NCBI RefSeq assembly: GCF_014837235.1
Contig: NZ_JACYFT010000001.1
Coordinates: forward strand, 124,001 to 188,000
Length of the DNA: 64,000 nt
Source: Limnohabitans radicicola
Lineage (GTDB): Bacteria > Pseudomonadota > Gammaproteobacteria > Burkholderiales > Burkholderiaceae_C
Reading direction: 5' to 3'
Shown: piece after piece, positions 1 to 64,000 of the stretch
Layout: every line of letters begins with the position of its first letter
Numbering within the stretch: position 1 is the first letter of the stretch
Notes under the pieces: generated by a model
The model's database searches: none
Told to the model about the DNA's origin: nothing
Seen by the model: the letters and a program-made list of their open reading frames with translations, nothing else
Program-made: the position numbers and the translations under genes

Positions 1-1
1 G

Positions 2-541
2 CAGAACTTCCGTGGCTTGCCACTGGCCCTGCAAACCCTGATGCGCCTGCAACTGCAAAGCCTGCCGCCACAGGAAGTGCTGATCAACGCCAACCGCAAC
101 CTGTCCGCCTACGAATCCTTAGGCGTGCAGGTCTGGCCCGACAGCCTGAGCGATTACGCGGGCCCACTGGCGGGTTTCCTCACGGGCCTGGAGCGTTGCG
201 AAACACCGCTGCTGCTCACCGTGCCCTGCGACACCCCACTCTTTCCGCTGGACCTGGCCGAACGCCTGCTCCAGGCCCTGACAGCGCAAGACGCCGACCT
301 GGCCATGGCCGCCGCCCCGGAAGCCGACGGCACGGTGCGCCCGCAACCGGTTTTTTGCCTGCTCAAGGTCGATCTGCTCGAAAGCCTGGTGGCCTTCACG
401 CAGGCCGGTGGTCGCAAGATCGACGCCTGGACGGCCCAACACCGCTGCGCCATCGTGCCTTTTGACCAGCCTGGCGACAGTCCGCAGGCTTTTTCAAACG
501 CCAACACCTTGCAAGAGTTGCAGCAGCTCGAATCCCTTTGA
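2..541 (+). CDS. mobA: Molybdenum cofactor guanylyltransferase MobA, 5' end missing
   Basis: C-terminal part (about 179 residues) of MobA, which attaches GMP to molybdopterin to make the guanine dinucleotide cofactor in the cytoplasm. The open frame runs in from the left edge, so the N-terminal GTP-binding loop is outside the window. Visible family signatures are the INANRN segment near the start, [11 protein letters not shown] about 50 residues in, and the VPCDTP metal-binding stretch. The stop codon lies a few bases before moeA, so the two form a cofactor operon. Apart from truncation by the window edge I see nothing abnormal. Confidence 0.9.
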
Positions 542-546
542 CCCCC

Positions 547-1833
547 ATGACCGCGCCACTTTCACTTCAGGACATCGCCGAACGCCTGCAAGGCTATGAC
601 CCGCAGGCCCTGTCTGCAAGCCATGTGACCCGTTTTCTGTCCGAGCTGGTGCAGCCCGTGCGCGAGACCGAAACCGTGCCCATCCTGCAGACACTGGACC
701 GGATTCTGGCCCGTGATGTCATCTCGCCGATCAGCGTGCCACCCCACGACAACTCCGCCATGGACGGCTTCGCCTTGCGGGGCGAAGAACTCTCAGCTAC
801 CCAAGCCACCCGCTTTCGCATCGTGGGCACTGCGCTCGCCGGGGCCGCCTGGACTGGCCAGGTGCAGGCCTGTGAATGCGTACGCATCATGACCGGCGCG
901 ATCATGCCCAGCGGGCTCGACACCGTCGCCCCTCAGGAGCTGGTGCAAGTCGACAACGATCACATCACCGTGCCTGCGGGTGTGCTGCAGGCAGGTGACA
1001 ACCGCCGCCTGCTGGGCGAAGACCTGATGGCTGGACAGCCTGCACTGGCAGCAGGCTCACGCCTCACCCCTGCAGCCTGCGGCATGCTCGCCAGTCTGGG
1101 CTTGCCCGAGGTCACGGTCTGGCGCCGCCCGCGTGTGGCGTATTTCTCGACGGGTGACGAAATCCTCAGCCTGGGCGAAGCGCCACGCGAAGGCGCCGTG
1201 TACGACAGCAACCGCTACACCGTCCACGGCATGCTGCAGCGCCTGGGGTGCGAAATCATCGACATGGGCGTCGTCAAAGACAACCCGGCAGCACTGGAGG
1301 CGGCCTTTCGCGAGGCTGCGGCCCAGGCCGATGCCATCATCACCAGCGGTGGCGTCAGCGTGGGCGAGGCCGACCACACCAAAGCCATGATGAAAAAACT
1401 GGGCGATGTGGCCTTCTGGCGCATCGCCATGCGCCCTGGCCGCCCCATGGCGGTGGGCCGCATCCAGCAAGGCGATCGCTCAGCCCTGCTGTTTGGCTTG
1501 CCCGGCAACCCGGTGGCGGTGATGGTGACCTTTGCCGCCTTTGTGCGCCCTGCCCTGCAGCAGCTCATGGGCTGGCAAGCGCCTGCAGTGCCTATGCTCA
1601 AAGCCAAAAGTCTGGAGACCCTGCGCAAAAAACCTGGCCGCACCGAGTACCAGCGCGGCATCGTGCGCACCAACGCTGCGGGAGAACCAGTGGTCAGCAC
1701 CACCGGCAACCAAGGCTCGGGCGTGCTCAGCTCCATGGTGCAGGCCAATGGCCTGATCGTGCTCGGTCACACACAAGGCCAGGTGCAGCCGGGCGACTGG
1801 GTCGATGTGATGGTGTTTGACGGGCACCTCTGA
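547..1833 (+). CDS. moeA: Molybdopterin molybdenumtransferase MoeA
   Basis: 428 residues, normal family length. MoeA inserts molybdate into adenylated molybdopterin in the cytoplasm. The N-terminal MoeA domains carry PPHDNSAMDGFA. The central MoCF-binding domain carries TSGGVSVGE near residue 266 and GLPGNPVAV near residue 317. The last 70 residues form the small beta domain. I chose the ATG at 547; a TTG at 538 that overlaps the mobA stop is also in frame but adds only three residues. It follows mobA directly, so the two steps are co-expressed. A bidirectional hairpin terminator follows the gene. Confidence 0.95.
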   Translation: MTAPLSLQDIAERLQGYDPQALSASHVTRFLSELVQPVRETETVPILQTLDRILARDVISPISVPPHDNSAMDGFALRGEELSATQATRFRIVGTALAGAAWTGQVQACECVRIMTGAIMPSGLDTVAPQELVQVDNDHITVPAGVLQAGDNRRLLGEDLMAGQPALAAGSRLTPAACGMLASLGLPEVTVWRRPRVAYFSTGDEILSLGEAPREGAVYDSNRYTVHGMLQRLGCEIIDMGVVKDNPAALEAAFREAAAQADAIITSGGVSVGEADHTKAMMKKLGDVAFWRIAMRPGRPMAVGRIQQGDRSALLFGLPGNPVAVMVTFAAFVRPALQQLMGWQAPAVPMLKAKSLETLRKKPGRTEYQRGIVRTNAAGEPVVSTTGNQGSGVLSSMVQANGLIVLGHTQGQVQPGDWVDVMVFDGHL

Positions 1834-1853
1834 AGTTGGCCACGCAGACACAA

Positions 1854-1882
1854 AAAAGGGGCTTCACAGCCCCTTTTCTTTT
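1854..1882. terminator. Bidirectional intrinsic terminator between moeA and the RND pump
   Basis: Ten-base stem AAAAGGGGCT / AGCCCCTTTT with a TCAC loop, followed by TCTTTT on the plus strand and by a T run on the minus strand. It lies between two convergent genes and can end both transcripts. Confidence 0.85.
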
Positions 1883-1897
1883 GGCGGTCAATGACCG

Positions 1898-4800
1898 TCA
1901 ATGCGCAGACCCGCTCGGCGGCGCATCCAGTGCCACGGCCTTGTTGGGCCCGGGCACGCTCTTGCGTGCAAGCAGGGAATACATGGTGGGCACCACAAAA
2001 ATGGTCAGCAAAGTGCCCAGGGACATGCCGCCCACAATCACCCAGCCGATTTGCGTGCGGCTCTCGGCACCTGCTCCCTTGGCCAGCGCCAGCGGCACCG
2101 CGCCCAACACCATAGCACCCGTGGTCATCAGGATCGGCCGCAAGCGCTGCCCGGAGGCCTTGATCAGCGCATCGCGCATCGCCATGCCTTCTTCGCGCAA
2201 CTGGTTGGTGAATTCCACAATCAGGATGCCGTGCTTGGTGATCAAGCCCACCAGGGTGATCAGGCCAATCTGCGAATACACGTTCAGGGATCCGCCAGTC
2301 CACTGCAAAGCCAGCATGGCCCCGATCATCGACAAAGGCACCGAAAGCATGATCACAAAGGGATCGATGAAACTTTCAAACTGCGCGGCCAGCACCAAAA
2401 AGATGAAGAACAGCGCCAGCACAAACACGATGACCAAGGCCCCCTGCGAGTTCTTGAATTCACGCGATGTGCCGTTGAGTTCGGTGGTGTAACCGGGCTT
2501 GAGCACCTTGGCCGCCGTCGCGTCGAGGAACTTCAGGGCTTCACCCAAGGAATAGTCAGGTGCCAGGTTGGCCGTGATGGACACGGAGCGGCGTTGACCA
2601 AAGTGGTTCAACTCGCGCGGAGAGACGCTTTCGCGCACCTTCACCACCGCAGACAGCGGGATCATGGCGTCGTTGCGGCCACGGATGTAGATGTTGTCGA
2701 TGTCATCGGGCGTGTTGCGGCCGCTGGCCAGGGTTTGCACGATCACGTCGTACTGCTCGGCATCGCGCTTGTAACGGGTCACGACACGGCCGCCCAACAT
2801 GGTTTCCAGGGCTTTGGCCACGGCGTCCACACTCACCCCCAACTCAGCCGTCTTGTCCCGATCCACCTCGATGCGCAACTCGGGCTTGTTCAGACGCAAA
2901 TCGACATCGGGCGAGAGGATGCCGGGATTTTTCGCGATCTCGTCGAGCATCTGGCGCGTGACCGCGTTGAGGTTCTGGTAGCTGTCAGAGGTCAGGATGA
3001 CAAAGTTGACCGGCCGCTCGCGAAAGCCTTGCCCCAGAGACGGCGGCGTGATCGGGAAAGCGGTCACGCCAGGCAAGCCCCCGAATTTCGGGGCCAGTTC
3101 ACGCGCGATCTCCAGCGTCGTGCGTTTGCGGTTTTCCCAATCGACAGCGCGGTAAATGACCGAACCCTGCGCCACAGTAGGGTTGCCGATGTTGGCAAAA
3201 ATCCGGTCGAATTCCGGGTACTTCTCGCCCATCTTTTCGAGCACTTTGGCATAGCGGTCGGTGTACTCCAGCGTGGAACCATCGGGTGCGGTCACCGTGG
3301 CCAGCAAAACGCCACGGTCTTCCAGCGGAGCCAGTTCCTGCTTCATGCCGGGATAAATGATGGCGATGGCGGCGCCACTGCCCACCATGACCAGCAGCAC
3401 CAGCCAGCGGGCCTTGACCAGCACCCAGCGCAACACGTTTTCGTAGCCATTGGACAACTGCGTGAGCAGGCGCTCCATGGTGCGGTCAAACCAGCCCGGG
3501 TTCGGGTTGTGACGCAGCAGTTGGGAGCTCATCATGGGCGACAGTGTCAGGGCCACAAAGCCCGACACGATCACCGAACCGGCCAGGGCCAGGGCGAATT
3601 CGGTGAAGAGCTTGCCCGTGCGACCGGGCGTGAACGCCAGCGGCGCAAACACCGCCGCCAGTGTGGCGGTCATGGCGATGACGGCAAAACCGATTTCACG
3701 GGCCCCTTTGATGGCCGCAGAGAAAGGATCAAGCCCTTCCTCGATATGCCGGTAGATGTTTTCCAGCACCACGATGGCATCGTCCACCACCAGACCGATC
3801 GCCAGCACCAGGGCCAACAAAGTCAATGTGTTGATGGTGAAGCCGGCCAAGGCCATCATGGCAAAGGTACCAATCAGACTGACCGGAATGGTGATGATGG
3901 GAATGATGGACGCACGCACGGTACGCAGGAAAACAAAAATCACCAGGGCCACCAGAACCACCGCTTCCACGATGGTCTGGAACACGCTCTTGATCGAGCG
4001 GTCAATGAACACCGAGTTGTCGTTGGCCACGCTGATGGTGATGCCCGGTGGCAAATCAGCTTCCAGGCGCGGCATCATCTCGCGCACGCCTTTGGACAGC
4101 TCCAGCGGGTTGGCTGTGGCTTGGCGAATCACACCAGCCGAAATCGCGTTTTGTCCACCCAAGCGCACAGCGCTGCGCTCGTCGGCCGCGCCCTCTTGCA
4201 CGCGTGCCACATCGCGGATCTTGACAGGAAAGCCATTGACCAGCTTGATCACGATGTCGCCAAACTGCCCTGCTCGGGTGAGGTCGGTTTGGGAGGTAAC
4301 AGTGAATTCGCGCTGATTGGATTCGATGCGTCCGGCCGGCAATTCCAGGTTGCTGCGGCGGATGGCGTCTTCCACGTCCTGTGGGGCCAGCTTGTAAGCG
4401 GCCAGTCGCTCAGGCTCCAGCCACACGCGCATGGCGTATTTTCGCTCACCGTAAATGCGCACATCGGCCACCCCGGTCACGGTTTGCAGACGGGGTTTGA
4501 CGATCCGGTTGATCAGGTCATTGATTTGCAGTGGATTGAGGGTGTCACTCGAAAAAGCCAGCCAGATCACAGGAAAAGCATCGGCTTCCACTTTGGCGAT
4601 CACGGGTTCTTCAATGGCTTGCGGCAAGCGGTTGCGCACACGTGAGGTGCGGTCGCGCACTTCGGCCGCCGCAGTATCGGCATCTTTTTCAAGACGGAAA
4701 CGCACCGTGATCTGTGACTGCTCGGCACGGCTGATCGAGGTGATCACGTCCACCGCGTCGATCCCGGCAATGGAATCTTCCAACGGCTTGGAGACCTGGC

Positions 4801-4981
4801 TTTCAATCACCTCGGCCGAAGCGCCGGGGTACTTGACGCTGACAGTGACCGTGGGTTCATCGATCTTGGGGTACTCGCGCACGGACAAGCGATCAAAGCT
4901 CACCGCGCCCACCAACAGGATGAGCAAGGACATGACCACGGCCAGCACGGGCCGCCGGATGGAAATTTCTGCGAGCTGCAT
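1898..4981 (-). CDS. RND-family (HAE1) efflux pump inner-membrane subunit
   Basis: 1027 residues, typical for proton-driven multidrug RND pumps of the AcrB/MexB/MdtB type. The N-terminal helix (ISIRRPVLAVVMSLLILLVG) is followed by a periplasmic loop, a block of membrane helices, a second loop and a second block. The proton-relay aspartate pair in helix 4 is present (VVDDAIVVLENIY, Asp400-Asp401). It starts one base after the stop of the adaptor gene, so both come from one message. No outer-membrane channel gene is near, so it probably uses a TolC-like protein encoded elsewhere. Substrate is unknown. The family call is secure, the exact subfamily is not. Confidence 0.93.
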   Translation of the reverse strand: MQLAEISIRRPVLAVVMSLLILLVGAVSFDRLSVREYPKIDEPTVTVSVKYPGASAEVIESQVSKPLEDSIAGIDAVDVITSISRAEQSQITVRFRLEKDADTAAAEVRDRTSRVRNRLPQAIEEPVIAKVEADAFPVIWLAFSSDTLNPLQINDLINRIVKPRLQTVTGVADVRIYGERKYAMRVWLEPERLAAYKLAPQDVEDAIRRSNLELPAGRIESNQREFTVTSQTDLTRAGQFGDIVIKLVNGFPVKIRDVARVQEGAADERSAVRLGGQNAISAGVIRQATANPLELSKGVREMMPRLEADLPPGITISVANDNSVFIDRSIKSVFQTIVEAVVLVALVIFVFLRTVRASIIPIITIPVSLIGTFAMMALAGFTINTLTLLALVLAIGLVVDDAIVVLENIYRHIEEGLDPFSAAIKGAREIGFAVIAMTATLAAVFAPLAFTPGRTGKLFTEFALALAGSVIVSGFVALTLSPMMSSQLLRHNPNPGWFDRTMERLLTQLSNGYENVLRWVLVKARWLVLLVMVGSGAAIAIIYPGMKQELAPLEDRGVLLATVTAPDGSTLEYTDRYAKVLEKMGEKYPEFDRIFANIGNPTVAQGSVIYRAVDWENRKRTTLEIARELAPKFGGLPGVTAFPITPPSLGQGFRERPVNFVILTSDSYQNLNAVTRQMLDEIAKNPGILSPDVDLRLNKPELRIEVDRDKTAELGVSVDAVAKALETMLGGRVVTRYKRDAEQYDVIVQTLASGRNTPDDIDNIYIRGRNDAMIPLSAVVKVRESVSPRELNHFGQRRSVSITANLAPDYSLGEALKFLDATAAKVLKPGYTTELNGTSREFKNSQGALVIVFVLALFFIFLVLAAQFESFIDPFVIMLSVPLSMIGAMLALQWTGGSLNVYSQIGLITLVGLITKHGILIVEFTNQLREEGMAMRDALIKASGQRLRPILMTTGAMVLGAVPLALAKGAGAESRTQIGWVIVGGMSLGTLLTIFVVPTMYSLLARKSVPGPNKAVALDAPPSGSAH

Positions 4982-4982
4982 C

Positions 4983-6248
4983 TCAGCCTTTCAGGCAGGG
5001 ATTGGGGCCGCTCACGGCCGCTGGCTTGGGTGCAGCTTTGGCCACAGGGGCTACAGCGGGTGTTGCAACCGGCTGAGGCGCAGACGCGGCCGCACCTGGG
5101 GCGCTGGCTGGACTGCTGGCCGGTGCTGCCGCAGGTCCTGCAGGCCGCGACATGTCCACCACGCGGACCGCCGTGCCATCTTTTTGCAGTCGCTGGTGCC
5201 CAGCCGTCACAACAGAATCCCCCGCTTCCAGGCCTTCCAGGATTTCCACTTTGCCAGGTTGGCGCACGCCCACCTTGACCGCCACGCGCTGCGACACGAG
5301 TGTGTCGGCTTGCTCACCGGGGACCACTTTGACCACAAAGGTGCGGCCGCCTTGCGGAACAATCGCCTCTTCGGGAATCACCAGAGCTTTGTCGCGAACG
5401 CCAAACACGGTTTTGACCCGGGCGAACATGCCCGGACGCAACTGCTGCTGACGGTTGTCGATGCACCCGCGAACGCCCACCGAACGGCCATTGGCGTCGA
5501 TCAGGGGATCCACCGCCTGCACCACTGCCGCGAAAGGACGGCCGGGCAAGGCATCGATGTTGAGCTGGGTTTTCTGACCAGGTTGGATCTTGGACTGAAA
5601 ACGCTCTGGCAAACGGAAGTCCACCAGCACCGCGTCCAGGTCCTCAATGTTGACGATGTCCGCTCCGTCCTTGAGGTAATCACCCACACTCACTTGCTTG
5701 AGGCCCACGACGCCATTGAACGGCGCCACAATTTTCAGTCGCTGCAGCGTGGCCGCAGCCAAATCGAGTTTGGCCTGCGCCACATCCAGGGCCGCCGCGC
5801 TCTCGTCCAGCGAGCGTTTGCTGATGAAGTTCTGCGCCACCAGCTCCTGGTTGCGCTTGTGGTTGGCCAAGGCGATCGACAACTCGGCTTTGGCCTGCGC
5901 CAATTGCGCCGCCTGCAGCTGGTCGTCGAGCTGAACCAGCAATTGGCCTTTTTCGACCCGCTGCCCGTCGTTGATGAAGATCTGTTTGACACGCCCGGCC
6001 ACCTCGGGGCGCAGCATCACGCTCTGGCGTGAGCGCAAACTGCCCACCGATTGCGTTTCATCGATCAAGGTGATCGTATCCACCTTGGCCACTTCCACTG
6101 CAGGCGCGCGCTGTCCACCCGCCGGGGCGGCCCCGGCTGCGGCAGGGGCCGTGGACGAAGCCGATTTGTTCTGATACCACCAGGCAGCACCCGAGGCCAC
6201 GCAGATACCTGCCAGAGCCATCACCGCATATTTCTTTTTGTAGGCCAT
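4983..6248 (-). CDS. RND efflux periplasmic adaptor (membrane fusion protein)
   Basis: 421 residues from the ATG at 6248; the open frame extends 21 residues further, but the protein from 6248 begins MAYKKKYAVMAL, a proper signal anchor. The order is biotinyl-lipoyl half (RPEVAGRVKQIFINDG), an alpha-helical hairpin, the second lipoyl half (APFNGVVGLKQVSVGDYL), then beta-barrel and membrane-proximal domains. It bridges the RND subunit to an outer-membrane channel. The last 55 residues are an unusual Ala/Pro-rich low-complexity tail ending in a Cys-containing stretch, beyond the usual end of the family. The RND gene follows after one base. Confidence 0.92.
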   Translation of the reverse strand: MAYKKKYAVMALAGICVASGAAWWYQNKSASSTAPAAAGAAPAGGQRAPAVEVAKVDTITLIDETQSVGSLRSRQSVMLRPEVAGRVKQIFINDGQRVEKGQLLVQLDDQLQAAQLAQAKAELSIALANHKRNQELVAQNFISKRSLDESAAALDVAQAKLDLAAATLQRLKIVAPFNGVVGLKQVSVGDYLKDGADIVNIEDLDAVLVDFRLPERFQSKIQPGQKTQLNIDALPGRPFAAVVQAVDPLIDANGRSVGVRGCIDNRQQQLRPGMFARVKTVFGVRDKALVIPEEAIVPQGGRTFVVKVVPGEQADTLVSQRVAVKVGVRQPGKVEILEGLEAGDSVVTAGHQRLQKDGTAVRVVDMSRPAGPAAAPASSPASAPGAAASAPQPVATPAVAPVAKAAPKPAAVSGPNPCLKG

Positions 6249-6374
6249 TCGAACCGTCTCAAACAAAACGCAAACAGTTTTGAAATGTAACAGTGCTGTG
6301 GGTTTTCCCAAATTCGGTTCAGGCGCTTTCGCAACACGCGCCTGCGGCTTTACACGGGCTTTACACAGCAGCCC

Positions 6375-6827
6375 TCAGCGCCCCAGAACCTTGTCCACGC
6401 CTTGGTTGGCGAGCGCATCGGCCCGCTCATTGCCTGGGTCACCCGCATGGCCTTTGACCCAGTGCCATTCGATGTGATGTCCCGAAGTTGACACCAAATG
6501 GTCGAGCGCTTGCCAGAGCTCCACGTTCTTGACGGGTTTCTTGTCGGCCGTGCGCCAGCCTTTGGCTTTCCAGCCATGGATCCACTCCAGGATGCCCTTG
6601 CGCACGTACTGGCTGTCGAGGTAGAGGGCCACATGGCACGGCCGCTTGAGCGCCTTGAGCGCTTCGATGACCGCCGTGAGTTCCATCCGGTTGTTGGTGG
6701 TGTTGGCTTCGCCACCAAACAGTTCGCGCACATGCGTACCCGACTGCATCCGAACACCCCAGCCGCCCGGGCCAGGGTTGCCCTTGCAGGCGCCATCGGT
6801 GTGGATTTGCACTGTGTTCAAAGTCAT
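6375..6827 (-). CDS. rnhA: Ribonuclease HI
   Basis: 150 residues, standard length. It cuts the RNA strand of RNA-DNA hybrids. Catalytic acids sit in the expected places: [12 protein letters not shown] (Asp near residue 9), the Glu of [21 protein letters not shown], and the late Asp of [10 protein letters not shown]. The frame is open upstream of the ATG at 6827, but only this start gives the conserved N-terminus. The methyltransferase gene upstream on the same strand ends 14 bases before, so they are probably co-transcribed. Confidence 0.95.
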
Positions 6828-6841
6828 GGGATCAAAGTTTT

Positions 6842-7645
6842 TCAAGGCCTTGGATGGCCAGCACTGGCATCGGTTCGTGCCACAGGCACCGTCGACGAAG
6901 CGGCTGATCGTACCTTGCGCCAGGGCCGGCTGGTCAACAAGCGTCCGCCAGGCACACGCTTGGTGGCCACGATCAGGTAAGCGCCTCCCAGAATCGGCCA
7001 CCATCGCTGTCCCAACCGATCCAGCCAGAGCCAGCGTTTGCGCCAACGCTCGGACTGCACTGCCGGCGCCCAGCCTCCGAACTGGACGACCTGCACCTCA
7101 AAACCCAGCAGGCCCAGCCAGTCCCGCAAGCGGTTGCAGCTGAGCAACTGTCCCGCATGGCCTTGCGGATCGGCGGCACGCCGCTGACGGACAAAGTGGC
7201 TTTGGCGCCAGCCCCACAAGCTCCAGGGGTTGATGCCCGTGATGAACAACTGCCCCTCCGGGATCAGGACGCGCTCCACCTCGCGCAGGCAGGCATGGGC
7301 ATCGGCCGATTGCTCCAGTGTGTGCGGCAGGACCACCAGATCCAGCGACTCGGCAGGCCAAGGCCAGGCCCGGCTGTCCATCCACAAGCCTTCAAGACAT
7401 GACTGGGGCGCTTGGCCGGGCGATTCATACTCGGCCCCCGCATTCCAGCGGTGCGGCATGCGGTTGGCCCGAAGACTGTCCAGCGCAGGCCAGCCCAGCT
7501 GCAAGGCGTGGTAGCCAAACACATCGGCCAGCAACACATCGGCATGCGTTTGCTCCCAGTCCAGCAAGGCCATGGCCGTGGCGGAGCCCAAACCTGCCAG
7601 CCAGGCATTTCCAATAGGGGGGGTTTCTATAATCTCGGACGCCAT
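6842..7645 (-). CDS. SAM-dependent methyltransferase, class I (type 11)
   Basis: 267 residues. Core features of a small-molecule or protein methyltransferase are visible: the acidic segment [16 protein letters not shown], then [23 protein letters not shown], typical of the Methyltransf_11 fold. The substrate is unknown. I use the ATG at 7645 because GGAG lies eight bases before it on this strand; an upstream in-frame start at 7678 adds 11 residues. The ATG shares two bases with the opposite-strand gloB ATG. It lies upstream of rnhA in the same direction. Between gloB and rnhA this gene family is common in Burkholderiales, but no role is established that I know of. Confidence 0.82.
7628..7643 (+). 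promoter_or_regulatory. gloB -10 element, nearly leaderless start
   Basis: A perfect TATAAT at 7628-7633 stands ten bases before the gloB ATG. Initiation about seven bases downstream would leave a leader of roughly 0-4 bases. No Shine-Dalgarno sequence lies between. The -35 region is weak. The element lies inside the first codons of the divergent methyltransferase gene. Confidence 0.6.
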
Positions 7646-8417
7646 GCAATTGACTCCACTGCCCGCATTCTCTGACAACTACATCTGGTTGTTGAACGAC
7701 CAGCACCGCTTGCTGGCGGTCGACCCCGGTGAGGGTACAGCCGTGCTGAACTGGATGGACAAGCACCCCGGCGTGCAGCTGGACACCATTCTAGTGACCC
7801 ACCACCACGCAGACCACACCGGTGGACTGGTCGAACTGGTCCAGGCCACCGGTGCCCAGGTGTATGGCCCCGCTCTTGAGAAACTGCCCGTGCCACACAC
7901 CCCGGTGGCGCAGGGGCAATCGCTGTCCTGGGGGCCGCTCACGATCCAGGTCATGGACGTCCCGGGCCACACCCTGGGCCATGTGGCCTACTGGACCCAA
8001 CCTGCAGGCCAAGCCCCGGTGCTGTTCTGTGGTGACACCCTGTTTTCGGCAGGTTGCGGTCGCTTGTTTGAAGGCAGCCCGGCGCAAATGCTGGCCTCTT
8101 TGGACCAGTTGTCCGCCTTGCCCGCAGACACCCGGGTCTGCTGTGCCCACGAATACACGCTCTCGAACCTGAAGTTCGCCCTGGTGGTGGAGCCTGACAA
8201 TGCCGAACTGCAGACTTATGCAGGTCAATGCCAGCAACGCCGCAGCCAATCGCTGCCCACCTTGCCCGTGGCCTTGTCCACAGAGCGGGCCATCAACCCG
8301 TTTTTGCGCAGCCGACAAGCCTCGGTTCGCCAGAGCATCCAACAACACTGGCCAGAGGCTTCGGACGATGTGTCCGCGTTCGCTGCCCTGCGACAATGGA
8401 AAAACGAATTCCAATGA
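7644..8417 (+). CDS. gloB: Hydroxyacylglutathione hydrolase (glyoxalase II)
   Basis: 257 residues, normal length. It hydrolyses S-D-lactoylglutathione to lactate and glutathione, the second step of methylglyoxal detoxification. The binuclear metal motif THHHADH is at residues 52-58; further ligands are in PGHTLGHVAY and FCGDTLF, and the C-terminal substrate-binding region is intact. The ATG at 7644 is the only start that gives the conserved [16 protein letters not shown]-terminus. The gene ends in ATGA, overlapping the mltD start, so mltD is translationally coupled to it. Confidence 0.95.
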   Translation: MQLTPLPAFSDNYIWLLNDQHRLLAVDPGEGTAVLNWMDKHPGVQLDTILVTHHHADHTGGLVELVQATGAQVYGPALEKLPVPHTPVAQGQSLSWGPLTIQVMDVPGHTLGHVAYWTQPAGQAPVLFCGDTLFSAGCGRLFEGSPAQMLASLDQLSALPADTRVCCAHEYTLSNLKFALVVEPDNAELQTYAGQCQQRRSQSLPTLPVALSTERAINPFLRSRQASVRQSIQQHWPEASDDVSAFAALRQWKNEFQ

Positions 8418-9940
8418 CCAATTCACACTGCGGGCGGACCATGCCCCGCTGGCCAGGCTTGTGTCTGGTGATGGCGTTGGGCTTTTGGCTCTCCGGCTGC
8501 GCCAGCACCACGAACTCACCGACGCCGCCTGCACAAGCGACATCCGCGGCCCCAAGTGCCAAAACCAGCCCTTCTGAAGCCGCCAGCGATACCCCCAATG
8601 GGGAACTGGCGCAAGCGGGCACCCTCAAGCCCAAAGCCAATCTGGGCCTGTTGCCCCCGACAGACATCTGGGAACGCATCCGCCGAGGTTTTGCCATGCC
8701 TGACCTCGAAGGTCCGCTGGTGCGCGACCGCGAGCAGTGGTATGCAGCCAGGCCCGACTACATCCTGCGCATGACCGAGCGCTCACGCCGCTACCTGTTC
8801 CACATCGTCGAGGAACTGGAACGCCGCGACATGCCGACCGAGCTGGCGCTGCTGCCCTTCATCGAGTCGGCGTTCAATCCAGAGGCGGTGTCCTCAGCGA
8901 AAGCCGCAGGCATGTGGCAATTCATGCCCGCCACCGGCAAGTACTTTGACCTCAAACAAAACCTGTTTCGCGATGACCGCCGTGATGTGCGCGAATCCAC
9001 GCGTGCTGCGCTGGATTACCTGCAAAAACTCTATGGCATGTTCGGTGACTGGCACTTGGCGCTGGCCGCCTACAACTGGGGCGAAGGCAGCGTGGGCCGT
9101 GCCCTGGCCCGCAACAAAGCGCTGGGCAAACCGCTGACCTACAGCGAGCTCAACATGCCCAACGAGACGCGTTACTACGTGCCCAAGCTGCAAGCGGTCA
9201 AAAACATCATTGCGCTGCCCGAGTCCTACAAGGTGGACTTGCCACTGATCCGCAACCACCCTTACTTCAAGAGCGTGCCAATTGAACGAGACATCGATGT
9301 GGCTTTGGCAGCCCGACTGGCCGAGATCAGCCTCGACGACTTCAAGGCCTTGAACCCGTCGATGAGCCGCCCCGTGATTCTCGCTTCGGGCACACCGCAA
9401 ATCCTGCTGCCCTGGGACAATGCCACGGTATTCGAGCGCAACTTGCAAAGCCACAGCGGGCAACGACTGGCCACCTGGACCGCCTGGGTAGCGCCACGCA
9501 CCATGAAACCCGAAGACGCGGCGCAAGAAGTGGGCATGCCCGTCGAGCAATTGCGCTCGGCCAACAGCATTCCGCCGCGGATGATGGTCAAGGCCGGCTC
9601 GACCTTGCTGGTGCACCGCAAAGGCCCCCTGGACACCGATGTCACCGAGCACATGGCCGACACAGCGCAATTGGCTTTGGCACCGGAAGTCGTACTCAAA
9701 CGTATCCTGGTCACCGCCCGTAAAGGCGACACCCTGGCAAGCCTGGCCGCAAGGCATGGTGTGACGGCCGCCAACATGGCCAGCTGGAACAAGCTGCACA
9801 TCGTGACCAGCCTCAAAGGCGGTCAGAGTCTGATCGTGTATGTCCCCAGCGAAGCGCCACGGCGTGCCCCCAAAGCGGTGGCCTCAGCCCCTTCGGCCCG
9901 CGCTCACAAGGCCCCTGCAGCCAGGAAAAAGAAACACTGA
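8414..9940 (+). CDS. mltD: Membrane-bound lytic murein transglycosylase D
   Basis: 508 residues. A lipoprotein signal peptide ends in the lipobox LSGC near residue 30, so the mature protein is lipid-anchored and acts on peptidoglycan in the periplasm. The SLT catalytic domain follows: LPFIESAFNPEAVSSAKAAG with the catalytic Glu, then GMWQFMPATGKYF and AAYNWGEGSVGRAL. A C-terminal LysM motif (ARKGDTLASLAARHGV) binds glycan. The tail is Ala/Lys-rich. I chose the ATG overlapping the gloB stop; a start nine codons later would also keep the signal peptide. Pairing with gloB is probably only positional. Confidence 0.92.
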   Translation: MTNSHCGRTMPRWPGLCLVMALGFWLSGCASTTNSPTPPAQATSAAPSAKTSPSEAASDTPNGELAQAGTLKPKANLGLLPPTDIWERIRRGFAMPDLEGPLVRDREQWYAARPDYILRMTERSRRYLFHIVEELERRDMPTELALLPFIESAFNPEAVSSAKAAGMWQFMPATGKYFDLKQNLFRDDRRDVRESTRAALDYLQKLYGMFGDWHLALAAYNWGEGSVGRALARNKALGKPLTYSELNMPNETRYYVPKLQAVKNIIALPESYKVDLPLIRNHPYFKSVPIERDIDVALAARLAEISLDDFKALNPSMSRPVILASGTPQILLPWDNATVFERNLQSHSGQRLATWTAWVAPRTMKPEDAAQEVGMPVEQLRSANSIPPRMMVKAGSTLLVHRKGPLDTDVTEHMADTAQLALAPEVVLKRILVTARKGDTLASLAARHGVTAANMASWNKLHIVTSLKGGQSLIVYVPSEAPRRAPKAVASAPSARAHKAPAARKKKH

Positions 9941-9968
9941 ATGCCCCCCGCCCATGCCGGGGGCGGGT

Positions 9969-11009
9969 TCAGGCCTTGAGTCGCGCCTTGGACCGCAAGG
10001 CAAAGGCGTTGTTGAATGTGCGCGCCAGCAGCACACGGCTGGTCTGCATGCGTCCGGTCAGTCGGGCCTGCGCCCGCCAGAGGTTCAGGACCGTGTCTTC
10101 CTGAACAAGCCCATCGATGGCATAGGATTCCCGAAGTTTCTCAAACGCCCCCAGATAGGCGGCACGGTCATTCATCCAGTAGGCAGCAGGAACGTAGCGG
10201 AACAAATCGGTGGGGCCCGATGTTTTCAACCACTTGAGCGCATGGACGACGCCATCGGTCAAGGCCTGGGCGACTTCGGGCTGGCGTTGCAGGAACTCTT
10301 CACGGGCAATCAGGCTTGCACCGGGCACCGCGCCCCCCATGACCTGTTGGGCTCCCTGCAGACTGCGGGCTTCACCCACCAGCAACACCTCGCCTTTCAT
10401 CTCAAGCCAATGCATGATCGGATCGGGATTGCACAAGGCATCGATACCGCCACTGCGCAAAGCCTCCAGCACCCCACCCGAAGAGCCCACTTCGATAAAA
10501 GTCACATCCTCGGGCAACACACCATGCAACAGCAGCCACTGGCTGGCCATGGTATGGGTGGAAGATGCGATCGAGGTGACCCCCACCCTGGTGCCTTTGA
10601 GTTCGGTCAGCGACTTCAATCCGGACAGCCGCGTCGACACCCCCAGGCTCACCTGAGGGCTGCGCCCCATCAACGCAAAAGCCTGGAGCTTGTGGTTTTG
10701 GTACTGGGCATTGAACACATGCTCGAACGCACCGGCGACCACTTCGGCCTTGCCAGACACCAGGCTGGCCATGGCATGCGCGCCCGCGTCGTGCACGATG
10801 AAATCCACCGCCACCCCGGCTTGACGAAAGTAACCAAGCTGGTCTGCCAGTACCAAAGGCAAGTGGTACAAGCTGTGTTTGGCGGCCAACGCGATGCCCA
10901 CCTTGGCAAGCTTGCCCGAGGCCGCAGACAGCGCACGAGCGGGCGATGCGAGCGGCAAAGCGCTTGCAGCAGCAGCCAGCGACAGCAGTTGTCGACGTCG
11001 GGCATCCAT
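9969..11009 (-). CDS. ABC transporter substrate-binding protein, NitT/TauT type (orphan)
   Basis: 346 residues. The N-terminus MDARRRQLLSLAAAASALP has an arginine-rich start and hydrophobic core, fitting a Tat-like or Sec signal. The mature part resembles NMT1/THI5-like and SsuA/TauA binding proteins: GYFRQAGVAVDFIVHDAGAH, then LKGTRVGVTSIASSTHTMAS. Such proteins deliver sulfonates, nitrate, pyrimidines or thiamine precursors to an ABC permease. No permease or ATPase gene is adjacent, so partners must lie elsewhere. GGAG stands eight bases before the ATG. Ligand cannot be named. Confidence 0.8.
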   Translation of the reverse strand: MDARRRQLLSLAAAASALPLASPARALSAASGKLAKVGIALAAKHSLYHLPLVLADQLGYFRQAGVAVDFIVHDAGAHAMASLVSGKAEVVAGAFEHVFNAQYQNHKLQAFALMGRSPQVSLGVSTRLSGLKSLTELKGTRVGVTSIASSTHTMASQWLLLHGVLPEDVTFIEVGSSGGVLEALRSGGIDALCNPDPIMHWLEMKGEVLLVGEARSLQGAQQVMGGAVPGASLIAREEFLQRQPEVAQALTDGVVHALKWLKTSGPTDLFRYVPAAYWMNDRAAYLGAFEKLRESYAIDGLVQEDTVLNLWRAQARLTGRMQTSRVLLARTFNNAFALRSKARLKA

Positions 11010-11144
11010 CTCTCGCGCTCCATCCTCGGTTCTATCTGGGTTGGACCAAGCTTAGGCCAAGCGCCTGATGCGCGCATCGGGACTCATCCCGAGCGGGTTT
11101 TCACGTAATGGATTGTGAGTAGCCTGCCGCAGACTCCACCGCCA

Positions 11145-11735
11145 TCAACGGCGGTCGACCAGGGCGTGGGCGATGGTGCCCAGATCCACATATTCCAGCT
11201 CACTGCCAGCAGGCACACCACGCGCCAGCCGCGTCACGCGCAGGCCAAGCGATTTGAGCATCTCGGCAATCACATGCGCCGTGGCTTCACCCTCGGCGGT
11301 GAAGTTGGTGGCCAAAATGACCTCGCGCAAGCCCTCTTCCGACGCCCGCTGGCGCAATTTGGCCAGGCCGATGTCGTGCGGCCCAATGCCGTCGAGCGGG
11401 CTGAGCTTGCCCATGAGCACAAAGTACAGGCCGCGGTAGGTGCCTGTGCGCTCCACCGCAGACTGATCCGCCGGGGTTTCGACCACGCACAACTGGCTGT
11501 GGTCACGCGAAGCATCGGCGCAGGTGTCGCAAATGTCCGCTTCGGTGAAGGTGTGGCAGCGCTCACAGTGGCGCACATGCGCCACCGCATGGCTCAAAGC
11601 CTGCGCCAGCTGCATGGCCGTGGCGCGGTCGTGCTGCAGCAAATGGAACGCCATGCGCGAAGCCGACTTCACGCCCACCCCGGGCAAGCCCTTGAGGGCC
11701 TGCACCAAAGTCGCCAGCGCGTGGGTATCGGCCAT
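11145..11735 (-). CDS. recR: Recombination protein RecR
   Basis: 196 residues, standard length. RecR works with RecF and RecO to load RecA at gaps. It shows an N-terminal helix-hairpin-helix region ([20 protein letters not shown]), a C4 zinc finger ([16 protein letters not shown]) and a Toprim domain ([17 protein letters not shown], then [14 protein letters not shown]). It is the last gene of a dnaX-ybaB-recR cluster, a classical bacterial arrangement, and starts 12 bases after ybaB. Confidence 0.96.
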
Positions 11736-11747
11736 GGCTCAGCCGCC

Positions 11748-12071
11748 TCAGAAAGGCAGCTTCATGCCGGGCGGCAGACCGGCGGTGAGCTTGCCCATTT
11801 TCTGTTGGGACACTTCCTCGGCCTGACGCACGGCCGCATTGAAGGCCGCAGCCACCAGGTCTTCCAGCATGTCCTTGTCGTCGGCCAGCAGGCTCGGGTC
11901 GATGGTCACGCGGCGCACCTCGTGCTTGCAGGTCATCAGCACTTTGACAAGGCCCGAACCAGACTGCCCCTCCACTTCGATGAAGGCCAGTTCGTCCTGG
12001 GCTTTTTTCAGGTTGTCTTGCATGGCTTGCGCCTGTTTCATCAGGCCGGCCAGTTGTCCTTTGTTGAACAT
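11748..12071 (-). CDS. ybaB: YbaB/EbfC family nucleoid-associated protein
   Basis: 107 residues. Members form dimers that bind DNA and are nearly always found between dnaX and rec[19 protein letters not shown] starts the N-terminal coiled helix; MKLPF ends it in the typical way. The frame is open upstream into dnaX, but this ATG is preceded by an AGAAAG purine stretch and gives the conserved N-terminus. The gap to dnaX is 28 bases. The function in DNA compaction or repair is inferred from the family. Confidence 0.94.
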
Positions 12072-12099
12072 GTTTGTCTTTCTGTCTTGAATGAAAAAA

Positions 12100-14040
12100 T
12101 CAGAGGGGCTGGATGCTGCCCGGCACGATCCGGGCACCAAAGTCACGCACCATGGCTTGCACCAGCGGATCGCTTTGAATGAGCTCCTCCGCCGCCACCA
12201 TTTTGGCTGCAGCCGCCACCGCCAAGCGCTTGGCCGGGCTGTCCACCACCGGCCCCAGCTCGACCGCCAGGCGCACTGCATGGCCTGCGGCCTGCAAAGC
12301 CGCCTGCAAACGTTCGCGGGTGCTGGGCATGTTGAGCGATTCGCGCTCGATGCGCAGCTGCCATTGGTCAGCGCTGCGGCTGAACAATTGAGACTGCAGT
12401 GCGAGTTCTCGCACCAGCGCAGTGATGACGTCAGCGGCCATCAGATCCCGCACCACCTCGGCCCAGAAGTCACCTTCGGGGGTGGGCTGCAAAGGCACTT
12501 CGGGGCGCTTGAGCGCGTCCACCCGGGCCGATGGTGCCGGAGCCTCGCGCACAGGCAAGGGGCGAATGGCCGGCGCAGCCACAGGTGCTGCGCTCACCGC
12601 CACCTCGTCCAGTTCCTCCCAGGGCGGCAGGTCCATCGGTGGCTCGTCCAGGGCGGCCAGCATCTCGTCCACCGAGGGTTCGGGATCGGAGGGCGACGCA
12701 GCGGGCTGGGGCTGAGCGGGTCGTTCGGTCCCAACTTGAGGCACCGGAGCAGATACCGGCTCAGGCGGAGTCACGGGCACTGCGGCCACAGGCTCAGCAC
12801 GCGAGGGAGATTCAACACGTGCAACGGCAGCAGGCACCACTGGCGCTGGCGCCACTGTTGGTGCTTTGACTGGAGGGACGGGACGGGCGGACTCAGCCCG
12901 CTGCGTCAGCGATGGGCTTTTTTTTTCAGCCGACCCGCTGGCGGGTTTGAAAGCCAGCAGGCGCAGCAGCACCATGGTGAGCGCCGCGTATTCGTCGGGT
13001 GCCAGACCCAGCTCAGTGCGACCGTGCAGGCACAGGCTGTATAGCAACTGGGTTTCTTCGGCCGACATGCGCTCGGCCAGATCGACCAGCACCGGTGCAT
13101 CCGGGTCATCGGCATCTTGCGTCAAACCAGGCACCGCCTGCATGACGGCCATGCGCTGCAGCAAGGTGCTCATGTCTTCCAGGGTGGCAGCAGCCGACAC
13201 ACCATGCTGGCGCAAGGCATCGACCAGGGACACCACCGACGCGCCATCGGCATCGGCCAAGGCGCGGATCAGGTTGAGCACATGGCTGCGGTCCACGCTG
13301 CCCAGCATTTGGCGAACGCCCGCCTCCTGCAACTGACCGCTGCCAAAGGCGATCGCCTGGTCGGTCAGGCTCAGCGCGTCGCGCATCGAGCCGCGTGCGG
13401 CACGGGCCAGCAAGCGCAAAGCGGCGGGCTCCGCCGCCAGGCTCTCGGCCGCCAGCACGCGGGTCAGGTGTTCAAACACCGTCTCCGGGGCCATCGGACG
13501 CAGGTTGAACTGCAGGCAGCGCGAGAGCACCGTGACCGGAACTTTTTGCGGGTCGGTCGTGGCCAGCACGAACTTGAGGTATTCGGGGGGTTCTTCGAGT
13601 GTTTTCAACATCGCGTTGAACGCGGTGTTGGTGAGCATGTGCACCTCGTCGATCATGAAGACCTTGAAGCGCCCCTGAACAGGTTTGTAGACCGCCTGCT
13701 CCAGCAGGCTCTGGACTTCGTCCACCCCCCGGTTGGAGGCGGCGTCGAGCTCGGTGTAATCGACAAAACGGCCGGCATCGATGTCTCGGCAGGCCTGGCA
13801 CACGCCGCAGGGCTCGGCCGTGATGCCGCCTTGCCCATCTGCGCCCTGGCAGTTGAGCGACTTGGCCAAGATGCGCGAGACGGTGGTCTTGCCCACCCCG
13901 CGGGTGCCGGTGAACAGGTAGGCGTGGTGCAGGCGCTGCTGGGTCAGCGCATTCGACAGGGCCTGAACCACATGCTCCTGCCCCACCATTTCGGTGAAAG
14001 AGCGCGGGCGGTACTTGCGGGCCAGGACAAGGTAAGACAT
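12100..14040 (-). CDS. dnaX: DNA polymerase III subunit tau (and probably gamma)
   Basis: 646 residues, close to the E. coli tau length. It is the clamp-loader ATPase subunit; tau also holds two polymerase cores and the DnaB helicase. Walker A is GTRGVGKTT (residues 45-53), the zinc cysteines are C64, C78, C81 and C84, and [11 protein letters not shown] is Walker B. Domains I-III end near residue 370, followed by an Ala/Pro/Val-rich linker (about 375-500) and the C-terminal polymerase-binding part. Codons 372-374 contain a run of nine A with a hairpin just after, a likely frameshift site giving a short gamma form (separate entry). The start has no ribosome site but a TAGAAT box six bases upstream. 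Confidence 0.96.
12893..12927 (-). other. Candidate dnaX frameshift or slippage signal
   Basis: On the minus strand, codons 372-374 (GAA AAA AAA) plus the next base hold nine consecutive A (12926-12918). A hairpin follows: CGCTG (12911-12907), loop ACG, CAGCG (12903-12899), extended by an outer GCC/GGC pairing. Both alternative frames close at once: the -1 frame reads KPIADAAG then TGA at 12895-12893, the other frame reads three codons then stop. The -1 product would be about 382 residues, ending at the boundary of clamp-loader domain III. In E. coli a shorter A-rich slippery site plus hairpin makes gamma; poly-A slippage is known for Thermus dnaX. Use here is inferred. Confidence 0.65.
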
Positions 14041-14052
14041 GGGAGGATTCTA
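14041..14052 (-). promoter_or_regulatory. dnaX -10 element, leaderless start
   Basis: Minus-strand TAGAAT at 14052-14047 followed by six bases (CCTCCC) and the dnaX ATG. The transcript would begin at or within a base of the A of ATG. The six bases are the opposite of a Shine-Dalgarno sequence. The -35 region is weak. Confidence 0.55.
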
Positions 14053-14161
14053 TCGGGCCAAGGCTGCCGTTTCGAAGAAAGGCGGACAAACCCGCCAGAT
14101 CGTGTCCGAACGTAAATTAAGTGCGTACGGGCACAGAAAAAGCGCGGTGCTCGCCTACAAT

Positions 14162-14262
14162 CAACCCCGACGGGCCTTCCCGCATGGTGAAGCGGCCAAC
14201 CGGGTCAGGTGGGGAACCAAGCAGCCCTAACTGTGGAGCCAGTGCCGGGGTCAAGGCTCGTC
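14162..14262 (+). ncRNA. ffs: Signal recognition particle 4.5S RNA
   Basis: The conserved Ffh-binding domain is recognisable: GGGTCAGG, then a GGAA tetraloop closed by TGG/CCA, then the AAGCAGCCC internal loop strand and TAACTG. E. coli closes the same loop with TCC/GGA, so this is a compensated stem. Outer arms ACCCCG and CGGGGT pair the ends. A TACAAT box at 14156-14161 is the likely -10, and a T run at about 14269-14275 may end transcription. The exact ends are approximate. It directs signal-peptide-bearing ribosomes to the membrane with Ffh. It is divergent from dnaX and convergent with the next gene. Confidence 0.9.
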
Positions 14263-14317
14263 ACCTTCTTTTTTGCGCCGGAGACATCTCTCCACCGTTC
14301 AGCGCCAACCCCACCCC

Positions 14318-14347
14318 AAAAGACAAAAACCCGGACCAAGCCGGGTT
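14318..14347 (-). terminator. Intrinsic terminator downstream of the 14396-14689 gene
   Basis: On the minus strand AACCCGG, loop CTTGGT, CCGGGTT followed by TTTGTCTTTT. It lies about 50 bases after the stop codon of the minus-strand gene. Confidence 0.75.
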
Positions 14348-14395
14348 GTGAAGTACACCCCGACGCCATTCGGGGCACAAGCATGGACATGCGGA

Positions 14396-14689
14396 TCAGG
14401 CCATGCGGCGACGCAGCATCGGGAACGGGATGGTTTTGGCCTTGGGCTGTGCAGCGCGCTTGGGCACCGACTGACCCGATTGGATGAACTGGGACACCAG
14501 GGCATCGGCCTCGGGATGGGCACCGGCCCGGCTGGCTTCGAAGTGGAAGCGGGTCTGCTGGGACATTTGGGCCACAAAATTCTGAGGGTAATCCCGAACA
14601 TTGAAGCCACGCAGGGCCATCACCTTCATGAAAGCGTTGGCAGCCTCTTCGACGGCAACTTGGTATTCGGTGGAAGCAACTGGGGTCAT
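14396..14689 (-). CDS. Conserved hypothetical protein, 97 residues
   Basis: I do not recognise a named family. The first 50 residues form amphipathic helix-like sequence (TEYQVAVEEAANAFMKVMAL), and the C-terminal 25 residues are basic and end in RRRMA, as in small nucleic-acid or nucleoid-associated proteins. GAGGA lies just before the ATG and a terminator follows, so it looks like a real single-gene unit. No signal peptide or membrane segment is visible. Codon use matches the neighbours. Confidence 0.7.
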   Translation of the reverse strand: MTPVASTEYQVAVEEAANAFMKVMALRGFNVRDYPQNFVAQMSQQTRFHFEASRAGAHPEADALVSQFIQSGQSVPKRAAQPKAKTIPFPMLRRRMA

Positions 14690-14772
14690 GTCATCCTCAT
14701 GTGTGATGTGTTGTAGACCACCCTCTAACGCACCCCAAGCCCGTCCGGTAGACAGGCATTTGTATAAATTTG

Positions 14773-16074
14773 TTACTTCCAGTCGAAAATGCCTTCAGCG
14801 GCCCGTTTTCCGCTGGCCAGGCAGGCGGTCAACAGATAGCCCCCCGTGGGCGCTTCCCAATCGAGCATCTCGCCTGCGCAAAAAACCCCAGGCAGCTGCC
14901 GGAGCATGAGTTGTGGCGTCAATGCCTGCTCAGTCACGCCCCCGGCAGTGCTGATGGCTTCGGCCATCGGACGCGGCGCCTTGAGGGGCACCGGCAGACC
15001 CTTGATCGCTTGCGCCAGCGCCTGCGGCGAGGCCCAGATGTCTGCCGGGCACAGCTCGTGGATCAAGCCGGTCTTGACCCCTTGCAAACCCAGCCGACCT
15101 TTCAGATGGCTCGACCAGCTTCGGCTGCCACGGGGCCTTTTCACCTCGGCCAGCACCTGCTCCAAAGACTTGTCGGGCAAAAGGTCCAGGGTGAAATGCG
15201 CAGCACCCGAGCGAATCAGCGCATCGCGCAGAGGGGCCGAAGCGGCATAAATCAGACTGCCCTCGACCCCGGTTTGCGTCACCACAAACTCGCCTTTGCG
15301 GTACCAAGGGGCGTCGTCCTCGGCACTGGCGCCATCCAAGGCCACGGCCACGGACTTGAGCGGCTCTCCCGCAAAACGGGTTCGAAAGTGTTCGCTCCAA
15401 CCTGCCCCATCCCGCCCCAGAACGTCAAATCCGCAGTTGGCGGGCTGCAAAGCAGCCACATCCACACCTTGCTGGGCCAGCAGCGCCGTCCAGCTGCCGT
15501 CCGAACCCAGCCGGGGCCAACTGCCGCCGCCCAGCGCCAGCAAGGTGGCCCGCGCCTTGACCTTGAGGGGCGCGCGCCCTTCGCTGCGGCCAAACACCAT
15601 GCAGCCATCGTCCCAGCCCAACCAGCGGTGGCGCATATGAAACTGCACGCCCCCCCCCACCTGCGTGTGGCGCAAACGGTGCAACCAGGCGCGCAGCAAA
15701 GGCGCGGCCTTCATCTCGGTCGGGAAGACGCGCCCCGATGTGCCCACAAAGGTGTCAATGCCCAACTCCTGGGCCCAGGCCCGCACCTGCTCGCCGTCCA
15801 GCCCATCCAGCCATGAACCGACCCAAGCCTGGCCTTGGGCGTAGCGCTGGTCAAACTGGGGCCGGCGTTCAGAATGGGTGAGGTTCAAGCCCCCTTTGCC
15901 CGCCAGCAAAAATTTGCGCCCCACCGAAGGCATGGCGTCAAACAAATGCACCGAGCGCCCGGCATGGGCCAGCCAATCAGCGGCCATCAAGCCGGCCGGG
16001 CCACCCCCCACGATCACGACGTCGGCGTCCAAGGAGTCAAATGAAGCAACAGCAGGAGCAGCAGGCAAGGACAT
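14773..16074 (-). CDS. FAD-dependent oxidoreductase, HI0933/YhiN family
   Basis: 433 residues. The N-terminal Rossmann motif [22 protein letters not shown] (given here as [18 protein letters not shown]) binds FAD, followed by [18 protein letters not shown], characteristic of the HI0933-like flavoproteins. The C-terminal part has [20 protein letters not shown] and [20 protein letters not shown], which close the FAD site. Substrate and physiological role are not established for this family. It is divergent from trxA with about 100 bases between the two start codons, so promoters are shared or close. Confidence 0.87.
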
Positions 16075-16174
16075 GGGGATCAGCGGTAGAGCCTCCGCGA
16101 CAGACGGGGCATTGGGATTCTGTCAAAATAGCCGCAACTTTAGCTGCATATTCACTCTTGAAAAGGAACAGGCC

Positions 16175-16507
16175 ATGGCCAGCGATTTGATCAAACACGT
16201 TTCTGACGCCTCTTTCGAAACCGATGTCGTCAATGCTGGCCAGCCAGTGGTGGTCGATTTCTGGGCCGAATGGTGCGGTCCCTGCAAAATGATCGCCCCC
16301 ATCTTGGACGAAGTCGCAGGCGCCTACCAGGGCAAACTGCAAGTGGCCAAGATGAACGTCGACGAGAACCGTGACATCCCGGCCAAGTTCGGCATCCGTG
16401 GCATCCCCACATTGATGCTGTTCAAGGACGGCAAGCTCGCAGCCACCAAAGTGGGCGCCATGAGCAAAGCACAGCTCACCGCCTTCATCGACCAGCAATT
16501 GGCCTGA
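16175..16507 (+). CDS. trxA: Thioredoxin 1
   Basis: 110 residues. The active site WCGPC has its cysteines at 34 and 37; the cis-proline motif [11 protein letters not shown] is present. It reduces disulfides in cytoplasmic proteins, with electrons from thioredoxin reductase. The open frame runs further upstream, but the ATG at 16175 is preceded by AAGGAA at a good distance and gives the family N-terminus MASDLIKHV. An intrinsic terminator follows 20 bases after the stop, so rho, the next gene, is a separate unit. Confidence 0.97.
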
Positions 16508-16526
16508 GCCCCCCTCGGGTCTTTCA

Positions 16527-16557
16527 CAAAAACCGGGACACAACGTCCCGGTTTTCG
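16527..16557 (+). terminator. trxA intrinsic terminator
   Basis: AACCGGGAC and GTCCCGGTT pair around the loop ACAAC and are followed by TTTCGTTT. It lies between trxA and rho. Confidence 0.85.
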
Positions 16558-16582
16558 TTTCTGGCGGCACCCTCTGAAAACC

Positions 16583-16740
16583 TGTCATAATTTCCGCTCA
16601 GCAAGCACCTGACAGGGTGCTCCTGCTCAGAGCCACCGGCATTGGACCTCGTGACCCTAGGCCCAGCCGGATCTGGACCCCTCCCCCCCGGTTTTTCTGC
16701 ATACGGCACCAACAAGCCGTCTTGATACAGGCCATTTCCC
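16583..16740 (+). promoter_or_regulatory. rho: rho promoter and long leader
   Basis: An extended -10 element, TG-T-CATAAT, lies at 16583-16591, which would start RNA near 16598 and leave a leader of about 140 bases before the rho ATG. The leader holds a six-base-pair hairpin AGCACC/GGTGCT (16604-16621) and a C-rich stretch near 16680-16690. In E. coli rho is controlled by its own protein through a long leader; a similar role here is an inference. No Shine-Dalgarno sequence is obvious before the ATG. Confidence 0.5.
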
Positions 16741-18003
16741 ATGCATTTGAATGAACTGAAGGCACTGCATGTGTCTGAACTCCTGAAGCAAGCCGACACG
16801 CTCGAAATCGAAAACACCGGTCGCATGCGCAAACAGGAGCTGATGTTTGCCATCATCAAAAAGCGCGCCAAAGCGGGCGAGCAGGTGTTTGCCGACGGCG
16901 TGCTGGAAATTCTGCCCGACGGGTTTGGCTTTTTGCGCAGCCCCGACTCCAGCTACACGGCCAGCACCGACGACATCTACATCAGCCCCAGCCAGGTGCG
17001 ACGCTTCAACCTGCACACGGGCGACATGATCGAAGGTGAAGTGCGCATCCCCAAAGACGGTGAACGCTACTTTGCCCTGACCAAGCTGGACCAGGTCAAC
17101 GGCGACCTTCCCGAGAACAACAAGCACAAGGTCATGTTCGAGAACCTGACGCCCCTGTTCCCCAAGGAGCAGATGCGCCTGGAGCGTGACATCAAGGGCG
17201 ACGAAAACATCACCGCCCGTGTGATCGACATCATTGCGCCGCTGGGCCGCGGCCAGCGCGCCCTGATCGTGGCGCAGCCCAAGTCGGGCAAGACCGTGAT
17301 GATGCAGCAGATCGCGCATGCCATCACTGCCAACTACCCCGATGTGCACCTGATGGTGCTGCTGGTCGACGAACGCCCTGAAGAAGTGACCGAGATGCAG
17401 CGCAGCGTGCGCGGTGAAGTCATTTCGTCCACCTTCGACGAACCCGCCTCTCGCCACGTGCATGTGGCCGAAATGGTGATCGAGCGCGCCAAGCGCCTGG
17501 TTGAGCTGAAAAAAGACGTGGTGATCCTGCTGGACTCGATCACCCGCCTGGCCCGCGCCTACAACAACGTGGTGCCCTCATCGGGCAAAGTGCTGTCGGG
17601 CGGTGTGGACGCCAATGCCCTGCAACGCCCCAAGCGCTTCTTTGGCGCGGCGCGCAATGTGGAAGAAGGCGGCAGCCTGACCATCATCGCCACCGCCTTG
17701 GTCGACACCGGCAGCCGCATGGACGAAGTGATCTTTGAAGAATTCAAGGGCACCGGCAACTGCGAAATCCACCTGGAGCGCCGCCTGTACGAAAAACGCG
17801 TGTTCCCGGCCATCAACCTCAACCGCAGCGGCACCCGCCGCGAAGAATTGCTGCTGCAGCCCGAAGTGCTGCAAAAGACCCGCATCCTTCGCCAGTTCAT
17901 GTACAACATGGACGAAATCGAGGCCATGGAGATGGTCTTGAAGAGCATGAAAGCGACCAAGTCCAACGTCGAATTCTTCGACATGATGAGACGTGGCGGC
18001 TGA
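16741..18003 (+). CDS. rho: Transcription termination factor Rho
   Basis: 420 residues, as in most proteobacteria. An N-terminal helix bundle ([18 protein letters not shown]) precedes an OB-type RNA-binding domain with DGFGFLR. The ATPase domain has Walker [14 protein letters not shown] near residue 180, [11 protein letters not shown], and [11 protein letters not shown]. It is a hexameric RNA helicase that ends many transcripts. Nothing is missing. It has its own promoter region and is followed at once by the rpmE2 promoter. Confidence 0.98.
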
Positions 18004-18008
18004 TCCCC

Positions 18009-18014
18009 TATAAT
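18009..18014 (+). promoter_or_regulatory. rpmE2 -10 element
   Basis: Perfect TATAAT six bases after the rho stop codon. RNA would start near 18021, giving a leader of about 65 bases before the ribosomal protein gene. A clear -35 was not found. Confidence 0.55.
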
Positions 18015-18085
18015 CCAAGGTTTTGCGGAAAGTGCGCACAGATTGGCTGGGGCGTGGCTACCGTGGTTTCAAAAAGGAAAAACCC

Positions 18086-18343
18086 ATGAAAGACGGCATT
18101 CACCCGAACTACCGTGAAGTTTGCTTCCAGGACATGTCCAACGGCTTCAAGTTCGTGACCCGCTCCTGCGCCAACACCAAAGAAATGATCAAGATGGAAG
18201 ACGGCCGCGAACTGCCATGGTTCAAGCTCGACACCACCAGCGAATCGCACCCCTTCTACACCGGCACCCAGAAGTCGGTGGACAACATGGGCGGTCGCGT
18301 CGAAAAATTCCGCAACCGTTTCGGCAAGATCACTTCCAAGTAA
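18086..18343 (+). CDS. rpmE2: 50S ribosomal protein L31, type B (zinc-free form)
   Basis: 85 residues. The start [17 protein letters not shown] matches L31, but the CxxC zinc motif of the zinc-binding form is absent, so this is the type B paralogue used by many bacteria under zinc limitation. AAAAAGGAAAA precedes the ATG at 18086; the frame is open further upstream without support. Whether a zinc-binding copy exists elsewhere in the genome cannot be seen. A strong terminator follows directly. A single-gene unit behind rho is usual in Burkholderiales. Confidence 0.93.
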
Positions 18344-18363
18344 TCCCGCCGCCGCAAGCGACA

Positions 18364-18399
18364 AGGGCAGCCCGGTTGACCGGCCTGCCCTTTTGTTTT
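18364..18399 (+). terminator. rpmE2 intrinsic terminator
   Basis: GGGCAG-C-CCGG, loop TTGA, CCGG-C-CTGCCC, then TTTTGTTTT. The C-C mismatch interrupts an otherwise ten-base stem. Confidence 0.88.
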
Positions 18400-18426
18400 G
18401 GGCTTCATCCCGCATGAGGTCAGACC

Positions 18427-18442
18427 TGTTATCTTTGCCAAC
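18427..18442 (+). promoter_or_regulatory. Extended -10 element directly before a GTG start
   Basis: TG-T-TATCTT (TG at 18427-18428, TATCTT at 18430-18435) is seven bases upstream of the GTG at 18443, with no Shine-Dalgarno sequence. It supports a leaderless message and that GTG as the start codon. Confidence 0.5.
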
Positions 18443-20146
18443 GTGACGCCGACCAGCCCCGCCCTTGTTGCCCAAAATGCCGTGCGACGCTTGCCACGCA
18501 CCGCGCTGATCCTGCTCAGCCTGGCTTATGTGCTGCCAGGCTTTCTGGGTCGCGCGCCCTGGAAGGCCTACGACATCGAAGCCTTCGGCTTCATGCTGCA
18601 ACTGGCGCAGCCCACACCAGGCACGGCGGTCAGTTGGCTGCACCCGACTTTGCTGGGCCAAGTGGACGCCAACCTCGCCTTGCTGCCCACCTGGCTGGGG
18701 GCACTGTTCATACGGCTGGCCCCTTGGGGCATGGAAGCCGTGGCGGCGCGCTTGCCTTTCATGGCGATGCTGGGCTTGACCCTGGCATCCACCTGGTTTG
18801 CGGTGTATGCGCTGGCACGCAGCGACGCGGCCCAGCCCGTGGCCTTTGCTTTTGGTGGCGAAGCGCGCCCCGCAGACTACGCCCGCACCCTCGCCGATGG
18901 CGGCCTGCTGGCCCTGATGGGCTGCCTGGGCCTGGCCCAGCTTTCGCACGAAATCACCCCGGCACTGAGCCAGTTGTGCTTCACCGCCATGCTTTTTTGC
19001 GGTCTGGCCACCTTGCCCCGCAGAAAGGCCTTGAGCCTGCTGGCGGTGGCCTGCGGCATGCTCGGGCTGACCCTGTCGGGCGCACCCGTGCTGGCACTCA
19101 TGTTGGGCGTTGGCGGCAGCCTGATCAGGGCTGTGGCTGATCCCAACCGCTCAGAACGCCGCTTGAACATGCTGGAGCTGGGCGTGCTGGCTTTGCTGTG
19201 CCTGTTGTCGATCACTCTGGCGGGGGCGCTGGACCTCTGGCGCTGGCGCATCGTGCCCCATGCCATGCCCGATGTGCATGTGTTTGGCCGACTGCTCCTG
19301 TGGTTCACCTGGCCTGCAGGCCCGTTGGCCATCTGGGCACTGTGGCGTTGGCGCTACCAGCTGGCTCGGGGCTGGCGCTTTGTGCACATCGGTCTGCCGG
19401 TCTGGTTTGCCGCCGTCACGGTGGGCACCACCTGGTTCACCGGCCTGACCGACCGTGCACTGCTGCCTGCCTTGCCCGCCATTGCCGCTTTGGCCGCATT
19501 TGCCCTGCCCACCTTGCGTCGCAGTGTGGGGGCGTTCATCGACTGGTTCACACTGCTGTTCTTCAGCATCTGCGCCCTGATCATTTGGGGGGTATGGATC
19601 TCGATGGAAACAGGCATCCCTGCACAACCCGCACGCAATGTGGCACGCGCAGCGCCCGAGTTCATCCACACGTTTTCACCCGGCCTGCTGACCGTGGCCG
19701 TGTTGGCCACCCTGGCCTGGTGCGCGGTGCTGCGCTGGCGCACCGGGCGTCACCGCCCCGCCATCTGGAAGTCGCTGGTCCTGCCCGCCGCAGGCACCAC
19801 CTTGTGCTGGTTGCTGCTCATGACCTTGTGGCTGCCTTTGCTCAACCACGGCCGCAGCTATGCGCCTCTGGTCCAAAAAATCCAGGCCCTCACTGGCCCA
19901 GCCACGTGTCTGCAATACGCCGGACTGAGCAAAGCGCAAGGCGCGGCTTTTCTCTACCATGGCCGGGTCCAGCTGCAAGCGGCCAGCCAACCCACGCCGG
20001 CATGCACCTGGCTGATCGCCGACAGCGGGCAGCTGCCTCGCCTTGCGGGCCAACTCCAGCAACTGGGTTGGACAGAATCTGCCCGCGTGCTGCGCCCCAC
20101 CGACAACAATGAAACCCTGGTGCTGTTCAAGCCCGCGCAGGACTGA
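18443..20146 (+). CDS. Polytopic membrane protein, glycosyltransferase-like (GT-C/ArnT-like)
   Basis: 567 residues from GTG 18443; a TTG at 18398 would add 15. About ten to twelve hydrophobic segments follow a short cytoplasmic N-terminus, with a C-terminal soluble part of about 90 residues. The sequence YDIEAFGFMLQLAQ after the first helix, with its acidic residue in the first periplasmic loop, and the overall layout resemble lipid-linked sugar transferases of the GT-C fold, but no decisive motif is visible. Three bases separate it from the following MATE transporter gene, so both are co-transcribed. It may modify an envelope glycan; this is inference. Confidence 0.65.
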   Translation: MTPTSPALVAQNAVRRLPRTALILLSLAYVLPGFLGRAPWKAYDIEAFGFMLQLAQPTPGTAVSWLHPTLLGQVDANLALLPTWLGALFIRLAPWGMEAVAARLPFMAMLGLTLASTWFAVYALARSDAAQPVAFAFGGEARPADYARTLADGGLLALMGCLGLAQLSHEITPALSQLCFTAMLFCGLATLPRRKALSLLAVACGMLGLTLSGAPVLALMLGVGGSLIRAVADPNRSERRLNMLELGVLALLCLLSITLAGALDLWRWRIVPHAMPDVHVFGRLLLWFTWPAGPLAIWALWRWRYQLARGWRFVHIGLPVWFAAVTVGTTWFTGLTDRALLPALPAIAALAAFALPTLRRSVGAFIDWFTLLFFSICALIIWGVWISMETGIPAQPARNVARAAPEFIHTFSPGLLTVAVLATLAWCAVLRWRTGRHRPAIWKSLVLPAAGTTLCWLLLMTLWLPLLNHGRSYAPLVQKIQALTGPATCLQYAGLSKAQGAAFLYHGRVQLQAASQPTPACTWLIADSGQLPRLAGQLQQLGWTESARVLRPTDNNETLVLFKPAQD

Positions 20147-20149
20147 GCG

Positions 20150-21502
20150 GTGTCCGAGCTGCGAACGATTGCCCGGCACGCCGGCACTGTGCTGATCGGG
20201 CAGCTGGCGGTCATCGCCTATGGCGTGGCAGACACCGTGATCGCAGGGCGCGTGAGTCCACAAGCACTGGCCACGCTGTCGCTGGCCTCCTCCATCTACA
20301 TCAGCGTCTATGTCGGGCTGAACGGCCTGATCCAGTCGCTGCTGCCCATTTGGGCCGAGCTGCGCGGTGCAGGCCAATACCCGCAGATTGGCCAATCGGT
20401 CAGGCAAGGCTTGTACCTGGCGGCAGGCGCAGGGCTGCTCGGCATTATGGTGCTGTGCTTTCCAGACCCCTGGCTGTTGTGGACCGATGTGCCGCCAGCG
20501 CTCTGGCCTGAGGTGCACGCCTACCTGCAGGTGCTCGCACTGGCCCTGATCCCGTCCTTGCTGTTTCGGATGTTCAGCACGCTCAACCAGAGCCTGGGCT
20601 ACCCGCGACTGGTCACCTGGCTGCAGGCGGGTGGCCTGTTTGTCAAAGTGCCCCTGTCGGCCAGCCTGACCTTTGGCCTGGCGGGCATGCCCGCATTGGG
20701 GGTGGTCGGTTGCGCCTGGGCCACGTTGGTGGTCAACAGCCTCATGCTGCTGACCGGCATCTGGCTGCTGCACACCCAATCGATTTACCGGCCTTACCGG
20801 CTGTGGTTGCCGCTGGAAGCCCCTCATGGCCCCACATTGCGGCGCTTTTTGCGGCTGGGGCTGCCTGCGGGCTTGTCCATCATGGTGGAGATCACCTCCT
20901 TCACCCTCATGGCCTTGTTCATTGCGCGGCTCGGGGCCAGCGCACTGGCCAGCCACCAGATTGCCGCCAACATGGCCGGGGTGCTGTACATGATCCCACT
21001 GGCTTTGGGCATCGCCAGCAGTGCGCGCACAGGCTATTGGCTCGGCGCCAACCAGCCACAGCGCGCCCGCGAGGCCGCCCGCACCGGACTGACCCTGGCT
21101 GCTGGCATGGCGCTCGTGTCTGCCTGCGCTCTGTGGTTGGCACGCGAACCCTTGGCACAGCTGTTCACCGCCGACCCGAGCGTGGCCCTGGCCGCGGCAG
21201 TCTGGCTGGGCTGGGTGGCGGCCTACCACCTGACCGATGCAGTGCAAACCGTTTGTGTGTTTCTGTTGCGCTGCTACCGCATCACCCTGGCACCGCTGCT
21301 CATCTACACCGTGATGCTCTGGGGTGTGGGCCTGTTCGGGGGTTACCTGCTGGCATATCGGGGACTGGGCCCTTGGGCCGCGCAGCCAACGGTAGGCAGT
21401 TTCTGGCTCACCAGCTTCGCCGCGCTCGCGGTGGTGGCCCTGCTGTTTTGCGCATTGCTGTGGCGGGCCGTGCGTGTACCGCCAGCGGCGTCAGACTGCT
21501 GA
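20150..21502 (+). CDS. MATE family efflux transporter
   Basis: 450 residues with about twelve membrane segments in two homologous halves. The N-terminus ARHAGTVLIGQLAVIAYGVADT matches the MATE/NorM family, as does GLNGLIQSLLPIWAELRGAG. It exports cationic drugs or metabolites using a sodium or proton gradient. Translation begins at GTG 20150, three bases after the upstream membrane-protein gene. The substrate cannot be predicted; the coupling with a putative glycosyltransferase is a hint that it could move a lipid-linked or envelope intermediate, but that is speculative. Confidence 0.85.
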   Translation: MSELRTIARHAGTVLIGQLAVIAYGVADTVIAGRVSPQALATLSLASSIYISVYVGLNGLIQSLLPIWAELRGAGQYPQIGQSVRQGLYLAAGAGLLGIMVLCFPDPWLLWTDVPPALWPEVHAYLQVLALALIPSLLFRMFSTLNQSLGYPRLVTWLQAGGLFVKVPLSASLTFGLAGMPALGVVGCAWATLVVNSLMLLTGIWLLHTQSIYRPYRLWLPLEAPHGPTLRRFLRLGLPAGLSIMVEITSFTLMALFIARLGASALASHQIAANMAGVLYMIPLALGIASSARTGYWLGANQPQRAREAARTGLTLAAGMALVSACALWLAREPLAQLFTADPSVALAAAVWLGWVAAYHLTDAVQTVCVFLLRCYRITLAPLLIYTVMLWGVGLFGGYLLAYRGLGPWAAQPTVGSFWLTSFAALAVVALLFCALLWRAVRVPPAASDC

Positions 21503-21561
21503 GCCACCAGACGCGACTTTCGGGTAAGGTAGCGGGTCTCATTCAACCTGAACCTCGCACC

Positions 21562-21864
21562 ATGATCCTCGAACTCGCCGACATCCGCATACAGCCCGGC
21601 CAGCAAGCCGCCTTTGAAGAAGCCATTGCCCGGGGCCTGTCCACCGTGGCCAGCCGCGCCAAGGGCTACCAGGGCGCCAAGGTCAACCGGGGCATCGAGA
21701 GCCCGGAGCGCTATGTGCTGCAAATTTTCTGGGACACGCTGGAAGACCACACCGTGGGTTTCCGTGAATCGCCCCTGTTCACCGAGTGGCGCGCCATTGT
21801 GGGGCCCTTCTTTGCTGCGCCCCCCGTGGTTGAACACTTCGAGCTGGCCTTCAAATCCGCCTGA
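21562..21864 (+). CDS. Antibiotic biosynthesis monooxygenase (ABM) domain protein
   Basis: 100 residues with the dimeric alpha-beta barrel pattern of ABM/YgiN-like proteins: MILELADIRIQPGQQAAFEE, then ASRAKGYQGAKVNRG and RYVLQIFWDTLEDHTVGFR. Members include quinol monooxygenases and heme-degrading enzymes, but many are of unknown function. The open frame is much longer upstream and overlaps the MATE gene; this ATG alone gives the domain start. Its end overlaps the convergent MarR gene by 14 bases. Confidence 0.82.
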   Translation: MILELADIRIQPGQQAAFEEAIARGLSTVASRAKGYQGAKVNRGIESPERYVLQIFWDTLEDHTVGFRESPLFTEWRAIVGPFFAAPPVVEHFELAFKSA

Positions 21865-22339
21865 ACGGACCTGAGCCTCGGTACAACAGATCTCTGGGAC
21901 TGTCCTGCTGCTCATGGCCCGCGACCAGGCGGGCCAGCAAATCGAGGAACTGCACCTGCTCACTCGCCGACAAGGGGGCCAGGATGTTTTTCTGGACTTG
22001 CGACACCGCAGCAGACATCTGCACCACCGCCTGAGTCCCAGCGGGCGTGACAAACAGCAACTTGCGCCGCCGATCTTGCGCATCGGCCTGACGGCGCAGC
22101 CAGCCCTTGGCCTCCAGCCTGGCGATCACCGACCCCGATGTTGCCGGATCGAACGCCACGGCTTTGGCCAGCGTGACCTGGTCCCCGCCGGGTGCGTCGA
22201 TCACGGCATTGAGCAAGGCGAACTGCACCGGGGTGATGTCGAAGTCGACCAGCACACGGGCAAACTCGGCCACCGCGATTTGCTGCGCACGCCGGATCAG
22301 ATGGCCCGGGGCCTGGGCAAAATCAAAACTGCGTGTCAT
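21851..22339 (-). CDS. MarR family transcriptional regulator
   Basis: 162 residues. Winged helix pattern: ITPVQFALLNAVIDAPGGDQ, then LAKAVAFDPATSGSVIARLE as recognition helix and GWLRRQADAQDRRRKLLFVT as the wing. Such dimers repress neighbours and respond to phenolic ligands. The ATG at 22339 begins MTRSFDFAQAPGHLIRR; an earlier in-frame start lacks similarity. It is divergent from the FAH-family hydrolase gene, which is the most likely target, with an inverted repeat between them. Confidence 0.88.
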   Translation of the reverse strand: MTRSFDFAQAPGHLIRRAQQIAVAEFARVLVDFDITPVQFALLNAVIDAPGGDQVTLAKAVAFDPATSGSVIARLEAKGWLRRQADAQDRRRKLLFVTPAGTQAVVQMSAAVSQVQKNILAPLSASEQVQFLDLLARLVAGHEQQDSPRDLLYRGSGPFRRI

Positions 22340-22444
22340 GTCGGGAACAAAACCAAGGGTTTTCCTTGATGAATTAAAGTGCAGAAACGGGCCGCAGATC
22401 AGTAGACTCATCCCCTGACAACGGCGTCGATTGTTGCAGTGTCA

Positions 22445-22460
22445 GTCACACCCTTGTGAC
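22445..22460. promoter_or_regulatory. Inverted repeat between MarR and FAH genes
   Basis: GTCACACCCTTGTGAC: six-base arms GTCACA/TGTGAC around CCCT. It lies 34 bases before the hydrolase ATG and about 105 bases before the MarR start, a fitting place for a MarR operator. Binding is inferred. Confidence 0.4.
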
Positions 22461-22493
22461 GGCTTTGGGACCCTCAACTGCGAAAGCTCATCC

Positions 22494-23189
22494 ATGGATT
22501 ATCTCTTCAGCCCACCTGCGCCCGTGACCGTGCCCGTCAACGGCGAATCCCGAGCGTTCCCTGTGCACCGCATTTACTGCGTGGGCCGCAACTACGAAGA
22601 CCACGCCAAGGAAATGGGGTTCACTGGGCGCGAGCCACCTTTCTTCTTCCTCAAGCCTGCCGACACCCTGGTGGTGGTGCCCAATGGCCAAACCGGCACC
22701 ATGCCCTACCCCAGCCTGACGTCCAACCTGCACCATGAAATCGAACTGGTGGTGGCCATTGGCGTGGGCGGCAAGAACATCCGGGCTGCCGACGCCGTCA
22801 AGCACATTTACGGCTATGCCGTGGGTCTGGACATGACCCGCCGCGACCTGCAAAACGACATGAAGAAACAAGGCCGCCCCTGGTGTATCGGCAAAGGCTT
22901 TGACCACTCGGCCCCGATCGGCCCCATCACGCCCCTGGCGCAAGCCGGTGACGTGAACAATGCCGAGATCAGCCTGCAGGTCAATGGCGCTGACCGCCAG
23001 CGCAGCAACGTGGCCAAACTGATCTGGAACGTGGCCGAAACCATCGAACACCTGTCTGCCGCCTGGGAACTGCAACCCGGCGATCTGATTTACACCGGCA
23101 CGCCCGAAGGCGTGGCCGCTGTGGTGCAAGGCGACACCCTGGTGGGCACTGTCGCCGGCCTGGGCACCCTGAGCGTCCAAATCGCATGA
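22494..23189 (+). CDS. Fumarylacetoacetate hydrolase family protein (fumarylpyruvate hydrolase-like)
   Basis: 231 residues, the short FAH form. IYCVGRNYEDHAKEMG, HHEIELVVAIG (metal-binding Glu pair) and YAVGLDMTRRDLQ are present, followed by GRPWCIGKGFDHSAPIGP. The closest pattern I recall is fumarylpyruvate hydrolase of gentisate breakdown, but ring-cleavage genes are not next to it. Other FAH members are acylpyruvases or oxaloacetate decarboxylases, so specificity is open. It lies between a divergent MarR regulator and a TRAP transporter for organic acids, which suggests aromatic or organic-acid catabolism. Confidence 0.85.
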   Translation: MDYLFSPPAPVTVPVNGESRAFPVHRIYCVGRNYEDHAKEMGFTGREPPFFFLKPADTLVVVPNGQTGTMPYPSLTSNLHHEIELVVAIGVGGKNIRAADAVKHIYGYAVGLDMTRRDLQNDMKKQGRPWCIGKGFDHSAPIGPITPLAQAGDVNNAEISLQVNGADRQRSNVAKLIWNVAETIEHLSAAWELQPGDLIYTGTPEGVAAVVQGDTLVGTVAGLGTLSVQIA

Positions 23190-23210
23190 GCGCCCTTGGG
23201 TAAGTACCGA

Positions 23211-23235
23211 TTAACCGACCGATCGGTTGGTTTAA
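23211..23235. promoter_or_regulatory. TetR-like palindromic operator upstream of the TRAP genes
   Basis: AACCGACCGATCGGTTGGTT (23213-23232) matches its own reverse complement at 18 of 20 positions, and TTAA continues on both sides. It lies 35-60 bases before the binding-protein ATG; TAAGAT at 23233-23238 is a possible -10, so the palindrome would cover the promoter. Palindromes of ACCGACCGNNCGGT type are typical of TetR-family regulators. No TetR gene is in the window. Confidence 0.6.
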
Positions 23236-23268
23236 GATGAATTTTGATTTTTGCCACCTGGAGACTAC

Positions 23269-24300
23269 ATGACTGCCATTCTGAAAAAAACGGCCCTGGC
23301 CGCTGGTCTGATCTGCACCGCCTGGGGCGTACAGGCCCAAACCGTGACCCTCAAGGTTCACCACTTCCTGGGCCCACAGTCCATTCAGCACACCACCATG
23401 CTGGGTGACTGGTGCAAGAACATCGCACGCGACTCGAAAGACCGCCTCAAGTGCGACATCTTCCCGGCCATGCAATTGGGCGGCACCCCGCCACAGCTGT
23501 TTGAGCAGGTGCGCGACGGTGTGGTCGATGTGGCCTGGACGCTGCAAGCCTACACCCCCAAGCTGGCCAAACTCGAGGTGTTCGAGCTGCCCTTCATGAT
23601 GACCAACGCCGAGGCCACCAGCCGTGCCGCCTGGGACTTCGCGCAGAAGTATGCGCAGGACGACTTCAAGGACGTCAAGATGCTGGCCATCCATGTGCAC
23701 GGCCCAGGCAACATCTACAGCAAGTCCAAAGCCGTGACCACCATGGCCGACTTGAAAGGCATGAAAGTCCGCGCACCCACACGCCAGGTCAACAAAATGG
23801 TGGCCATGATGGGCGCCACACCCGTGGCCATGCCCGTGCCACAGGTGCCTGAAGCCCTGTCCAAAGGTGTGATCGACGGTGCTGTGATCCCCTACGAAGT
23901 CGCGCCTGGCCTGAAGGTCAACGAGCTGACCAACTTCACGGCCGAGACCGACCGCAGCTACAACGCGCTGTACACCACCGTGTTCGTGTTGCCCATGAAC
24001 AAGGCCAAATACGACGCATTGCCCGCCGACCTGAAGGCCGTGATCGACAAAAACTCGGGCCGCGAACTGTCGGCCTTCATGGGCAAGACGCAAGCTGGTC
24101 AGGACGTGCCCAGCAAGAAGGTGTTTGAAGCTTCTGCCAACCAGAAGATCAGCGTGATCCCCAAGGCCGAGCTGGAAAAGTGGAAAAAAGCCACCGACTC
24201 GCTGGACGACGCCTGGGTGGCCGAAATGACCGGCAAAGGCTTTGACGGCAAAGGCATGCTGCAAACCGCGACCGACCTGATCAAGCAGTACACCAAGTAA
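23269..24300 (+). CDS. TRAP transporter substrate-binding protein (DctP family)
   Basis: 343 residues. Signal peptide LKKTALAAGLICTAWGVQAQ ends at Gln-Ala, so the protein is periplasmic. The DctP fold is indicated by FPAMQLGGTPPQLFEQVRDG and DLKGMKVRAPTRQVNKMVAM; the conserved Arg in VRAPTRQ binds the ligand carboxylate. It captures a carboxylic acid for the DctQM permease. CTGGAGA precedes the ATG at 23269. A strong hairpin separates it from the permease genes. The ligand cannot be read from sequence. Confidence 0.93.
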   Translation: MTAILKKTALAAGLICTAWGVQAQTVTLKVHHFLGPQSIQHTTMLGDWCKNIARDSKDRLKCDIFPAMQLGGTPPQLFEQVRDGVVDVAWTLQAYTPKLAKLEVFELPFMMTNAEATSRAAWDFAQKYAQDDFKDVKMLAIHVHGPGNIYSKSKAVTTMADLKGMKVRAPTRQVNKMVAMMGATPVAMPVPQVPEALSKGVIDGAVIPYEVAPGLKVNELTNFTAETDRSYNALYTTVFVLPMNKAKYDALPADLKAVIDKNSGRELSAFMGKTQAGQDVPSKKVFEASANQKISVIPKAELEKWKKATDSLDDAWVAEMTGKGFDGKGMLQTATDLIKQYTK

Positions 24301-24315
24301 GTTGCTGAAGATCAC

Positions 24316-24354
24316 AACCGGAACAAAGGCCTGTGCCTTTGTTCCGGTTTTTTG
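24316..24354 (+). terminator. Strong hairpin between dctP and dctQM
   Basis: Fifteen-base perfect stem AACCGGAACAAAGGC / GCCTTTGTTCCGGTT with loop CTGT, followed by TTTT. It lies directly after the binding-protein stop codon, so most transcripts should end here and only a share continue into the permease genes. Confidence 0.88.
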
Positions 24355-24403
24355 ATCCTGCTGCGCTTGCGCACCGATTCATCACTCTCCCCGACCGAAC
24401 ACC

Positions 24404-24892
24404 ATGATGTTTTCCACCACCCTGGCGCGGCTTGCCCGGCTCTGCAGCATTCTGGGAGGTCTGCTCATGACCGCACTGATGCTGATGACCTGTTACAGCC
24501 TGATTGGCCGCAACGTGTTTGACACCGCGCTCATCGGCGACTTCGAGCTGACCGGCATCGGCTCCGGCGCCGCCATCGCTTTTTTCATGCCGCTGTGCCA
24601 ATTCAAGCGCGACAACATCATTGTGGATTTCTTCACGGCCAACCGCAGCGCCGCCTTCAACCACAAGCTCGACCGCTTTGGCGACCTCTTGATGACGGTG
24701 ATCTTCTTCCTGCTGTCCTGGCGCTGCGCACTGGCGGCCGTCAACGCCAAGGAAACCATGGGTGCCTCCATGCTGCTGGGCTTTCCCGACTGGATCGTGT
24801 TCACCAGCATGAGCATTCCTTTTGGGCTGACCACCGTGATTGCGGCCATGCAAACACTCTCCAAGTTCAACCCTGAGGAGGCCAGCGCATGA
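24404..24892 (+). CDS. TRAP transporter small permease (DctQ family)
   Basis: 162 residues with four predicted membrane helices. ARLARLCSILGGLLMTALML begins helix one; IGRNVFDTALIGDFELTGIG and MPLCQFKRDNIIVDFFT are the usual DctQ signatures. It pairs with the large subunit to move substrate using a sodium gradient. Two ATG codons are adjacent (24404 and 24407); no ribosome site is visible. The gene ends in ATGA, overlapping the dctM start. Confidence 0.9.
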   Translation: MMFSTTLARLARLCSILGGLLMTALMLMTCYSLIGRNVFDTALIGDFELTGIGSGAAIAFFMPLCQFKRDNIIVDFFTANRSAAFNHKLDRFGDLLMTVIFFLLSWRCALAAVNAKETMGASMLLGFPDWIVFTSMSIPFGLTTVIAAMQTLSKFNPEEASA

Positions 24893-26205
24893 CCCCGATC
24901 CAACTGGCTTTGCTGATCTTCGGCGTGATGCTGTTCCTGATGGTCGTGCGCGTGCCCATTGCGGGTGCCATGTTCATTGCAGGCGCTGCGGGCTTTGTGC
25001 TGCAGTCCGGCTTGGCACCCTTCCTGAACTTTGTCAACAACCTCGCGTTTGCCCGGCTGGCCAACTATGACTTGTCGGTGATCCCGCTGTTCATCCTGAT
25101 GGGACACTTTGCCACGCAGGGTGGCATCAGCAAGGCCCTGTTCCAGTTTGCCGCTGCGGTCATGGGCCGCTTCAAGGGCGGTCTGGCCATGGGCGCGGTG
25201 CTGGCTTGCGCAGCCTTTGGTGCCATTTGCGGTTCTTCGGTGGCCACGGCGGCCACCATCACGGGCGTAGCCTTGCCTGAAATGAAGCGCCACGGCTATT
25301 CGGGTCGCTTGTCCACGGGCACTTTGGCTGCGGGTGGCACGCTGGGCATCCTGATCCCGCCGTCGGTCCCGCTGGTGATCTACGCCATCCTGACCGAGCA
25401 GAACATCGCCAAACTGTTTGCCGCCGCCATGATGCCCGGCATCATCGCCATGGTGGGCTACATGATCGCCATCGCCATTTATGTGCGCGTGGTGCCTGGC
25501 CAGGCCCCGGACAGCGAAGACGTCGAGAAGCTCACTTTCGAATCGCTCAAGGGCATCCTGCCGATCGCGACCATCTTCATCATCGTGTTCGGCGGCATCT
25601 ATGCCGGCTTCTTCACACCGACCGAAGGGGCGGCGGTGGGGGCCACCTCGACCTTTGTGGCGGCCCTGCTCAAACGCGAGCTGACCTGGGCCAAGTTCCT
25701 GGAATGCTTCCACGCCACGGCGCTGAGCTCGGCCATGATCTTCATGATCTTCATGGGTGCCGATGTGATGAACGCCTCGCTGGCCCGCACCCAGGTGCCC
25801 GGCCAGCTGGCCGAGATGGTGGTGGCCATGAACCTGGCCCCACTGATGGTGGTGAGTGGCATCCTGCTGCTGTACGTGGTGCTGGGCGCGGTGATGGACG
25901 AGCTGTCCATGCTGCTGCTGACCATCCCGATCTTCTTCCCCATCATCATGAAGCTCAACTTTGGCATGACGCCTGAGCACACCGCCATCTGGTTCGGCAT
26001 CATGGTGCTGATGACCGTGGGCTTTGGCATGCTGGCGCCACCCGTGGGCTTGAACGTCTATGTGGTCAACGGCATGGCCAAGGACGTGCCCCTGAGCGAA
26101 AGCTACAAAGGCATCATGCCTTTCCTGATCAGCGACACCCTGCGCACCTTGCTGCTGCTGTTCTTCCCGGGCATCAGCCTGTACCTGATCCAGTACCTGA
26201 CTTGA
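24889..26205 (+). CDS. TRAP transporter large permease (DctM family)
   Basis: 438 residues with about twelve membrane helices. Typical motifs are AFGAICGSSVATAATITGVA, LAAGGTLGILIPPSVPLVIY and GVKKP-like FTPTEGAAVGATSTF. It is the transport channel. Translation is coupled to dctQ by the ATGA overlap. A terminator follows. Together with the binding protein it forms a complete three-component carboxylate importer. Confidence 0.95.
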   Translation: MTPIQLALLIFGVMLFLMVVRVPIAGAMFIAGAAGFVLQSGLAPFLNFVNNLAFARLANYDLSVIPLFILMGHFATQGGISKALFQFAAAVMGRFKGGLAMGAVLACAAFGAICGSSVATAATITGVALPEMKRHGYSGRLSTGTLAAGGTLGILIPPSVPLVIYAILTEQNIAKLFAAAMMPGIIAMVGYMIAIAIYVRVVPGQAPDSEDVEKLTFESLKGILPIATIFIIVFGGIYAGFFTPTEGAAVGATSTFVAALLKRELTWAKFLECFHATALSSAMIFMIFMGADVMNASLARTQVPGQLAEMVVAMNLAPLMVVSGILLLYVVLGAVMDELSMLLLTIPIFFPIIMKLNFGMTPEHTAIWFGIMVLMTVGFGMLAPPVGLNVYVVNGMAKDVPLSESYKGIMPFLISDTLRTLLLLFFPGISLYLIQYLT

Positions 26206-26210
26206 TCATG

Positions 26211-26242
26211 CAACGGGGGCTTCGGCCCCCGTTGTTTTGAGG
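26211..26242 (+). terminator. dctM intrinsic terminator
   Basis: CAACGGGGGC, loop TTCG, GCCCCCGTTG, then TTTTG. A UUCG-type loop on a ten-base perfect stem. Confidence 0.9.
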
Positions 26243-26294
26243 CAGGACTTGGTAGACTTGACCGCATCCATGAACTTGCAGCGCAGACGACCCC

Positions 26295-26843
26295 ATGAGC
26301 TTTGATCGCACCATCCGGCACTGCCGCCAATGCGGCCACCCGGTCGCCAAGCGCCTGCCCGATGACGGCGACACGCGCGAGCGCGACATCTGCACCGTCT
26401 GCAGCACCGTGCACTACATCAACCCCCTGAATGTGGTTGGCACCGTGCCCTGGTGGGAGGACCGCATCCTGCTGTGCAAGCGCAACATCGAGCCCCGTCT
26501 GGGCAAATGGACGCTGCCCGCAGGCTTCATGGAGCTGGGCGAAACCACTGCCCAGGGCGCCGCCCGCGAAACCGTGGAAGAAGCCGGAGCCCAATTCGAG
26601 ATCGAAGACCTGTTCACCGTCATGAGCGTGCCCCGCGTGGGGCAGGTGCATCTGTATTACCGCGCCCGCCTGACCAGCGACCAGTTCGATCCTGGCCACG
26701 AAACGCAAGAAGCCCGGCTGTTCCGCGAAGACGAGATTCCTTGGGAAGAACTGGCCTTTCGCACCGTGCGCGAAACCCTGCAGCGCTACTTCGCGGACCA
26801 GCGGGCGGGCCGCTTTGGCACCCACGCTTTTGACATCGAGTGA
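26295..26843 (+). CDS. Nudix hydrolase with N-terminal zinc ribbon
   Basis: 182 residues. The first 40 hold two CxxC pairs (CRQCG and CTVCS), a zinc ribbon. The Nudix box is complete: G, five residues, E, seven residues, REtVEEAG (GFMELGETTAQGAARETVEE). It hydrolyses nucleoside diphosphates linked to other groups; the zinc ribbon recalls NADH pyrophosphatase NudC, but the protein is shorter and lacks the NudC-specific region, so the substrate may be ADP-ribose or another ADP-sugar. It lies alone between two terminators. Confidence 0.9.
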   Translation: MSFDRTIRHCRQCGHPVAKRLPDDGDTRERDICTVCSTVHYINPLNVVGTVPWWEDRILLCKRNIEPRLGKWTLPAGFMELGETTAQGAARETVEEAGAQFEIEDLFTVMSVPRVGQVHLYYRARLTSDQFDPGHETQEARLFREDEIPWEELAFRTVRETLQRYFADQRAGRFGTHAFDIE

Positions 26844-26901
26844 TTTTTTCAACCACACAGCTGAAAAAGCCCTGGGTGAGACCGGATAATCGCCATGCGT
26901 T

Positions 26902-26917
26902 TTCCCCTTCCGGGGAA
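26902..26917 (+). other. Hairpin in the leader of the small exported protein gene
   Basis: TTCCCC, loop TTCC, GGGGAA, 21 bases before the ATG at 26938. GATAAT at 26885-26890 is a likely -10 (TSS near 26897), so the hairpin would stand at the very 5' end of the message and could protect it from decay. Confidence 0.45.
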
Positions 26918-26937
26918 CATCTTTTCAAAGGTTTTTC

Positions 26938-27174
26938 ATGATCAAGACACTCAGCGCACTCACCCTGAGCCTGCTGGCCGCCAGCGCCATCGCTCAAACT
27001 GCAGCCCCCATGCCTGCGCCCGTGGCACCTGTGGCCCCCGCGGTGGCGCCTGCCGCACCTGCAGTGACCGCCCCGGCCAAAGCCGAAGCGCCTGCCGACA
27101 AAAAGGCCGACAAGAAAAAGGCCCACAAGGCCAAGAAAGCCAAAAATTCAAAGAAGCACAAAAAGGCCGATTGA
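26938..27174 (+). CDS. Small exported Ala/Pro-rich and Lys-rich protein
   Basis: 78 residues with three clear parts: a signal peptide (MIKTLSALTLSLLAASAIAQ, cut after AIA), a 30-residue Ala/Pro/Val stretch, and a strongly basic tail in which about half the residues are lysine. The mature protein would be periplasmic or surface-exposed and highly positively charged. AAAGG precedes the ATG, and its own promoter-like box and terminator frame it. I do not recognise a family with known function; similar low-complexity exported proteins are common in Comamonadaceae. It might bind anionic polymers, but this is inference. Confidence 0.72.
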   Translation: MIKTLSALTLSLLAASAIAQTAAPMPAPVAPVAPAVAPAAPAVTAPAKAEAPADKKADKKKAHKAKKAKNSKKHKKAD

Positions 27175-27195
27175 ACCCGCTTCCCCGACAGTCAA

Positions 27196-27222
27196 CAAGG
27201 CCCCATAGCTGGGGCCTTTTTG
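27196..27222 (+). terminator. Terminator of the small exported protein gene
   Basis: AAGGCCCC, loop ATAG, then CTGGGGCCTT and TTT. It ends 20 bases before the convergent acyl-CoA ligase stop. Confidence 0.88.
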
Positions 27223-27243
27223 CTGGGTGCCGCCTGCCAGGCG

Positions 27244-28890
27244 TCAGACATCAATGGCCGCAGCCGATCCGGCCTGCTTGCGCAGCTCGAACTTCTGGAT
27301 CTTGCCCGTGCTGGTCTTGGGCAACTCGCCAAACACCACCGCACGCGGCACCTTGAAGCCTGCCAGATGCTGCTTGCAGTGCGCCACGATGGCTTCGGGC
27401 GTGGTGGTGGCCCCGGCCTTGAGCTCTACAAAAGCGCAGGGTGTCTCGCCCCAACGCGCATCGGGCTTGGCCACCACGGCTGCAGCCAGCACATCGGGGT
27501 GGCGGTACAGCACGTCTTCCACTTCGATGGACGAGATGTTCTCGCCGCCCGAGATGATGATGTCCTTGCTGCGGTCCTTGATCTTGATGTAGCCGTCGGG
27601 GTACTGCACCGCCAGATCCCCGCTGTGGAACCAGCCCCCAGCAAAGGCTTCTTGTGTGGCCTTGGGGTTCTTCAGGTAGCCCTTCATGGCGATGTTGCCC
27701 CGGAACATGATCTCGCCCATGGTCTCGCCGTCCTGCGGCACGGGCTGCATGGTTTCAGGGTTCAACACACGCACATCGCGCTCCAGGTGGTAGCGCACGC
27801 CCTGGCGCGCGTTCAGGCGGGCCCGCTCGCCAATGTCCAACTGCTGCCAGTCCTCGTGCTTGGCGCAAACCGTGGCCGGGCCGTACACCTCGGTCAGGCC
27901 ATACACATGGGTCAAATCAAAGCCCATCTGCTCCATGCCCTCGATCATGGATGCAGGCGGCGCAGCACCCGCCACCATGGCCTTGACACCTGCGGGCACG
28001 CCCTCCTTCATGCTCGCTGGCGCATTGACCAGCAGGCCATGCACGATGGGCGCGCCACAGTAATGTGTCACGCCGTGCTGGCGGATCGCGTCGAACACCG
28101 CCTGCGGCTCCACGCGGCGCAGGCACACGTTTACCGCTGCACGCGCCGCCACCGTCCAGGGGAAGCACCAGCCATTGCAGTGGAACATGGGCAGTGTCCA
28201 CAAATACACCGCGTGCTTGGGCATGTCCCATTCCAGCACGTTTGAGATGGCATTGGTCGCCGCCCCACGATGGTGATAAACCACGCCCTTGGGGTTGCCT
28301 GTGGTGCCGCTCGTGTAATTCAAGGCAATCGCGTCCCACTCATCAGCAGGCAAGTCCCAGGCAAACAGCGGGTCACCTCCGGCCACGAAGTCTTCGTAGC
28401 TCAACGTGCCAAGTTTTTCGGCGGGGCCGCTGTACAGGGCGTCCTCCACGTCGATCACCAGCAGCGGCGCCTTGGACTGGCGCAGCGCCAGGGCCTTTTT
28501 CATGGTGCCCGAAAACTCCGGGTCCACGATCACCGCCTTGGCCTCGCCGTGGTCGAGCATGAAGGCGATGGTTTCAGGGTCCAGTCGGGTGTTGAGGGTG
28601 TTGAGCACGGCACCCGCCATGGGAATGCCGAAGTGCGCCTCCACCATGGGCGGGGTGTTGGGCAGCATCACCGCCACGGTGTCGTTCTTGCCTATGCCTG
28701 CCTGGCGCAAAGCGCTGGCCAGGCGGCGTGTGCGGGCATAGGTCGTGGCCCAGTCCTGGCGCAGATCGCCGTGCGCCACCGCCAGACGGTTGGGGTACAC
28801 CTCGGCCGTGCGCTCAATGAAGGACAGGGGCGACATGGGCGCATGGTTGGCGGGCGTCTTGGGCAAATCCTGGTCGTAAATGCTGCTCAC
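27244..28890 (-). CDS. AMP-dependent acyl-CoA synthetase
   Basis: 548 residues. The adenylation motif YTSGTTGNPKGVVYHH, the A5 motif VYGLTEVYGP, HSGDLAVQYPDGYIKIKDRS and the C-terminal lysine in LPKTSTGKIQKFELR are all present. It makes acyl-CoA from a carboxylic acid, ATP and CoA. The sequence resembles medium-chain or methylmercaptopropionate (DmdB-like) ligases; substrate is not certain. It starts with GTG at 28890, with GAGGAG seven bases before. It is divergent from dnaG. Confidence 0.9.
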   Translation of the reverse strand: MSSIYDQDLPKTPANHAPMSPLSFIERTAEVYPNRLAVAHGDLRQDWATTYARTRRLASALRQAGIGKNDTVAVMLPNTPPMVEAHFGIPMAGAVLNTLNTRLDPETIAFMLDHGEAKAVIVDPEFSGTMKKALALRQSKAPLLVIDVEDALYSGPAEKLGTLSYEDFVAGGDPLFAWDLPADEWDAIALNYTSGTTGNPKGVVYHHRGAATNAISNVLEWDMPKHAVYLWTLPMFHCNGWCFPWTVAARAAVNVCLRRVEPQAVFDAIRQHGVTHYCGAPIVHGLLVNAPASMKEGVPAGVKAMVAGAAPPASMIEGMEQMGFDLTHVYGLTEVYGPATVCAKHEDWQQLDIGERARLNARQGVRYHLERDVRVLNPETMQPVPQDGETMGEIMFRGNIAMKGYLKNPKATQEAFAGGWFHSGDLAVQYPDGYIKIKDRSKDIIISGGENISSIEVEDVLYRHPDVLAAAVVAKPDARWGETPCAFVELKAGATTTPEAIVAHCKQHLAGFKVPRAVVFGELPKTSTGKIQKFELRKQAGSAAAIDV

Positions 28891-28961
28891 GGTGTACTCC
28901 TCGGGTATTCAGGGGCCGATTTCAATGCATGGGACTGACAGGAGGCTGAAGCCGGATGGGC

Positions 28962-28973
28962 GACAATCACCCC
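28962..28973 (+). promoter_or_regulatory. dnaG -10 element, leaderless start
   Basis: GACAAT at 28962-28967, then six bases and the ATG at 28974. A competing arrangement exists: GGAGG at 28941-28945 stands ten bases before an in-frame ATG at 28956, which would add six residues. The 28974 start matches the usual DnaG N-terminus better. Confidence 0.45.
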
Positions 28974-30938
28974 ATGGCGATCCCCCAGTCATTCTTGCAG
29001 GAACTGCTCAACCGTGTCGACGTGGTCGAGGTGGTGGGCAAGTACGTCCAGCTCAAGAAGGGCGGCGCCAACTTCATGGGGCTGTGCCCCTTCCACGGTG
29101 AAAAATCCCCCAGCTTCAGCGTCAGCCCCACCAAACAGTTCTTCCACTGCTTTGGCTGCGGCAAGAACGGCAATGCCATCGGCTTCCTGATGGAGCACAC
29201 GGGCATGACCTTCATCGAGGCCGTCAAGGACCTGGCCCAGCAAGTGGGCATGCAGGTGCCCGAAGAACAGCAGTCGCCCGAAGACCGTGCCCGTGCTGCT
29301 GCCGCCAAAGCCAAGCAGGACAGCCTGACCGATGTGCTCGAAAAAGCCGGGGCGTCTTACCGCGAACACCTCAAGACCAGCCAGCGGGCCATCGCCTACC
29401 TCAAGGGCCGGGGCCTGTCCGGCCAGATCGCCAAGCGCTTTGGCCTGGGCTATGCGCCCGAGGGCTGGCGCAGTCTGGCCAGTGTTTTTCCGGAATACGA
29501 CAACCCGCTGCTGGCCGAATCGGGCCTGGTGATCGTCAACGAAGAAGACGACAAACGCTACGACCGCTTTCGCGACCGGATCATGTTCCCGATCCGCAAC
29601 ATCAAGGGCGAATGCATCGGCTTTGGCGGCCGGGTGATCGGCGACGGCACGCCCAAGTACCTGAACTCCCCCGAAACCCCGGTCTTCCACAAAGGCCGCG
29701 AGCTCTACGGCCTGTACGAAGCCCGCGAAGCGCTGCACAGCGCGGGCTACGTGCTGGTGACCGAAGGCTACATGGACGTGGTGGCCCTGGCCCAGCTGGG
29801 CTTTGCCAACGCCGTGGCCACCCTGGGCACCGCCTGCACGCCCGACCATGTGCAAAAGCTGTTCCGCTTCACCGACTCGGTGGTGTTCAGCTTTGACGGT
29901 GACGGCGCAGGTCGCCGCGCCGCCCGCAAGGCGCTCGACGGTGCCCTGCCCTACGCCACCGATGTGCGCAGCATCAAGTTTTTGTTTTTGCCAGCCGAGC
30001 ACGACCCCGACAGCTACGTGCGCGAGTTCGGCCAGGACGCCTTTGCCGAGCAGATCAAACAGGCCATGCCCCTGTCGCGCTTTCTGATCGAAGCGGCCAG
30101 CGCCGACTGCGATTTGCACACCGCCGAGGGGCGAGCCCGCCTGTCCAGCCAGGCCCGCCCGCTGTGGCAGCTGTTGCCCGAGGGCGCGCTCAAGCAGCAG
30201 CTGCTGGCCGAACTGGCCCAACTCATCCAGCTCGAAACCGCTGGACTGGAGCGCCTGTGGGGCCAGCAAGCGGCCAGCGACCAGCGCTTTGCGCCTGCTG
30301 CCTCGCCCGCAGCAGCCGCGCCAACCCGGCAAGCTGCGCCGCCCCCGGAATACGCGGGCTATGCCAGCTCCAGCGCGCCAGCCAAAAGCTGGCCACGCAA
30401 ATTCGACAAAGGCTCGGGCAACAGCCGCTGGCGCAGAACCGCGCCACCGCCCAACACCGGGCCACGCACCTTGCCCGCCAGCCGCGCCGACCACGCCGCA
30501 CGCCTGCTGCTGGGCAACATGGCCTTGTGGGAAACATTGGCCAGTGAAGACCAGGCCATGCTGTGCGAGCTGCCCATGCCCCACGGCATGTTGTTCGCCT
30601 GGATGGAGGCACAGTTCCACGAACACGGCCCCCTGGGTTGGTCAGCGCTCAAGGCCGAAATGCAAGGCCAACTCTTTGCCGAGCAGGCCGAGCGCTGGAT
30701 GGCCCAGCACGCCTTGGGTGCGGGCGACGACCCCACACCACCCGACATCCATGAAGCACGCCAGGAGTTGCGCGGCTTGCTGAATTTGTTGCTGATTGAC
30801 CGCTTGAAACAGCTCGAAACCGAGGCGCTGACACAAGCGCAAAGCGGCAAGGACCCGGAGGCCCTCAAACGGTACGAAAGCCTGTACCGCAGACGGCTGG
30901 AGTTGAGCGCCCAAAGCCGGTCAGTCGCCAGCGACTGA
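28974..30938 (+). CDS. dnaG: DNA primase
   Basis: 654 residues. It makes RNA primers for replication. The CHC2 zinc-binding domain has C38, H41, C59 and C62 (CPFHGEKSPSF, HCFGCG). The Toprim core has VTEGYMDVVALAQ and FSFDGDGAGRRAA. A Pro/Ala-rich linker (about 435-500) leads to the C-terminal DnaB-interacting helices. Two starts are possible, 28956 (with a ribosome site) and 28974 (leaderless context, family N-terminus MAIPQSFLQELL); I use the second. It is convergent with cysE, 14 bases apart. No rpoD or rpsU follows, unlike in E. coli. Confidence 0.95.
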   Translation: MAIPQSFLQELLNRVDVVEVVGKYVQLKKGGANFMGLCPFHGEKSPSFSVSPTKQFFHCFGCGKNGNAIGFLMEHTGMTFIEAVKDLAQQVGMQVPEEQQSPEDRARAAAAKAKQDSLTDVLEKAGASYREHLKTSQRAIAYLKGRGLSGQIAKRFGLGYAPEGWRSLASVFPEYDNPLLAESGLVIVNEEDDKRYDRFRDRIMFPIRNIKGECIGFGGRVIGDGTPKYLNSPETPVFHKGRELYGLYEAREALHSAGYVLVTEGYMDVVALAQLGFANAVATLGTACTPDHVQKLFRFTDSVVFSFDGDGAGRRAARKALDGALPYATDVRSIKFLFLPAEHDPDSYVREFGQDAFAEQIKQAMPLSRFLIEAASADCDLHTAEGRARLSSQARPLWQLLPEGALKQQLLAELAQLIQLETAGLERLWGQQAASDQRFAPAASPAAAAPTRQAAPPPEYAGYASSSAPAKSWPRKFDKGSGNSRWRRTAPPPNTGPRTLPASRADHAARLLLGNMALWETLASEDQAMLCELPMPHGMLFAWMEAQFHEHGPLGWSALKAEMQGQLFAEQAERWMAQHALGAGDDPTPPDIHEARQELRGLLNLLLIDRLKQLETEALTQAQSGKDPEALKRYESLYRRRLELSAQSRSVASD

Positions 30939-30952
30939 CCTGAGCCAGGGGC

Positions 30953-31720
30953 TCATTTGCCCACCAGCTCGTTGAGCTTGTCGGCTTCGAAGGTCTCGCT
31001 GCGGGCCGCATCACCGGGCATCTGCACCTGTTGCTGGGCACACAACTGCTCCACGGCTTTCCAGAGCATGGCGATCTGGTGCTCCTGACCTGCGGCGTTG
31101 TCGATCAGGCCGCGAAGCGCCTGGCTGACCGGATCGTCTTCCTGGGTGATGCCATAGGCGTTGAACTTGCGGTCGGTGCCCGACACATCGGCACTCTCAC
31201 CCGCCTTGGACGGGATGATGCGAGCCGGAATGCCCACCGCCGTGGCCCCGGCAGGCACGGGCTTGATGACCACCGCATTGCTGCCGATCTTGGCACCATC
31301 GCCCACCACAAAGCCGCCCAGCACCTTGGCACCCGCGCTCACCACCACGTCCTTGCCCAGCGTCGGGTGGCGCTTGGTGCCTTTGTAGAGCGATGTACCA
31401 CCCAGAGTCACCCCTTGGTAGATGGTGCATCCGTCACCGATTTCAGCGGTCTCGCCCACCACCACGCCCATGGCGTGGTCAAAAAACACACGGTGGCCAA
31501 TCTTGGCACCAGGGTGGATTTCGATACCTGTCAGCCAGCGCGAGATGTGCGAAATGAAACGCCCCAGCCACTTGAAGCCGTGGTTCCAGCACCAATGCGC
31601 CCGGCGGTGCAGGATCAAGGCATGCAGGCCCGGGTAGCAGGTGAGCACTTCCCAGGCGCTGCGGGCGGCCGGGTCGCGTTCAAGGATGCACTGGATGTCG
31701 GCGTGAAGGCGGGAAAACAT
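30953..31720 (-). CDS. cysE: Serine O-acetyltransferase
   Basis: 255 residues. It transfers acetyl from acetyl-CoA to serine, the first step to cysteine. The hexapeptide-repeat left-handed beta-helix is clear: [46 protein letters not shown]. The active-site His-Asp pair is in FFDHAMG. The C-terminal tail of about 75 residues after the helix is longer than in the minimal form. The ATG at 31720 has GGAG before it and also a TAGACT box eight bases upstream. It follows trmJ by 22 bases on the same strand. Confidence 0.94.
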
Positions 31721-31734
31721 AGGCTCCAAGTCTA
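31721..31734 (-). promoter_or_regulatory. Possible cysE -10 element near the start codon
   Basis: Minus-strand TAGACT (31734-31729) eight bases before the cysE ATG, in the 22-base gap after trmJ. Because GGAG is also present, the message could be read either from a near-leaderless start or from the trmJ transcript. Confidence 0.35.
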
Positions 31735-31742
31735 TCGCTTGC

Positions 31743-32483
31743 TCAATGCCCTTGTGGGGGTCGACGGGCAGCTTCCATCATGACCTTGGCCACGCCGCGC
31801 AAAATGTGGATTTCCTCGGGCTGCAGATCGGCCCGATTGAACAGTTGGTTCAGTCTGGGCATGAGCTTTTTGGGCGCCGCCGGGTCCAGAAAACCGATCT
31901 CGGTCAAAGCCTGCTCCCAGTGACCCAGCATGCCCGCTACCTGCTGGGCATCGGCCCTGTCCACAGGGCTGGCCGCTGCCTGCACCGGGAAACCGCCCAG
32001 CGCCATGCGCCAGTCGTAGGCGACGACCTGGATGGCCGAGCCCAGGTTGAGCGAGCCAAACGTCGGATTCGTCGGGATCGAGAGCGCCACATGGCAGCGG
32101 TAGACGTCCTCGTTTTTCATGCCGTAGCGCTCAGAGCCAAACAAAAAGGCCACCGACTGCTCGGGCGCACCAGGTCGGGTCAATTCGGCAAAGTGTTCAC
32201 GCGGGGCCCGAGTGGGTGGCCCGAAGTCGCGCGGCGTCATGGCCGTGGCGCACAAATGGGTCACCCCGTCGAGCGCCTCATCGAGCGTCTCGACCACACG
32301 GGCCTTGGCCAGCACGTCGTTGGCCCCGCTGGCGCGCTGAATGGTCTCTTCCTTGCGCAGCACGTTCTGCCAGCGCGGCTTGACCAGCACCAGCTCGTCA
32401 AAGCCCATGACTTTCATGGCCCGGGCCGCAGCGCCCACATTGCCGGCATGGCTGGTTTCGATCAGGATGAATCGGGTTTTCAT
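31743..32483 (-). CDS. trmJ: tRNA (cytidine/uridine-2'-O)-methyltransferase TrmJ
   Basis: 246 residues of the SpoU/SPOUT class. [20 protein letters not shown] at the N-terminus, [19 protein letters not shown] and [20 protein letters not shown] are the three knot motifs. It methylates the ribose at position 32 of tRNA anticodon loops. The ATG at 32483 is preceded by GACAAT at six bases. Next to suhB (divergent) and cysE, an order also seen around E. coli suhB-trmJ. Confidence 0.92.
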
Positions 32484-32495
32484 GCCCCGATTGTC
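32484..32495 (-). promoter_or_regulatory. trmJ -10 element, leaderless start
   Basis: Minus-strand GACAAT (32495-32490), six bases, ATG at 32483. No Shine-Dalgarno sequence. The spacing equals that of the dnaX, glnS and dnaG cases. Confidence 0.5.
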
Positions 32496-32519
32496 CATGC
32501 AAGTCCTGGGGCCAGTGCT

Positions 32520-32891
32520 TCAGGCCAGTGAAAAGTGACGCACCGCCACCAGGCTCAGGGTGAGGCAAAACGCCATAGCGCCCGAGCGGATCAGTCCATG
32601 GAGCGTGGCATCGGCTCTGCGCCTGCGCCACAACACCACCAAGGCCGACGCCAAAAAAGGCGAGAGGATCAAATTCACCCAACGCAAAGGCGTCCAAACC
32701 AGCAAGGCATGGCTCCACATCACCACCGACAACAAGCCCGCCAAAGCCCCGACAGCCAAAGTCCCCAGCAGATCGATCATCCACCGCACGGCTCTGGGCT
32801 CTTGGCGGGGTTCACGCAACAACAGAAATGGCAGGTTAGGCAAACCATTGATGAGCATTTCGCCCAACAACCACAGCAAAAAATCAAGCAC
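32520..32891 (-). CDS. Small membrane protein of unknown function
   Basis: 123 residues with three to four hydrophobic segments (start to about 25, about 38-58, about 68-85, about 105-120). GTG start at 32891 preceded by AAGGAG at a good distance. No family recognised. It lies upstream of trmJ on the same strand, with 36 bases between, in which trmJ has its own -10-like box. Confidence 0.65.
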
Positions 32892-33132
32892 AAACGCTCC
32901 TTGGGACTGGTTTCGACCTGTCCGTGGATTGTGCTTTCAATCTCACCTTAAGTTCACTTTGGTCTTCAATCAAAGTAAGCAAATGAATCCCTCAGGGCAT
33001 GGCGTTTCGTATGTCGTCAGCAGACAAGGAGGATCCTTAGATCTCCTGCGCCAAGCATTTGTTCATTTATGCGAAAATACGCACTTCACCTGCGCGATCG
33101 TGCGCTGGTCAATCCAGCTCTTCACACAATTC

Positions 33133-34065
33133 ATGTCGTCCACACTCCACCCCATGCTCAACGTGGCCATCAAGGCTGCGCGCGCCGCTGGCGCGATCAT
33201 CAACCGCGCGGCCCTCGATGTCGAATCCGTTCGGATTTCGCAAAAGCAGGTCAACGACTTCGTGACCGAGGTGGATCACGCCAGTGAAGCCGTCATCATC
33301 GAGACGCTGCTCACCGCCTACCCCGACCACGGCATCCTGGCCGAAGAATCGGGCAGCACGCATGGCAACCCGGGCGCTGACCACATCTGGATCATCGACC
33401 CCCTGGACGGCACCACCAACTTCATCCACGGCTTTCCCGTTTACTGCGTGAGCATTGCCCTGCAAGTGCGCGGCAAGATCGAGCAAGCCGTCATTTACGA
33501 CCCCAGCCGCAACGACCTGTTCACCGCCACCAAGGGCCGTGGCGCGTTCATGAACGAACGCCGCATCCGCGTGAGCAAGCGCACCCGCCTGCCGGAGTGC
33601 CTGATCTCCACAGGTTTTCCCTTCCGCAAGGGCGACAACTTCAACAACTACCTGCGCATGATGGGCGACGTGATGCAACGCACCGCTGGTCTGCGCCGTC
33701 CCGGTTCTGCCGCGCTGGACCTGGCCTATGTGGCCGCAGGCTTCACCGACGGCTTCTTTGAAACCGGCCTGTCCCCCTGGGACGTGGCTGCGGGATCGCT
33801 GCTCGTGACCGAGGCGGGCGGTCTGGTGGGCAACTTCACGGGCGAGTCCGACTTCCTGGAACAAAAGGAATGCCTGGCAGGCGCCCCGCGCATTTACGGC
33901 CAGTTGGTCAGCATCCTGGGCAAATACAGCAAATTCGCCAGCGCAGGCGACAAGGCCGCGGTGCGTGCCGCGGTCGAAACGCTCAAGCGCGGTGGCGCAG
34001 CTGCCGAAGGCGAAGACACTGGGCTCAACGCCCCCGCTGACGACACCAACAACGCACCGTTTTGA
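33133..34065 (+). CDS. suhB: Inositol-1-monophosphatase family protein SuhB
   Basis: 310 residues. Metal-binding motifs of the phosphatase are intact: [20 protein letters not shown] and [17 protein letters not shown]. In E. coli SuhB also takes part in rRNA antitermination. The open frame runs upstream for nearly 200 codons, but the ATG at 33133 ([17 protein letters not shown]) gives the family start. The C-terminal 45 residues, Ala- and Asp-rich, extend past the usual end near residue 265. The 240 bases before it contain a hairpin with an AGGAG arm at about 33028-33049. Confidence 0.93.
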
Positions 34066-34095
34066 GCCCCCGAGCCTCGCGAGCTGGCCTTCGGG

Positions 34096-34557
34096 TCAGT
34101 GACGCCGGACATGCTCTTGCCGAATGGCCGCATCCATCGTGCCAATGAGCATGTTCAGCTCGCGCACGAGGATTTTCAGCACATCGTCCATCGTGACCAG
34201 GCCCATCAGCTCATCCTGAGCATCGACCACGGGCAGTCGGCGTACGCCATGGTCGCGCATCGCCCGCATCAGGTCGGTCAGTGAATCGGCCTCGGCCACC
34301 GTGATCAGCCGCTCCGACATGATGTCCTCCAGACACAAGGGCTCAGCTTGGAGGCCTGTGGCCACCACAGCCATCACGATGTCGCGATCGGTCACCATGC
34401 CGCAAACCCGGCGGCTGCCGTTGTCTTCGTCAACCACCACCACCGACCCCACATGGTCTTCGCGCATCAGCTGTGCGGCCGCCACCAAAGAAGTTTGTCG
34501 GTAGCCCACGGTGACCTTGCGCTTGCAAATTTCGCCGGCCGTCAGTTGTTTGCCCAT
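34096..34557 (-). CDS. Tandem CBS domain protein
   Basis: 153 residues forming one Bateman module. First CBS about residues 10-70 (AAQLMREDHVGSVVVVDED, CGMVTDRDIVM), second about 80-140 (ITVAEADSLTDLMRAMRDHG, VRRLPVVDAQDELMGLVTM). Such modules sense adenine nucleotides. No catalytic domain is attached. AGGAG precedes the ATG. It lies just downstream of the Hsp20 gene on the same strand, 73 bases away; both are often stress genes in proteobacteria. Confidence 0.88.
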   Translation of the reverse strand: MGKQLTAGEICKRKVTVGYRQTSLVAAAQLMREDHVGSVVVVDEDNGSRRVCGMVTDRDIVMAVVATGLQAEPLCLEDIMSERLITVAEADSLTDLMRAMRDHGVRRLPVVDAQDELMGLVTMDDVLKILVRELNMLIGTMDAAIRQEHVRRH

Positions 34558-34630
34558 GCTTTTGCTCCTGATCATTCCAGATGGGTTGGGGCCACTGGCC
34601 AGCGCCACAGCACTGGCCTGACCCACGGCC

Positions 34631-35065
34631 TCAAGCGATCTTGAGCATGTGGCTTTGGCCATTGGGCTTTTTGGGCAAGGTCAGCTGCAACACACCGTTT
34701 TCGTATTTGGCCTGGGCAGCCGACTGGTCCACGCTCTCACCCAAGGCGAAACTGCGCGCGACACTGCCGTAATAGCGTTCGCTGCGGATCACTTTGGAGC
34801 CCTCTTTTTCTTCCTTCTCTTTTTTGACCTCTGCGCTCACCGACACCTGATTGCCGTCCACCGACACCTTGATGTCTTCCTTGCGGACACCCGGAATCTC
34901 GGCTTTGACAAAGAAATGGCGCTCGTCTTCGGACAGGTCCAGGCGCATCTGGGGTTCGCCTTCCATCATGCGGTAGACGGGGCGCAAGGCAAACCCCTTG
35001 AAGAAATCGTCGCTGAATGGGTCGCGCAGTTCGCTGAAGGGGTTGAATCGTGCAAGGTTGCTCAT
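34631..35065 (-). CDS. Small heat shock protein, Hsp20/alpha-crystallin family
   Basis: 144 residues. The alpha-crystallin domain runs from about residue 40 to 135: ERHFFVKAEIPGVRKEDIKV, YENGVLQLTLPKK with the GVL motif. An N-terminal arm with FNPFSELRDPFSDDFF and a short LKIA end complete it. It holds unfolded proteins without ATP. The ATG at 35065 has GGAGA before it; the longer upstream frame lacks similarity. No clear sigma-32 promoter was found in the leader. Confidence 0.92.
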   Translation of the reverse strand: MSNLARFNPFSELRDPFSDDFFKGFALRPVYRMMEGEPQMRLDLSEDERHFFVKAEIPGVRKEDIKVSVDGNQVSVSAEVKKEKEEKEGSKVIRSERYYGSVARSFALGESVDQSAAQAKYENGVLQLTLPKKPNGQSHMLKIA

Positions 35066-35356
35066 GGGTGTTCTCCGTTGAATGGATGGGCAGCAGTGCT
35101 GCATGGTTGGGAGGCTGTCACCCTCCCTGACCTGCCAAATGGCAGACCAGGCACCACTGTCCAGGAATTCACGATCCCGATCAGTTGACCAATTCACACA
35201 GCCGGACCCAAGGCATGTCCAATCAAGGGGCATCACAGGCACAACAATAAATTTCTGCCCAGACCGGGATTGCCACTGTTTTTAAAGATAATTTGAGTTG
35301 CCTAGGTGGCAGCAGCCCACCCTCTGTCGCCGCCGCGATCATTGGCCTCGTCATTG
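35066..35356. other. Divergent intergenic region between Hsp20 and mutS
   Basis: About 290 bases without a gene. It holds two short perfect palindromes, CTGCCAAATGGCAG-type at 35132-35145 and GCAGCA/TGCTGC at about 35084-35097, both in the Hsp20 leader, and an AT-rich stretch at 35245-35300 with TAAAGATAATTT that probably contains promoters. No certain -35/-10 pair. Confidence 0.45.
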
Positions 35357-38005
35357 ATGCAAAAAGATACTCCTTCAGCCAAGACCTCCGCGCCCGACCA
35401 GTCAGGGCACACGCCCATGATGCAGCAGTACCTGGCCATCAAGGCGGAGTTTCCTGACACGCTCGTCTTCTACCGGATGGGCGACTTCTACGAGCTGTTC
35501 TGGGATGACGCCGAAAAAGCCGGTCGCCTGCTCGACATCACCATCACCCGTCGCGGCCAGTCCGCTGGCCAGCCCGTGGTCATGGCAGGCGTGCCCTTCC
35601 ACTCGGTCGAGGGCTACCTGGCGCGCCTGATCAAGCTGGGCGAGTCGGTGGCCATTTGCGAGCAGGTCGGCGATGTGGCCACATCCAAAGGCCCGGTCGA
35701 GCGCAAGGTGGTGCGCGTGGTCACCCCCGGCACCTTGACCGACAGCGAACTGCTGAGCGAAAAATCCGAAGCCTTGCTGCTGGCCGTGCACCAGGGCAAA
35801 AAGGCCCGCTGTGGCCTCGCGTGGCTGAGCGTCACACAAGGCGTGATCCACCTGGCCGAATGCGCCCACGACGAGCTGGCCGACTGGATCGACCGCATCG
35901 CCCCGGCCGAGCTGCTGGCCAGCGCGGGCATGACCCAGACCTTTGAAGACCGCCTGCGCCAGATCCGCGCCCAGCACCGGGGTGCGGGCCTGTCGCTGGC
36001 CCTGCGGCCCGACTTCCAGTTCGACGCCGGACTGGGCCAGCGCAAATTGCAGGAACAAATGCAGGCCGCGAGCCTCGCCGCCTGGAGCGCGGACACCCTG
36101 CACGACGCGCATGCCGCCGCCAGCGCGCTGCTGACCTACGCCGAGCACACCCAGGGCCGCAACCTGCCGCATGTGCAGAGCATCCGCGTGCAGCGCTCGG
36201 ACACGCTGATCGACCTGCCCCCGGCCACCCGCCGCAACCTCGAACTCGTGCAGACCTTGCGCGGCGAGGACTCCCCTACCCTGTTTTCGCTGCTCGACAC
36301 CTGCATGACCGGTATGGGCAGCCGCATGCTCAAGGGCTGGCTGCTCAGCCCCCAGCGCGACCGCGCCCAGTCCCAGGAGCGCCTGGCCGCCATCGCCCAA
36401 CTGCAGGCCAGCGGCGCCTGGAGCACCTTGCGCGAACAGTTCAAGGGCGCCAGCGACGTGGAGCGCATCACCGCCCGCACCGCGCTGCGCCAGGTGCGCC
36501 CGCGTGAGTTGGTCGCCCTGCGCTTTGCACTCGAACGCGCCGATGGTCTGGCCCACACACTGCAAACACTGGCCCCGCCAGAGGGCACGCTGCTGGCCCG
36601 CCTGGCGCGCTGGCTCACACCGCCTGCAGGCTGCGCGGCATTGCTGGGCCAATCGCTGCTCGAAGAACCTGCCGCGCTGGTGCGCGACGGCGGCGTGATC
36701 GCCCCGGGGCTGGACGCCGAGCTGGACGAGCTGCGCGCCATCCAGACCAACTGCGACAGCTTTCTGCTCGACCTGGAAACCCGCGAGAGGGCCCGCACCG
36801 GCATCGCCAACCTGCGCGTGCAGTTCAACAAAGTGCACGGCTTTTACATCGAGGTCACGCAAGGCCAGCTCGACAAAGTGCCTGAGGACTACCGCCGCCG
36901 CCAGACGCTGAAGAACGCCGAGCGATTCATCACCCCCGAACTCAAGACCTTTGAAGACAAAGCCCTGTCGGCGCAAGAGCGGGCGCTGGCCCGCGAGAAG
37001 TGGCTCTACGAAGGCTTGCTCGACCAGCTGCAGAGCTTTGTGCCTGCCCTGACTGGCCTGGCCCAGGCCATGGCCGGGCTGGACGCGCTGTGCACCTTGA
37101 GTGAGCGCGCCATCACCCTGAACTGGTGCGCGCCCGAATTCACCCGCGAGCCCTGCATCGACATCCGCGCTGGCCGCCACCCGGTGGTAGAAGCGCGTCT
37201 GGCCGAGCTGTCTGGCGGCAGCTTCATCGCCAACGACACGGTGATGGGCCCACGCCAGCGGCTGCAGATCATCACCGGCCCCAACATGGGCGGCAAATCG
37301 ACCTACATGCGTCAGGTGGCACTGATCGTGCTTCTGGCCAGCATCGGCAGCCACGTGCCCGCCAGCAGTTGCCGCCTGGGGCCCATCGACGCGATCCACA
37401 CCCGCATCGGTGCGGCCGACGACCTGGCCAACGCCCAATCGACCTTCATGCTGGAGATGACCGAAGCCGCGCAAATTTTGCACAGCGCCACGCCCCACAG
37501 CCTGGTGCTGATGGACGAGATCGGGCGCGGCACCTCCACCTTTGACGGCCTGGCCCTGGCCAGCGGCATCGCCACCCACCTGCACAACAAGGTGCAGTGC
37601 TTTGGCCTGTTTGCCACACACTACTTCGAGCTGACCGAGTTCCCGGCCACGCACACGGCGGCCGTCAACATGCACGTGAGCGCCGCCGAGTCGGGCAGCG
37701 ACATCGTGTTTTTGCACGAAATCCAACCCGGTCCCGCCAGCCGCAGCTACGGCGTGCAGGTCGCCCGTCTGGCGGGCATGCCTGCGGCCGTGCTCAACCA
37801 CGCCCGCCACACCCTGCAGGCGCTCGAATCGGGCGCCCAGGATGCCCGCGCCCAGGTGGACCTGTTCGCACCGCCCCCCGAAGCCGAAGTCACTGGCCCC
37901 ACTGCAGTGGAAGCCGCTTTGGCCCAGATCAACCCCGACGCATTGAGCCCGCGTGAGGCGCTCGATGCCCTGTACAGTCTGCAGCGCCTGCTGCCCAAAA
38001 AATAA
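35357..38005 (+). CDS. mutS: DNA mismatch repair protein MutS
   Basis: 882 residues. The mismatch-recognition motif GDFYELF is near residue 40, Walker A is [13 protein letters not shown], Walker B and the signature are in [18 protein letters not shown]. The C-terminal [16 protein letters not shown] is the tetramerisation end. The start at ATG 35357 is chosen; a GTG at 35306 would add 17 unsupported residues. It ends four bases before the Anbu gene, which may be co-transcribed. Confidence 0.96.
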
Positions 38006-38008
38006 CCC

Positions 38009-38836
38009 ATGACTTATTGCGTTGCCGTCAAAACCCGCGCCGGACTGGTGTTCCTCTCCGACTCCCGAACCAATGCGGGGCTCGACCAGATCAGCACTTT
38101 CCGCAAGATGATCATTTACGAGAAGCCGGGCGACCGCTTCATGACGCTGCTGTCGGCGGGCAACCTGAGCATCTCGCAATCGGTGCGCGAGGTGCTGCAG
38201 ATCGAAAAACTGGTCGAACCCGGCCAGGACGAACCGCTGACCATCTGGAACGCCAAGAGCATGTTCGATGCCTGCCGCGTGCTGGGTGCGGCCGTGCGCC
38301 GGGTCTACGAGCGTGATGCGGCAGCCCTCAAGGCCTCAGGTGTCGAGTTCAACGTGTCCATGATTTTTGGCGGCCAGATCGGCACCGAGGGCATGCGCCT
38401 GTTCCAGGTCTATTCACCCGGCAACTTCATCGAAGCCACCGACGAAACGCCCTACTTCCAGATCGGCGAATCCAAATACGGCAAACCGGTGCTCGACCGC
38501 GTGATCACGCCCAACACCCCCTTGGACGAAGCGGCCAAATGCGCGCTGGTGTCGATGGACTCCACCCTCAAGTCCAACCTGTCGGTGGGCCTGCCCCTGG
38601 ACATGGTGGTCTACCAGGCTGGCAGCCTGCAGACCGACCGCATCATGTGCATCGATGAGCACAACCCCTACTTTCAGATGCTGCGCTCGAGCTGGGGCGA
38701 CAAGCTGCGCCAGATGTTCGACAGCATCGAAGACCCGATGTGGCATGGTGGTGCCACCGATGTGCCCCTGATGGTGCCCGCCGCGCGCAACACCTTGCTC
38801 AAAAAGATCACCACGCCTGACGAGAAACTGATCTGA
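38009..38836 (+). CDS. Anbu-type proteasome-like peptidase
   Basis: 275 residues, homologous to proteasome beta subunits and HslV. After Met removal the N-terminus is Thr (MTYCVAVKTRAG), the nucleophile, with Asp18 (FLSDSR) and Lys33 (STFRKM) as partners. Anbu proteins form helical or ring-like assemblies. Elsewhere they are usually encoded with an alpha-E protein, a circularly permuted ATP-grasp and a transglutaminase-like protein; none is here. Instead the gene lies behind mutS and overlaps an alpha/beta hydrolase by one base. Activity is not established for the family as far as I know. Confidence 0.85.
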   Translation: MTYCVAVKTRAGLVFLSDSRTNAGLDQISTFRKMIIYEKPGDRFMTLLSAGNLSISQSVREVLQIEKLVEPGQDEPLTIWNAKSMFDACRVLGAAVRRVYERDAAALKASGVEFNVSMIFGGQIGTEGMRLFQVYSPGNFIEATDETPYFQIGESKYGKPVLDRVITPNTPLDEAAKCALVSMDSTLKSNLSVGLPLDMVVYQAGSLQTDRIMCIDEHNPYFQMLRSSWGDKLRQMFDSIEDPMWHGGATDVPLMVPAARNTLLKKITTPDEKLI

Positions 38837-39645
38837 TGCCCACCCCTGCGCGCATCATCTTCTCGCACGGCAACAGCTTTCCAGCCAGCACCTACCGGGT
38901 CATGCTGGACAGCTTGCGCCAGCGCGGCTTCAAGGTCGATGCGCTTGAAAAATTCGGACACGATCCGAAATACCCAGTCACCAACAACTGGCCACACCTG
39001 GTGGAACAGTTGGCCGACTTTGCGCGCCAAAAACAAGGCTCGGGCGAGCCTGCCTTTCTGGTGGGTCACTCGCTGGGCGGCATATTGAGTCTCATGTGCG
39101 CTGCACGCCACCCGGAACTCGCTCGTGGTGTGCTGCTGATCGACTCCCCCGTGCTGGGCGGCTGGCGCGCCACCACGCTGGGCCTGGCCAAGCGCACGCC
39201 CTTGATCGGCGCTCTGTCACCGGGGCGCATCAGCCAAAAGCGGCGCAACCACTGGCCCAGCAAGGCAGCGGCTCTGGAGAGCTTTCAGCACAAAAAAGCC
39301 TTTGCCCACTGGGACCCGCAGGTGTTGCGCGACTATGTGGAGCACGGCACACACGACCACAACGGCCAGCGCTACCTGAGTTTTGACCGCGAGATCGAAA
39401 CCGCGATCTACAACACCCTGCCCGACAAGCTGAGCAGCCTGCTCAAGCGCCGCCCACTCAAATGCCCCGTGGCTTTCATTGGTGGCACGCACTCGGCAGA
39501 AATGCGCCAAGCAGGCACCGAGCTGACCCAGCAAGTGGTCAAAGGCCGCGTCATGATGCTGGACGGCTCCCACCTGGTGCCGATGGAAAAGCCATTGGCC
39601 ACGGCAGCGGCCATAGAAGCCTCGCTGCGCAACCTGGGCGTTTGA
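38836..39645 (+). CDS. Alpha/beta hydrolase
   Basis: 269 residues. Oxyanion region FSHGNSFPASTY, nucleophile elbow VGHSLGG with the catalytic Ser, and LDGSHLVPMEKP with the His are visible. Substrate unknown; a lipase or esterase-like fold. Its ATG shares a base with the TGA of the Anbu gene (TGATG), so translation is coupled, which suggests a shared pathway. Convergent with uppP, 22 bases apart. Confidence 0.85.
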   Translation: MPTPARIIFSHGNSFPASTYRVMLDSLRQRGFKVDALEKFGHDPKYPVTNNWPHLVEQLADFARQKQGSGEPAFLVGHSLGGILSLMCAARHPELARGVLLIDSPVLGGWRATTLGLAKRTPLIGALSPGRISQKRRNHWPSKAAALESFQHKKAFAHWDPQVLRDYVEHGTHDHNGQRYLSFDREIETAIYNTLPDKLSSLLKRRPLKCPVAFIGGTHSAEMRQAGTELTQQVVKGRVMMLDGSHLVPMEKPLATAAAIEASLRNLGV

Positions 39646-39667
39646 GGGAGTCAACGCTCCGGACGGC

Positions 39668-40492
39668 TCAGGCTGCCCAGGTCACCCAACCTGTGTAGTG
39701 GGTGCCCAGCACCACCAGACCAAAGACGATGCGGTACCAAGCGAACACTTCAAAGCTGTGGCTTGAAATGAAACGCAGCAACCAGCGCACGCACACCCAG
39801 GCGCTGATGAACGACACCACCAGCCCCACGCCAAAAAGCGGCACATCGGCCATCGACAGCAACGCTCGCTCTTTGAAGAGGCTGTAAGCCCCTGCACCGA
39901 TCAATGTGGGGATCGCCAGAAAGAAAGAAAAATCGGTCGCCGCTTTGCGCGACAAACCCAGCAGCATGCCCCCAATGATGGTCGCCCCACTGCGGCTGGT
40001 GCCCGGAATCATGGCCAGGCACTGCACCAAGCCCACCTTGAGCGCGTCACGCCCGCGCATGTCCTCCACCGCGCGGATGCGCACCGAGCTGGCAGGGCGG
40101 CGCTCGGCCCACAAAATGATGAAGCCACCGATGATGAAGGTGGTGGCCACCACCCAAGGCGTGAACAAATGCGCCTTGATCGCCTTGCCCAGCAGCAAGC
40201 CCAGCACCACCGCAGGCACAAAGCCAATGAACACATTGAACGCGAAGCGCTGCGCTTCTTCGCGGTATGGCAGCGCCTTGATGGTCGCGTGGATTTTTTC
40301 CCAATAGACCAGGATCACCGCAAAAATGGCACCTGTCTGGATGGCGATGTCAAACACCTTGGCCTTGTCATCGTCAAAGCCCAGCAAAGCCCCGGCCAGG
40401 ATCAAATGCCCCGTTGAAGAAATCGGCAAAAACTCGGTCAAACCTTCGACCAGCCCCATCACGGCGGCTTTGAGCAGCAAAACGGTGTCCAC
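39668..40492 (-). CDS. uppP: Undecaprenyl-diphosphatase UppP
   Basis: 274 residues, eight membrane segments. It regenerates undecaprenyl phosphate for cell-wall synthesis and gives bacitracin resistance. Motifs [15 protein letters not shown] and [13 protein letters not shown] hold the catalytic residues. The start is GTG 40492, preceded by AGGAG with five bases between; the frame remains open upstream. Residues for activity are all present. Confidence 0.95.
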
Positions 40493-40577
40493 AAACGCTC
40501 CTGAAAACTGAAGTGGATTATCACTGCAGCATCGACATGCCAAAATCCGCTTCAAGCTGTTTTTTGTCCTGCCTGCC

Positions 40578-40991
40578 ATGCAACTGACCCACACCATCGC
40601 TGTGCACATGAGTGCCGCCATCGGCGCCTTGCTGATTGGCCCCATCGTTTTGTGGGCGAGGCTGGGTCAACGCATCAAACCATGGTTGCACCGTGCACTG
40701 GGCTATGCATGGACCACGCTGATGTTGGTCGCGGCCATCAGTGCCCTGTTCATTCGCGACTTCAATCTGCCCAATGTGGGGGGTTACACCCCCATTCATC
40801 TGCTGATTCCGGTCACGCTGGTGAGCTTGTTCATGGCATTTCGTGCACTGGCCAGACGTGAACTCGAAGTGCACCGCAAAACAATGCAAAGCCTCTACAT
40901 CGGAGCCTGTCTGGTCGCTGGCGCATTCACACTGCTGCCCTCGCGCTACTTGGGCCAAGTGATTTGGCACGACTGGCTCGGCTGGCTTTAA
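40578..40991 (+). CDS. DUF2306 membrane protein
   Basis: 137 residues with four hydrophobic helices. [20 protein letters not shown] and the His pairs ([22 protein letters not shown]) match the DUF2306 family, whose histidines could bind metal or heme, though this is unproven. Divergent from uppP with 85 bases between. CAAAAT about 35 bases upstream is a possible -10. Confidence 0.8.
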
Positions 40992-41075
40992 CCAAAAGCT
41001 GCACGACTTTGCAGAACATACATATTGAATTAATTGGTACTCGTTATATTAGCCAGATCTCACCCAGGATCTGCA

Positions 41076-42299
41076 ATGACCAACGACTCTATTGACCCCT
41101 CTTTGTTCTCATCCAAGCGCTTGCGCCGAGGGCTGTGTGTCCTCAGCAGCGTTGTGCTGAGCGCATGCGGTGGCGGTGGTGGCAACACAGCATCAGACAC
41201 GACCCCTGCAAATCCGTACCCGGGCGTCACGGCCTACACCTCTCTGGATTTGAGTACACCGCTCAACTACGCATCACCTGCGCTGCCTGCCCATTACGAC
41301 GCGAGCGTGTTGGCCACCAGCAACCAAACCGCCGCCAATGTCACCACCGACAAAGGCGCCACGCTGGGCCGTGTGTTGTTCAACGATGTCCGTTTGAGCT
41401 TCAACAACACCAAGTCCTGTGCTTCGTGCCACAGCCAAGCCAATGGCTTTGTGGACCTCGCCCAGTTCAGCACGGGGTTTGCCGGAGGCCTCACCACAGC
41501 GCACGCCATGCGCTTGGGCAATATCGCCTTCTACCAGGGCAACAGCATGTTCTGGGACAAACGCGCCACCAGCATCGAAGACCAGGCGACCGACCCGATA
41601 CAAAACGCCACAGAGATGGGATTTGACGCCACGCATGGGGGCTTGGCGGCGCTGTTGACCAAGATGCAAACCTTGCCTTACTACCCCGAATTGTTCAAAT
41701 GGGCGTTTGGCGACAGCACCATCACCGAAACGCGCATTCAAAACGCACTGGCGCAATTTCAACGCAGCATGGTCTCGGCCAACAGCCAGTGGGACCGCGC
41801 CTATGCCGTGGTCTACGCCAGCAATGGCAACACCAACAGCCCACAAAACTTTGGCCGCTCATTGGCGGGCAACAACATCCCTGCGGCGGACCGCTTCACG
41901 GCAGCGCAAGACCGAGGACGCGCCTTGTTCATTCAGGGCCCCAACAACGGCGGTAAAGGTTGTGCGGGTTGCCATCAGCCCCCGACATTTGCGCTCGACC
42001 CCAACTCCAGAAGCAACGGGCTGGACCAGGGCGAGACCAAAATTTTCAAATCGCCCTCGCTCAAAAACGTGGCACTGTCAGGCCGCTTCATGCACGACGG
42101 CCGCTTCAGCTCTCTGGAGCAAGTCTTGGCGCATTACGCGACCGGCATCCAGGCCGGGCCTGCCCGCGACAACCGCTTGCCCGTTGGCGGGATCGGCATG
42201 ACCGCGCAAGAGCAAGCCGACATCGTGGCCTTCCTGCACACCCTGACCGACACCACGCTCAACACCGACAGCCGCTTTGGCAGCCCGTTCATTCAATGA
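41076..42299 (+). CDS. Di-heme cytochrome c peroxidase family lipoprotein
   Basis: 407 residues. Lipobox LSAC near residue 30, followed by a poly-Gly stretch (CGGGGGN), marks an exported lipoprotein. Two heme c sites, CASCH and CAGCH, about 180 residues apart, and the tail motifs GRFMHDGRF and LAHYATGIQ identify the bacterial cytochrome c peroxidase/MauG family. It would reduce hydrogen peroxide or oxidise a substrate in the periplasm. Normal family length is about 320, so the N-terminal 70 residues are an added linker. The ATG at 41076 follows an AT-rich promoter-like stretch (TTGAAT, TATATT). Confidence 0.88.
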   Translation: MTNDSIDPSLFSSKRLRRGLCVLSSVVLSACGGGGGNTASDTTPANPYPGVTAYTSLDLSTPLNYASPALPAHYDASVLATSNQTAANVTTDKGATLGRVLFNDVRLSFNNTKSCASCHSQANGFVDLAQFSTGFAGGLTTAHAMRLGNIAFYQGNSMFWDKRATSIEDQATDPIQNATEMGFDATHGGLAALLTKMQTLPYYPELFKWAFGDSTITETRIQNALAQFQRSMVSANSQWDRAYAVVYASNGNTNSPQNFGRSLAGNNIPAADRFTAAQDRGRALFIQGPNNGGKGCAGCHQPPTFALDPNSRSNGLDQGETKIFKSPSLKNVALSGRFMHDGRFSSLEQVLAHYATGIQAGPARDNRLPVGGIGMTAQEQADIVAFLHTLTDTTLNTDSRFGSPFIQ

Positions 42300-42331
42300 A
42301 GCAGCTACAGGCCTGAGCGGTCAAACCCTGT

Positions 42332-43537
42332 TCAGGCATGGTGCAGGCGCGCCCGGCGGTGCCTGCGCAAGTGCATGACCGCCAGCGCCAACGACGCCAG
42401 CTGCAAAGCAGCGCAAAAGAAAAACGGCGCGCCAATGCGCCAGTCGCCTTGCGGCAGGTGCGACACCATGGCCAGCAAAGGCGCGCCCAGCATGGGCGCA
42501 ACGACGGCCATCAGGCCGTTGAGAGAGCTGACCGCGCCCATGGTCTGGCCCTGGCTCTTGCTGTCAGCCGCTGAAGAAATCATGCTTTGCACCGATGCCG
42601 CCACCGTGCCGCCCAGCAGGTTGAAGGCGATGACGGCGTACATCATCCAGCCCTCGGTGGCCGCGCCCCACAGGGTGTAAGCCACCACCGACGACACCAG
42701 CCCCATGATGGCCAGCTGCTGCGGTGCAAAGCGCTTGAGCAAACGGCCCATCAGCACGCCCTGCACCAGCACCGCCACGATGCCCACCACGGCGAGCGAC
42801 CAGCCGTTTTCTTTCGGGCCCCAGCCAAACTTGAAGCTGTTGTAGAGCACCCAGACTGTGTACAGCACAAACTGGGCGAGCCCGCTGAACGCGACCACGC
42901 CCACCAGCGGCCCCACCCCCTTGAGCTGCGCCAGCTTGCGCAGCGAGGTGGCCGGGTTGGCCGTGCGCCAACTGAACGGCTTGCGCTGCGAAGCAGGCAA
43001 GGATTCGGGCAGCACAAAATAACCGTACAGCCAGTTGAGCAAGGTCAGGCTGCCCGCCACATAAAACGGCAAATGCAGATTGACCGCGCCCAGCAAGCCG
43101 CCCAGCACCGGGCCGATGATGAAGCCCAGCCCCATCATGGCGCCCAGCAAGCCAAAGCGCTTGGCGCGCTGCTCCGGGGCAGAAATGTCGGCCACATAGG
43201 CGTTGGCAATGGCCGCATTGGCCTGCATCGCGCCGCCCACGGTGCGCACCGCGATCAGCCCCCACAGCGAGGTGGTCATGGCCGTGCCAAAAAAGCTCAC
43301 GCCCAGCCCCATGAAGCCCAGCAACAACACAGGCCGCCGCCCATAACGGTCTGACAAAGCACCCAGCACGGGCGAGGCCAGAAAGTTGGACACCCCGAAA
43401 GACACCGCCGCCACGCCATACCAATAGGCCTGGTCGGCCTGGCTGCTGGAAAAACTGCCCACCAACGCAGGCAAAACCGGGATGATGATGCCAATGGCCG
43501 CCATGTCGATGAGCACAGCCAGCATGATGAAAGGCAT
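42332..43537 (-). CDS. MFS transporter, TetA-like drug efflux
   Basis: 401 residues with twelve membrane segments. Motif A GALSDRYGRRPVLL lies between helices 2 and 3; MPFIMLAVLIDMAAIGIIIP begins helix 1 and is typical for the tetracycline-resistance subfamily. It exports a small molecule using the proton gradient. Substrate unknown. GAGAGG six bases before the ATG at 43537 supports the start; the open frame goes 77 residues further up without similarity. Convergent with the peroxidase gene. Confidence 0.9.
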   Translation of the reverse strand: MPFIMLAVLIDMAAIGIIIPVLPALVGSFSSSQADQAYWYGVAAVSFGVSNFLASPVLGALSDRYGRRPVLLLGFMGLGVSFFGTAMTTSLWGLIAVRTVGGAMQANAAIANAYVADISAPEQRAKRFGLLGAMMGLGFIIGPVLGGLLGAVNLHLPFYVAGSLTLLNWLYGYFVLPESLPASQRKPFSWRTANPATSLRKLAQLKGVGPLVGVVAFSGLAQFVLYTVWVLYNSFKFGWGPKENGWSLAVVGIVAVLVQGVLMGRLLKRFAPQQLAIMGLVSSVVAYTLWGAATEGWMMYAVIAFNLLGGTVAASVQSMISSAADSKSQGQTMGAVSSLNGLMAVVAPMLGAPLLAMVSHLPQGDWRIGAPFFFCAALQLASLALAVMHLRRHRRARLHHA

Positions 43538-43772
43538 GGCGGCCTCTCGCGAACGGAAATGGTGACGCACGGATGGGCCCGATCGGCAGAAAGTCAGCAA
43601 GCATTGGGCCGCTGGGGCCAGATGCTGCAAAGGGGTTGGGAATGTTTTGCTGCGCGGGAGGCAAAGAGCCAAGAGGGCTTTTCTGGCGCAGTCAAAGGAT
43701 TCTAATGCCCCCTTGCAGGGCAAGTGCCCCTCGGCTTGTGCCGTGGATCCCGGCTGGCCCCGATCCAACCCC

Positions 43773-43784
43773 TAAAATCACGGC
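43773..43784 (+). promoter_or_regulatory. glnS -10 element, leaderless start
   Basis: TAAAAT at 43773-43778, six bases, ATG at 43785, no ribosome-binding sequence. Confidence 0.55.
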
Positions 43785-45623
43785 ATGAATTCCCCCACCG
43801 CCAAAGCCACCGATTGCAACGCCGCAGCCGACACCAAAGTCAGCAACTTCCTGCGCCAAATCATCGAAAACGACCTGGACAAAGGCACCTACGCCAGCCG
43901 CCGCTGGGCAGGCAGCCCCGGCGACGCCGCCCACCACGCCAAGGGCGAGCCCGATCCGGCCAAGATCCGCACCCGCTTTCCGCCCGAGCCCAACGGCTAC
44001 CTGCACGTGGGTCACGCCAAAAGCATCTGCATCAACTTCGGGCTGGCCAAGGAATACGGCGGCGTGTGCCACCTGCGCTTTGACGACACCAACCCCGAAA
44101 AAGAAGACACCGAATACGTCAACAGCATCATCGACGCCGTGAAGTGGCTCGGTTTTGACTGGGCGCAATTGGGCCAAGCCGCTGGCAGCGCCGCGCCCTA
44201 CCAAGCCAGCGACTATTTCGACTTCATGTACCGCGCAGCCGAGGCCTTGATCGAAGCGGGCCACGCCTATGTGGACGAACAAAGCGCCGAAGACATGCGC
44301 GCCAACCGAGGCGACTTTGGCAAGCCCGGCGTGGACAGCCCATTCCGTACGCGCACCGTCGCAGAAAACCTGGCGCGATTCCGAGAAATGCGCGACGGCC
44401 AACTGGCCGACGGCGCTGCCGTGCTGCGCGCCAAGATCGACATGGCTTCGCCCAACATCAACCTGCGCGATCCGGCCATCTACCGCATCCGCCGCGCCAC
44501 CCACCACCACACGGGCGACAAATGGTGCATCTACCCGATGTACACCTTTGCCCACCCCATCGAAGACGCGCTGGAGCAAATCACCCACAGCATCTGCACG
44601 CTGGAGTTTGAAGACCAGCGCCCGTTTTACGACTGGCTGATGGAGCGCCTGTGCGAATGCGGCCTGCTGGCCGCGCCCAGCCCCAAACAATACGAATTTG
44701 CCCGCCTGAATCTCACTTACGTCATCACCAGCAAACGCAAGCTGGCGCAATTGGTCAATGAAGGCAAAGTCAGCGGCTGGGACGACCCGCGCATGCCGAC
44801 CATCGCGGGCCTGCGACGCCGCGGCTACACGCCAGAGAGCCTGCGCCTGTTTGCCGACCGCATTGGCGTGACCAAAAGCGACAGCTGGATCGACTACAGC
44901 ACGCTCGAAGGCTGCCTGCGCGAAGACCTGGAAAACAAAGCCCACCGCGGCATGGCCGTGCTCGACCCGGTCAAGCTCGTGCTGACCAACTGGGCCGAGG
45001 CTTTTGGCAGCGACGGCTACACCGAGGCCTGCACCCAACCCGCCCTGCCCCACAGCGCGATTGCCGAGGGCCAAACGCCACCCGCCGACCGCACGTTCCA
45101 GATCGGCAAAGAAGTGTGGATCGAGCGCGAAGACTTTGAAGAAGTGCCGCCCAAGGGCTACAAACGCCTGTTCCCCAGCAACGTGGTGCGCCTGAAGGGC
45201 GGCTACGTGATCGAATGCACCGGCTGCGCACGCGACGCGGCGGGCAACGTCACCGAAGTGCACGCCAAAGTCATCCCCGGCACCAAGAGCGGCACCCCCG
45301 GCGCCGACAGCGTCAAAGCCAAAGCCGCCATCACTTGGGTGGGCGTGGCCGACGGCGTGCAAGCTGAAGTGCGCCTGTACGACCGCCTGTTTGCCGAAGC
45401 GCATCCTGATGCGGGCGGCAAAGACTTCTTGCAGTCGCTCAACCCGGACAGCCTGAAAGTGGTCACAGCCTATGTGGAGCCATCACTGGCCGGGGCGCAG
45501 CCGGACCAGAAGTTTCAGTTTGAGCGCTTTGGATACTTTGTGGCGGATCGCCTGGATCATGTGGCGGGCGCCAAGCCGGTGTTTAACCGAGTGACTGGGC
45601 TGAAAGATTCTTGGGGGAAGTAA
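43785..45623 (+). CDS. glnS: Glutaminyl-tRNA synthetase
   Basis: 612 residues. Class I synthetase with HIGH variant HVGH in PPEPNGYLHVGHAKSI, the KMSKS-type loop in VITSKRKLAQLV, and the anticodon-binding beta barrels at the C-terminus. An insertion at about residues 400-440 (AEGQTPPADRTFQIG region) makes it somewhat longer than the 554-residue E. coli enzyme. Divergent from the MFS gene. It marks the left border of the accessory patch that follows. Confidence 0.95.
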   Translation: MNSPTAKATDCNAAADTKVSNFLRQIIENDLDKGTYASRRWAGSPGDAAHHAKGEPDPAKIRTRFPPEPNGYLHVGHAKSICINFGLAKEYGGVCHLRFDDTNPEKEDTEYVNSIIDAVKWLGFDWAQLGQAAGSAAPYQASDYFDFMYRAAEALIEAGHAYVDEQSAEDMRANRGDFGKPGVDSPFRTRTVAENLARFREMRDGQLADGAAVLRAKIDMASPNINLRDPAIYRIRRATHHHTGDKWCIYPMYTFAHPIEDALEQITHSICTLEFEDQRPFYDWLMERLCECGLLAAPSPKQYEFARLNLTYVITSKRKLAQLVNEGKVSGWDDPRMPTIAGLRRRGYTPESLRLFADRIGVTKSDSWIDYSTLEGCLREDLENKAHRGMAVLDPVKLVLTNWAEAFGSDGYTEACTQPALPHSAIAEGQTPPADRTFQIGKEVWIEREDFEEVPPKGYKRLFPSNVVRLKGGYVIECTGCARDAAGNVTEVHAKVIPGTKSGTPGADSVKAKAAITWVGVADGVQAEVRLYDRLFAEAHPDAGGKDFLQSLNPDSLKVVTAYVEPSLAGAQPDQKFQFERFGYFVADRLDHVAGAKPVFNRVTGLKDSWGK

Positions 45624-45643
45624 GGTTGACTTTGGAAGTAAAA

Positions 45644-45675
45644 ATTAATCCGAATTTTCAAAATATTGGATTAAT
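45644..45675. promoter_or_regulatory. AT-rich inverted repeat before the orphan gene
   Basis: ATTAATCC (45644-45651) and GGATTAAT (45668-45675) with a 16-base AT-rich centre. It lies about 30 bases before the gene at 45708 and overlaps its likely promoter; a regulator site is plausible. It lacks a T tract, so it is not a standard terminator. Confidence 0.45.
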
Positions 45676-45707
45676 AAGTTAACATTCATCCATTCTAAGG
45701 AGTGAGC

Positions 45708-46547
45708 ATGGATGATCCAAAGTTGCAATCCAAAATTTATACAACCATTGAAAAAATCAACTCAAAATCATTTGACACTTCAACACTGACAGATTTTTAC
45801 TCTGCCGTAAGATGGTCTGATGCTAATCAAAATTGGCCACTAACACTTGAAATTTCCAATTTTGTGGCGCACCATAAAAGAGATAGAGGTTACGTACTTG
45901 AAAAAATAGCATCAATGGAAGTTATTTCAAACTTCATTGAGGAAGAAAATTTCAATCAATCGAAATCTGTTAATGCACTAAAATTTCCTCAACGTGTCTT
46001 TGAGGCAATTCTTGATATACATGGGACAGAGATCAAAAAATATTACATCTTAGATAAGAAAAATAAATTTTACAACAGGAATAATAAACCAGATCCCTCC
46101 GGCAAAGTCCTCAAATATCTCAAGGGTGTTTTTTACACTATTGAATTTCAAAAACCACTAATTGATTCAAATGAGATCTATAGTGATTTTTTCGGATCAC
46201 TTAATTTTCATGCGGGTATTTTTAAAATAAATCGACTAAAGCCAGTCGACTTAGAAACAAAGAACGAGATCATTCTTTGTATATTATCTGTGCTATCTTC
46301 AATATCAATAGAAACAAAATCGGGTGCAATAATAAATCCGAAATTTAAAGCCGCCGACGGAGTAATTCAGCTACGTTACGGCTATCCATTTAAAAACCCA
46401 GCTGTCAGCTTTACCCTTAAAGGAGCAACATTAGACTTTCTTTTTTGTTCCGGTAAATTTGATGCTGAAGATCTTAAATTTTCTGAGCATTCTTCCGACT
46501 TGATTCGATCTGAATCGGGTGATTTATTTTTTGTTCAATGCAATTAG
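45708..46547 (+). CDS. AT-rich orphan gene, unknown function
   Basis: 279 residues. I do not recognise the family. Codon use is strongly AT-biased (many AAA, AAT, ATT), unlike every neighbour, which points to recent transfer. AAGGAG at 45697-45702 stands five bases before the ATG. No signal peptide or membrane segment. The sequence is rich in Lys, Asn, Phe and Ile; the middle holds IKKYYILDKKNKFYNRNN and the C-terminus GVIQLRYGYPFKNPAVSF. It stands next to a broken restriction gene and toxin-antitoxin pairs, so a defence or mobile-element role is possible but unproven. Confidence 0.75.
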   Translation: MDDPKLQSKIYTTIEKINSKSFDTSTLTDFYSAVRWSDANQNWPLTLEISNFVAHHKRDRGYVLEKIASMEVISNFIEEENFNQSKSVNALKFPQRVFEAILDIHGTEIKKYYILDKKNKFYNRNNKPDPSGKVLKYLKGVFYTIEFQKPLIDSNEIYSDFFGSLNFHAGIFKINRLKPVDLETKNEIILCILSVLSSISIETKSGAIINPKFKAADGVIQLRYGYPFKNPAVSFTLKGATLDFLFCSGKFDAEDLKFSEHSSDLIRSESGDLFFVQCN

Positions 46548-46888
46548 TTCATTCACACAACCCAAAGTGGGGCAACCTTTCGAATCAAACGCAAGGAAAC
46601 TAGGTGCATATCCAAGAGATGGCGGTGTAAAGAAACCGATCCATCATATGTAAATTTATTTTTTAAGCGAAGACAAACGTCCATAGGTGCACGAACAGTT
46701 CTCACGCAACGCCTACAACGGCACGTCCAACACATTTCATGGGCCGCGTGTGCCTTGGTGCTGACTCAAGAGTTGCGGACAAGCTGTCAGGACAGCCTCC
46801 GGCCCCGGGAGCAACGCAGCTTCGGCAACATACCCAGATTTTCTTCAACAAGCTCGCGCAGAAAGATGGCCAAAACTGTGTAAACCTA
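46548..46888. other. Gene-free stretch next to the hsdR remnant
   Basis: About 340 bases without a convincing gene. Composition changes from AT-rich (to about 46680) to GC-rich within it, so the border of the transferred segment probably lies here. Short open frames on both strands (such as the plus frame from 46739) have no recognisable domain. I see no terminal repeats or transposase. Confidence 0.5.
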
Positions 46889-47620
46889 TCAAATCGCCCC
46901 ACCAACCCCCTTAAATTTCTCCACAAACGCAGCCACCTTCTGAAACACGGTTTGCTTTTTGGTCAGGTACAGCGGGTTCAGGGGGCTCATTTTGGGGAGC
47001 ATGGCGTTGAGTTCGGTGCCGTTGTCGCTGGCGTATTCGCGCTTGAGTGAGTGGACGATGTAACGCTTGGCGGCGTCGGCGTTCAGGTTTTCTGAGCTGA
47101 TCAGCTCTTGCGCTTCGCGCAGCTGTTCGGCTTGCGCAAAGGTGAAGAAGGCTTCGATCACGCTGGCTTTGTCGTCGAACTGGCTCAGGTCCGTCTGGTT
47201 GATGAAGTCCACCAACAGGCTTTCTTTGGCACGGTTGCCCAAGCTGGCGCGAATGGCGCGGCGCACCTCTTCAACCAAGGCGGCTTTGGTCTTGACCTTT
47301 TTGTTGTTGTCGAAGATCAGCTCAAGGATGTAGTCCAGGTTGATCTCTTGCGACTTGAGAAAATCCACCTCAAACACCACATCGTCCCAATCGACGCTGG
47401 ACTGCTCGGGTTGCTGGCCTTCGCGTTGGCGGCGCAGCCAATCGCGGATGTCGTTGTAGGCCGATCGGTAATCTTGCACGGCCCGCTTGCTGGGGCTGGT
47501 CTGGATGAGCCGCAAGATTTGCTCGGTGTCGGCCAGATCAGTCAGGTATTTTTTGCCGTCGGCGGCGAGCAATTTCAGTTGGTTAGTGGCACACACCAAC
47601 TGACTGCTCTTGAACTTCAC
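46889..47620 (-). pseudogene. Type I restriction enzyme HsdR, C-terminal remnant
   Basis: 243 codons. The stretches [57 protein letters not shown] and [15 protein letters not shown] are characteristic of the helical C-terminal region of HsdR subunits, which are about 1000 residues long. The nuclease and helicase parts are missing. The frame opens at a GTG (47620) just after an in-frame stop seven codons upstream, so there is no longer N-terminus. hsdM and hsdS are also absent. I read it as a deletion relic; a functional small protein is less likely. Confidence 0.75.
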
Positions 47621-47655
47621 CCGATCCAGGCAAACATATCAAGGGCGGGCTCAGG

Positions 47656-48291
47656 TCATTCTTGGCCGCTGTGTGTGTCGTCGTAGATCTCGTGCAACGA
47701 CTTGCCGTTGAAGGTCCAGTGTGGTGAGGGCTGAATCGCGTAGTCTTTGGGCAAACCCAAAACGACGCGAGTGGCTGCCGACAACGAGCATTCTTGCCCT
47801 TCAAACATCACCTTCTTCTCGCTCGCCACTGTGGCTTGGCGGCTGCCGTCTTTGAAGACCAGCACCGAGCCGCTGGGGATGCCCAGCTCATGAAAATTCA
47901 TGCGTGGGCGACGCGCTTCTTTCATCACCTCTGCGGATTGTTTGTCTGCCGCGTCGGTGTCCGCTTCAATGGTTTTCTCCACCGCGTCGGTGATGTCCTC
48001 GACCTGTAAAAGCTTCAAGACCGCGATCACCCGGTCCGCCTCGATTCGGAAAAACTCCCGGTTCGGGTTGATCCGATCTTTGCCAAACGCATAGTGCAAA
48101 GCGCGCTCCACTTCGCTTGCGTCTTTGACTTGACACGCAAACGCGCAGTCGTAAGGCACAGGCACACCAGTGCTGTAAAGCTGCTTCATCCGCGCTTCCA
48201 CCTCCATTTGGGTGGTCATGCCAATTTTGATCAGCCCTGGCATGGCGGGGTTGGTCAACACGTAAACGATTTGGTTGGAGTCGATGGACAT
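47656..48291 (-). CDS. GIY-YIG/T5orf172-type nuclease domain protein
   Basis: 211 residues. The N-terminal 90 match the T5orf172 branch of the GIY-YIG fold: IVYVLTNPAMPGLIKIGMTT, a conserved Arg in EARMKQL, and the acidic EFFRIE end. The last 65 (VLVFKDGSRQATV to HWTFNGKSLHEIYDD) resemble small RAMA/DUF4357-like modules seen in restriction-linked proteins. Such genes often lie between hsdS and hsdR, which agrees with the hsdR remnant 35 bases downstream. ATG 48291 is chosen; a TTG five codons earlier is possible. Whether it is still active is unknown. Confidence 0.75.
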   Translation of the reverse strand: MSIDSNQIVYVLTNPAMPGLIKIGMTTQMEVEARMKQLYSTGVPVPYDCAFACQVKDASEVERALHYAFGKDRINPNREFFRIEADRVIAVLKLLQVEDITDAVEKTIEADTDAADKQSAEVMKEARRPRMNFHELGIPSGSVLVFKDGSRQATVASEKKVMFEGQECSLSAATRVVLGLPKDYAIQPSPHWTFNGKSLHEIYDDTHSGQE

Positions 48292-48352
48292 AGATAGGGG
48301 CAACAAAACGGATGAACAGCTTCACACGCGGTGGAGCATAAAGCACTTATAA

Positions 48353-48402
48353 AAGGTAAAAAAATAACATAAATAGATTTTCTTTGTATTCATTTTTACC
48401 TT
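48353..48402. promoter_or_regulatory. AT-rich inverted repeat upstream of the RelE/HigA pair
   Basis: AAGGTAAAAA (48353-48362) and TTTTTACCTT (48393-48402) are exact complements, 30 bases apart, in an AT-rich divergent region between the GIY-YIG gene and the toxin gene. Likely an autoregulation site; inferred. Confidence 0.45.
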
Positions 48403-48472
48403 ATTCTGGCGATGGAGGGTTATTGTCGGAACCACACCACAGCCCGCATGAAATTATCAAAACGGATATAAA

Positions 48473-48811
48473 ATGAAACGCATCCAGTGGCTCGGCACCA
48501 GTCTCAATGCGGTCAGAGAATTTCCCGATGAAGCTCGGGCCATGGTGGGTACGGAGTTGCGGCAGATTCAAAACGGTTTGATGCCCAGCGACTTCAAACC
48601 CATGACGACCGTGGGCGCTGGCGTTTTCGAGATCCGGGTGCGAGCAGGCAACCAGTACAGGGTGATTTACGTGGCCAAATTTTCAGAGGCGGTGTATGTG
48701 CTGCATGCTTTCGTCAAGAAGACGCAGAAGACCAGCGCCCCCGATTTGGAGTTGGCGCACAACCGTTACAACGCATTGCTGAACACAAGAAAGGCAGGCA
48801 ATCAGTCATGA
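48473..48811 (+). CDS. RelE/HigB-like toxin (phage Gp49-like family)
   Basis: 112 residues. VFEIRVRAGNQYRVIYVAKF and AVYVLHAFVKKTQKT are the core strands of the Gp49/RelE mRNA-interferase fold, with basic residues at the C-terminus. As a toxin it would cut mRNA on ribosomes. It stands first, before the antitoxin, the reversed order typical for HigBA. The two genes overlap by ATGA. No ribosome site is clear; TATAAA abuts the ATG. Confidence 0.88.
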   Translation: MKRIQWLGTSLNAVREFPDEARAMVGTELRQIQNGLMPSDFKPMTTVGAGVFEIRVRAGNQYRVIYVAKFSEAVYVLHAFVKKTQKTSAPDLELAHNRYNALLNTRKAGNQS

Positions 48812-49098
48812 GCAACAAACTGAACATGGTCGTTGGCAGCGACAACGTCTTCCACGATCTCGGCTTTGCCGAAGCACAAAACCTGTTGCTGCGCGCCGAC
48901 TTGGTCTCGCACATCCGCAAGGTCATCCTCAAACTCGACATCACCCAAGCCGAGGCCGCGAAACGCGCTGGCATCAGCCAACCGCGCATGAACGATCTGG
49001 TCAAAGGCCGTACTCACAAATTCACGCTGGACGCGCTGGTCAATGTGGCAGCGCAACTGGGCTACACCGTCAAGCTGTCTGTCAAGCGGGCAGCTTGA
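48808..49098 (+). CDS. HigA-like antitoxin with HTH domain
   Basis: 96 residues. The XRE-type helix-turn-helix is LDITQAEAAKRAGISQPRMN followed by DLVKGRTHKFTLDALVNVAA. It would bind the upstream toxin and the promoter. Its start overlaps the toxin stop. Residues 1-35 may contact the toxin. Typical size and order for this type II system. Confidence 0.88.
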   Translation: MSNKLNMVVGSDNVFHDLGFAEAQNLLLRADLVSHIRKVILKLDITQAEAAKRAGISQPRMNDLVKGRTHKFTLDALVNVAAQLGYTVKLSVKRAA

Positions 49099-49138
49099 TG
49101 GAATGGCTGCTCTAGCGGCATCCAGCCGCACTATCGCA

Positions 49139-49678
49139 ATGAACCCACAAACTGTCCTCGACTTCTGGTTCACCGAACTCACCCCCAAGCACCACTTCGC
49201 CAAAGACCCCGCCTTGGACGAAACCATCCGCACCCGCTTCGGGGCCACGCTGGCGGCAGCAGCGCGGTGTGAGTTGTTTGCCTGGCGCACCACGCCCGAG
49301 GGGCGATTGGCCGAGATCTTGGTGCTCGACCAGTTCTCGCGCAATGTGTACCGCGACACCTCCCAAGCCTTTGCGCAAGACGCGCTGGCCTTGGCGCTGG
49401 CGCAAGAGCTGGTGGCCAGTGGGCAAGACCGCAGCCTGCCCTTGGCGCAGCGCAGCTTTGTCTACATGCCCTACATGCACAGCGAGTCCGCCCTGGTGCA
49501 CACCCAAGCCGTCATCCTGTTTGCGCAGCTGGGTAACGAAGACACCCTGCGCTTCGAGCAGCGCCACCAAGCCATCATCGAGCGCTTTGGCCGCTACCCC
49601 CACCGCAACGCCATCATCGGCCGCAAGTCCACGGCCGAGGAGCTGGCGTTTTTGAGTGAGCCGGGGTCGGGGTTTTAG
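49139..49678 (+). CDS. DUF924 family protein
   Basis: 179 residues. TVLDFWFTELTPKHHFAKDP, LILVLDQFSRNVYRDT-like ILVLDQFSRNVYRDTSQAF, and FVYMPYMHSESALVHTQAV are the three conserved blocks of DUF924, an all-helical family of unknown biochemical role. It is an ordinary chromosomal gene in GC content, placed between two toxin-antitoxin pairs; the accessory patch is thus mosaic. No clear ribosome site. Confidence 0.82.
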   Translation: MNPQTVLDFWFTELTPKHHFAKDPALDETIRTRFGATLAAAARCELFAWRTTPEGRLAEILVLDQFSRNVYRDTSQAFAQDALALALAQELVASGQDRSLPLAQRSFVYMPYMHSESALVHTQAVILFAQLGNEDTLRFEQRHQAIIERFGRYPHRNAIIGRKSTAEELAFLSEPGSGF

Positions 49679-49700
49679 CCACAGCGCTTTCCGCACAGCC

Positions 49701-49730
49701 AATAAATGTCAAATATTTTTGACATTTATT
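49701..49730. promoter_or_regulatory. Large palindrome before the HTH/AbiEii pair
   Basis: AATAAATGTCAAA (49701-49713) and TTTGACATTTATT (49718-49730) are perfect 13-base arms around TATT. It includes TTGACA and lies 25-55 bases before the HTH gene start, so it covers the promoter. Autoregulation by the HTH protein is the simplest reading. Confidence 0.65.
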
Positions 49731-49754
49731 ATGTCTTCATGCTCCAATGCAGCC

Positions 49755-50237
49755 ATGAATCTCACTGACATTGGCCTTATCGTTCAAACCCGCCGCGAAG
49801 CCTTGGGGCTGTCGCAGGCACGTTTGGCACGGTTGTCTGGTTTGTCGCGAGCCACCATCAACCAGCTGGAAAACGGCAGCCTGGTCGATCTGGGCACGCA
49901 CCGTTTGTTGGGCTTGCTGCATTTGCTGGGCATGGATCTGACAGCCCAAACCCGCACGCCCCGCACAAAGGCACTGGCTTTGCTGAGCCAAACCGCCAGC
50001 GTGAGTTACAAAACAGCGCTCATGCCCGATGCTTTGGCGCAGGCGCTGGTCAGCGGTGAGCTGCCCGATGCACTGCTGCCCCAGGTGTCCACCCTGCTCG
50101 ACGAAGCACCGTTACCCTTGATCGTTTCTGGCCTGGAAGAAGTGGCTCAGCGCACCCATACGCCCCCCAAGACACTCTGGAAAAACCTGACGGCTTGGGC
50201 GCAGGCTTTGCAGTCGCCTCGGACGGCTTGGGTTTAA
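49755..50237 (+). CDS. HTH (XRE-type) regulator, probable antitoxin
   Basis: 160 residues. N-terminal HTH: LIVQTRREALGLSQARLARL, SGLSRATINQLENG. The remaining 90 residues are an uncharacterised helical domain. ATG 49755 chosen; an in-frame ATG at 49731 touches the palindrome. It precedes an AbiEii-type nucleotidyltransferase by ten bases, so they form a likely toxin-antitoxin pair. In classical AbiE systems the antitoxin AbiEi is a winged-helix protein; the XRE type here is a variant arrangement. Confidence 0.82.
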   Translation: MNLTDIGLIVQTRREALGLSQARLARLSGLSRATINQLENGSLVDLGTHRLLGLLHLLGMDLTAQTRTPRTKALALLSQTASVSYKTALMPDALAQALVSGELPDALLPQVSTLLDEAPLPLIVSGLEEVAQRTHTPPKTLWKNLTAWAQALQSPRTAWV

Positions 50238-50247
50238 GGTCTCACAC

Positions 50248-50913
50248 ATGCGCAGTAACACCCAACCAGGCGATGTGCCAAAGGGCATTTGGCAAACTTT
50301 GTTGCCGCATGCCTTCACGCTGATCGATGAGATTGCGCTGCGGGGCATCGCTGATCCGTTCTGGACGTTTGGCGGCGGCACGGTGTTGATGCTGCGACAC
50401 CAGCACCGGTTAAGCAAAGACATCGATATCTTTGTGCCCGATCCACAGTACCTGGGTTTTGTGACGCCTCGGCTGAACGATGCAGCTGAAAGTGTGTCGC
50501 AAGACTATGTAGAAGGTGCTGGCTATGTGAAGCTGCTGCGCCCAGAGGGTGAAATTGATTTTGTGGCTTCGCCCAATCTGACGGCACAACCATTTGAAGA
50601 GTGGACCTTGCTGGGCCGCCAAGTCAAAGTTGAGACCTCAGCGGAAATCGTCGCCAAAAAACTGTGGCATCGCGGCGACCGGGCCACAGCCCGTGATCTG
50701 TTCGATTTGGCTTTGGTGATCGAACGTGAACCGGATTCCTTAATCACGGCTGCGCCTTATCTGACGCGCCACCGTGAGGCTTTTTTGTCGCAGCTTGAAC
50801 AGAGGCGGACAGTGCTGTCCGCTCAGTTTGAGGCGATTGACACCTTGAACTACCAACCCCGCTACGACGAAGCCGCGCAGCAAGTCAACGAATTCCTTTC
50901 AAAAATTGCATAG
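50248..50913 (+). CDS. AbiEii/AbiGii-type nucleotidyltransferase, probable toxin
   Basis: 221 residues. The nucleotidyltransferase motif is clear: FGGGTVLMLRHQHRLSKDID with Gly42-Gly44, Ser56, Asp58 and Asp60, then the third carboxylate in GEIDFVASP. KKLWHRGDRATARDLFDLAL is the conserved helical segment of the AbiEii family. These enzymes add nucleotides to RNA or other acceptors and block growth, for instance during phage infection. Placed directly behind the HTH gene. Confidence 0.85.
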   Translation: MRSNTQPGDVPKGIWQTLLPHAFTLIDEIALRGIADPFWTFGGGTVLMLRHQHRLSKDIDIFVPDPQYLGFVTPRLNDAAESVSQDYVEGAGYVKLLRPEGEIDFVASPNLTAQPFEEWTLLGRQVKVETSAEIVAKKLWHRGDRATARDLFDLALVIEREPDSLITAAPYLTRHREAFLSQLEQRRTVLSAQFEAIDTLNYQPRYDEAAQQVNEFLSKIA

Positions 50914-50918
50914 CAACC

Positions 50919-51536
50919 ATGCACATCTCCACCCTAACCGCCCTGCGCCAGCTCTACGGCCCCGCCCGTGAGCGTTCGGTCAAAAAAGAAATCCCGTCGC
51001 TCGACGCGCATGCGGTGCGCTTCATTGGCTTGTCGCCCTTTGTGGTGCTGGCCAGCAGCGATGCAGATGGGCACATGGACGCGTCGCCGCGCGGGGGCGA
51101 TGCGGGCTTCGTCAAGGTGTTGGATGCACAGACACTCTTGCTGCCTGATGCACCGGGCAACAACCGGCTGGACACGCTGGAGAACATCGTCGCCACGGGC
51201 CGCCTGGGCACTTTGTTCATGGTGCCGGGCTTTGACGAGACTTTGCGCGTGAATGGCCGCGCTGTGCTGTCAACCGATCCGGCTGACTTGGCGCGGTGTG
51301 CCGATGCGCGGCGCACGCCCGCGCTGGTGATCCGCCTGACGGTGGAGTCGGTGTACCTGCATTGCGCCAAGGCTTTCATGCGCTCCAAGCTGTGGGACGC
51401 CTCGCACCAGACCGACCGGGCGCAGATGCCCAGCATGGCCGAGATGCTGCGCGACCAGATCCTCGCCTTCAAGGGCGAGGAGATCGAGGCCGAAACCCAG
51501 GCCCAGATGCTGGCGCGCTACCAGCAGTCGTTGTAA
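50919..51536 (+). CDS. PPOX-class FMN-dependent flavoprotein (MSMEG_1061-like)
   Basis: 205 residues of the pyridoxamine-phosphate-oxidase split-barrel fold. FVVLASSDADGHMDASPRGG, LLLPDAPGNNRLDTLENIV and LGTLFMVPGFDETLRVNGRA are the FMN-binding blocks; KAFMRSKLWD is conserved near the end. The natural reaction is unknown. It begins six bases after the AbiEii gene but is a normal-GC housekeeping-like gene, so it may mark the right border of the accessory patch. Confidence 0.85.
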   Translation: MHISTLTALRQLYGPARERSVKKEIPSLDAHAVRFIGLSPFVVLASSDADGHMDASPRGGDAGFVKVLDAQTLLLPDAPGNNRLDTLENIVATGRLGTLFMVPGFDETLRVNGRAVLSTDPADLARCADARRTPALVIRLTVESVYLHCAKAFMRSKLWDASHQTDRAQMPSMAEMLRDQILAFKGEEIEAETQAQMLARYQQSL

Positions 51537-51544
51537 GGCGGGCT

Positions 51545-52213
51545 TTACTTTTTCTGCACCGGGTTGGCCAGCAGCAGGCTGGCCGAATAGGTCCGCATGA
51601 ACTCTTTGGCCTTGTCGATCGGGGCCGTCAGCCAAGCGCTGTACGCGCCTTCGTTCAAGATGGCGGGCATGCGCTTTTCGTTGCCGTTTTGCTGGTAACG
51701 GCGCATCAGCTCGTGGCTGTTGGCGTTCACCGTCAGCATGGCAAAGCTGATGATTTCTTCGCCGTCTTTGTGCCAGCGCTCCCAGAGTCCCGCCACACCC
51801 ATGGGCTTGCCGTTCACACGGGCAATGCGGGTGGGCACGGCCTTGCCGCTGCGCCAGTCGTCTTCAATGAAGGCCTGCATCGGGATGATGCAGCGCTGCC
51901 CTTGCAGCCAGGTGTCGCGGAAGTTGGTGGAGGTGGTCACGGTCTCCGACCGGGCGTTGACCAGCTTGGTGGAGCGCAGCTTGGCGTCTGACGCCGACTT
52001 GACCCAAGGCGGCACCAGCCCGTATTGGCCCTGGGCCAGTTCCAGCACTGCGGGTGTGTCGGCCACGGGCTCGGTCAGCTCGACCTGCGCCTTGCGGATG
52101 AACAGGCCAGGCTGGCGGGGCCAGACGGCTTTGCCCAGCAGTTGGGCGGGGGCAGCGACGCCAAAGGCTTCGTACAGATCGGCCGTTTTGAGGCATTCGT
52201 ATTGGGAACTCAT
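51545..52213 (-). CDS. SRAP (YedK/HMCES-like) family protein with altered active site
   Basis: 222 residues. SRAP proteins cross-link to abasic sites in single-stranded DNA through Cys2. Here the start is MSSQYECLK, so position 2 is Ser. The conserved NARSET with its Asn and the Glu in MQAFIEDDW are present, but the His normally found close before the RMP motif is replaced in the context [11 protein letters not shown]. If the reading is right the protein cannot form the usual bond. The next Cys (position 7) would need a different register. The ATG has a TAGCAT box seven bases upstream and no ribosome site. Confidence 0.8.
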
Positions 52214-52252
52214 GCGGAGGATGCTAACCGACGACCTGATACGCTCACGCCC
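52214..52252. promoter_or_regulatory. Overlapping divergent leaderless promoters
   Basis: Only 39 bases separate two divergent ATGs. Minus strand: TAGCAT (52226-52221) then seven bases to the SRAP ATG. Plus strand: extended -10 TG-A-TACGCT (52237-52245) then seven bases to the RluE-like ATG. Each -35 region would lie on the other's -10. Confidence 0.5.
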
Positions 52253-52786
52253 ATGCTGATCCGTTTCAACAAGCCCTATGGCGTGCTCAGCCAGTTCACC
52301 CCCGAGGGGCGCTGGCAGGGACTCAAAGACCACATCGACCTGCCCGGGGTGTATGTGGCCGGGCGGCTGGACGCCGACAGCGAGGGCTTGCTGCTACTCA
52401 CCGACGACGGCAAAGAACAAGCCCGCATTGCCGATCCGCGCTTCAAGATGGAAAAGACCTACCTGGTGCAGGTCGAAGGCGTGGTGGACGAGCAGGCGCT
52501 GACCGCCCTGGCCCGGGGCGTGACGCTGAACGACGGCCCCACCCTGCCCGCCCGTGCCCGGGCTGTAGAGCCGCCCGTTGACCTGTGGCCACGCACCCCG
52601 CCGATTCGGGAGCGCAAAAACATTCCGACCTCTTGGCTGGAACTGACGATCCGCGAGGGGCGCAACCGCCAGGTGCGCCGCATGACGGCGGCGGTGGGTC
52701 TGCCCACGCTGCGCCTGATCCGCATCGCCATTGGGCCGTATCACCTGCGTGACCTGCCCACGGGCACATGGCAGCAGGTGGATTAG
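52253..52786 (+). CDS. Pseudouridine synthase, RsuA/RluE family
   Basis: 177 residues without an S4 domain, as in Rlu[18 protein letters not shown], the catalytic-Asp motif [14 protein letters not shown], and [20 protein letters not shown] are present. RluE makes pseudouridine 2457 in 23S rRNA; the target here is inferred. The open frame extends far upstream but overlaps the SRAP gene; the ATG at 52253 is used. Confidence 0.9.
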
Positions 52787-52833
52787 GGTTTCAGAGACAA
52801 TCCACGCATCCGTATCAAAAACAAGGAAGAACC

Positions 52834-53472
52834 ATGTCCGATTTGCTCAAGAAAATGCAATGGCGCTACGCCACCAAAAAAATGGACCCCTCCAAGGTCG
52901 TACCCCAGGACAAAGTGGACCGCATCGTCGAAGCCGCCCGCCTGGCCCCCACATCGAGCGGCTTGCAGCCGTTTGAAGTGTTGGTGGTGACCAACCCTGA
53001 GCTGCGTGCCCAGATCCAGGCCAAAGCCCACAACCAGGCCCAAGTGACCGAAGGCTCGCACCTCCTGGTGTTCGCCGCCTGGGACAACTACACCGCCGAG
53101 CGCATCAACACCTACTTCGACTTCACCAACGCCGAGCGCGGTGGCACCAACGAAGGCTGGGAAAACTACCGCAAGATGCTGCTGGCCAATTACCCAGGCC
53201 GCTCTGCCGAAGTGAACTTCGAGCACGCCGCCCGCCAGGCCTACATCGCCCTGGGCGCTGCGCTGATCTCGGCGGCTTTTGAAGAAGTCGACGCCACACC
53301 CATGGAAGGCTTTGTGCCCGCCGCTGTGGATGAAATTTTGGGCCTGGCCGCACGCGGTCTGCGCAGCGTCGTGATCGTGCCGCTGGGCTACCGCGCCGCA
53401 GAAGGCGACTGGCTGGCCAACCTCAAAAAGGTGCGCCGCCCACGCGAGAAATTCGTCACCGAGGTGAAATAA
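52834..53472 (+). CDS. NAD(P)H-dependent nitroreductase
   Basis: 212 residues of the flavin nitroreductase family. MQWRYATKKMDPSK, AARLAPTSSGLQPFEVLVV (FMN contacts) and LAARGLRSVVIVPLGYRAAE are typical. It reduces nitroaromatics or quinones; the natural substrate is unknown. AAGGAAG precedes the ATG at 52834, and GACAAT about 34 bases upstream is a likely -10. A terminator follows. Confidence 0.9.
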   Translation: MSDLLKKMQWRYATKKMDPSKVVPQDKVDRIVEAARLAPTSSGLQPFEVLVVTNPELRAQIQAKAHNQAQVTEGSHLLVFAAWDNYTAERINTYFDFTNAERGGTNEGWENYRKMLLANYPGRSAEVNFEHAARQAYIALGAALISAAFEEVDATPMEGFVPAAVDEILGLAARGLRSVVIVPLGYRAAEGDWLANLKKVRRPREKFVTEVK

Positions 53473-53494
53473 GCACCTGCGCAAGCACCGTCTA

Positions 53495-53525
53495 CACAAA
53501 GCCGCTTGCGCGGCTTTGTGCTTTG
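53495..53525 (+). terminator. Nitroreductase terminator
   Basis: CACAAAGCCGC, loop TTGC, GCGGCTTTGTG, then CTTT. The T tract is short. Confidence 0.75.
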
Positions 53526-53572
53526 ACGGGCCCACAAGTCAGCCTCCCGGACTGCCGCCCCACCCTCACACG

Positions 53573-53872
53573 ATGCCAGAGAATTTCCAGACCTTCACCG
53601 CACGCGTGCTGCCCGCCGATTTGCAATTCGACGTGGAAGGCGACCTGACGCTGCTCGAAGCTGCCGAGATGTCGAGGGTGCAGTTGCCCAGCTCCTGCCG
53701 CAACGGCACGTGCCGCACCTGCCTGTGCCAGCTCATCAGCGGTGAGGTGAGTTACACCATCGAGTGGCCCGGTCTGTCGGCCGAAGAAAAGGCCGAAGGC
53801 TATGTGCTGCCCTGCGTGGCGCGGCCTTTGTCAAACGTGGTGCTGGACCAGCCCCTGGCCAAAGCCGCTTGA
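53573..53872 (+). CDS. Small 2Fe-2S ferredoxin-like protein
   Basis: 99 residues. Plant-type iron-sulfur binding pattern: PSSCRNGTCRTCLCQ (Cys spacing 4 then 2) and a fourth Cys in YVLPCVARP. TLLEAAEMSRVQLPSSC is the usual lead-in. It carries electrons; no reductase gene is adjacent. The open frame runs 19 codons further up; ATG 53573 gives a sensible start. Confidence 0.88.
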   Translation: MPENFQTFTARVLPADLQFDVEGDLTLLEAAEMSRVQLPSSCRNGTCRTCLCQLISGEVSYTIEWPGLSAEEKAEGYVLPCVARPLSNVVLDQPLAKAA

Positions 53873-53895
53873 TCGCCTGCTGAAAGCCGCTGGCC

Positions 53896-54864
53896 ATGAC
53901 ACCCATTCACGAAGACGAACACCTGCTGGTGCTGCACAAACCCAGCGGCCTGCTGTCGGTGCCCGGGCGTGGCCCGGACAAGCAAGACTGCCTGGCCAGC
54001 CGCGTGCAAGCGGTTTACCCCGAGGCGCTGGTGGTGCACCGACTGGACCAGGACACCTCGGGCCTGCTGGTCATGGCGCGGGGCATCGAGGCGCAGCGCC
54101 GCATGAGCCGCCTGTTTGAAACGCGCCAAGTCCACAAGCGCTATGTGGCCGTGGTGGCGGGCCAACCCGAACAAACCCAGCAGCACGAGCCAAGCGACGC
54201 CGAAGGCTGGCGCACCATCGACGGGGCCATCTTGCTCGATTGGGAGCGCCGCCCGCTGCACATCGTTCACCCCGACGGCAAACACGCCCGCAGCCGCTGG
54301 CGCGCCTTGCAAAGCAGCAGCACCGCCACCATGGTGGAGCTGGAGCCGGTCACGGGCCGCACGCACCAGCTGCGGGTGCACATGCAAAGCATCGGCCACC
54401 CCATGCTGGGCGACGCGCTGTACGCGCCTGCCCCGGTGCGGGCACTGTGCCCGCGCCTGATGCTGCACGCGCAGTCGCTGGCTTTTGCGCACCCGTTCAC
54501 CAATGTACCCATGGATTTTTCCGCGCCAACCGATTGGACGGCCCACGCCCCCTATGGCCATTTCACCGAGGAGCCCGCCATGTCATTTGAAGCGTTCAAA
54601 CAGCAAGCCTTGGCCGAAGGTTTTGACGAGGTGCTGGAGCGCAGCTGGGAACCGAACACGGTGCTCGACACGCACACCCACCCGTTTGGCGTCAAGGCGC
54701 GTGTCACGGCCGGGCAGATGTGGCTGACCCAAACCGATGCCAGCGGCAAAAGCCAGAAACGCTACCTGACCACGGGGGACGAGTTCACCGTAGCTCGCGA
54801 AGAACCGCATGCCGAGCAATACGGTCCGGAAGGCGCCACCTACTGGGTGGCCCGCAAAAACTGA
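53896..54864 (+). CDS. RluA-family pseudouridine synthase fused to a cupin-like domain
   Basis: 322 residues. Residues 1-225 are an RluA-type synthase: EDEHLLVLHKPSGLLSVPG, VVHRLDQDTSGLLVMA with the catalytic Asp, and GRTHQLRVHMQSIGHPMLG. Residues 229-322 form a small cupin-like domain with HTHPFGVKARVTAG. Between them there is no stop codon. At the junction GAGGAG stands six bases before an in-frame ATG (54580), so the cupin part may also be made alone. Known members have these as separate proteins; the fusion is therefore notable. Confidence 0.85.
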   Translation: MTPIHEDEHLLVLHKPSGLLSVPGRGPDKQDCLASRVQAVYPEALVVHRLDQDTSGLLVMARGIEAQRRMSRLFETRQVHKRYVAVVAGQPEQTQQHEPSDAEGWRTIDGAILLDWERRPLHIVHPDGKHARSRWRALQSSSTATMVELEPVTGRTHQLRVHMQSIGHPMLGDALYAPAPVRALCPRLMLHAQSLAFAHPFTNVPMDFSAPTDWTAHAPYGHFTEEPAMSFEAFKQQALAEGFDEVLERSWEPNTVLDTHTHPFGVKARVTAGQMWLTQTDASGKSQKRYLTTGDEFTVAREEPHAEQYGPEGATYWVARKN

Positions 54865-54966
54865 TCGCGCCCCTGTGGGGGCCGCGCCCTCGCGGCGATT
54901 CTGTGTGGACTGCAAACACCCTATCGCTGCGGGGGCGCAGCGCCCACAGCAATCGGCAATGCACGT

Positions 54967-56484
54967 TCACTCCTCGATGCCGAGTTCCTGGATCTTGCGG
55001 GTGATGGTGTTGCGGCCAATGCCCAACTTTTGCGCCGCTTCGATGCGCCGCCCGCGGGTGGTGAACAAAGCGGCCTGGATCATCCGGGTTTCAAAACGCC
55101 GTGTCAGCACGTCCCACACATCGGTGCGTCCGCTCTCCAGCAGTTGCAGGGCCTCGGTGTCGAGCGCGGTTTCCCACGCGCTGGGCGCAGCCACAGCAGG
55201 CTCGGGCGCGAGTGGTGCAGCTACCATGCCGTCCACGCTGGCAGGTGGCACATCGCTCAAGGCCGCCGCGGGCGAAGGCACAGTGGCCGCTGGCAATGCA
55301 GCCGCAGCTTCTGCCGACTGCAACACCTCGGGCGGCAAGTCCTTGCATTCAATCACCTGGGCTGGCGCCATCACGGTCAGCCAGTGGCAGATGTTTTCCA
55401 GCTGGCGCACGTTGCCGGGGAACTGAAAATTGCACAGCTGTGCCAGCGCCGACTCGGCGATGCGCTTGGGCTCCACGCCCAGCTGCTGCGCGCTGCGCTG
55501 CAAAAAGTAGCGCGTGAGCATGGCCACGTCTTCGCGCCGCTCACGCAAGGCAGGCAAGCGCAGGCGGATCACGTTCAGGCGATGGAACAAGTCTTCGCGG
55601 AACACGCCTTCCTTGACGCGCTGCTCCAGGTCCTGGTGGGTGGCGGCGATCACGCGCACATTGGCCTTGACGGCGCTGTGCCCACCCACGCGGTAGAAGT
55701 TGCCGTCCGACAGCACACGCAGCAAGCGGGTCTGCAGGTCAAACGGCATGTCGCCGATTTCGTCCAGGAACAGCGTGCCGCCATCGGCCTGCTCGAAGCG
55801 GCCACGGCGTGAGGCCTGCGCCCCGGTGAACGCACCACGCTCGTGCCCGAAGAGTTCGCTCTCCAGCAGGTCCTTGGGGATGGCGGCGGTGTTGATCGCC
55901 ACAAACGGACCGCTCGCACGCGGCGAGTGCTTGTGCAAGGCGCGGGCCACCAGCTCCTTGCCCGAACCGGACTCGCCCGTGATGAGCACCGTCACATGGC
56001 TTTGCGCCAGGCGGCCGATGGCGCGAAACACATCCTGCATGGCCGGGGCCTGGCCCAGCATTTCGGGGGTTTCGGTGATCTGCTCTTCGGCGACTTCGTC
56101 GCGTTTGCCCTCGTCCACCGCACGGCGGATCAGCTCGATCGCCTTGGGCAGGTCAAAGGGCTTGGGCAGGTATTCAAAGGCGCCGCTGGAGAAGGCCGAG
56201 ACGGCGCTGTCCAGGTCCGAGAAGGCGGTCATGATGATGACCGGCAGATTGGGCAGGCGCTGCTTGATGGCGGTCAGCAGATCCAGGCCCGAGCCCCCGG
56301 GCATGCGGATGTCGCTGACCAGCACCTGGGGGCCGCCTTGGGGGCCTTCGGCGTCCAGCGCCTTGAGCACCTCGCGGGGGTTGGTGAAGCTGCGTGTCGG
56401 CAGGCCTTCGCGCAACAGTGCTTTTTCGAGCACGAAGCGGATGGATTGGTCATCGTCTACGATCCAGATCGGCTTCATCGACAT
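54967..56484 (-). CDS. ntrC: Nitrogen regulation response regulator NtrC
   Basis: 505 residues. Receiver domain with Asp10-Asp12 and phosphorylation site Asp58 (SDIRMPG); sigma-54 AAA+ domain with Walker A GESGSGKE (170-177) and GAFTGA (217-222); C-terminal Fis-type HTH (TTRGRRIEAAQKLGIGRNTI). An unusually long Ala/Pro-rich linker (about 410-450) lies before the HTH. It activates sigma-54 promoters under nitrogen limitation. It starts 16 bases after ntrB. A second Met two codons later is possible. Confidence 0.96.
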   Translation of the reverse strand: MSMKPIWIVDDDQSIRFVLEKALLREGLPTRSFTNPREVLKALDAEGPQGGPQVLVSDIRMPGGSGLDLLTAIKQRLPNLPVIIMTAFSDLDSAVSAFSSGAFEYLPKPFDLPKAIELIRRAVDEGKRDEVAEEQITETPEMLGQAPAMQDVFRAIGRLAQSHVTVLITGESGSGKELVARALHKHSPRASGPFVAINTAAIPKDLLESELFGHERGAFTGAQASRRGRFEQADGGTLFLDEIGDMPFDLQTRLLRVLSDGNFYRVGGHSAVKANVRVIAATHQDLEQRVKEGVFREDLFHRLNVIRLRLPALRERREDVAMLTRYFLQRSAQQLGVEPKRIAESALAQLCNFQFPGNVRQLENICHWLTVMAPAQVIECKDLPPEVLQSAEAAAALPAATVPSPAAALSDVPPASVDGMVAAPLAPEPAVAAPSAWETALDTEALQLLESGRTDVWDVLTRRFETRMIQAALFTTRGRRIEAAQKLGIGRNTITRKIQELGIEE

Positions 56485-56500
56485 GTGGGCTTTCTCAAGT

Positions 56501-57583
56501 TCAGGGCAGCGGAATCAAAATCTTGAAATCCGTACAACCGGGCTCGCTGTCACACTCGATCAGGCCATGGTGCTGCTGGACAAAGGTTTGTGCCAGCGTG
56601 AGCCCCAGGCCCGAGCCGCCTTCGCGCCCCGAGATCAACGGGAAGAAAATGCGGTCCTTGATCGAGTCTGGTACACCAGGCCCGTTGTCAATGACATGCA
56701 ATTCCAATGCCAGGCGATAACGCTGCTTGCCGAAGGTGACTTGGCGCAGGATCCGGGTCTTCAATTCGATGCGGCCATCGCCTTGCGCAATGCGCTCATG
56801 CAGGGCCTGCGCCGCGTTGTGCGCGATGTTGAGCACGGCCTGGATGAGCTGCTCGCGGTCACCCCGGAACTCGGGGATCGAGATGTCGTAGTTGCGCACC
56901 ACGGTCAACCCCTTGGGGAATTCGGCCAGGATCAGCGAGCGCACCCGTTCACACACCTCGTGGATGTTCACATCGCCCACCACATGTGGGCGGCGGTGCG
57001 GGGCCAGCAGTCGGTCCACCAGGGTCTGCAGGCGGTCGGCCTCGTGGATGATGACCTGGGTGTATTCGGTCAGGTCTTTGCTTTCCAGCTCCATCTCCAG
57101 CAACTGCGCCGCGCCGCGTATACCCCCCAACGGGTTTTTGATCTCGTGGGCCAGGTTGCGGATCAGCTCCTTGTTGGCCTTGGCCTGCTCCAGTTGGCGC
57201 TCTTCGCGCTCCTGGCGGGTCTGTTGCTCCACGGGCAGCAATTCAACGATCACTTCGTTGGCCTGGTCTGAAGGCGCCAGAATGACGTGCACGGGCAAGG
57301 CGTCTTCGTGGTGGATGCGGCGCAGCAAGGCCTCGTAGCGCAGCGCCGCAAATTCGTTGGCCCGCACCCCCATGAGGGCGTTGATCATGGGCTGCGGGTC
57401 CACAAACTGCTCGATCAAGGACACCCCATGCAAGGTGCGGCGCGACTGGCCCAGCACATCTTCGAGTGCGGCGTTGACGGACAAGATGGCGCCTTGCACA
57501 TCGAGCACCGCCACAGGCGTGGCCAATAGATCAAAGGCCTGAAATCGGGGATTGGGGCTGGGCATTTTCATGGGTTCAACCAT
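56501..57583 (-). CDS. ntrB: Nitrogen regulation sensor kinase NtrB
   Basis: 360 residues. N-terminal PAS domain (FDLLATPVAVLDVQGAI), H-box NLAHEIKNPLGG with His146, and ATPase motifs DNGPGVPDSIKDRIFFP and GGSGLGLTLAQ. It phosphorylates NtrC and is governed by PII. Three Met codons lie in the first seven; the first overlaps the stop of the upstream gene as ATGA. Part of glnA-exported protein-ntrB-ntrC. Confidence 0.95.
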   Translation of the reverse strand: MVEPMKMPSPNPRFQAFDLLATPVAVLDVQGAILSVNAALEDVLGQSRRTLHGVSLIEQFVDPQPMINALMGVRANEFAALRYEALLRRIHHEDALPVHVILAPSDQANEVIVELLPVEQQTRQEREERQLEQAKANKELIRNLAHEIKNPLGGIRGAAQLLEMELESKDLTEYTQVIIHEADRLQTLVDRLLAPHRRPHVVGDVNIHEVCERVRSLILAEFPKGLTVVRNYDISIPEFRGDREQLIQAVLNIAHNAAQALHERIAQGDGRIELKTRILRQVTFGKQRYRLALELHVIDNGPGVPDSIKDRIFFPLISGREGGSGLGLTLAQTFVQQHHGLIECDSEPGCTDFKILIPLP

Positions 57584-58155
57584 CAGGGCGCAGGTCTGCG
57601 GGCCAGCTCACGCTGCAGGCTGTCCATGTCGCGCTCATGGCGCTCGATGGCGGCTTTGAGCTGGGCCACACGCTCCTGGTATTTCTGCGGGCTGGCCGCA
57701 TCTGCTTCTGTTTTGGCAGGGGCGCCCTGCCTGTATTCCTGCACCAGCTCGGCGTGGCGCTGACGGGTTCTTTCCAGTTCTGTGGCCACAATGGTGCGCG
57801 CTTGCTGGTCGCGTTGCCTTTGTGGTGCGTCCACATGCCAAGTGGCACCCGAGGGTGCGGGCGCGACCGCAGCTGGGGTACCCACGCCGAGCACCACGGG
57901 CTGCGCGCTGGGCGCGGTGGCGTCCATCCGTGCAGGCTTGAGCCCTGGGATCACCGTCACCGATTGCGGTGACAACCGCTCGCAGCGGCTTGCCTCCTTA
58001 GGGGCGTTGGTGTATTCCTGACCGCAGCGGTAGACCTGCTCTTGCGCGAGCACCGGAGTGCCCGCAACAGCGCACAGCAGCATGGCGCTGCCCCAGAAAA
58101 AAAAGGACGGCCTGAGCCGTCCTTTTTCTGCACTGTGCGGTGCAATCTTCCGCAT
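57583..58155 (-). CDS. Exported protein of unknown function between glnA and ntrB
   Basis: 190 residues. Signal peptide: basic start MRKIAPHSAEKGRLRP, hydrophobic FFFWGSAMLLCAVAGTPVLA, cut before QEQVYRCG. The mature part has a small Cys pair (YRCGQEY, ASRCERL) like DUF4124-type domains, a Pro/Ala linker and a C-terminal coiled coil (TELERTRQRHAELVQEY, VAQLKAAIERHERDMDS). Codons 10-20 coincide with the glnA terminator. A start at 58083 would avoid this but gives a weak signal peptide. Its stop overlaps the ntrB ATG. Confidence 0.7.
   Translation of the reverse strand: MRKIAPHSAEKGRLRPSFFFWGSAMLLCAVAGTPVLAQEQVYRCGQEYTNAPKEASRCERLSPQSVTVIPGLKPARMDATAPSAQPVVLGVGTPAAVAPAPSGATWHVDAPQRQRDQQARTIVATELERTRQRHAELVQEYRQGAPAKTEADAASPQKYQERVAQLKAAIERHERDMDSLQRELARRPAP
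58097..58127 (-). terminator. glnA terminator lying inside the next coding region
   Basis: Minus strand: AAAAAGGACGG, loop CTCAGG, CCGTCC and eight T. It is 35 bases after the glnA stop and falls on signal-peptide codons (KGRLRPSFF) of the downstream gene if that gene starts at 58155. It would limit readthrough into ntrBC. Confidence 0.8.
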
Positions 58156-58161
58156 GGAGGA

Positions 58162-59577
58162 TTACAGCGAGTAGTACATGTCGTATTCGACAGGAGACAC
58201 TTCCACGCGAGCGCGGGTGACTTCTTGCATCTTCAGGTCGATGTAGGAGTCGATCCAGGCGTCGGTGAACACGCCGCCCTTGGTCAGGAAGGCGCGGTCC
58301 TTGTCGAGAGCTTCCAGGGCCTGGTCCAGGCTGGAGCAAACGGTGGGCACCAGTTTATCTTCTTCTGGAGGCAGGTGGTACAGGTCCTTGGTCGCAGCTT
58401 CACCGGGGTGGATCTTGTTCTCGATACCGTCCAAGCCAGCCATCAGCAGGGCCGCAAAGCCCAGGTAAGGGTTGCACAGTGGATCGGGGAAGCGGGCTTC
58501 CACGCGACGGGCCTTGTCGGAAGCCACATTGGGGATACGGATCGAAGCCGAGCGGTTCTTGGCCGAGTAAGCCAGCTTCACAGGCGCTTCGAAGTGAGGC
58601 ACCAGACGCTTGTAGCTGTTGGTGCCGGGGTTGGTGATGGCATTCAAGGCACGGGCGTGCTTGATGATGCCGCCGATGTAGTACAGCGCGAACTCGGACA
58701 GGCCAGCGTAGCCGTTGCCTGCAAACAGGTTCTTGCCGTCCTTCCAGATGGACTGGTGAACGTGCATGCCGGAGCCGTTGTCGCCAGCGTAGGGCTTGGG
58801 CATGAACGTGGCGGTTTTGCCGTAGGCGTTGGCCACGTTGTGGATCACGTACTTTTGCAGCAGTGTCCAGTCGGCGCGCTCGACCAGGGTCGAGAACTTG
58901 GTGCCGATTTCGCACTGGCCAGCGCCAGCCACTTCGTGGTGGTGCACTTCAACCGGGATGCCCACGGATTCGAGGATCAGGGACATCTCGCTGCGCATGT
59001 CGTGCGTGCTGTCCACGGGCGGCACTGGGAAGTAGCCGCCTTTGACGCGAGGACGGTGGCCGGAATTGCCGCCTTCGATTTTGGTGCCGCTGTTCCATGG
59101 GCCTTCGGCTTCGTCGATGGCGTAGAAGGTGTTGTTGGGCTCAGTGCTCCAACGCACGTCGTCAAACAAGAAGAATTCTGGTTCTGGACCGAAGTAGGCG
59201 GTGTCGCCCAGGCCAGACTGCTTGAGGTAAGTCTCGGCGCGCTTGGCGATCGAACGTGGGTCACGCTCGTAGGCTTTGCCGTCGGTGGGCTCGATCACGT
59301 CGCAGATCAGGACCAGGGTGACTTCTTCAAAGAAGGGGTCGATGATGGCGCTGTTGGGATCGGGGATCAACAGCATGTCAGAGGCTTCGATGCCCTTCCA
59401 GCCAGCGATCGAAGAGCCGTCGAAGGCTTGACCGTCTTCGAACTTGCTTTCGTCAAACTGCGACACGGGCGCAGTGATGTGCTGCCACTTGCCACGGGTA
59501 TCGGTGAAACGGAAGTCAACGAACTTGACTTCGTTCTCTTTCACCATCTTCATCACGTCTGCGACGGTCTTGGCCAT
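58162..59577 (-). CDS. glnA: Glutamine synthetase, type I
   Basis: 471 residues. It makes glutamine from glutamate, ammonia and ATP in a dodecamer. Active-site motifs: [35 protein letters not shown] [17 protein letters not shown]. Tyr400 in [10 protein letters not shown] is the adenylylation site, so activity is controlled by GlnE. AGGAG precedes the ATG. Transcribed from a sigma-54 promoter with NtrC sites (separate entries). Confidence 0.97.
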
Positions 59578-59623
59578 CAGATTCTCCTGGTTGGAAAGGG
59601 TTGGTTAAACGTACTGTCAGGTC

Positions 59624-59641
59624 TTGCAGTTTCTGTGCCAA
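59624..59641 (-). promoter_or_regulatory. Sigma-54 promoter of glnA
   Basis: Minus-strand TTGGCACAGAAACTGCAA. The invariant GG (-24) and GC (-12) are separated by ten bases, the exact RpoN spacing. RNA would start near 59613, 36 bases before the glnA ATG. Confidence 0.85.
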
Positions 59642-59738
59642 CTTGTGCACCGAACATCCGACCTAGAACAACCCGTGATTGTGCCTTCACCCAAGCCGAA
59701 TTCCATGGACGAAGACCAAAAAATGCCCCATCACGAAA

Positions 59739-59774
59739 GCACCAACATGGTGCAATTATGCTTTATTTTGGTGC
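59739..59774. promoter_or_regulatory. NtrC binding sites upstream of glnA
   Basis: GCACCAACATGGTGC (59739-59753) is a perfect GCACC-N5-GGTGC dyad. A weaker second copy, GCTTTATTTTGGTGC (59760-59774), keeps the right half. Centres are 21 bases apart, two helical turns, so NtrC dimers would sit on one face. Distance to the start is about 130-155 bases, normal for enhancers. Confidence 0.75.
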
Positions 59775-59776
59775 AA

Positions 59777-60640
59777 TCAAACCTGTCGCACCAATTCCGG
59801 GCCGTACTGCAAGCCAAACGGCTCCAGCCCCGAGCGCAGGTCGGCATAAGCCGCGTCGACAGCCTGTGGCTCGCCTTTGACACCCAGTTCGATGTGACGC
59901 CCCCATTGCGGGTGATCCACGCTGGGCAGGCTGAACACCTTCACGCCGGGGTGCCGAGCCTCGATGGTCTCCATCAGCGGCGTGAGGGTCGCCTCCATCG
60001 AGCCGAACAGGATCACCGATTTCTCCACATGCGCATGGCGCTGGAAAAAGTCGCTGTAATGCGCGTCCAGCACCGACTCGATCATCGGCCAGGCCATGAC
60101 CGGGAAGCCGGGCACAAAGTGCACCGTGCCGCCCCCAGGGCCGTCGCACGAGAAACCGGGGATCTTGTTGTATGGGTTGCGAATGATGCGGGCGCTCTCG
60201 GGAAACACACCCATGTTGAGACGGTGGATGTTGTCGGCGCGGTCAGGCTCGTAGGGCACGCCCTGCTCGCGCGCCGTGTCCTGCATGCGCTCACGGATCA
60301 AGGCTTCGGCCTCGGGGTGCAGCGCCAGCGGCTGACCCAGGGCACGGCCTGCGCACTGGCGCGTGTGGTCGTCGGGCGTAGCGCCGATGCCGCCGCACGA
60401 GAACACCACATCGGCCGAGGCAAACGCCCGCTTCAGTGCAGCGGTGATGCGCTCGGGCGAGTCGCCGTGGTACTCGGCCCACGACAGCGTGAGGCCCCGT
60501 GCGCCGAGCAACTCGATCACCTTGGGCAAATGCTTGTCGGCACGTTTGCCGGAGAGGATTTCGTCGCCAATGATGATCACGCCAAATGTGGGCGCGGCCC
60601 TGGAGGTCTCAGGATTCGGAGCGGTGTTCTGGGAGTTCAT
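59777..60640 (-). CDS. CinA-like molybdopterin-binding domain protein
   Basis: 287 residues. The MoaB/Mog fold is clear: FGVIIIGDEILSGKRADKH, VFSCGGIGATPDDHTRQCAG, VPGFPVMAWPMIESVLD. It matches the N-terminal domain of competence/damage protein CinA, whose other members hydrolyse ADP-ribose; the C-terminal deamidase domain is missing. Function is therefore uncertain. The ATG at 60640 lies inside the end of the EI24 gene (32-base overlap) and has TAGCAT six bases upstream. Confidence 0.85.
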   Translation of the reverse strand: MNSQNTAPNPETSRAAPTFGVIIIGDEILSGKRADKHLPKVIELLGARGLTLSWAEYHGDSPERITAALKRAFASADVVFSCGGIGATPDDHTRQCAGRALGQPLALHPEAEALIRERMQDTAREQGVPYEPDRADNIHRLNMGVFPESARIIRNPYNKIPGFSCDGPGGGTVHFVPGFPVMAWPMIESVLDAHYSDFFQRHAHVEKSVILFGSMEATLTPLMETIEARHPGVKVFSLPSVDHPQWGRHIELGVKGEPQAVDAAYADLRSGLEPFGLQYGPELVRQV

Positions 60641-61526
60641 GGGCCGATGCTAAACGCTCGGCCGCGTGGGGCGAAGGCATCCCCGTCGTGGCCGTGACAT
60701 CGACCACGTCGCCTTTGCCGAAATCGCTGACGACCTCTTGGCGCAACGCATGCAAGGCGGCCAGCGCAAAGTGCGCAAACCACAGCGACGAGAACGCGAA
60801 CACCAGCGTGTAAATCCAGATCGCCACCGGGATCAGGACCACAAAGGCCGCCGCAAACAAGGCCCCCGAAGCCCAGACCAGGCTGGGCGCTGCCCCCATC
60901 AGACCCGTCAACACCCCGATGCCCAAGAGGCTCATGCGATGCCGCGCCATCAGGCTCTGGCGCTCTGGCGGACTGGCGAACTCGGCCAGCACATCGAACG
61001 CCATGACCCGGTAAGTGAGCCAGCCCCAGATGACCGCAGGCAAGACCAGCGCCAGCGGCGGCACCAGCCACAAGGGCAAGGTCAGCAGCAAAGCCCCCAG
61101 CGCCAACAACAATGAAATCAGGGTCCAGCCCACGCTTTGCAGCGCCGTGCCGCCCTGCTTGCGCTGCAGGCCTGCAAAGCGCCGCTCGGCCACCAGCCGG
61201 GTGAGCGCAGGCGTCATGAAAAACGACACCGCCAGCAAGGAAGCCACCACCACCGCAGGCGTGACCGCAAAGATCACCAGCAGCGGCGCCACCACCGTCT
61301 TGAGGTTGGGTGCCCCCACCTGCTCCAGCCACTGCCAGACCGAGCCCAGCAGGCTCGACGCCTCCAGCCACACCCGCACCTGGCCCACGGCCCCGTCCCA
61401 AAACCAATACCCCAAGGTCCCGGCCAGCACCACCGTGAGGACGAGCGGCAACAAGGACAAAAAGATGACGCGGGGGTACAGGCAATAAAACGCTGCACGC
61501 CAAAAAGATTCGATCAGGAGTCGCAT
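60609..61526 (-). CDS. EI24 domain membrane protein
   Basis: 305 residues with five or six membrane segments. MRLLIESFWRAAFYCLYPRV opens the first segment; ERRFAGLQRKQGGTALQ and GWLTYRVMAFDVLAEFAS match the EI24/CysZ-like family. CysZ imports sulfate; for this branch transport is only a guess. The C-terminus overlaps the CinA-like start. The start has an extended -10 box just upstream. Confidence 0.85.
   Translation of the reverse strand: MRLLIESFWRAAFYCLYPRVIFLSLLPLVLTVVLAGTLGYWFWDGAVGQVRVWLEASSLLGSVWQWLEQVGAPNLKTVVAPLLVIFAVTPAVVVASLLAVSFFMTPALTRLVAERRFAGLQRKQGGTALQSVGWTLISLLLALGALLLTLPLWLVPPLALVLPAVIWGWLTYRVMAFDVLAEFASPPERQSLMARHRMSLLGIGVLTGLMGAAPSLVWASGALFAAAFVVLIPVAIWIYTLVFAFSSLWFAHFALAALHALRQEVVSDFGKGDVVDVTATTGMPSPHAAERLASAHELPEHRSES
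60641..60652 (-). promoter_or_regulatory. -10 element of the CinA-like gene, leaderless start
   Basis: Minus-strand TAGCAT (60652-60647), six bases, ATG. It lies within the last codons of the EI24 gene. Confidence 0.45.
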
Positions 61527-61542
61527 AGGGGCAAGCTTAGCA
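61527..61542 (-). promoter_or_regulatory. Extended -10 element of the EI24 gene, leaderless start
   Basis: Minus-strand TG-C-TAAGCT (61542-61534), seven bases, ATG at 61526. No ribosome-binding sequence. Confidence 0.5.
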
Positions 61543-61603
61543 GTCCGTCAAAACTTTCAAGCCAGTGCAGAACGCACGTCAAGCGATATTGCTCGCTTGA
61601 GCA

Positions 61604-62011
61604 TCAAGCATCCGCATGCCAGTTCAGCACTTGCAAGCCGGGCACACGCGCGAACTCGCGCGCATTGCGCGTCACCAAGCTGGCTTGATGCCTGAGCGCT
61701 GTGGCCGCAATCAGTGTGTCATGCGGGCCAATGGGCGTGCCCGCCGCCTCCAACGTGGCACGGATGCGGGCAGCATGCGCCGCGCATTCGGCATCGAAAG
61801 GCAGCATTTGCATGGGTCTGAGCAGTTGCGCCAAGGCCTCCAGCCGAGGAGCAGCCGCCTCTTGGGGAAGGCGCAGCAAGCCATATCGGAGTTCGTACTC
61901 CACAATCGCCGGAACCCCCAAATCGGCGGGGCGCACGGCTTGAAGTTTCGGCACGACCTGTGGGTCACCCCGGAAGTAATAGCTGATGGTGTTGCTGTCG
62001 AGGACCAGCAT
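61604..62011 (-). CDS. vapC: VapC-type PIN domain toxin
   Basis: 135 residues. PIN acidic residues: Asp5 (MLVLDSNTIS), Glu in VEYELRYG, and Asp in GPHDTLIAATAL. It resembles VapC/FitB ribonucleases that cut tRNA or rRNA. It begins nine bases after the vapB stop, with GAGGG before the ATG. Confidence 0.9.
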   Translation of the reverse strand: MLVLDSNTISYYFRGDPQVVPKLQAVRPADLGVPAIVEYELRYGLLRLPQEAAAPRLEALAQLLRPMQMLPFDAECAAHAARIRATLEAAGTPIGPHDTLIAATALRHQASLVTRNAREFARVPGLQVLNWHADA

Positions 62012-62020
62012 GTCAAACCC

Positions 62021-62263
62021 TCAAAAGCCCAAACGCGGCACGTCAGCGGGCTGCGTAGCAGCTGCGTCTTCGCGCAGCGGGAAGTCGGCAAACCGCCCGG
62101 CCAGCTTCAGGCAATCCTTGGGCCACTCATGAGAGGCATAGGTGCGGATGATGTCCGCCACCCAACGGCTTTTGGACACACCGTTGGCCTTGGCCGCTTC
62201 GTCCACCAAAGCCTGTGTCGCGTCATCGAGGTAAAGCGTGATTTGTGACATGGACTCGCCCAT
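62021..62263 (-). CDS. vapB: VapB-type antitoxin, ribbon-helix-helix
   Basis: 80 residues. ITLYLDDATQALVDEAAKAN gives the beta strand and helix of an RHH DNA-binding domain; the C-terminal 30 residues would mask the toxin. The ATG at 62263 has a TATACT box seven bases before it; a second ATG at 62251 is in frame (MSQITLYLDD). Confidence 0.88.
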   Translation of the reverse strand: MGESMSQITLYLDDATQALVDEAAKANGVSKSRWVADIIRTYASHEWPKDCLKLAGRFADFPLREDAAATQPADVPRLGF

Positions 62264-62288
62264 TAAAACAAGTATACGTGCAAGTATA
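62264..62288 (-). promoter_or_regulatory. vapBC promoter with direct repeats
   Basis: TATACT (minus 62276-62271) is a good -10, with TTCAAA as -35 (about 62299-62294). The octamer CAAGTATA (plus strand) occurs at 62269-62276 and 62281-62288, overlapping the -10; likely VapBC operator half-sites. Confidence 0.6.
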
Positions 62289-62306
62289 TGTGTTTTGAAA
62301 AATGAT

Positions 62307-63269
62307 TCAAGCCCTGCCCATCAGCCTCAGCAAGCCCTGCCACTGCTGCGCCCAAAAACCCTGGCCGTAGTCGCGCCCCTGCTCCACCTGGTCGCGCACG
62401 CCTGTGGGGTCATAGCGCAGCTGGAAGTCGGCGGTACCAAACAGCATGTCCCACCAGGGCAGCAGTACCCCGAAGTTGCACCCGCCCAGAACTTTTCGCC
62501 CCTGCACTTCAAACTCATGCCCGATGCCAATGCTGTGGTGCCTGCGGTGAAAGCGCGGGCTGACCCACAGGCGTTCGCCGATGCGGCCAAACCAAAGGCG
62601 CACATTGGCGTGCTGCAAGTTCTCGCTGAGCTGGCTGATCGCCACCAGGGCCACAAACTGCCCCGGCCCGACGCCAATGAGCACCGCCACCGCTGACAGG
62701 ATCAGGCTGGTCACAACGTCATCGAGCAGGTGGTTGCGGTTGTCGCTCCACATGGTCATTTGCCGCTGCGCGTGGTGCAGCGAATGCAGCGCCCACCAGC
62801 GTTGCGACTGGTGCTGGGCGCGGTGCAGCCAGTAGTGCACCAAGTCCAGCGCCACCAGATAAACAAAAAAGCTCACCAGCGGCAAATCGCTCACCCCGGG
62901 CCAGACCTGGTCCAGGTGCCAAGTGGGCAGGCCCCAGGTGCGGAGCAGGCCCAGGCCTTGCTCAAACCAGGCTTCGAGCGTGAAGAACATGGCCAGCTTG
63001 AACAGGCCCAGGCGGTGGATCAGGGTGTACAGAATGTCCACCCGCACAGCATGGCGGTCGCGCACAGGCTCGGCAGGCCACAGGCGCTGCATCGGCCCGA
63101 ACACCACCACCATGACGGCGATCTGCAGCAGACCCACCACCAGCCAGCCCGTGCCTTCGTAGGCCAGCTCCAGCAGGTTGGCCTGGCCCAGCCAGACGGC
63201 CAGGGGCTGCACCATTTGCTCGAACAAGGCTTGCTGCAAGCCATTGAAAAGGTCGGTCAACACATCCAT
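62307..63269 (-). CDS. Sterol desaturase/fatty acid hydroxylase family protein
   Basis: 320 residues, membrane-bound. Histidine clusters of the di-iron site: HYWLHRAQH, HSLHHAQRQM and FHRRHHS. It would hydroxylate or desaturate a lipid. Several hydrophobic segments precede the first cluster. Its ATG lies four bases after the upstream deacetylase stop; CACAAT six bases before the ATG falls inside the end of that gene. Confidence 0.9.
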   Translation of the reverse strand: MDVLTDLFNGLQQALFEQMVQPLAVWLGQANLLELAYEGTGWLVVGLLQIAVMVVVFGPMQRLWPAEPVRDRHAVRVDILYTLIHRLGLFKLAMFFTLEAWFEQGLGLLRTWGLPTWHLDQVWPGVSDLPLVSFFVYLVALDLVHYWLHRAQHQSQRWWALHSLHHAQRQMTMWSDNRNHLLDDVVTSLILSAVAVLIGVGPGQFVALVAISQLSENLQHANVRLWFGRIGERLWVSPRFHRRHHSIGIGHEFEVQGRKVLGGCNFGVLLPWWDMLFGTADFQLRYDPTGVRDQVEQGRDYGQGFWAQQWQGLLRLMGRA

Positions 63270-63273
63270 GGCG

Positions 63274-64000
63274 TCATTGTGGCGAAGCAGGCAAACCCGA
63301 CAACTTCAAAGGATGTTGGGTGATCCAGCGCTGGTAGTGCGGGTGCTCGCGCAGCGTGGCAAAGCACAGACCTTTGGCCTTGAGGCCCACGATCAACGGC
63401 TCCAGCACCGCCGGGGCCCAGGGGTCTTGCCGCGACCAGATGCCCAGATGCGCCATCAGGATGTCGCCGCTGCGGATGGTCTTGAGCGCTTTCTGGAGCA
63501 AGCGGTCATTGGGGAACTTGTCGCTCGACAACTCGTCGCCGAGAAAGCCCGCCTCGGCCCAGCCCACATGCTCAAACCCGCAGGCCTTGGCCGCACGCAG
63601 CAGCGCGGGCGAGGTCTTGCCGCCCGGCGCGCGGAACAAAGACAAAGGCGCTTGCCCCGTCAGCGTCTGCAGCCGCGCTGCCGCCTGGCGCAGGTTGTCG
63701 CAATAGTCCTGCGCCGACCAATTGAGGTCCTGCCCGGCCTGGCTGCCCGAGCTGGGCCGGATGCGAAAACGCTGCTCTGGCAGGTCGGCGCGCCAGTAGG
63801 CGTGGTCATAGGTGTGGGAAGCAAACTCGTGGCCGTGGCGGGCCTGCTCGCGCCACCAGGTGGACCAGTGCTGGCCCAGCGTGCCATCACCTTCACGGGT
63901 TTTTTCCTGCGCGGCAAAAAAAGTCACACGCACCTGCTGGCGCTGGAGCACCTCGGCAATCAGGGGGGCCACGCCCATGTGGCCCGTGTCGAAGGTGAGG
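63274..64000 (-). CDS. Polysaccharide deacetylase family protein, N-terminus outside window
   Basis: At least 242 residues; the frame runs out at the right edge, where it reads LTFDTGHMG, the first NodB motif with its metal-binding Asp. FASHTYDHAYW is the His motif (HxxxH-like), and FRAPGGKTS the third. It would remove acetyl groups from an envelope glycan. The first ATG inside the window (63978) is not the true start. Confidence 0.88.
   Translation of the reverse strand, partial: LTFDTGHMGVAPLIAEVLQRQQVRVTFFAAQEKTREGDGTLGQHWSTWWREQARHGHEFASHTYDHAYWRADLPEQRFRIRPSSGSQAGQDLNWSAQDYCDNLRQAAARLQTLTGQAPLSLFRAPGGKTSPALLRAAKACGFEHVGWAEAGFLGDELSSDKFPNDRLLQKALKTIRSGDILMAHLGIWSRQDPWAPAVLEPLIVGLKAKGLCFATLREHPHYQRWITQHPLKLSGLPASPQ

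What the first reader, a model, noticed from the sequence alone, without database searches (positions are those of the whole stretch)
7628..63281. Recurrent leaderless start architecture: -10 hexamer 6-8 bases before the start codon
At many unit-heading genes a -10-like hexamer stands at a near-fixed distance from the start codon with no Shine-Dalgarno sequence: dnaX (TAGAAT, 6), dnaG (GACAAT, 6), trmJ (GACAAT, 6), glnS (TAAAAT, 6), CinA-like (TAGCAT, 6), the GTG at 18443 (TG-T-TATCTT, 7), RluE-like (TG-A-TACGCT, 7), EI24 (TG-C-TAAGCT, 7), SRAP (TAGCAT, 7), vapB (TATACT, 7), cysE (TAGACT, 8), gloB (TATAAT, 10), perhaps the desaturase (CACAAT, 6). Transcription would begin on or next to the start codon. 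In GC-rich DNA such matches at so many starts should be rare. Leaderless genes of this TANNNT type are known from Actinobacteria and Deinococcus, much less from Betaproteobacteria. Genes concerned are mostly DNA/RNA-processing enzymes, suggesting a regulon-wide translation mode.
Basis: partly seen in the sequence, partly recalled or inferred. Interest (0 to 1): 0.78.

Follow-up and report, generated by a model that had tools for sequence, protein, structure and literature searches.

The report
Leaderless genes in a freshwater betaproteobacterium
In this freshwater bacterium a small share of genes, including the DNA-replication gene dnaX, have the promoter's -10 box right against the start codon, so their messages probably begin at the start codon without the usual ribosome-binding leader; this style is already known in related bacteria, but the dnaX case is unusually well conserved.

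Summary
All 13 quoted hexamers are present. In a sample of the same genome without the window, TANNNT lies 6-8 bases before the start at 51 of 1039 genes, against 13.9 in shuffles (0 of 200 reach it) and 9 at offsets 12-14. A Shine-Dalgarno match precedes 1 of 61 such starts, 341 of 1041 others. The genome is Limnohabitans-like. At dnaX the box stands 6-9 bases before the start in the 80 closest named loci and all 49 family genomes read. glnS, EI24, gloB, dnaG and partly cysE are conserved; trmJ, CinA-like and RluE are not.

Best reading: about 3-5% of genes have -10-only promoters giving leaderless or near-leaderless mRNAs. This is known for Betaproteobacteria (PMC3160421, PMC7563307, PMC4603805). 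The "regulon of DNA/RNA enzymes" fails: 3 of 39 genes versus 3 of 38 controls. No 5' ends were mapped; counts in two relatives' genomes were weak. New here: dnaX near-fixed as leaderless, and gene-specific -10 letters kept across a family.

The parts
14047..14052 (-). -10 box TAGAAT of dnaX, 6 nt before ATG at 14040 (gene 12100-14040)
   Evidence: the 80 closest named loci all have TAGAAT/TAAAAT at d6-9; so do 29 of 29 and 20 of 20 family genomes read, TACAAT in a few; no -35 in the 80
43773..43778 (+). -10 box TAAAAT of glnS, 6 nt before ATG at 43785 (gene 43785-45623)
   Evidence: 23 of 29 family orthologs have TANNNT at d6-9, mostly TAAAAT/TAGAAT
28962..28967 (+). -10 box GACAAT of dnaG, 6 nt before ATG at 28974; an ATG at 28956 with AGGAGG in front is a rival start
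   Evidence: most orthologs have a start at or next to the 28974 position; TANNNT at d6-9 in 13 of 29, relaxed hexamer in 22 of 29
31729..31734 (-). -10 box TAGACT of cysE, 8 nt before ATG at 31720; 22 nt behind trmJ, so an internal promoter
   Evidence: TANNNT at d6-9 in 11 of 29 orthologs; in 15 of 29 TANACT lies 26-44 nt upstream
61534..61539 (-). -10 box TAAGCT of the EI24-family gene, 7 nt before ATG at 61526, with TGn in front
   Evidence: 17 of 29 orthologs d6-9, mostly TATGCT/TATCCT; the base two before the hexamer is 89% identical pairwise
7628..7633 (+). -10 box TATAAT of gloB, 10 nt before ATG at 7644: near-leaderless, a leader of about 3-4 nt (inferred)
   Evidence: TATAAT at exactly 10 nt in 18 rows, the window's own included; 18 of 28 other orthologs at d6-11
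52221..52226 (-). -10-like TAGCAT of SRAP, 7 nt before ATG at 52213
   Evidence: present; no ortholog with a start found in the loci at hand
52240..52245 (+). -10-like TACGCT of the RluE-like gene, 7 nt before ATG at 52253; faces the SRAP box within 39 nt
   Evidence: present; only 2 of 11 orthologs
60647..60652 (-). -10-like TAGCAT of the CinA-like (MoCF) gene, 6 nt before ATG at 60640, inside the end of EI24
   Evidence: present; 4 of 29 orthologs
62271..62276 (-). -10-like TATACT, 7 nt before ATG at 62263 (vapB-like); TATACTTG occurs twice
   Evidence: present; an in-frame ATG 12 nt further in is a possible start; not tested in relatives
18430..18435 (+). -10-like TATCTT with TGn, 7 nt before GTG at 18443
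   Evidence: present; start not verified, no Pfam family
32490..32495 (-). GACAAT 6 nt before ATG at 32483 (trmJ)
   Evidence: present; TANNNT at d6-9 in 0 of 25 orthologs
63276..63281 (-). CACAAT 6 nt before ATG at 63269 (fatty acid hydroxylase family); the gene before it ends 4 nt upstream
   Evidence: present; overlaps the end of that gene; weakest of the list

Best explanation
About 3-5% of the genes of this Limnohabitans-like bacterium carry a sigma-70-type -10 box that ends 6-8 bases before the start codon, with almost no Shine-Dalgarno and (where I looked, at dnaX) no -35 box. [quoted passage not shown] Shown: the position-specific excess, the near absence of Shine-Dalgarno, the conservation of hexamer and spacing in relatives for the best cases. 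Inferred: transcription start at the codon, and leaderless translation. The genes look like a mixed housekeeping set, not a regulon.
For: Outside the window 51 of 1039 genes at d6-8, 0 of 200 shuffles reach it; over all genes d5 to d9 count 2, 28, 14, 19, 4. Shine-Dalgarno in 1 of 61 against 341 of 1041. dnaX: 80 of 80, 29 of 29, 20 of 20. glnS 23 of 29, EI24 17 of 29, dnaG 13 of 29. For dnaX, glnS, cysE and EI24 the hexamer stays more alike than most flanking bases. Mapped leaderless mRNAs exist in Cupriavidus and Burkholderia.
Against: No 5' ends were mapped for this organism. Roughly 14-15 of the 51 sites are expected by chance. My gene starts are signal-blind and imperfect. A hexamer at d6-8 occupies part of the Shine-Dalgarno zone, and control hexamers there also lower Shine-Dalgarno counts, some strongly (T...AT 1 of 37, AA...T 3 of 37, T...TA 0 of 9), some little (AT...A 10 of 40, TT...A 14 of 45). 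trmJ, CinA-like and RluE are not conserved. In a 400 kb same-genus sample (G006) the count was only 20 against 11.1, and in family genome G036 2 against 1.7; neither of the two d6-8 sites with an ortholog in G006 was kept.
Confidence: 0.86

Rival explanations
1. The -10 boxes are real but give leaders of a few bases, or coexist with upstream promoters that supply leadered mRNAs, so translation is not truly leaderless.
For: gloB lies at d10 in many relatives; cysE keeps TANACT but at 26-44 nt in 15 of 29 orthologs; I did not search for further promoters upstream.
Against: Shine-Dalgarno is nearly absent at these starts, and spacing clusters at 6-8, which puts the expected start on the codon (the spacing rule is recalled, and PMC3160421 argues the same way).
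Confidence: 0.2
2. Chance or base composition: T- and A-rich bases before starts make TANNNT common.
For: The window was singled out after the fact, and 3 of the 13 listed hexamers depart from TA.
Against: 0 of 200 dinucleotide shuffles reach the count in either set; outside the window offsets 3-5, 9-11 and 12-14 hold 6, 7 and 9 against 51; conservation at dnaX.
Confidence: 0.02
3. A regulon of DNA/RNA-processing genes with a dedicated translation mode.
For: dnaX, dnaG, glnS, SRAP, RluE in the window; class K and L enrichment of leaderless mRNAs reported in Cupriavidus and higher shares in information storage and processing over many genomes (PMC3160421).
Against: Outside the window 3 of 39 such genes (DnaE, MutL, an integrase) against 3 of 38 controls; the rest include pdxH-, argH-, hemA-, aroB-, thyA- and murJ-like genes. 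The sets are small and about a third of the 39 are expected chance sites, so a mild bias is not excluded.
Confidence: 0.04

Closest known systems
TA-led (leaderless) genes of bacteria, Zheng et al. 2011, PMC3160421 (passages seen)
   Same: TANNNT about 12 bp before the start, counted from the first T, little information in the middle in high-GC genomes, no Shine-Dalgarno; betaproteobacteria 9 of 71 genomes, mean 6.8%, range 2.8-10.6%.
   Different: Acidovorax, Burkholderia, Bordetella and Ralstonia do not occur in its main text, and which nine genomes are meant I did not see; the share here (3-5%) is in the lower part of that range.
Leaderless mRNAs of Cupriavidus metallidurans CH34 (PMC7563307) and Burkholderia cenocepacia J2315 (PMC4603805); passages seen
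   Same: Same order (recalled); mapped starts; 4.67% of primary starts in Cupriavidus; TA-rich motif directly upstream in Burkholderia.
   Different: dnaX, glnS, dnaG and cysE are not named in the main text of either; enrichment of classes K and L (Cupriavidus) and of regulators (Burkholderia) was reported there, not seen here.
Leaderless dnaX mRNA of Caulobacter crescentus (Winzeler and Shapiro 1997, not held and not read; cited in PMC4117421, passages seen)
   Same: The same gene is leaderless.
   Different: In other classes of the phylum 1 of 20 genomes read has the box at d6-9 before dnaX, so the two cases look independent; no Caulobacter genome was identified among them (they are unnamed).
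[quoted passage not shown]
   Same: -10 motif a few bases before the ORF, weak dependence on other promoter sequence.
   Different: Different phylum, and a larger share of genes there (39.4% on average in PMC3160421).

Membership tests
TA-led leaderless genes (Zheng 2011) | TANNNT with first T about 12 bp before the start | tested here: met
   61 of 1102 genes at d6-8 (first T at -12 to -14) against 16.5 expected
TA-led leaderless genes (Zheng 2011) | no Shine-Dalgarno at these genes | tested here: met
   1 of 61 against 341 of 1041; part of the effect is occupancy of the site
TA-led leaderless genes (Zheng 2011) | transcription starts at or within a few bases of the start codon | not testable with these tools
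   needs 5' end mapping
TA-led leaderless genes (Zheng 2011) | promoter conserved at orthologous starts (added by me, gene by gene) | tested here: inconclusive
   met for dnaX 80 of 80 and 49 of 49, glnS 23 of 29, EI24 17 of 29; partly for dnaG 13 of 29 and cysE 11 of 29; not met for trmJ 0 of 25, CinA-like 4 of 29, RluE 2 of 11
Co-regulated DNA/RNA regulon | functional enrichment outside the window | tested here: not met
   3 of 39 against 3 of 38
Extended -10 / -35 promoters | TTGACA-like box 15-19 nt upstream, or TGn | tested here: not met
   dnaX only, 80 loci: best -35 match no better than shuffled, TGn in 0 of 80; EI24 keeps the G of TGn

The most novel reading that the evidence does not exclude
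The replication clamp-loader gene dnaX is locked into leaderless expression in one whole family and recurrently across its order, with a frozen TAGAATC and little else conserved. That would mean its output is set by -10 letters and by the ribosome's leaderless route, a constraint also reached independently in Caulobacter. More generally, each such gene keeps its own -10 letters because they are its only dial.
Probability: 0.3. Interest if true: 0.62.

Novelty: new member of a known kind. Interest (0 to 1): 0.42.

Why it matters
It helps fix true start codons for core genes (dnaG here has a tempting upstream ATG with a perfect Shine-Dalgarno). It offers natural -10-only promoters whose letters and spacing are conserved gene by gene. 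And it makes the question of why particular genes stay leaderless testable in cultivated Comamonadaceae. For the field at large it extends a known phenomenon rather than opening a new one.

Tried and rejected
Regulon idea: not supported by the Pfam comparison. Comparison of the genome's sites with a same-genus sample: only 36 orthologs and two d6-8 sites (0 of 2 kept), too few to judge. Whole-genome pattern counts with a backward control: 294 against 218 in the own genome, mixed in the 29 others; a weak test, not relied on. Counts in 400 kb each of G006 and G036: 20 against 11.1 and 2 against 1.7; starts are poor, above all in G036 (68% GC). Deep ancestry of leaderless dnaX: outside the order 1 of 25 loci has TANNNT at d6-9 (L352, AT-rich) and 1 of 20 in other classes (one of the 20 without a start found); within the order, L328 (GTG start, TATTTT at d7) is unclear and is not in my order count. 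A first script on glnS stopped with an error and was replaced, whose printout was cut; the missing trmJ and RluE rows were printed. Literature: of which 8, 36 and 78 show only part of a longer list; I saw no report of leaderless dnaX in Betaproteobacteria there, and most subscription papers are not held.
Full report
What it is. The window is part of a 3.34 Mb genome. The nearest named relatives by dnaX are Limnohabitans and other Comamonadaceae (the best 80 of 538 confirmed loci; the window's own genome may be left out there). Here d means the number of bases between the end of the hexamer and the start codon.

The observation. Pfam supports the gene names dnaX, dnaG, a glnS-type synthetase, SpoU (trmJ-like), SRAP, a pseudouridine synthase, a MoCF/CinA-like domain and gloB, and shows only a hexapeptide transferase for cysE; EI24 is confirmed. 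The 'desaturase' is a fatty acid hydroxylase, and the vapB-like protein itself gave no match although a PIN protein lies beside it. cysE, the CinA-like gene and the fatty acid hydroxylase do not head a unit.

More than chance. I called genes by coding score and start-codon type alone, without any upstream signal, in the window plus 60 stretches of the same genome, 1.264 Mb. Of 1111 genes called, 1102 were kept; nine at piece ends or with large overlaps were dropped. TANNNT at d6-8 occurs at 61 of 1102; the counts for d5 to d9 are 2, 28, 14, 19, 4. Without the window it is 51 of 1039; two dinucleotide shuffles (of 50 and of 24 bases) give means of 13.9 and 13.7 and at most 24, 0 of 200 reaching 51 in either; offsets 3-5, 9-11 and 12-14 hold 6, 7 and 9. 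A column shuffle of the 574 unit-heading genes outside the window, which keeps the column composition, gives 23.9 on average and at most 39 in 300, against 40. The window alone has 10 of 63, more than the rest of the sample (Fisher P 0.0016).

No Shine-Dalgarno. A four-base Shine-Dalgarno match lies before 1 of 61 of these starts and 341 of 1041 others. Other A/T hexamers at the same place also reduce it, some strongly (T...AT 1 of 37, AA...T 3 of 37, T...TA 0 of 9), some little (AT...A 10 of 40, TT...A 14 of 45), so part of the effect is occupancy.

Conservation. dnaX is the clearest case: all of the 80 closest named loci have TAGAAT or TAAAAT at d6-9, with a Shine-Dalgarno match in one. Most are labelled Comamonadaceae or its genera; some carry broader labels, and one (L075) is labelled Akkermansia, presumably by mistake. 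In a family sample, 57 of 60 genomes had a match; besides the own one I read 49 and all have a TANAAT box at d6-9 (29, 20, two of the 20 with the start one codon further up, read by eye); seven with a match were not read, and some loci recur in the named set. Two more family genomes also have it. In other families of the order, 16 of 36 parsed and 3 of the 4 left over, so 19 of 40 read, out of 57 genomes outside the own family with a match. Outside the order 1 of 25 loci (AT-rich) and 1 of 20. Over the 80 named loci the hexamer is near-invariant (G at position 3 in 97%, C after it in 93%), while -35-like matches are no better than shuffled and TGn is absent; a few bases 3-6 before the box are partly conserved.

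Other genes in the family sample, own genome excluded: glnS 23 of 29, EI24 17 of 29, gloB 18 of 28 at d6-11, dnaG 13 of 29 (22 of 29 with a relaxed hexamer), cysE 11 of 29, CinA-like 4 of 29, RluE 2 of 11, trmJ 0 of 25, SRAP none with a start. The start in each ortholog is the in-frame start codon nearest to the query's, so some may be wrong. In cysE a TANACT box sits 26-44 nt upstream in 15 of 29, 6-10 nt in 11, and none was seen in 3, so the leader appears to lengthen and shorten while the box persists, though some distant boxes may be chance. Each gene keeps its own letters: identity of the three middle positions is 0.86 within genes and 0.46 between genes, among sites chosen as TANNNT; shared ancestry contributes. 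Most bases around the box are less alike for dnaX, glnS, cysE and EI24, less clearly so for gloB and dnaG.

Function. Of 39 unit-heading genes outside the window with the box (40, one crossing a stretch end was dropped), I count 3 as DNA/RNA enzymes (DnaE, MutL, integrase) and 3 as regulators; of 38 random unit-heading controls (at least 300 nt long, a limit not set for the first group), 3 as DNA/RNA enzymes (two helicases, a MiaB-like protein) and 4 as regulators, besides 2 ribosomal proteins (the sorting is mine, and about a third of the 39 are expected chance sites, 13.2 of 40). So a regulon of DNA/RNA enzymes is not supported.

Relatives' genomes. Gene calls on 400 kb each of a same-genus and a same-family genome gave 20 of 351 against 11.1 and 2 of 316 against 1.7.

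How it works. The -10 box alone, placed against the start codon, would make RNA polymerase begin at or beside the A of ATG; the ribosome would then bind the 5'-terminal start codon with initiator tRNA. The position, the missing Shine-Dalgarno and the conservation are shown; the start point and the translation route are inferred from established knowledge of leaderless mRNAs.

Known or new. Leaderless genes of this type are described for betaproteobacteria by computation (PMC3160421) and by mapped starts in Cupriavidus and Burkholderia. Leaderless dnaX is known from Caulobacter. I saw no report of it in Betaproteobacteria. The new content is its near-fixation in one family and the gene-specific -10 letters.

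Noticed in passing
window 52213-52253: SRAP and the RluE-like gene diverge from 39 bases that hold two facing -10-like boxes; if both fire, the promoters overlap.
   Followed up: partly
loci L205-L233 (cysE orthologs): A TANACT box of cysE lies 6-10 nt before the start in 11 of 29 and 26-44 nt in 15 of 29; my pattern finds no Shine-Dalgarno in the latter: a possible natural series of leader gain and loss.
   Followed up: partly
window 28956-28974: dnaG has a long-form ATG preceded by AGGAGG and a short-form ATG preceded by GACAAT; relatives favour the short form, so automatic annotation may be wrong.
   Followed up: partly
window about 44000-48000: G+C falls to 0.53 against about 0.62 around it, with no gene called between 45624 and 46888: a possible inserted region.
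   Followed up: no
window 62263-62300: TATACTTG occurs twice before the vapB-like gene, as a -10 box or as an operator of the antitoxin.
   Followed up: no
L034:10387, L018:8655, L023:11491, L038:7652: hemA-, dnaE-, mutL- and aroB-like genes elsewhere in the genome carry the same -10-at-start layout.
   Followed up: no
L075: A record titled Akkermansia muciniphila holds a dnaX 72% identical to this Limnohabitans-like one; the label looks mistaken.
   Followed up: no
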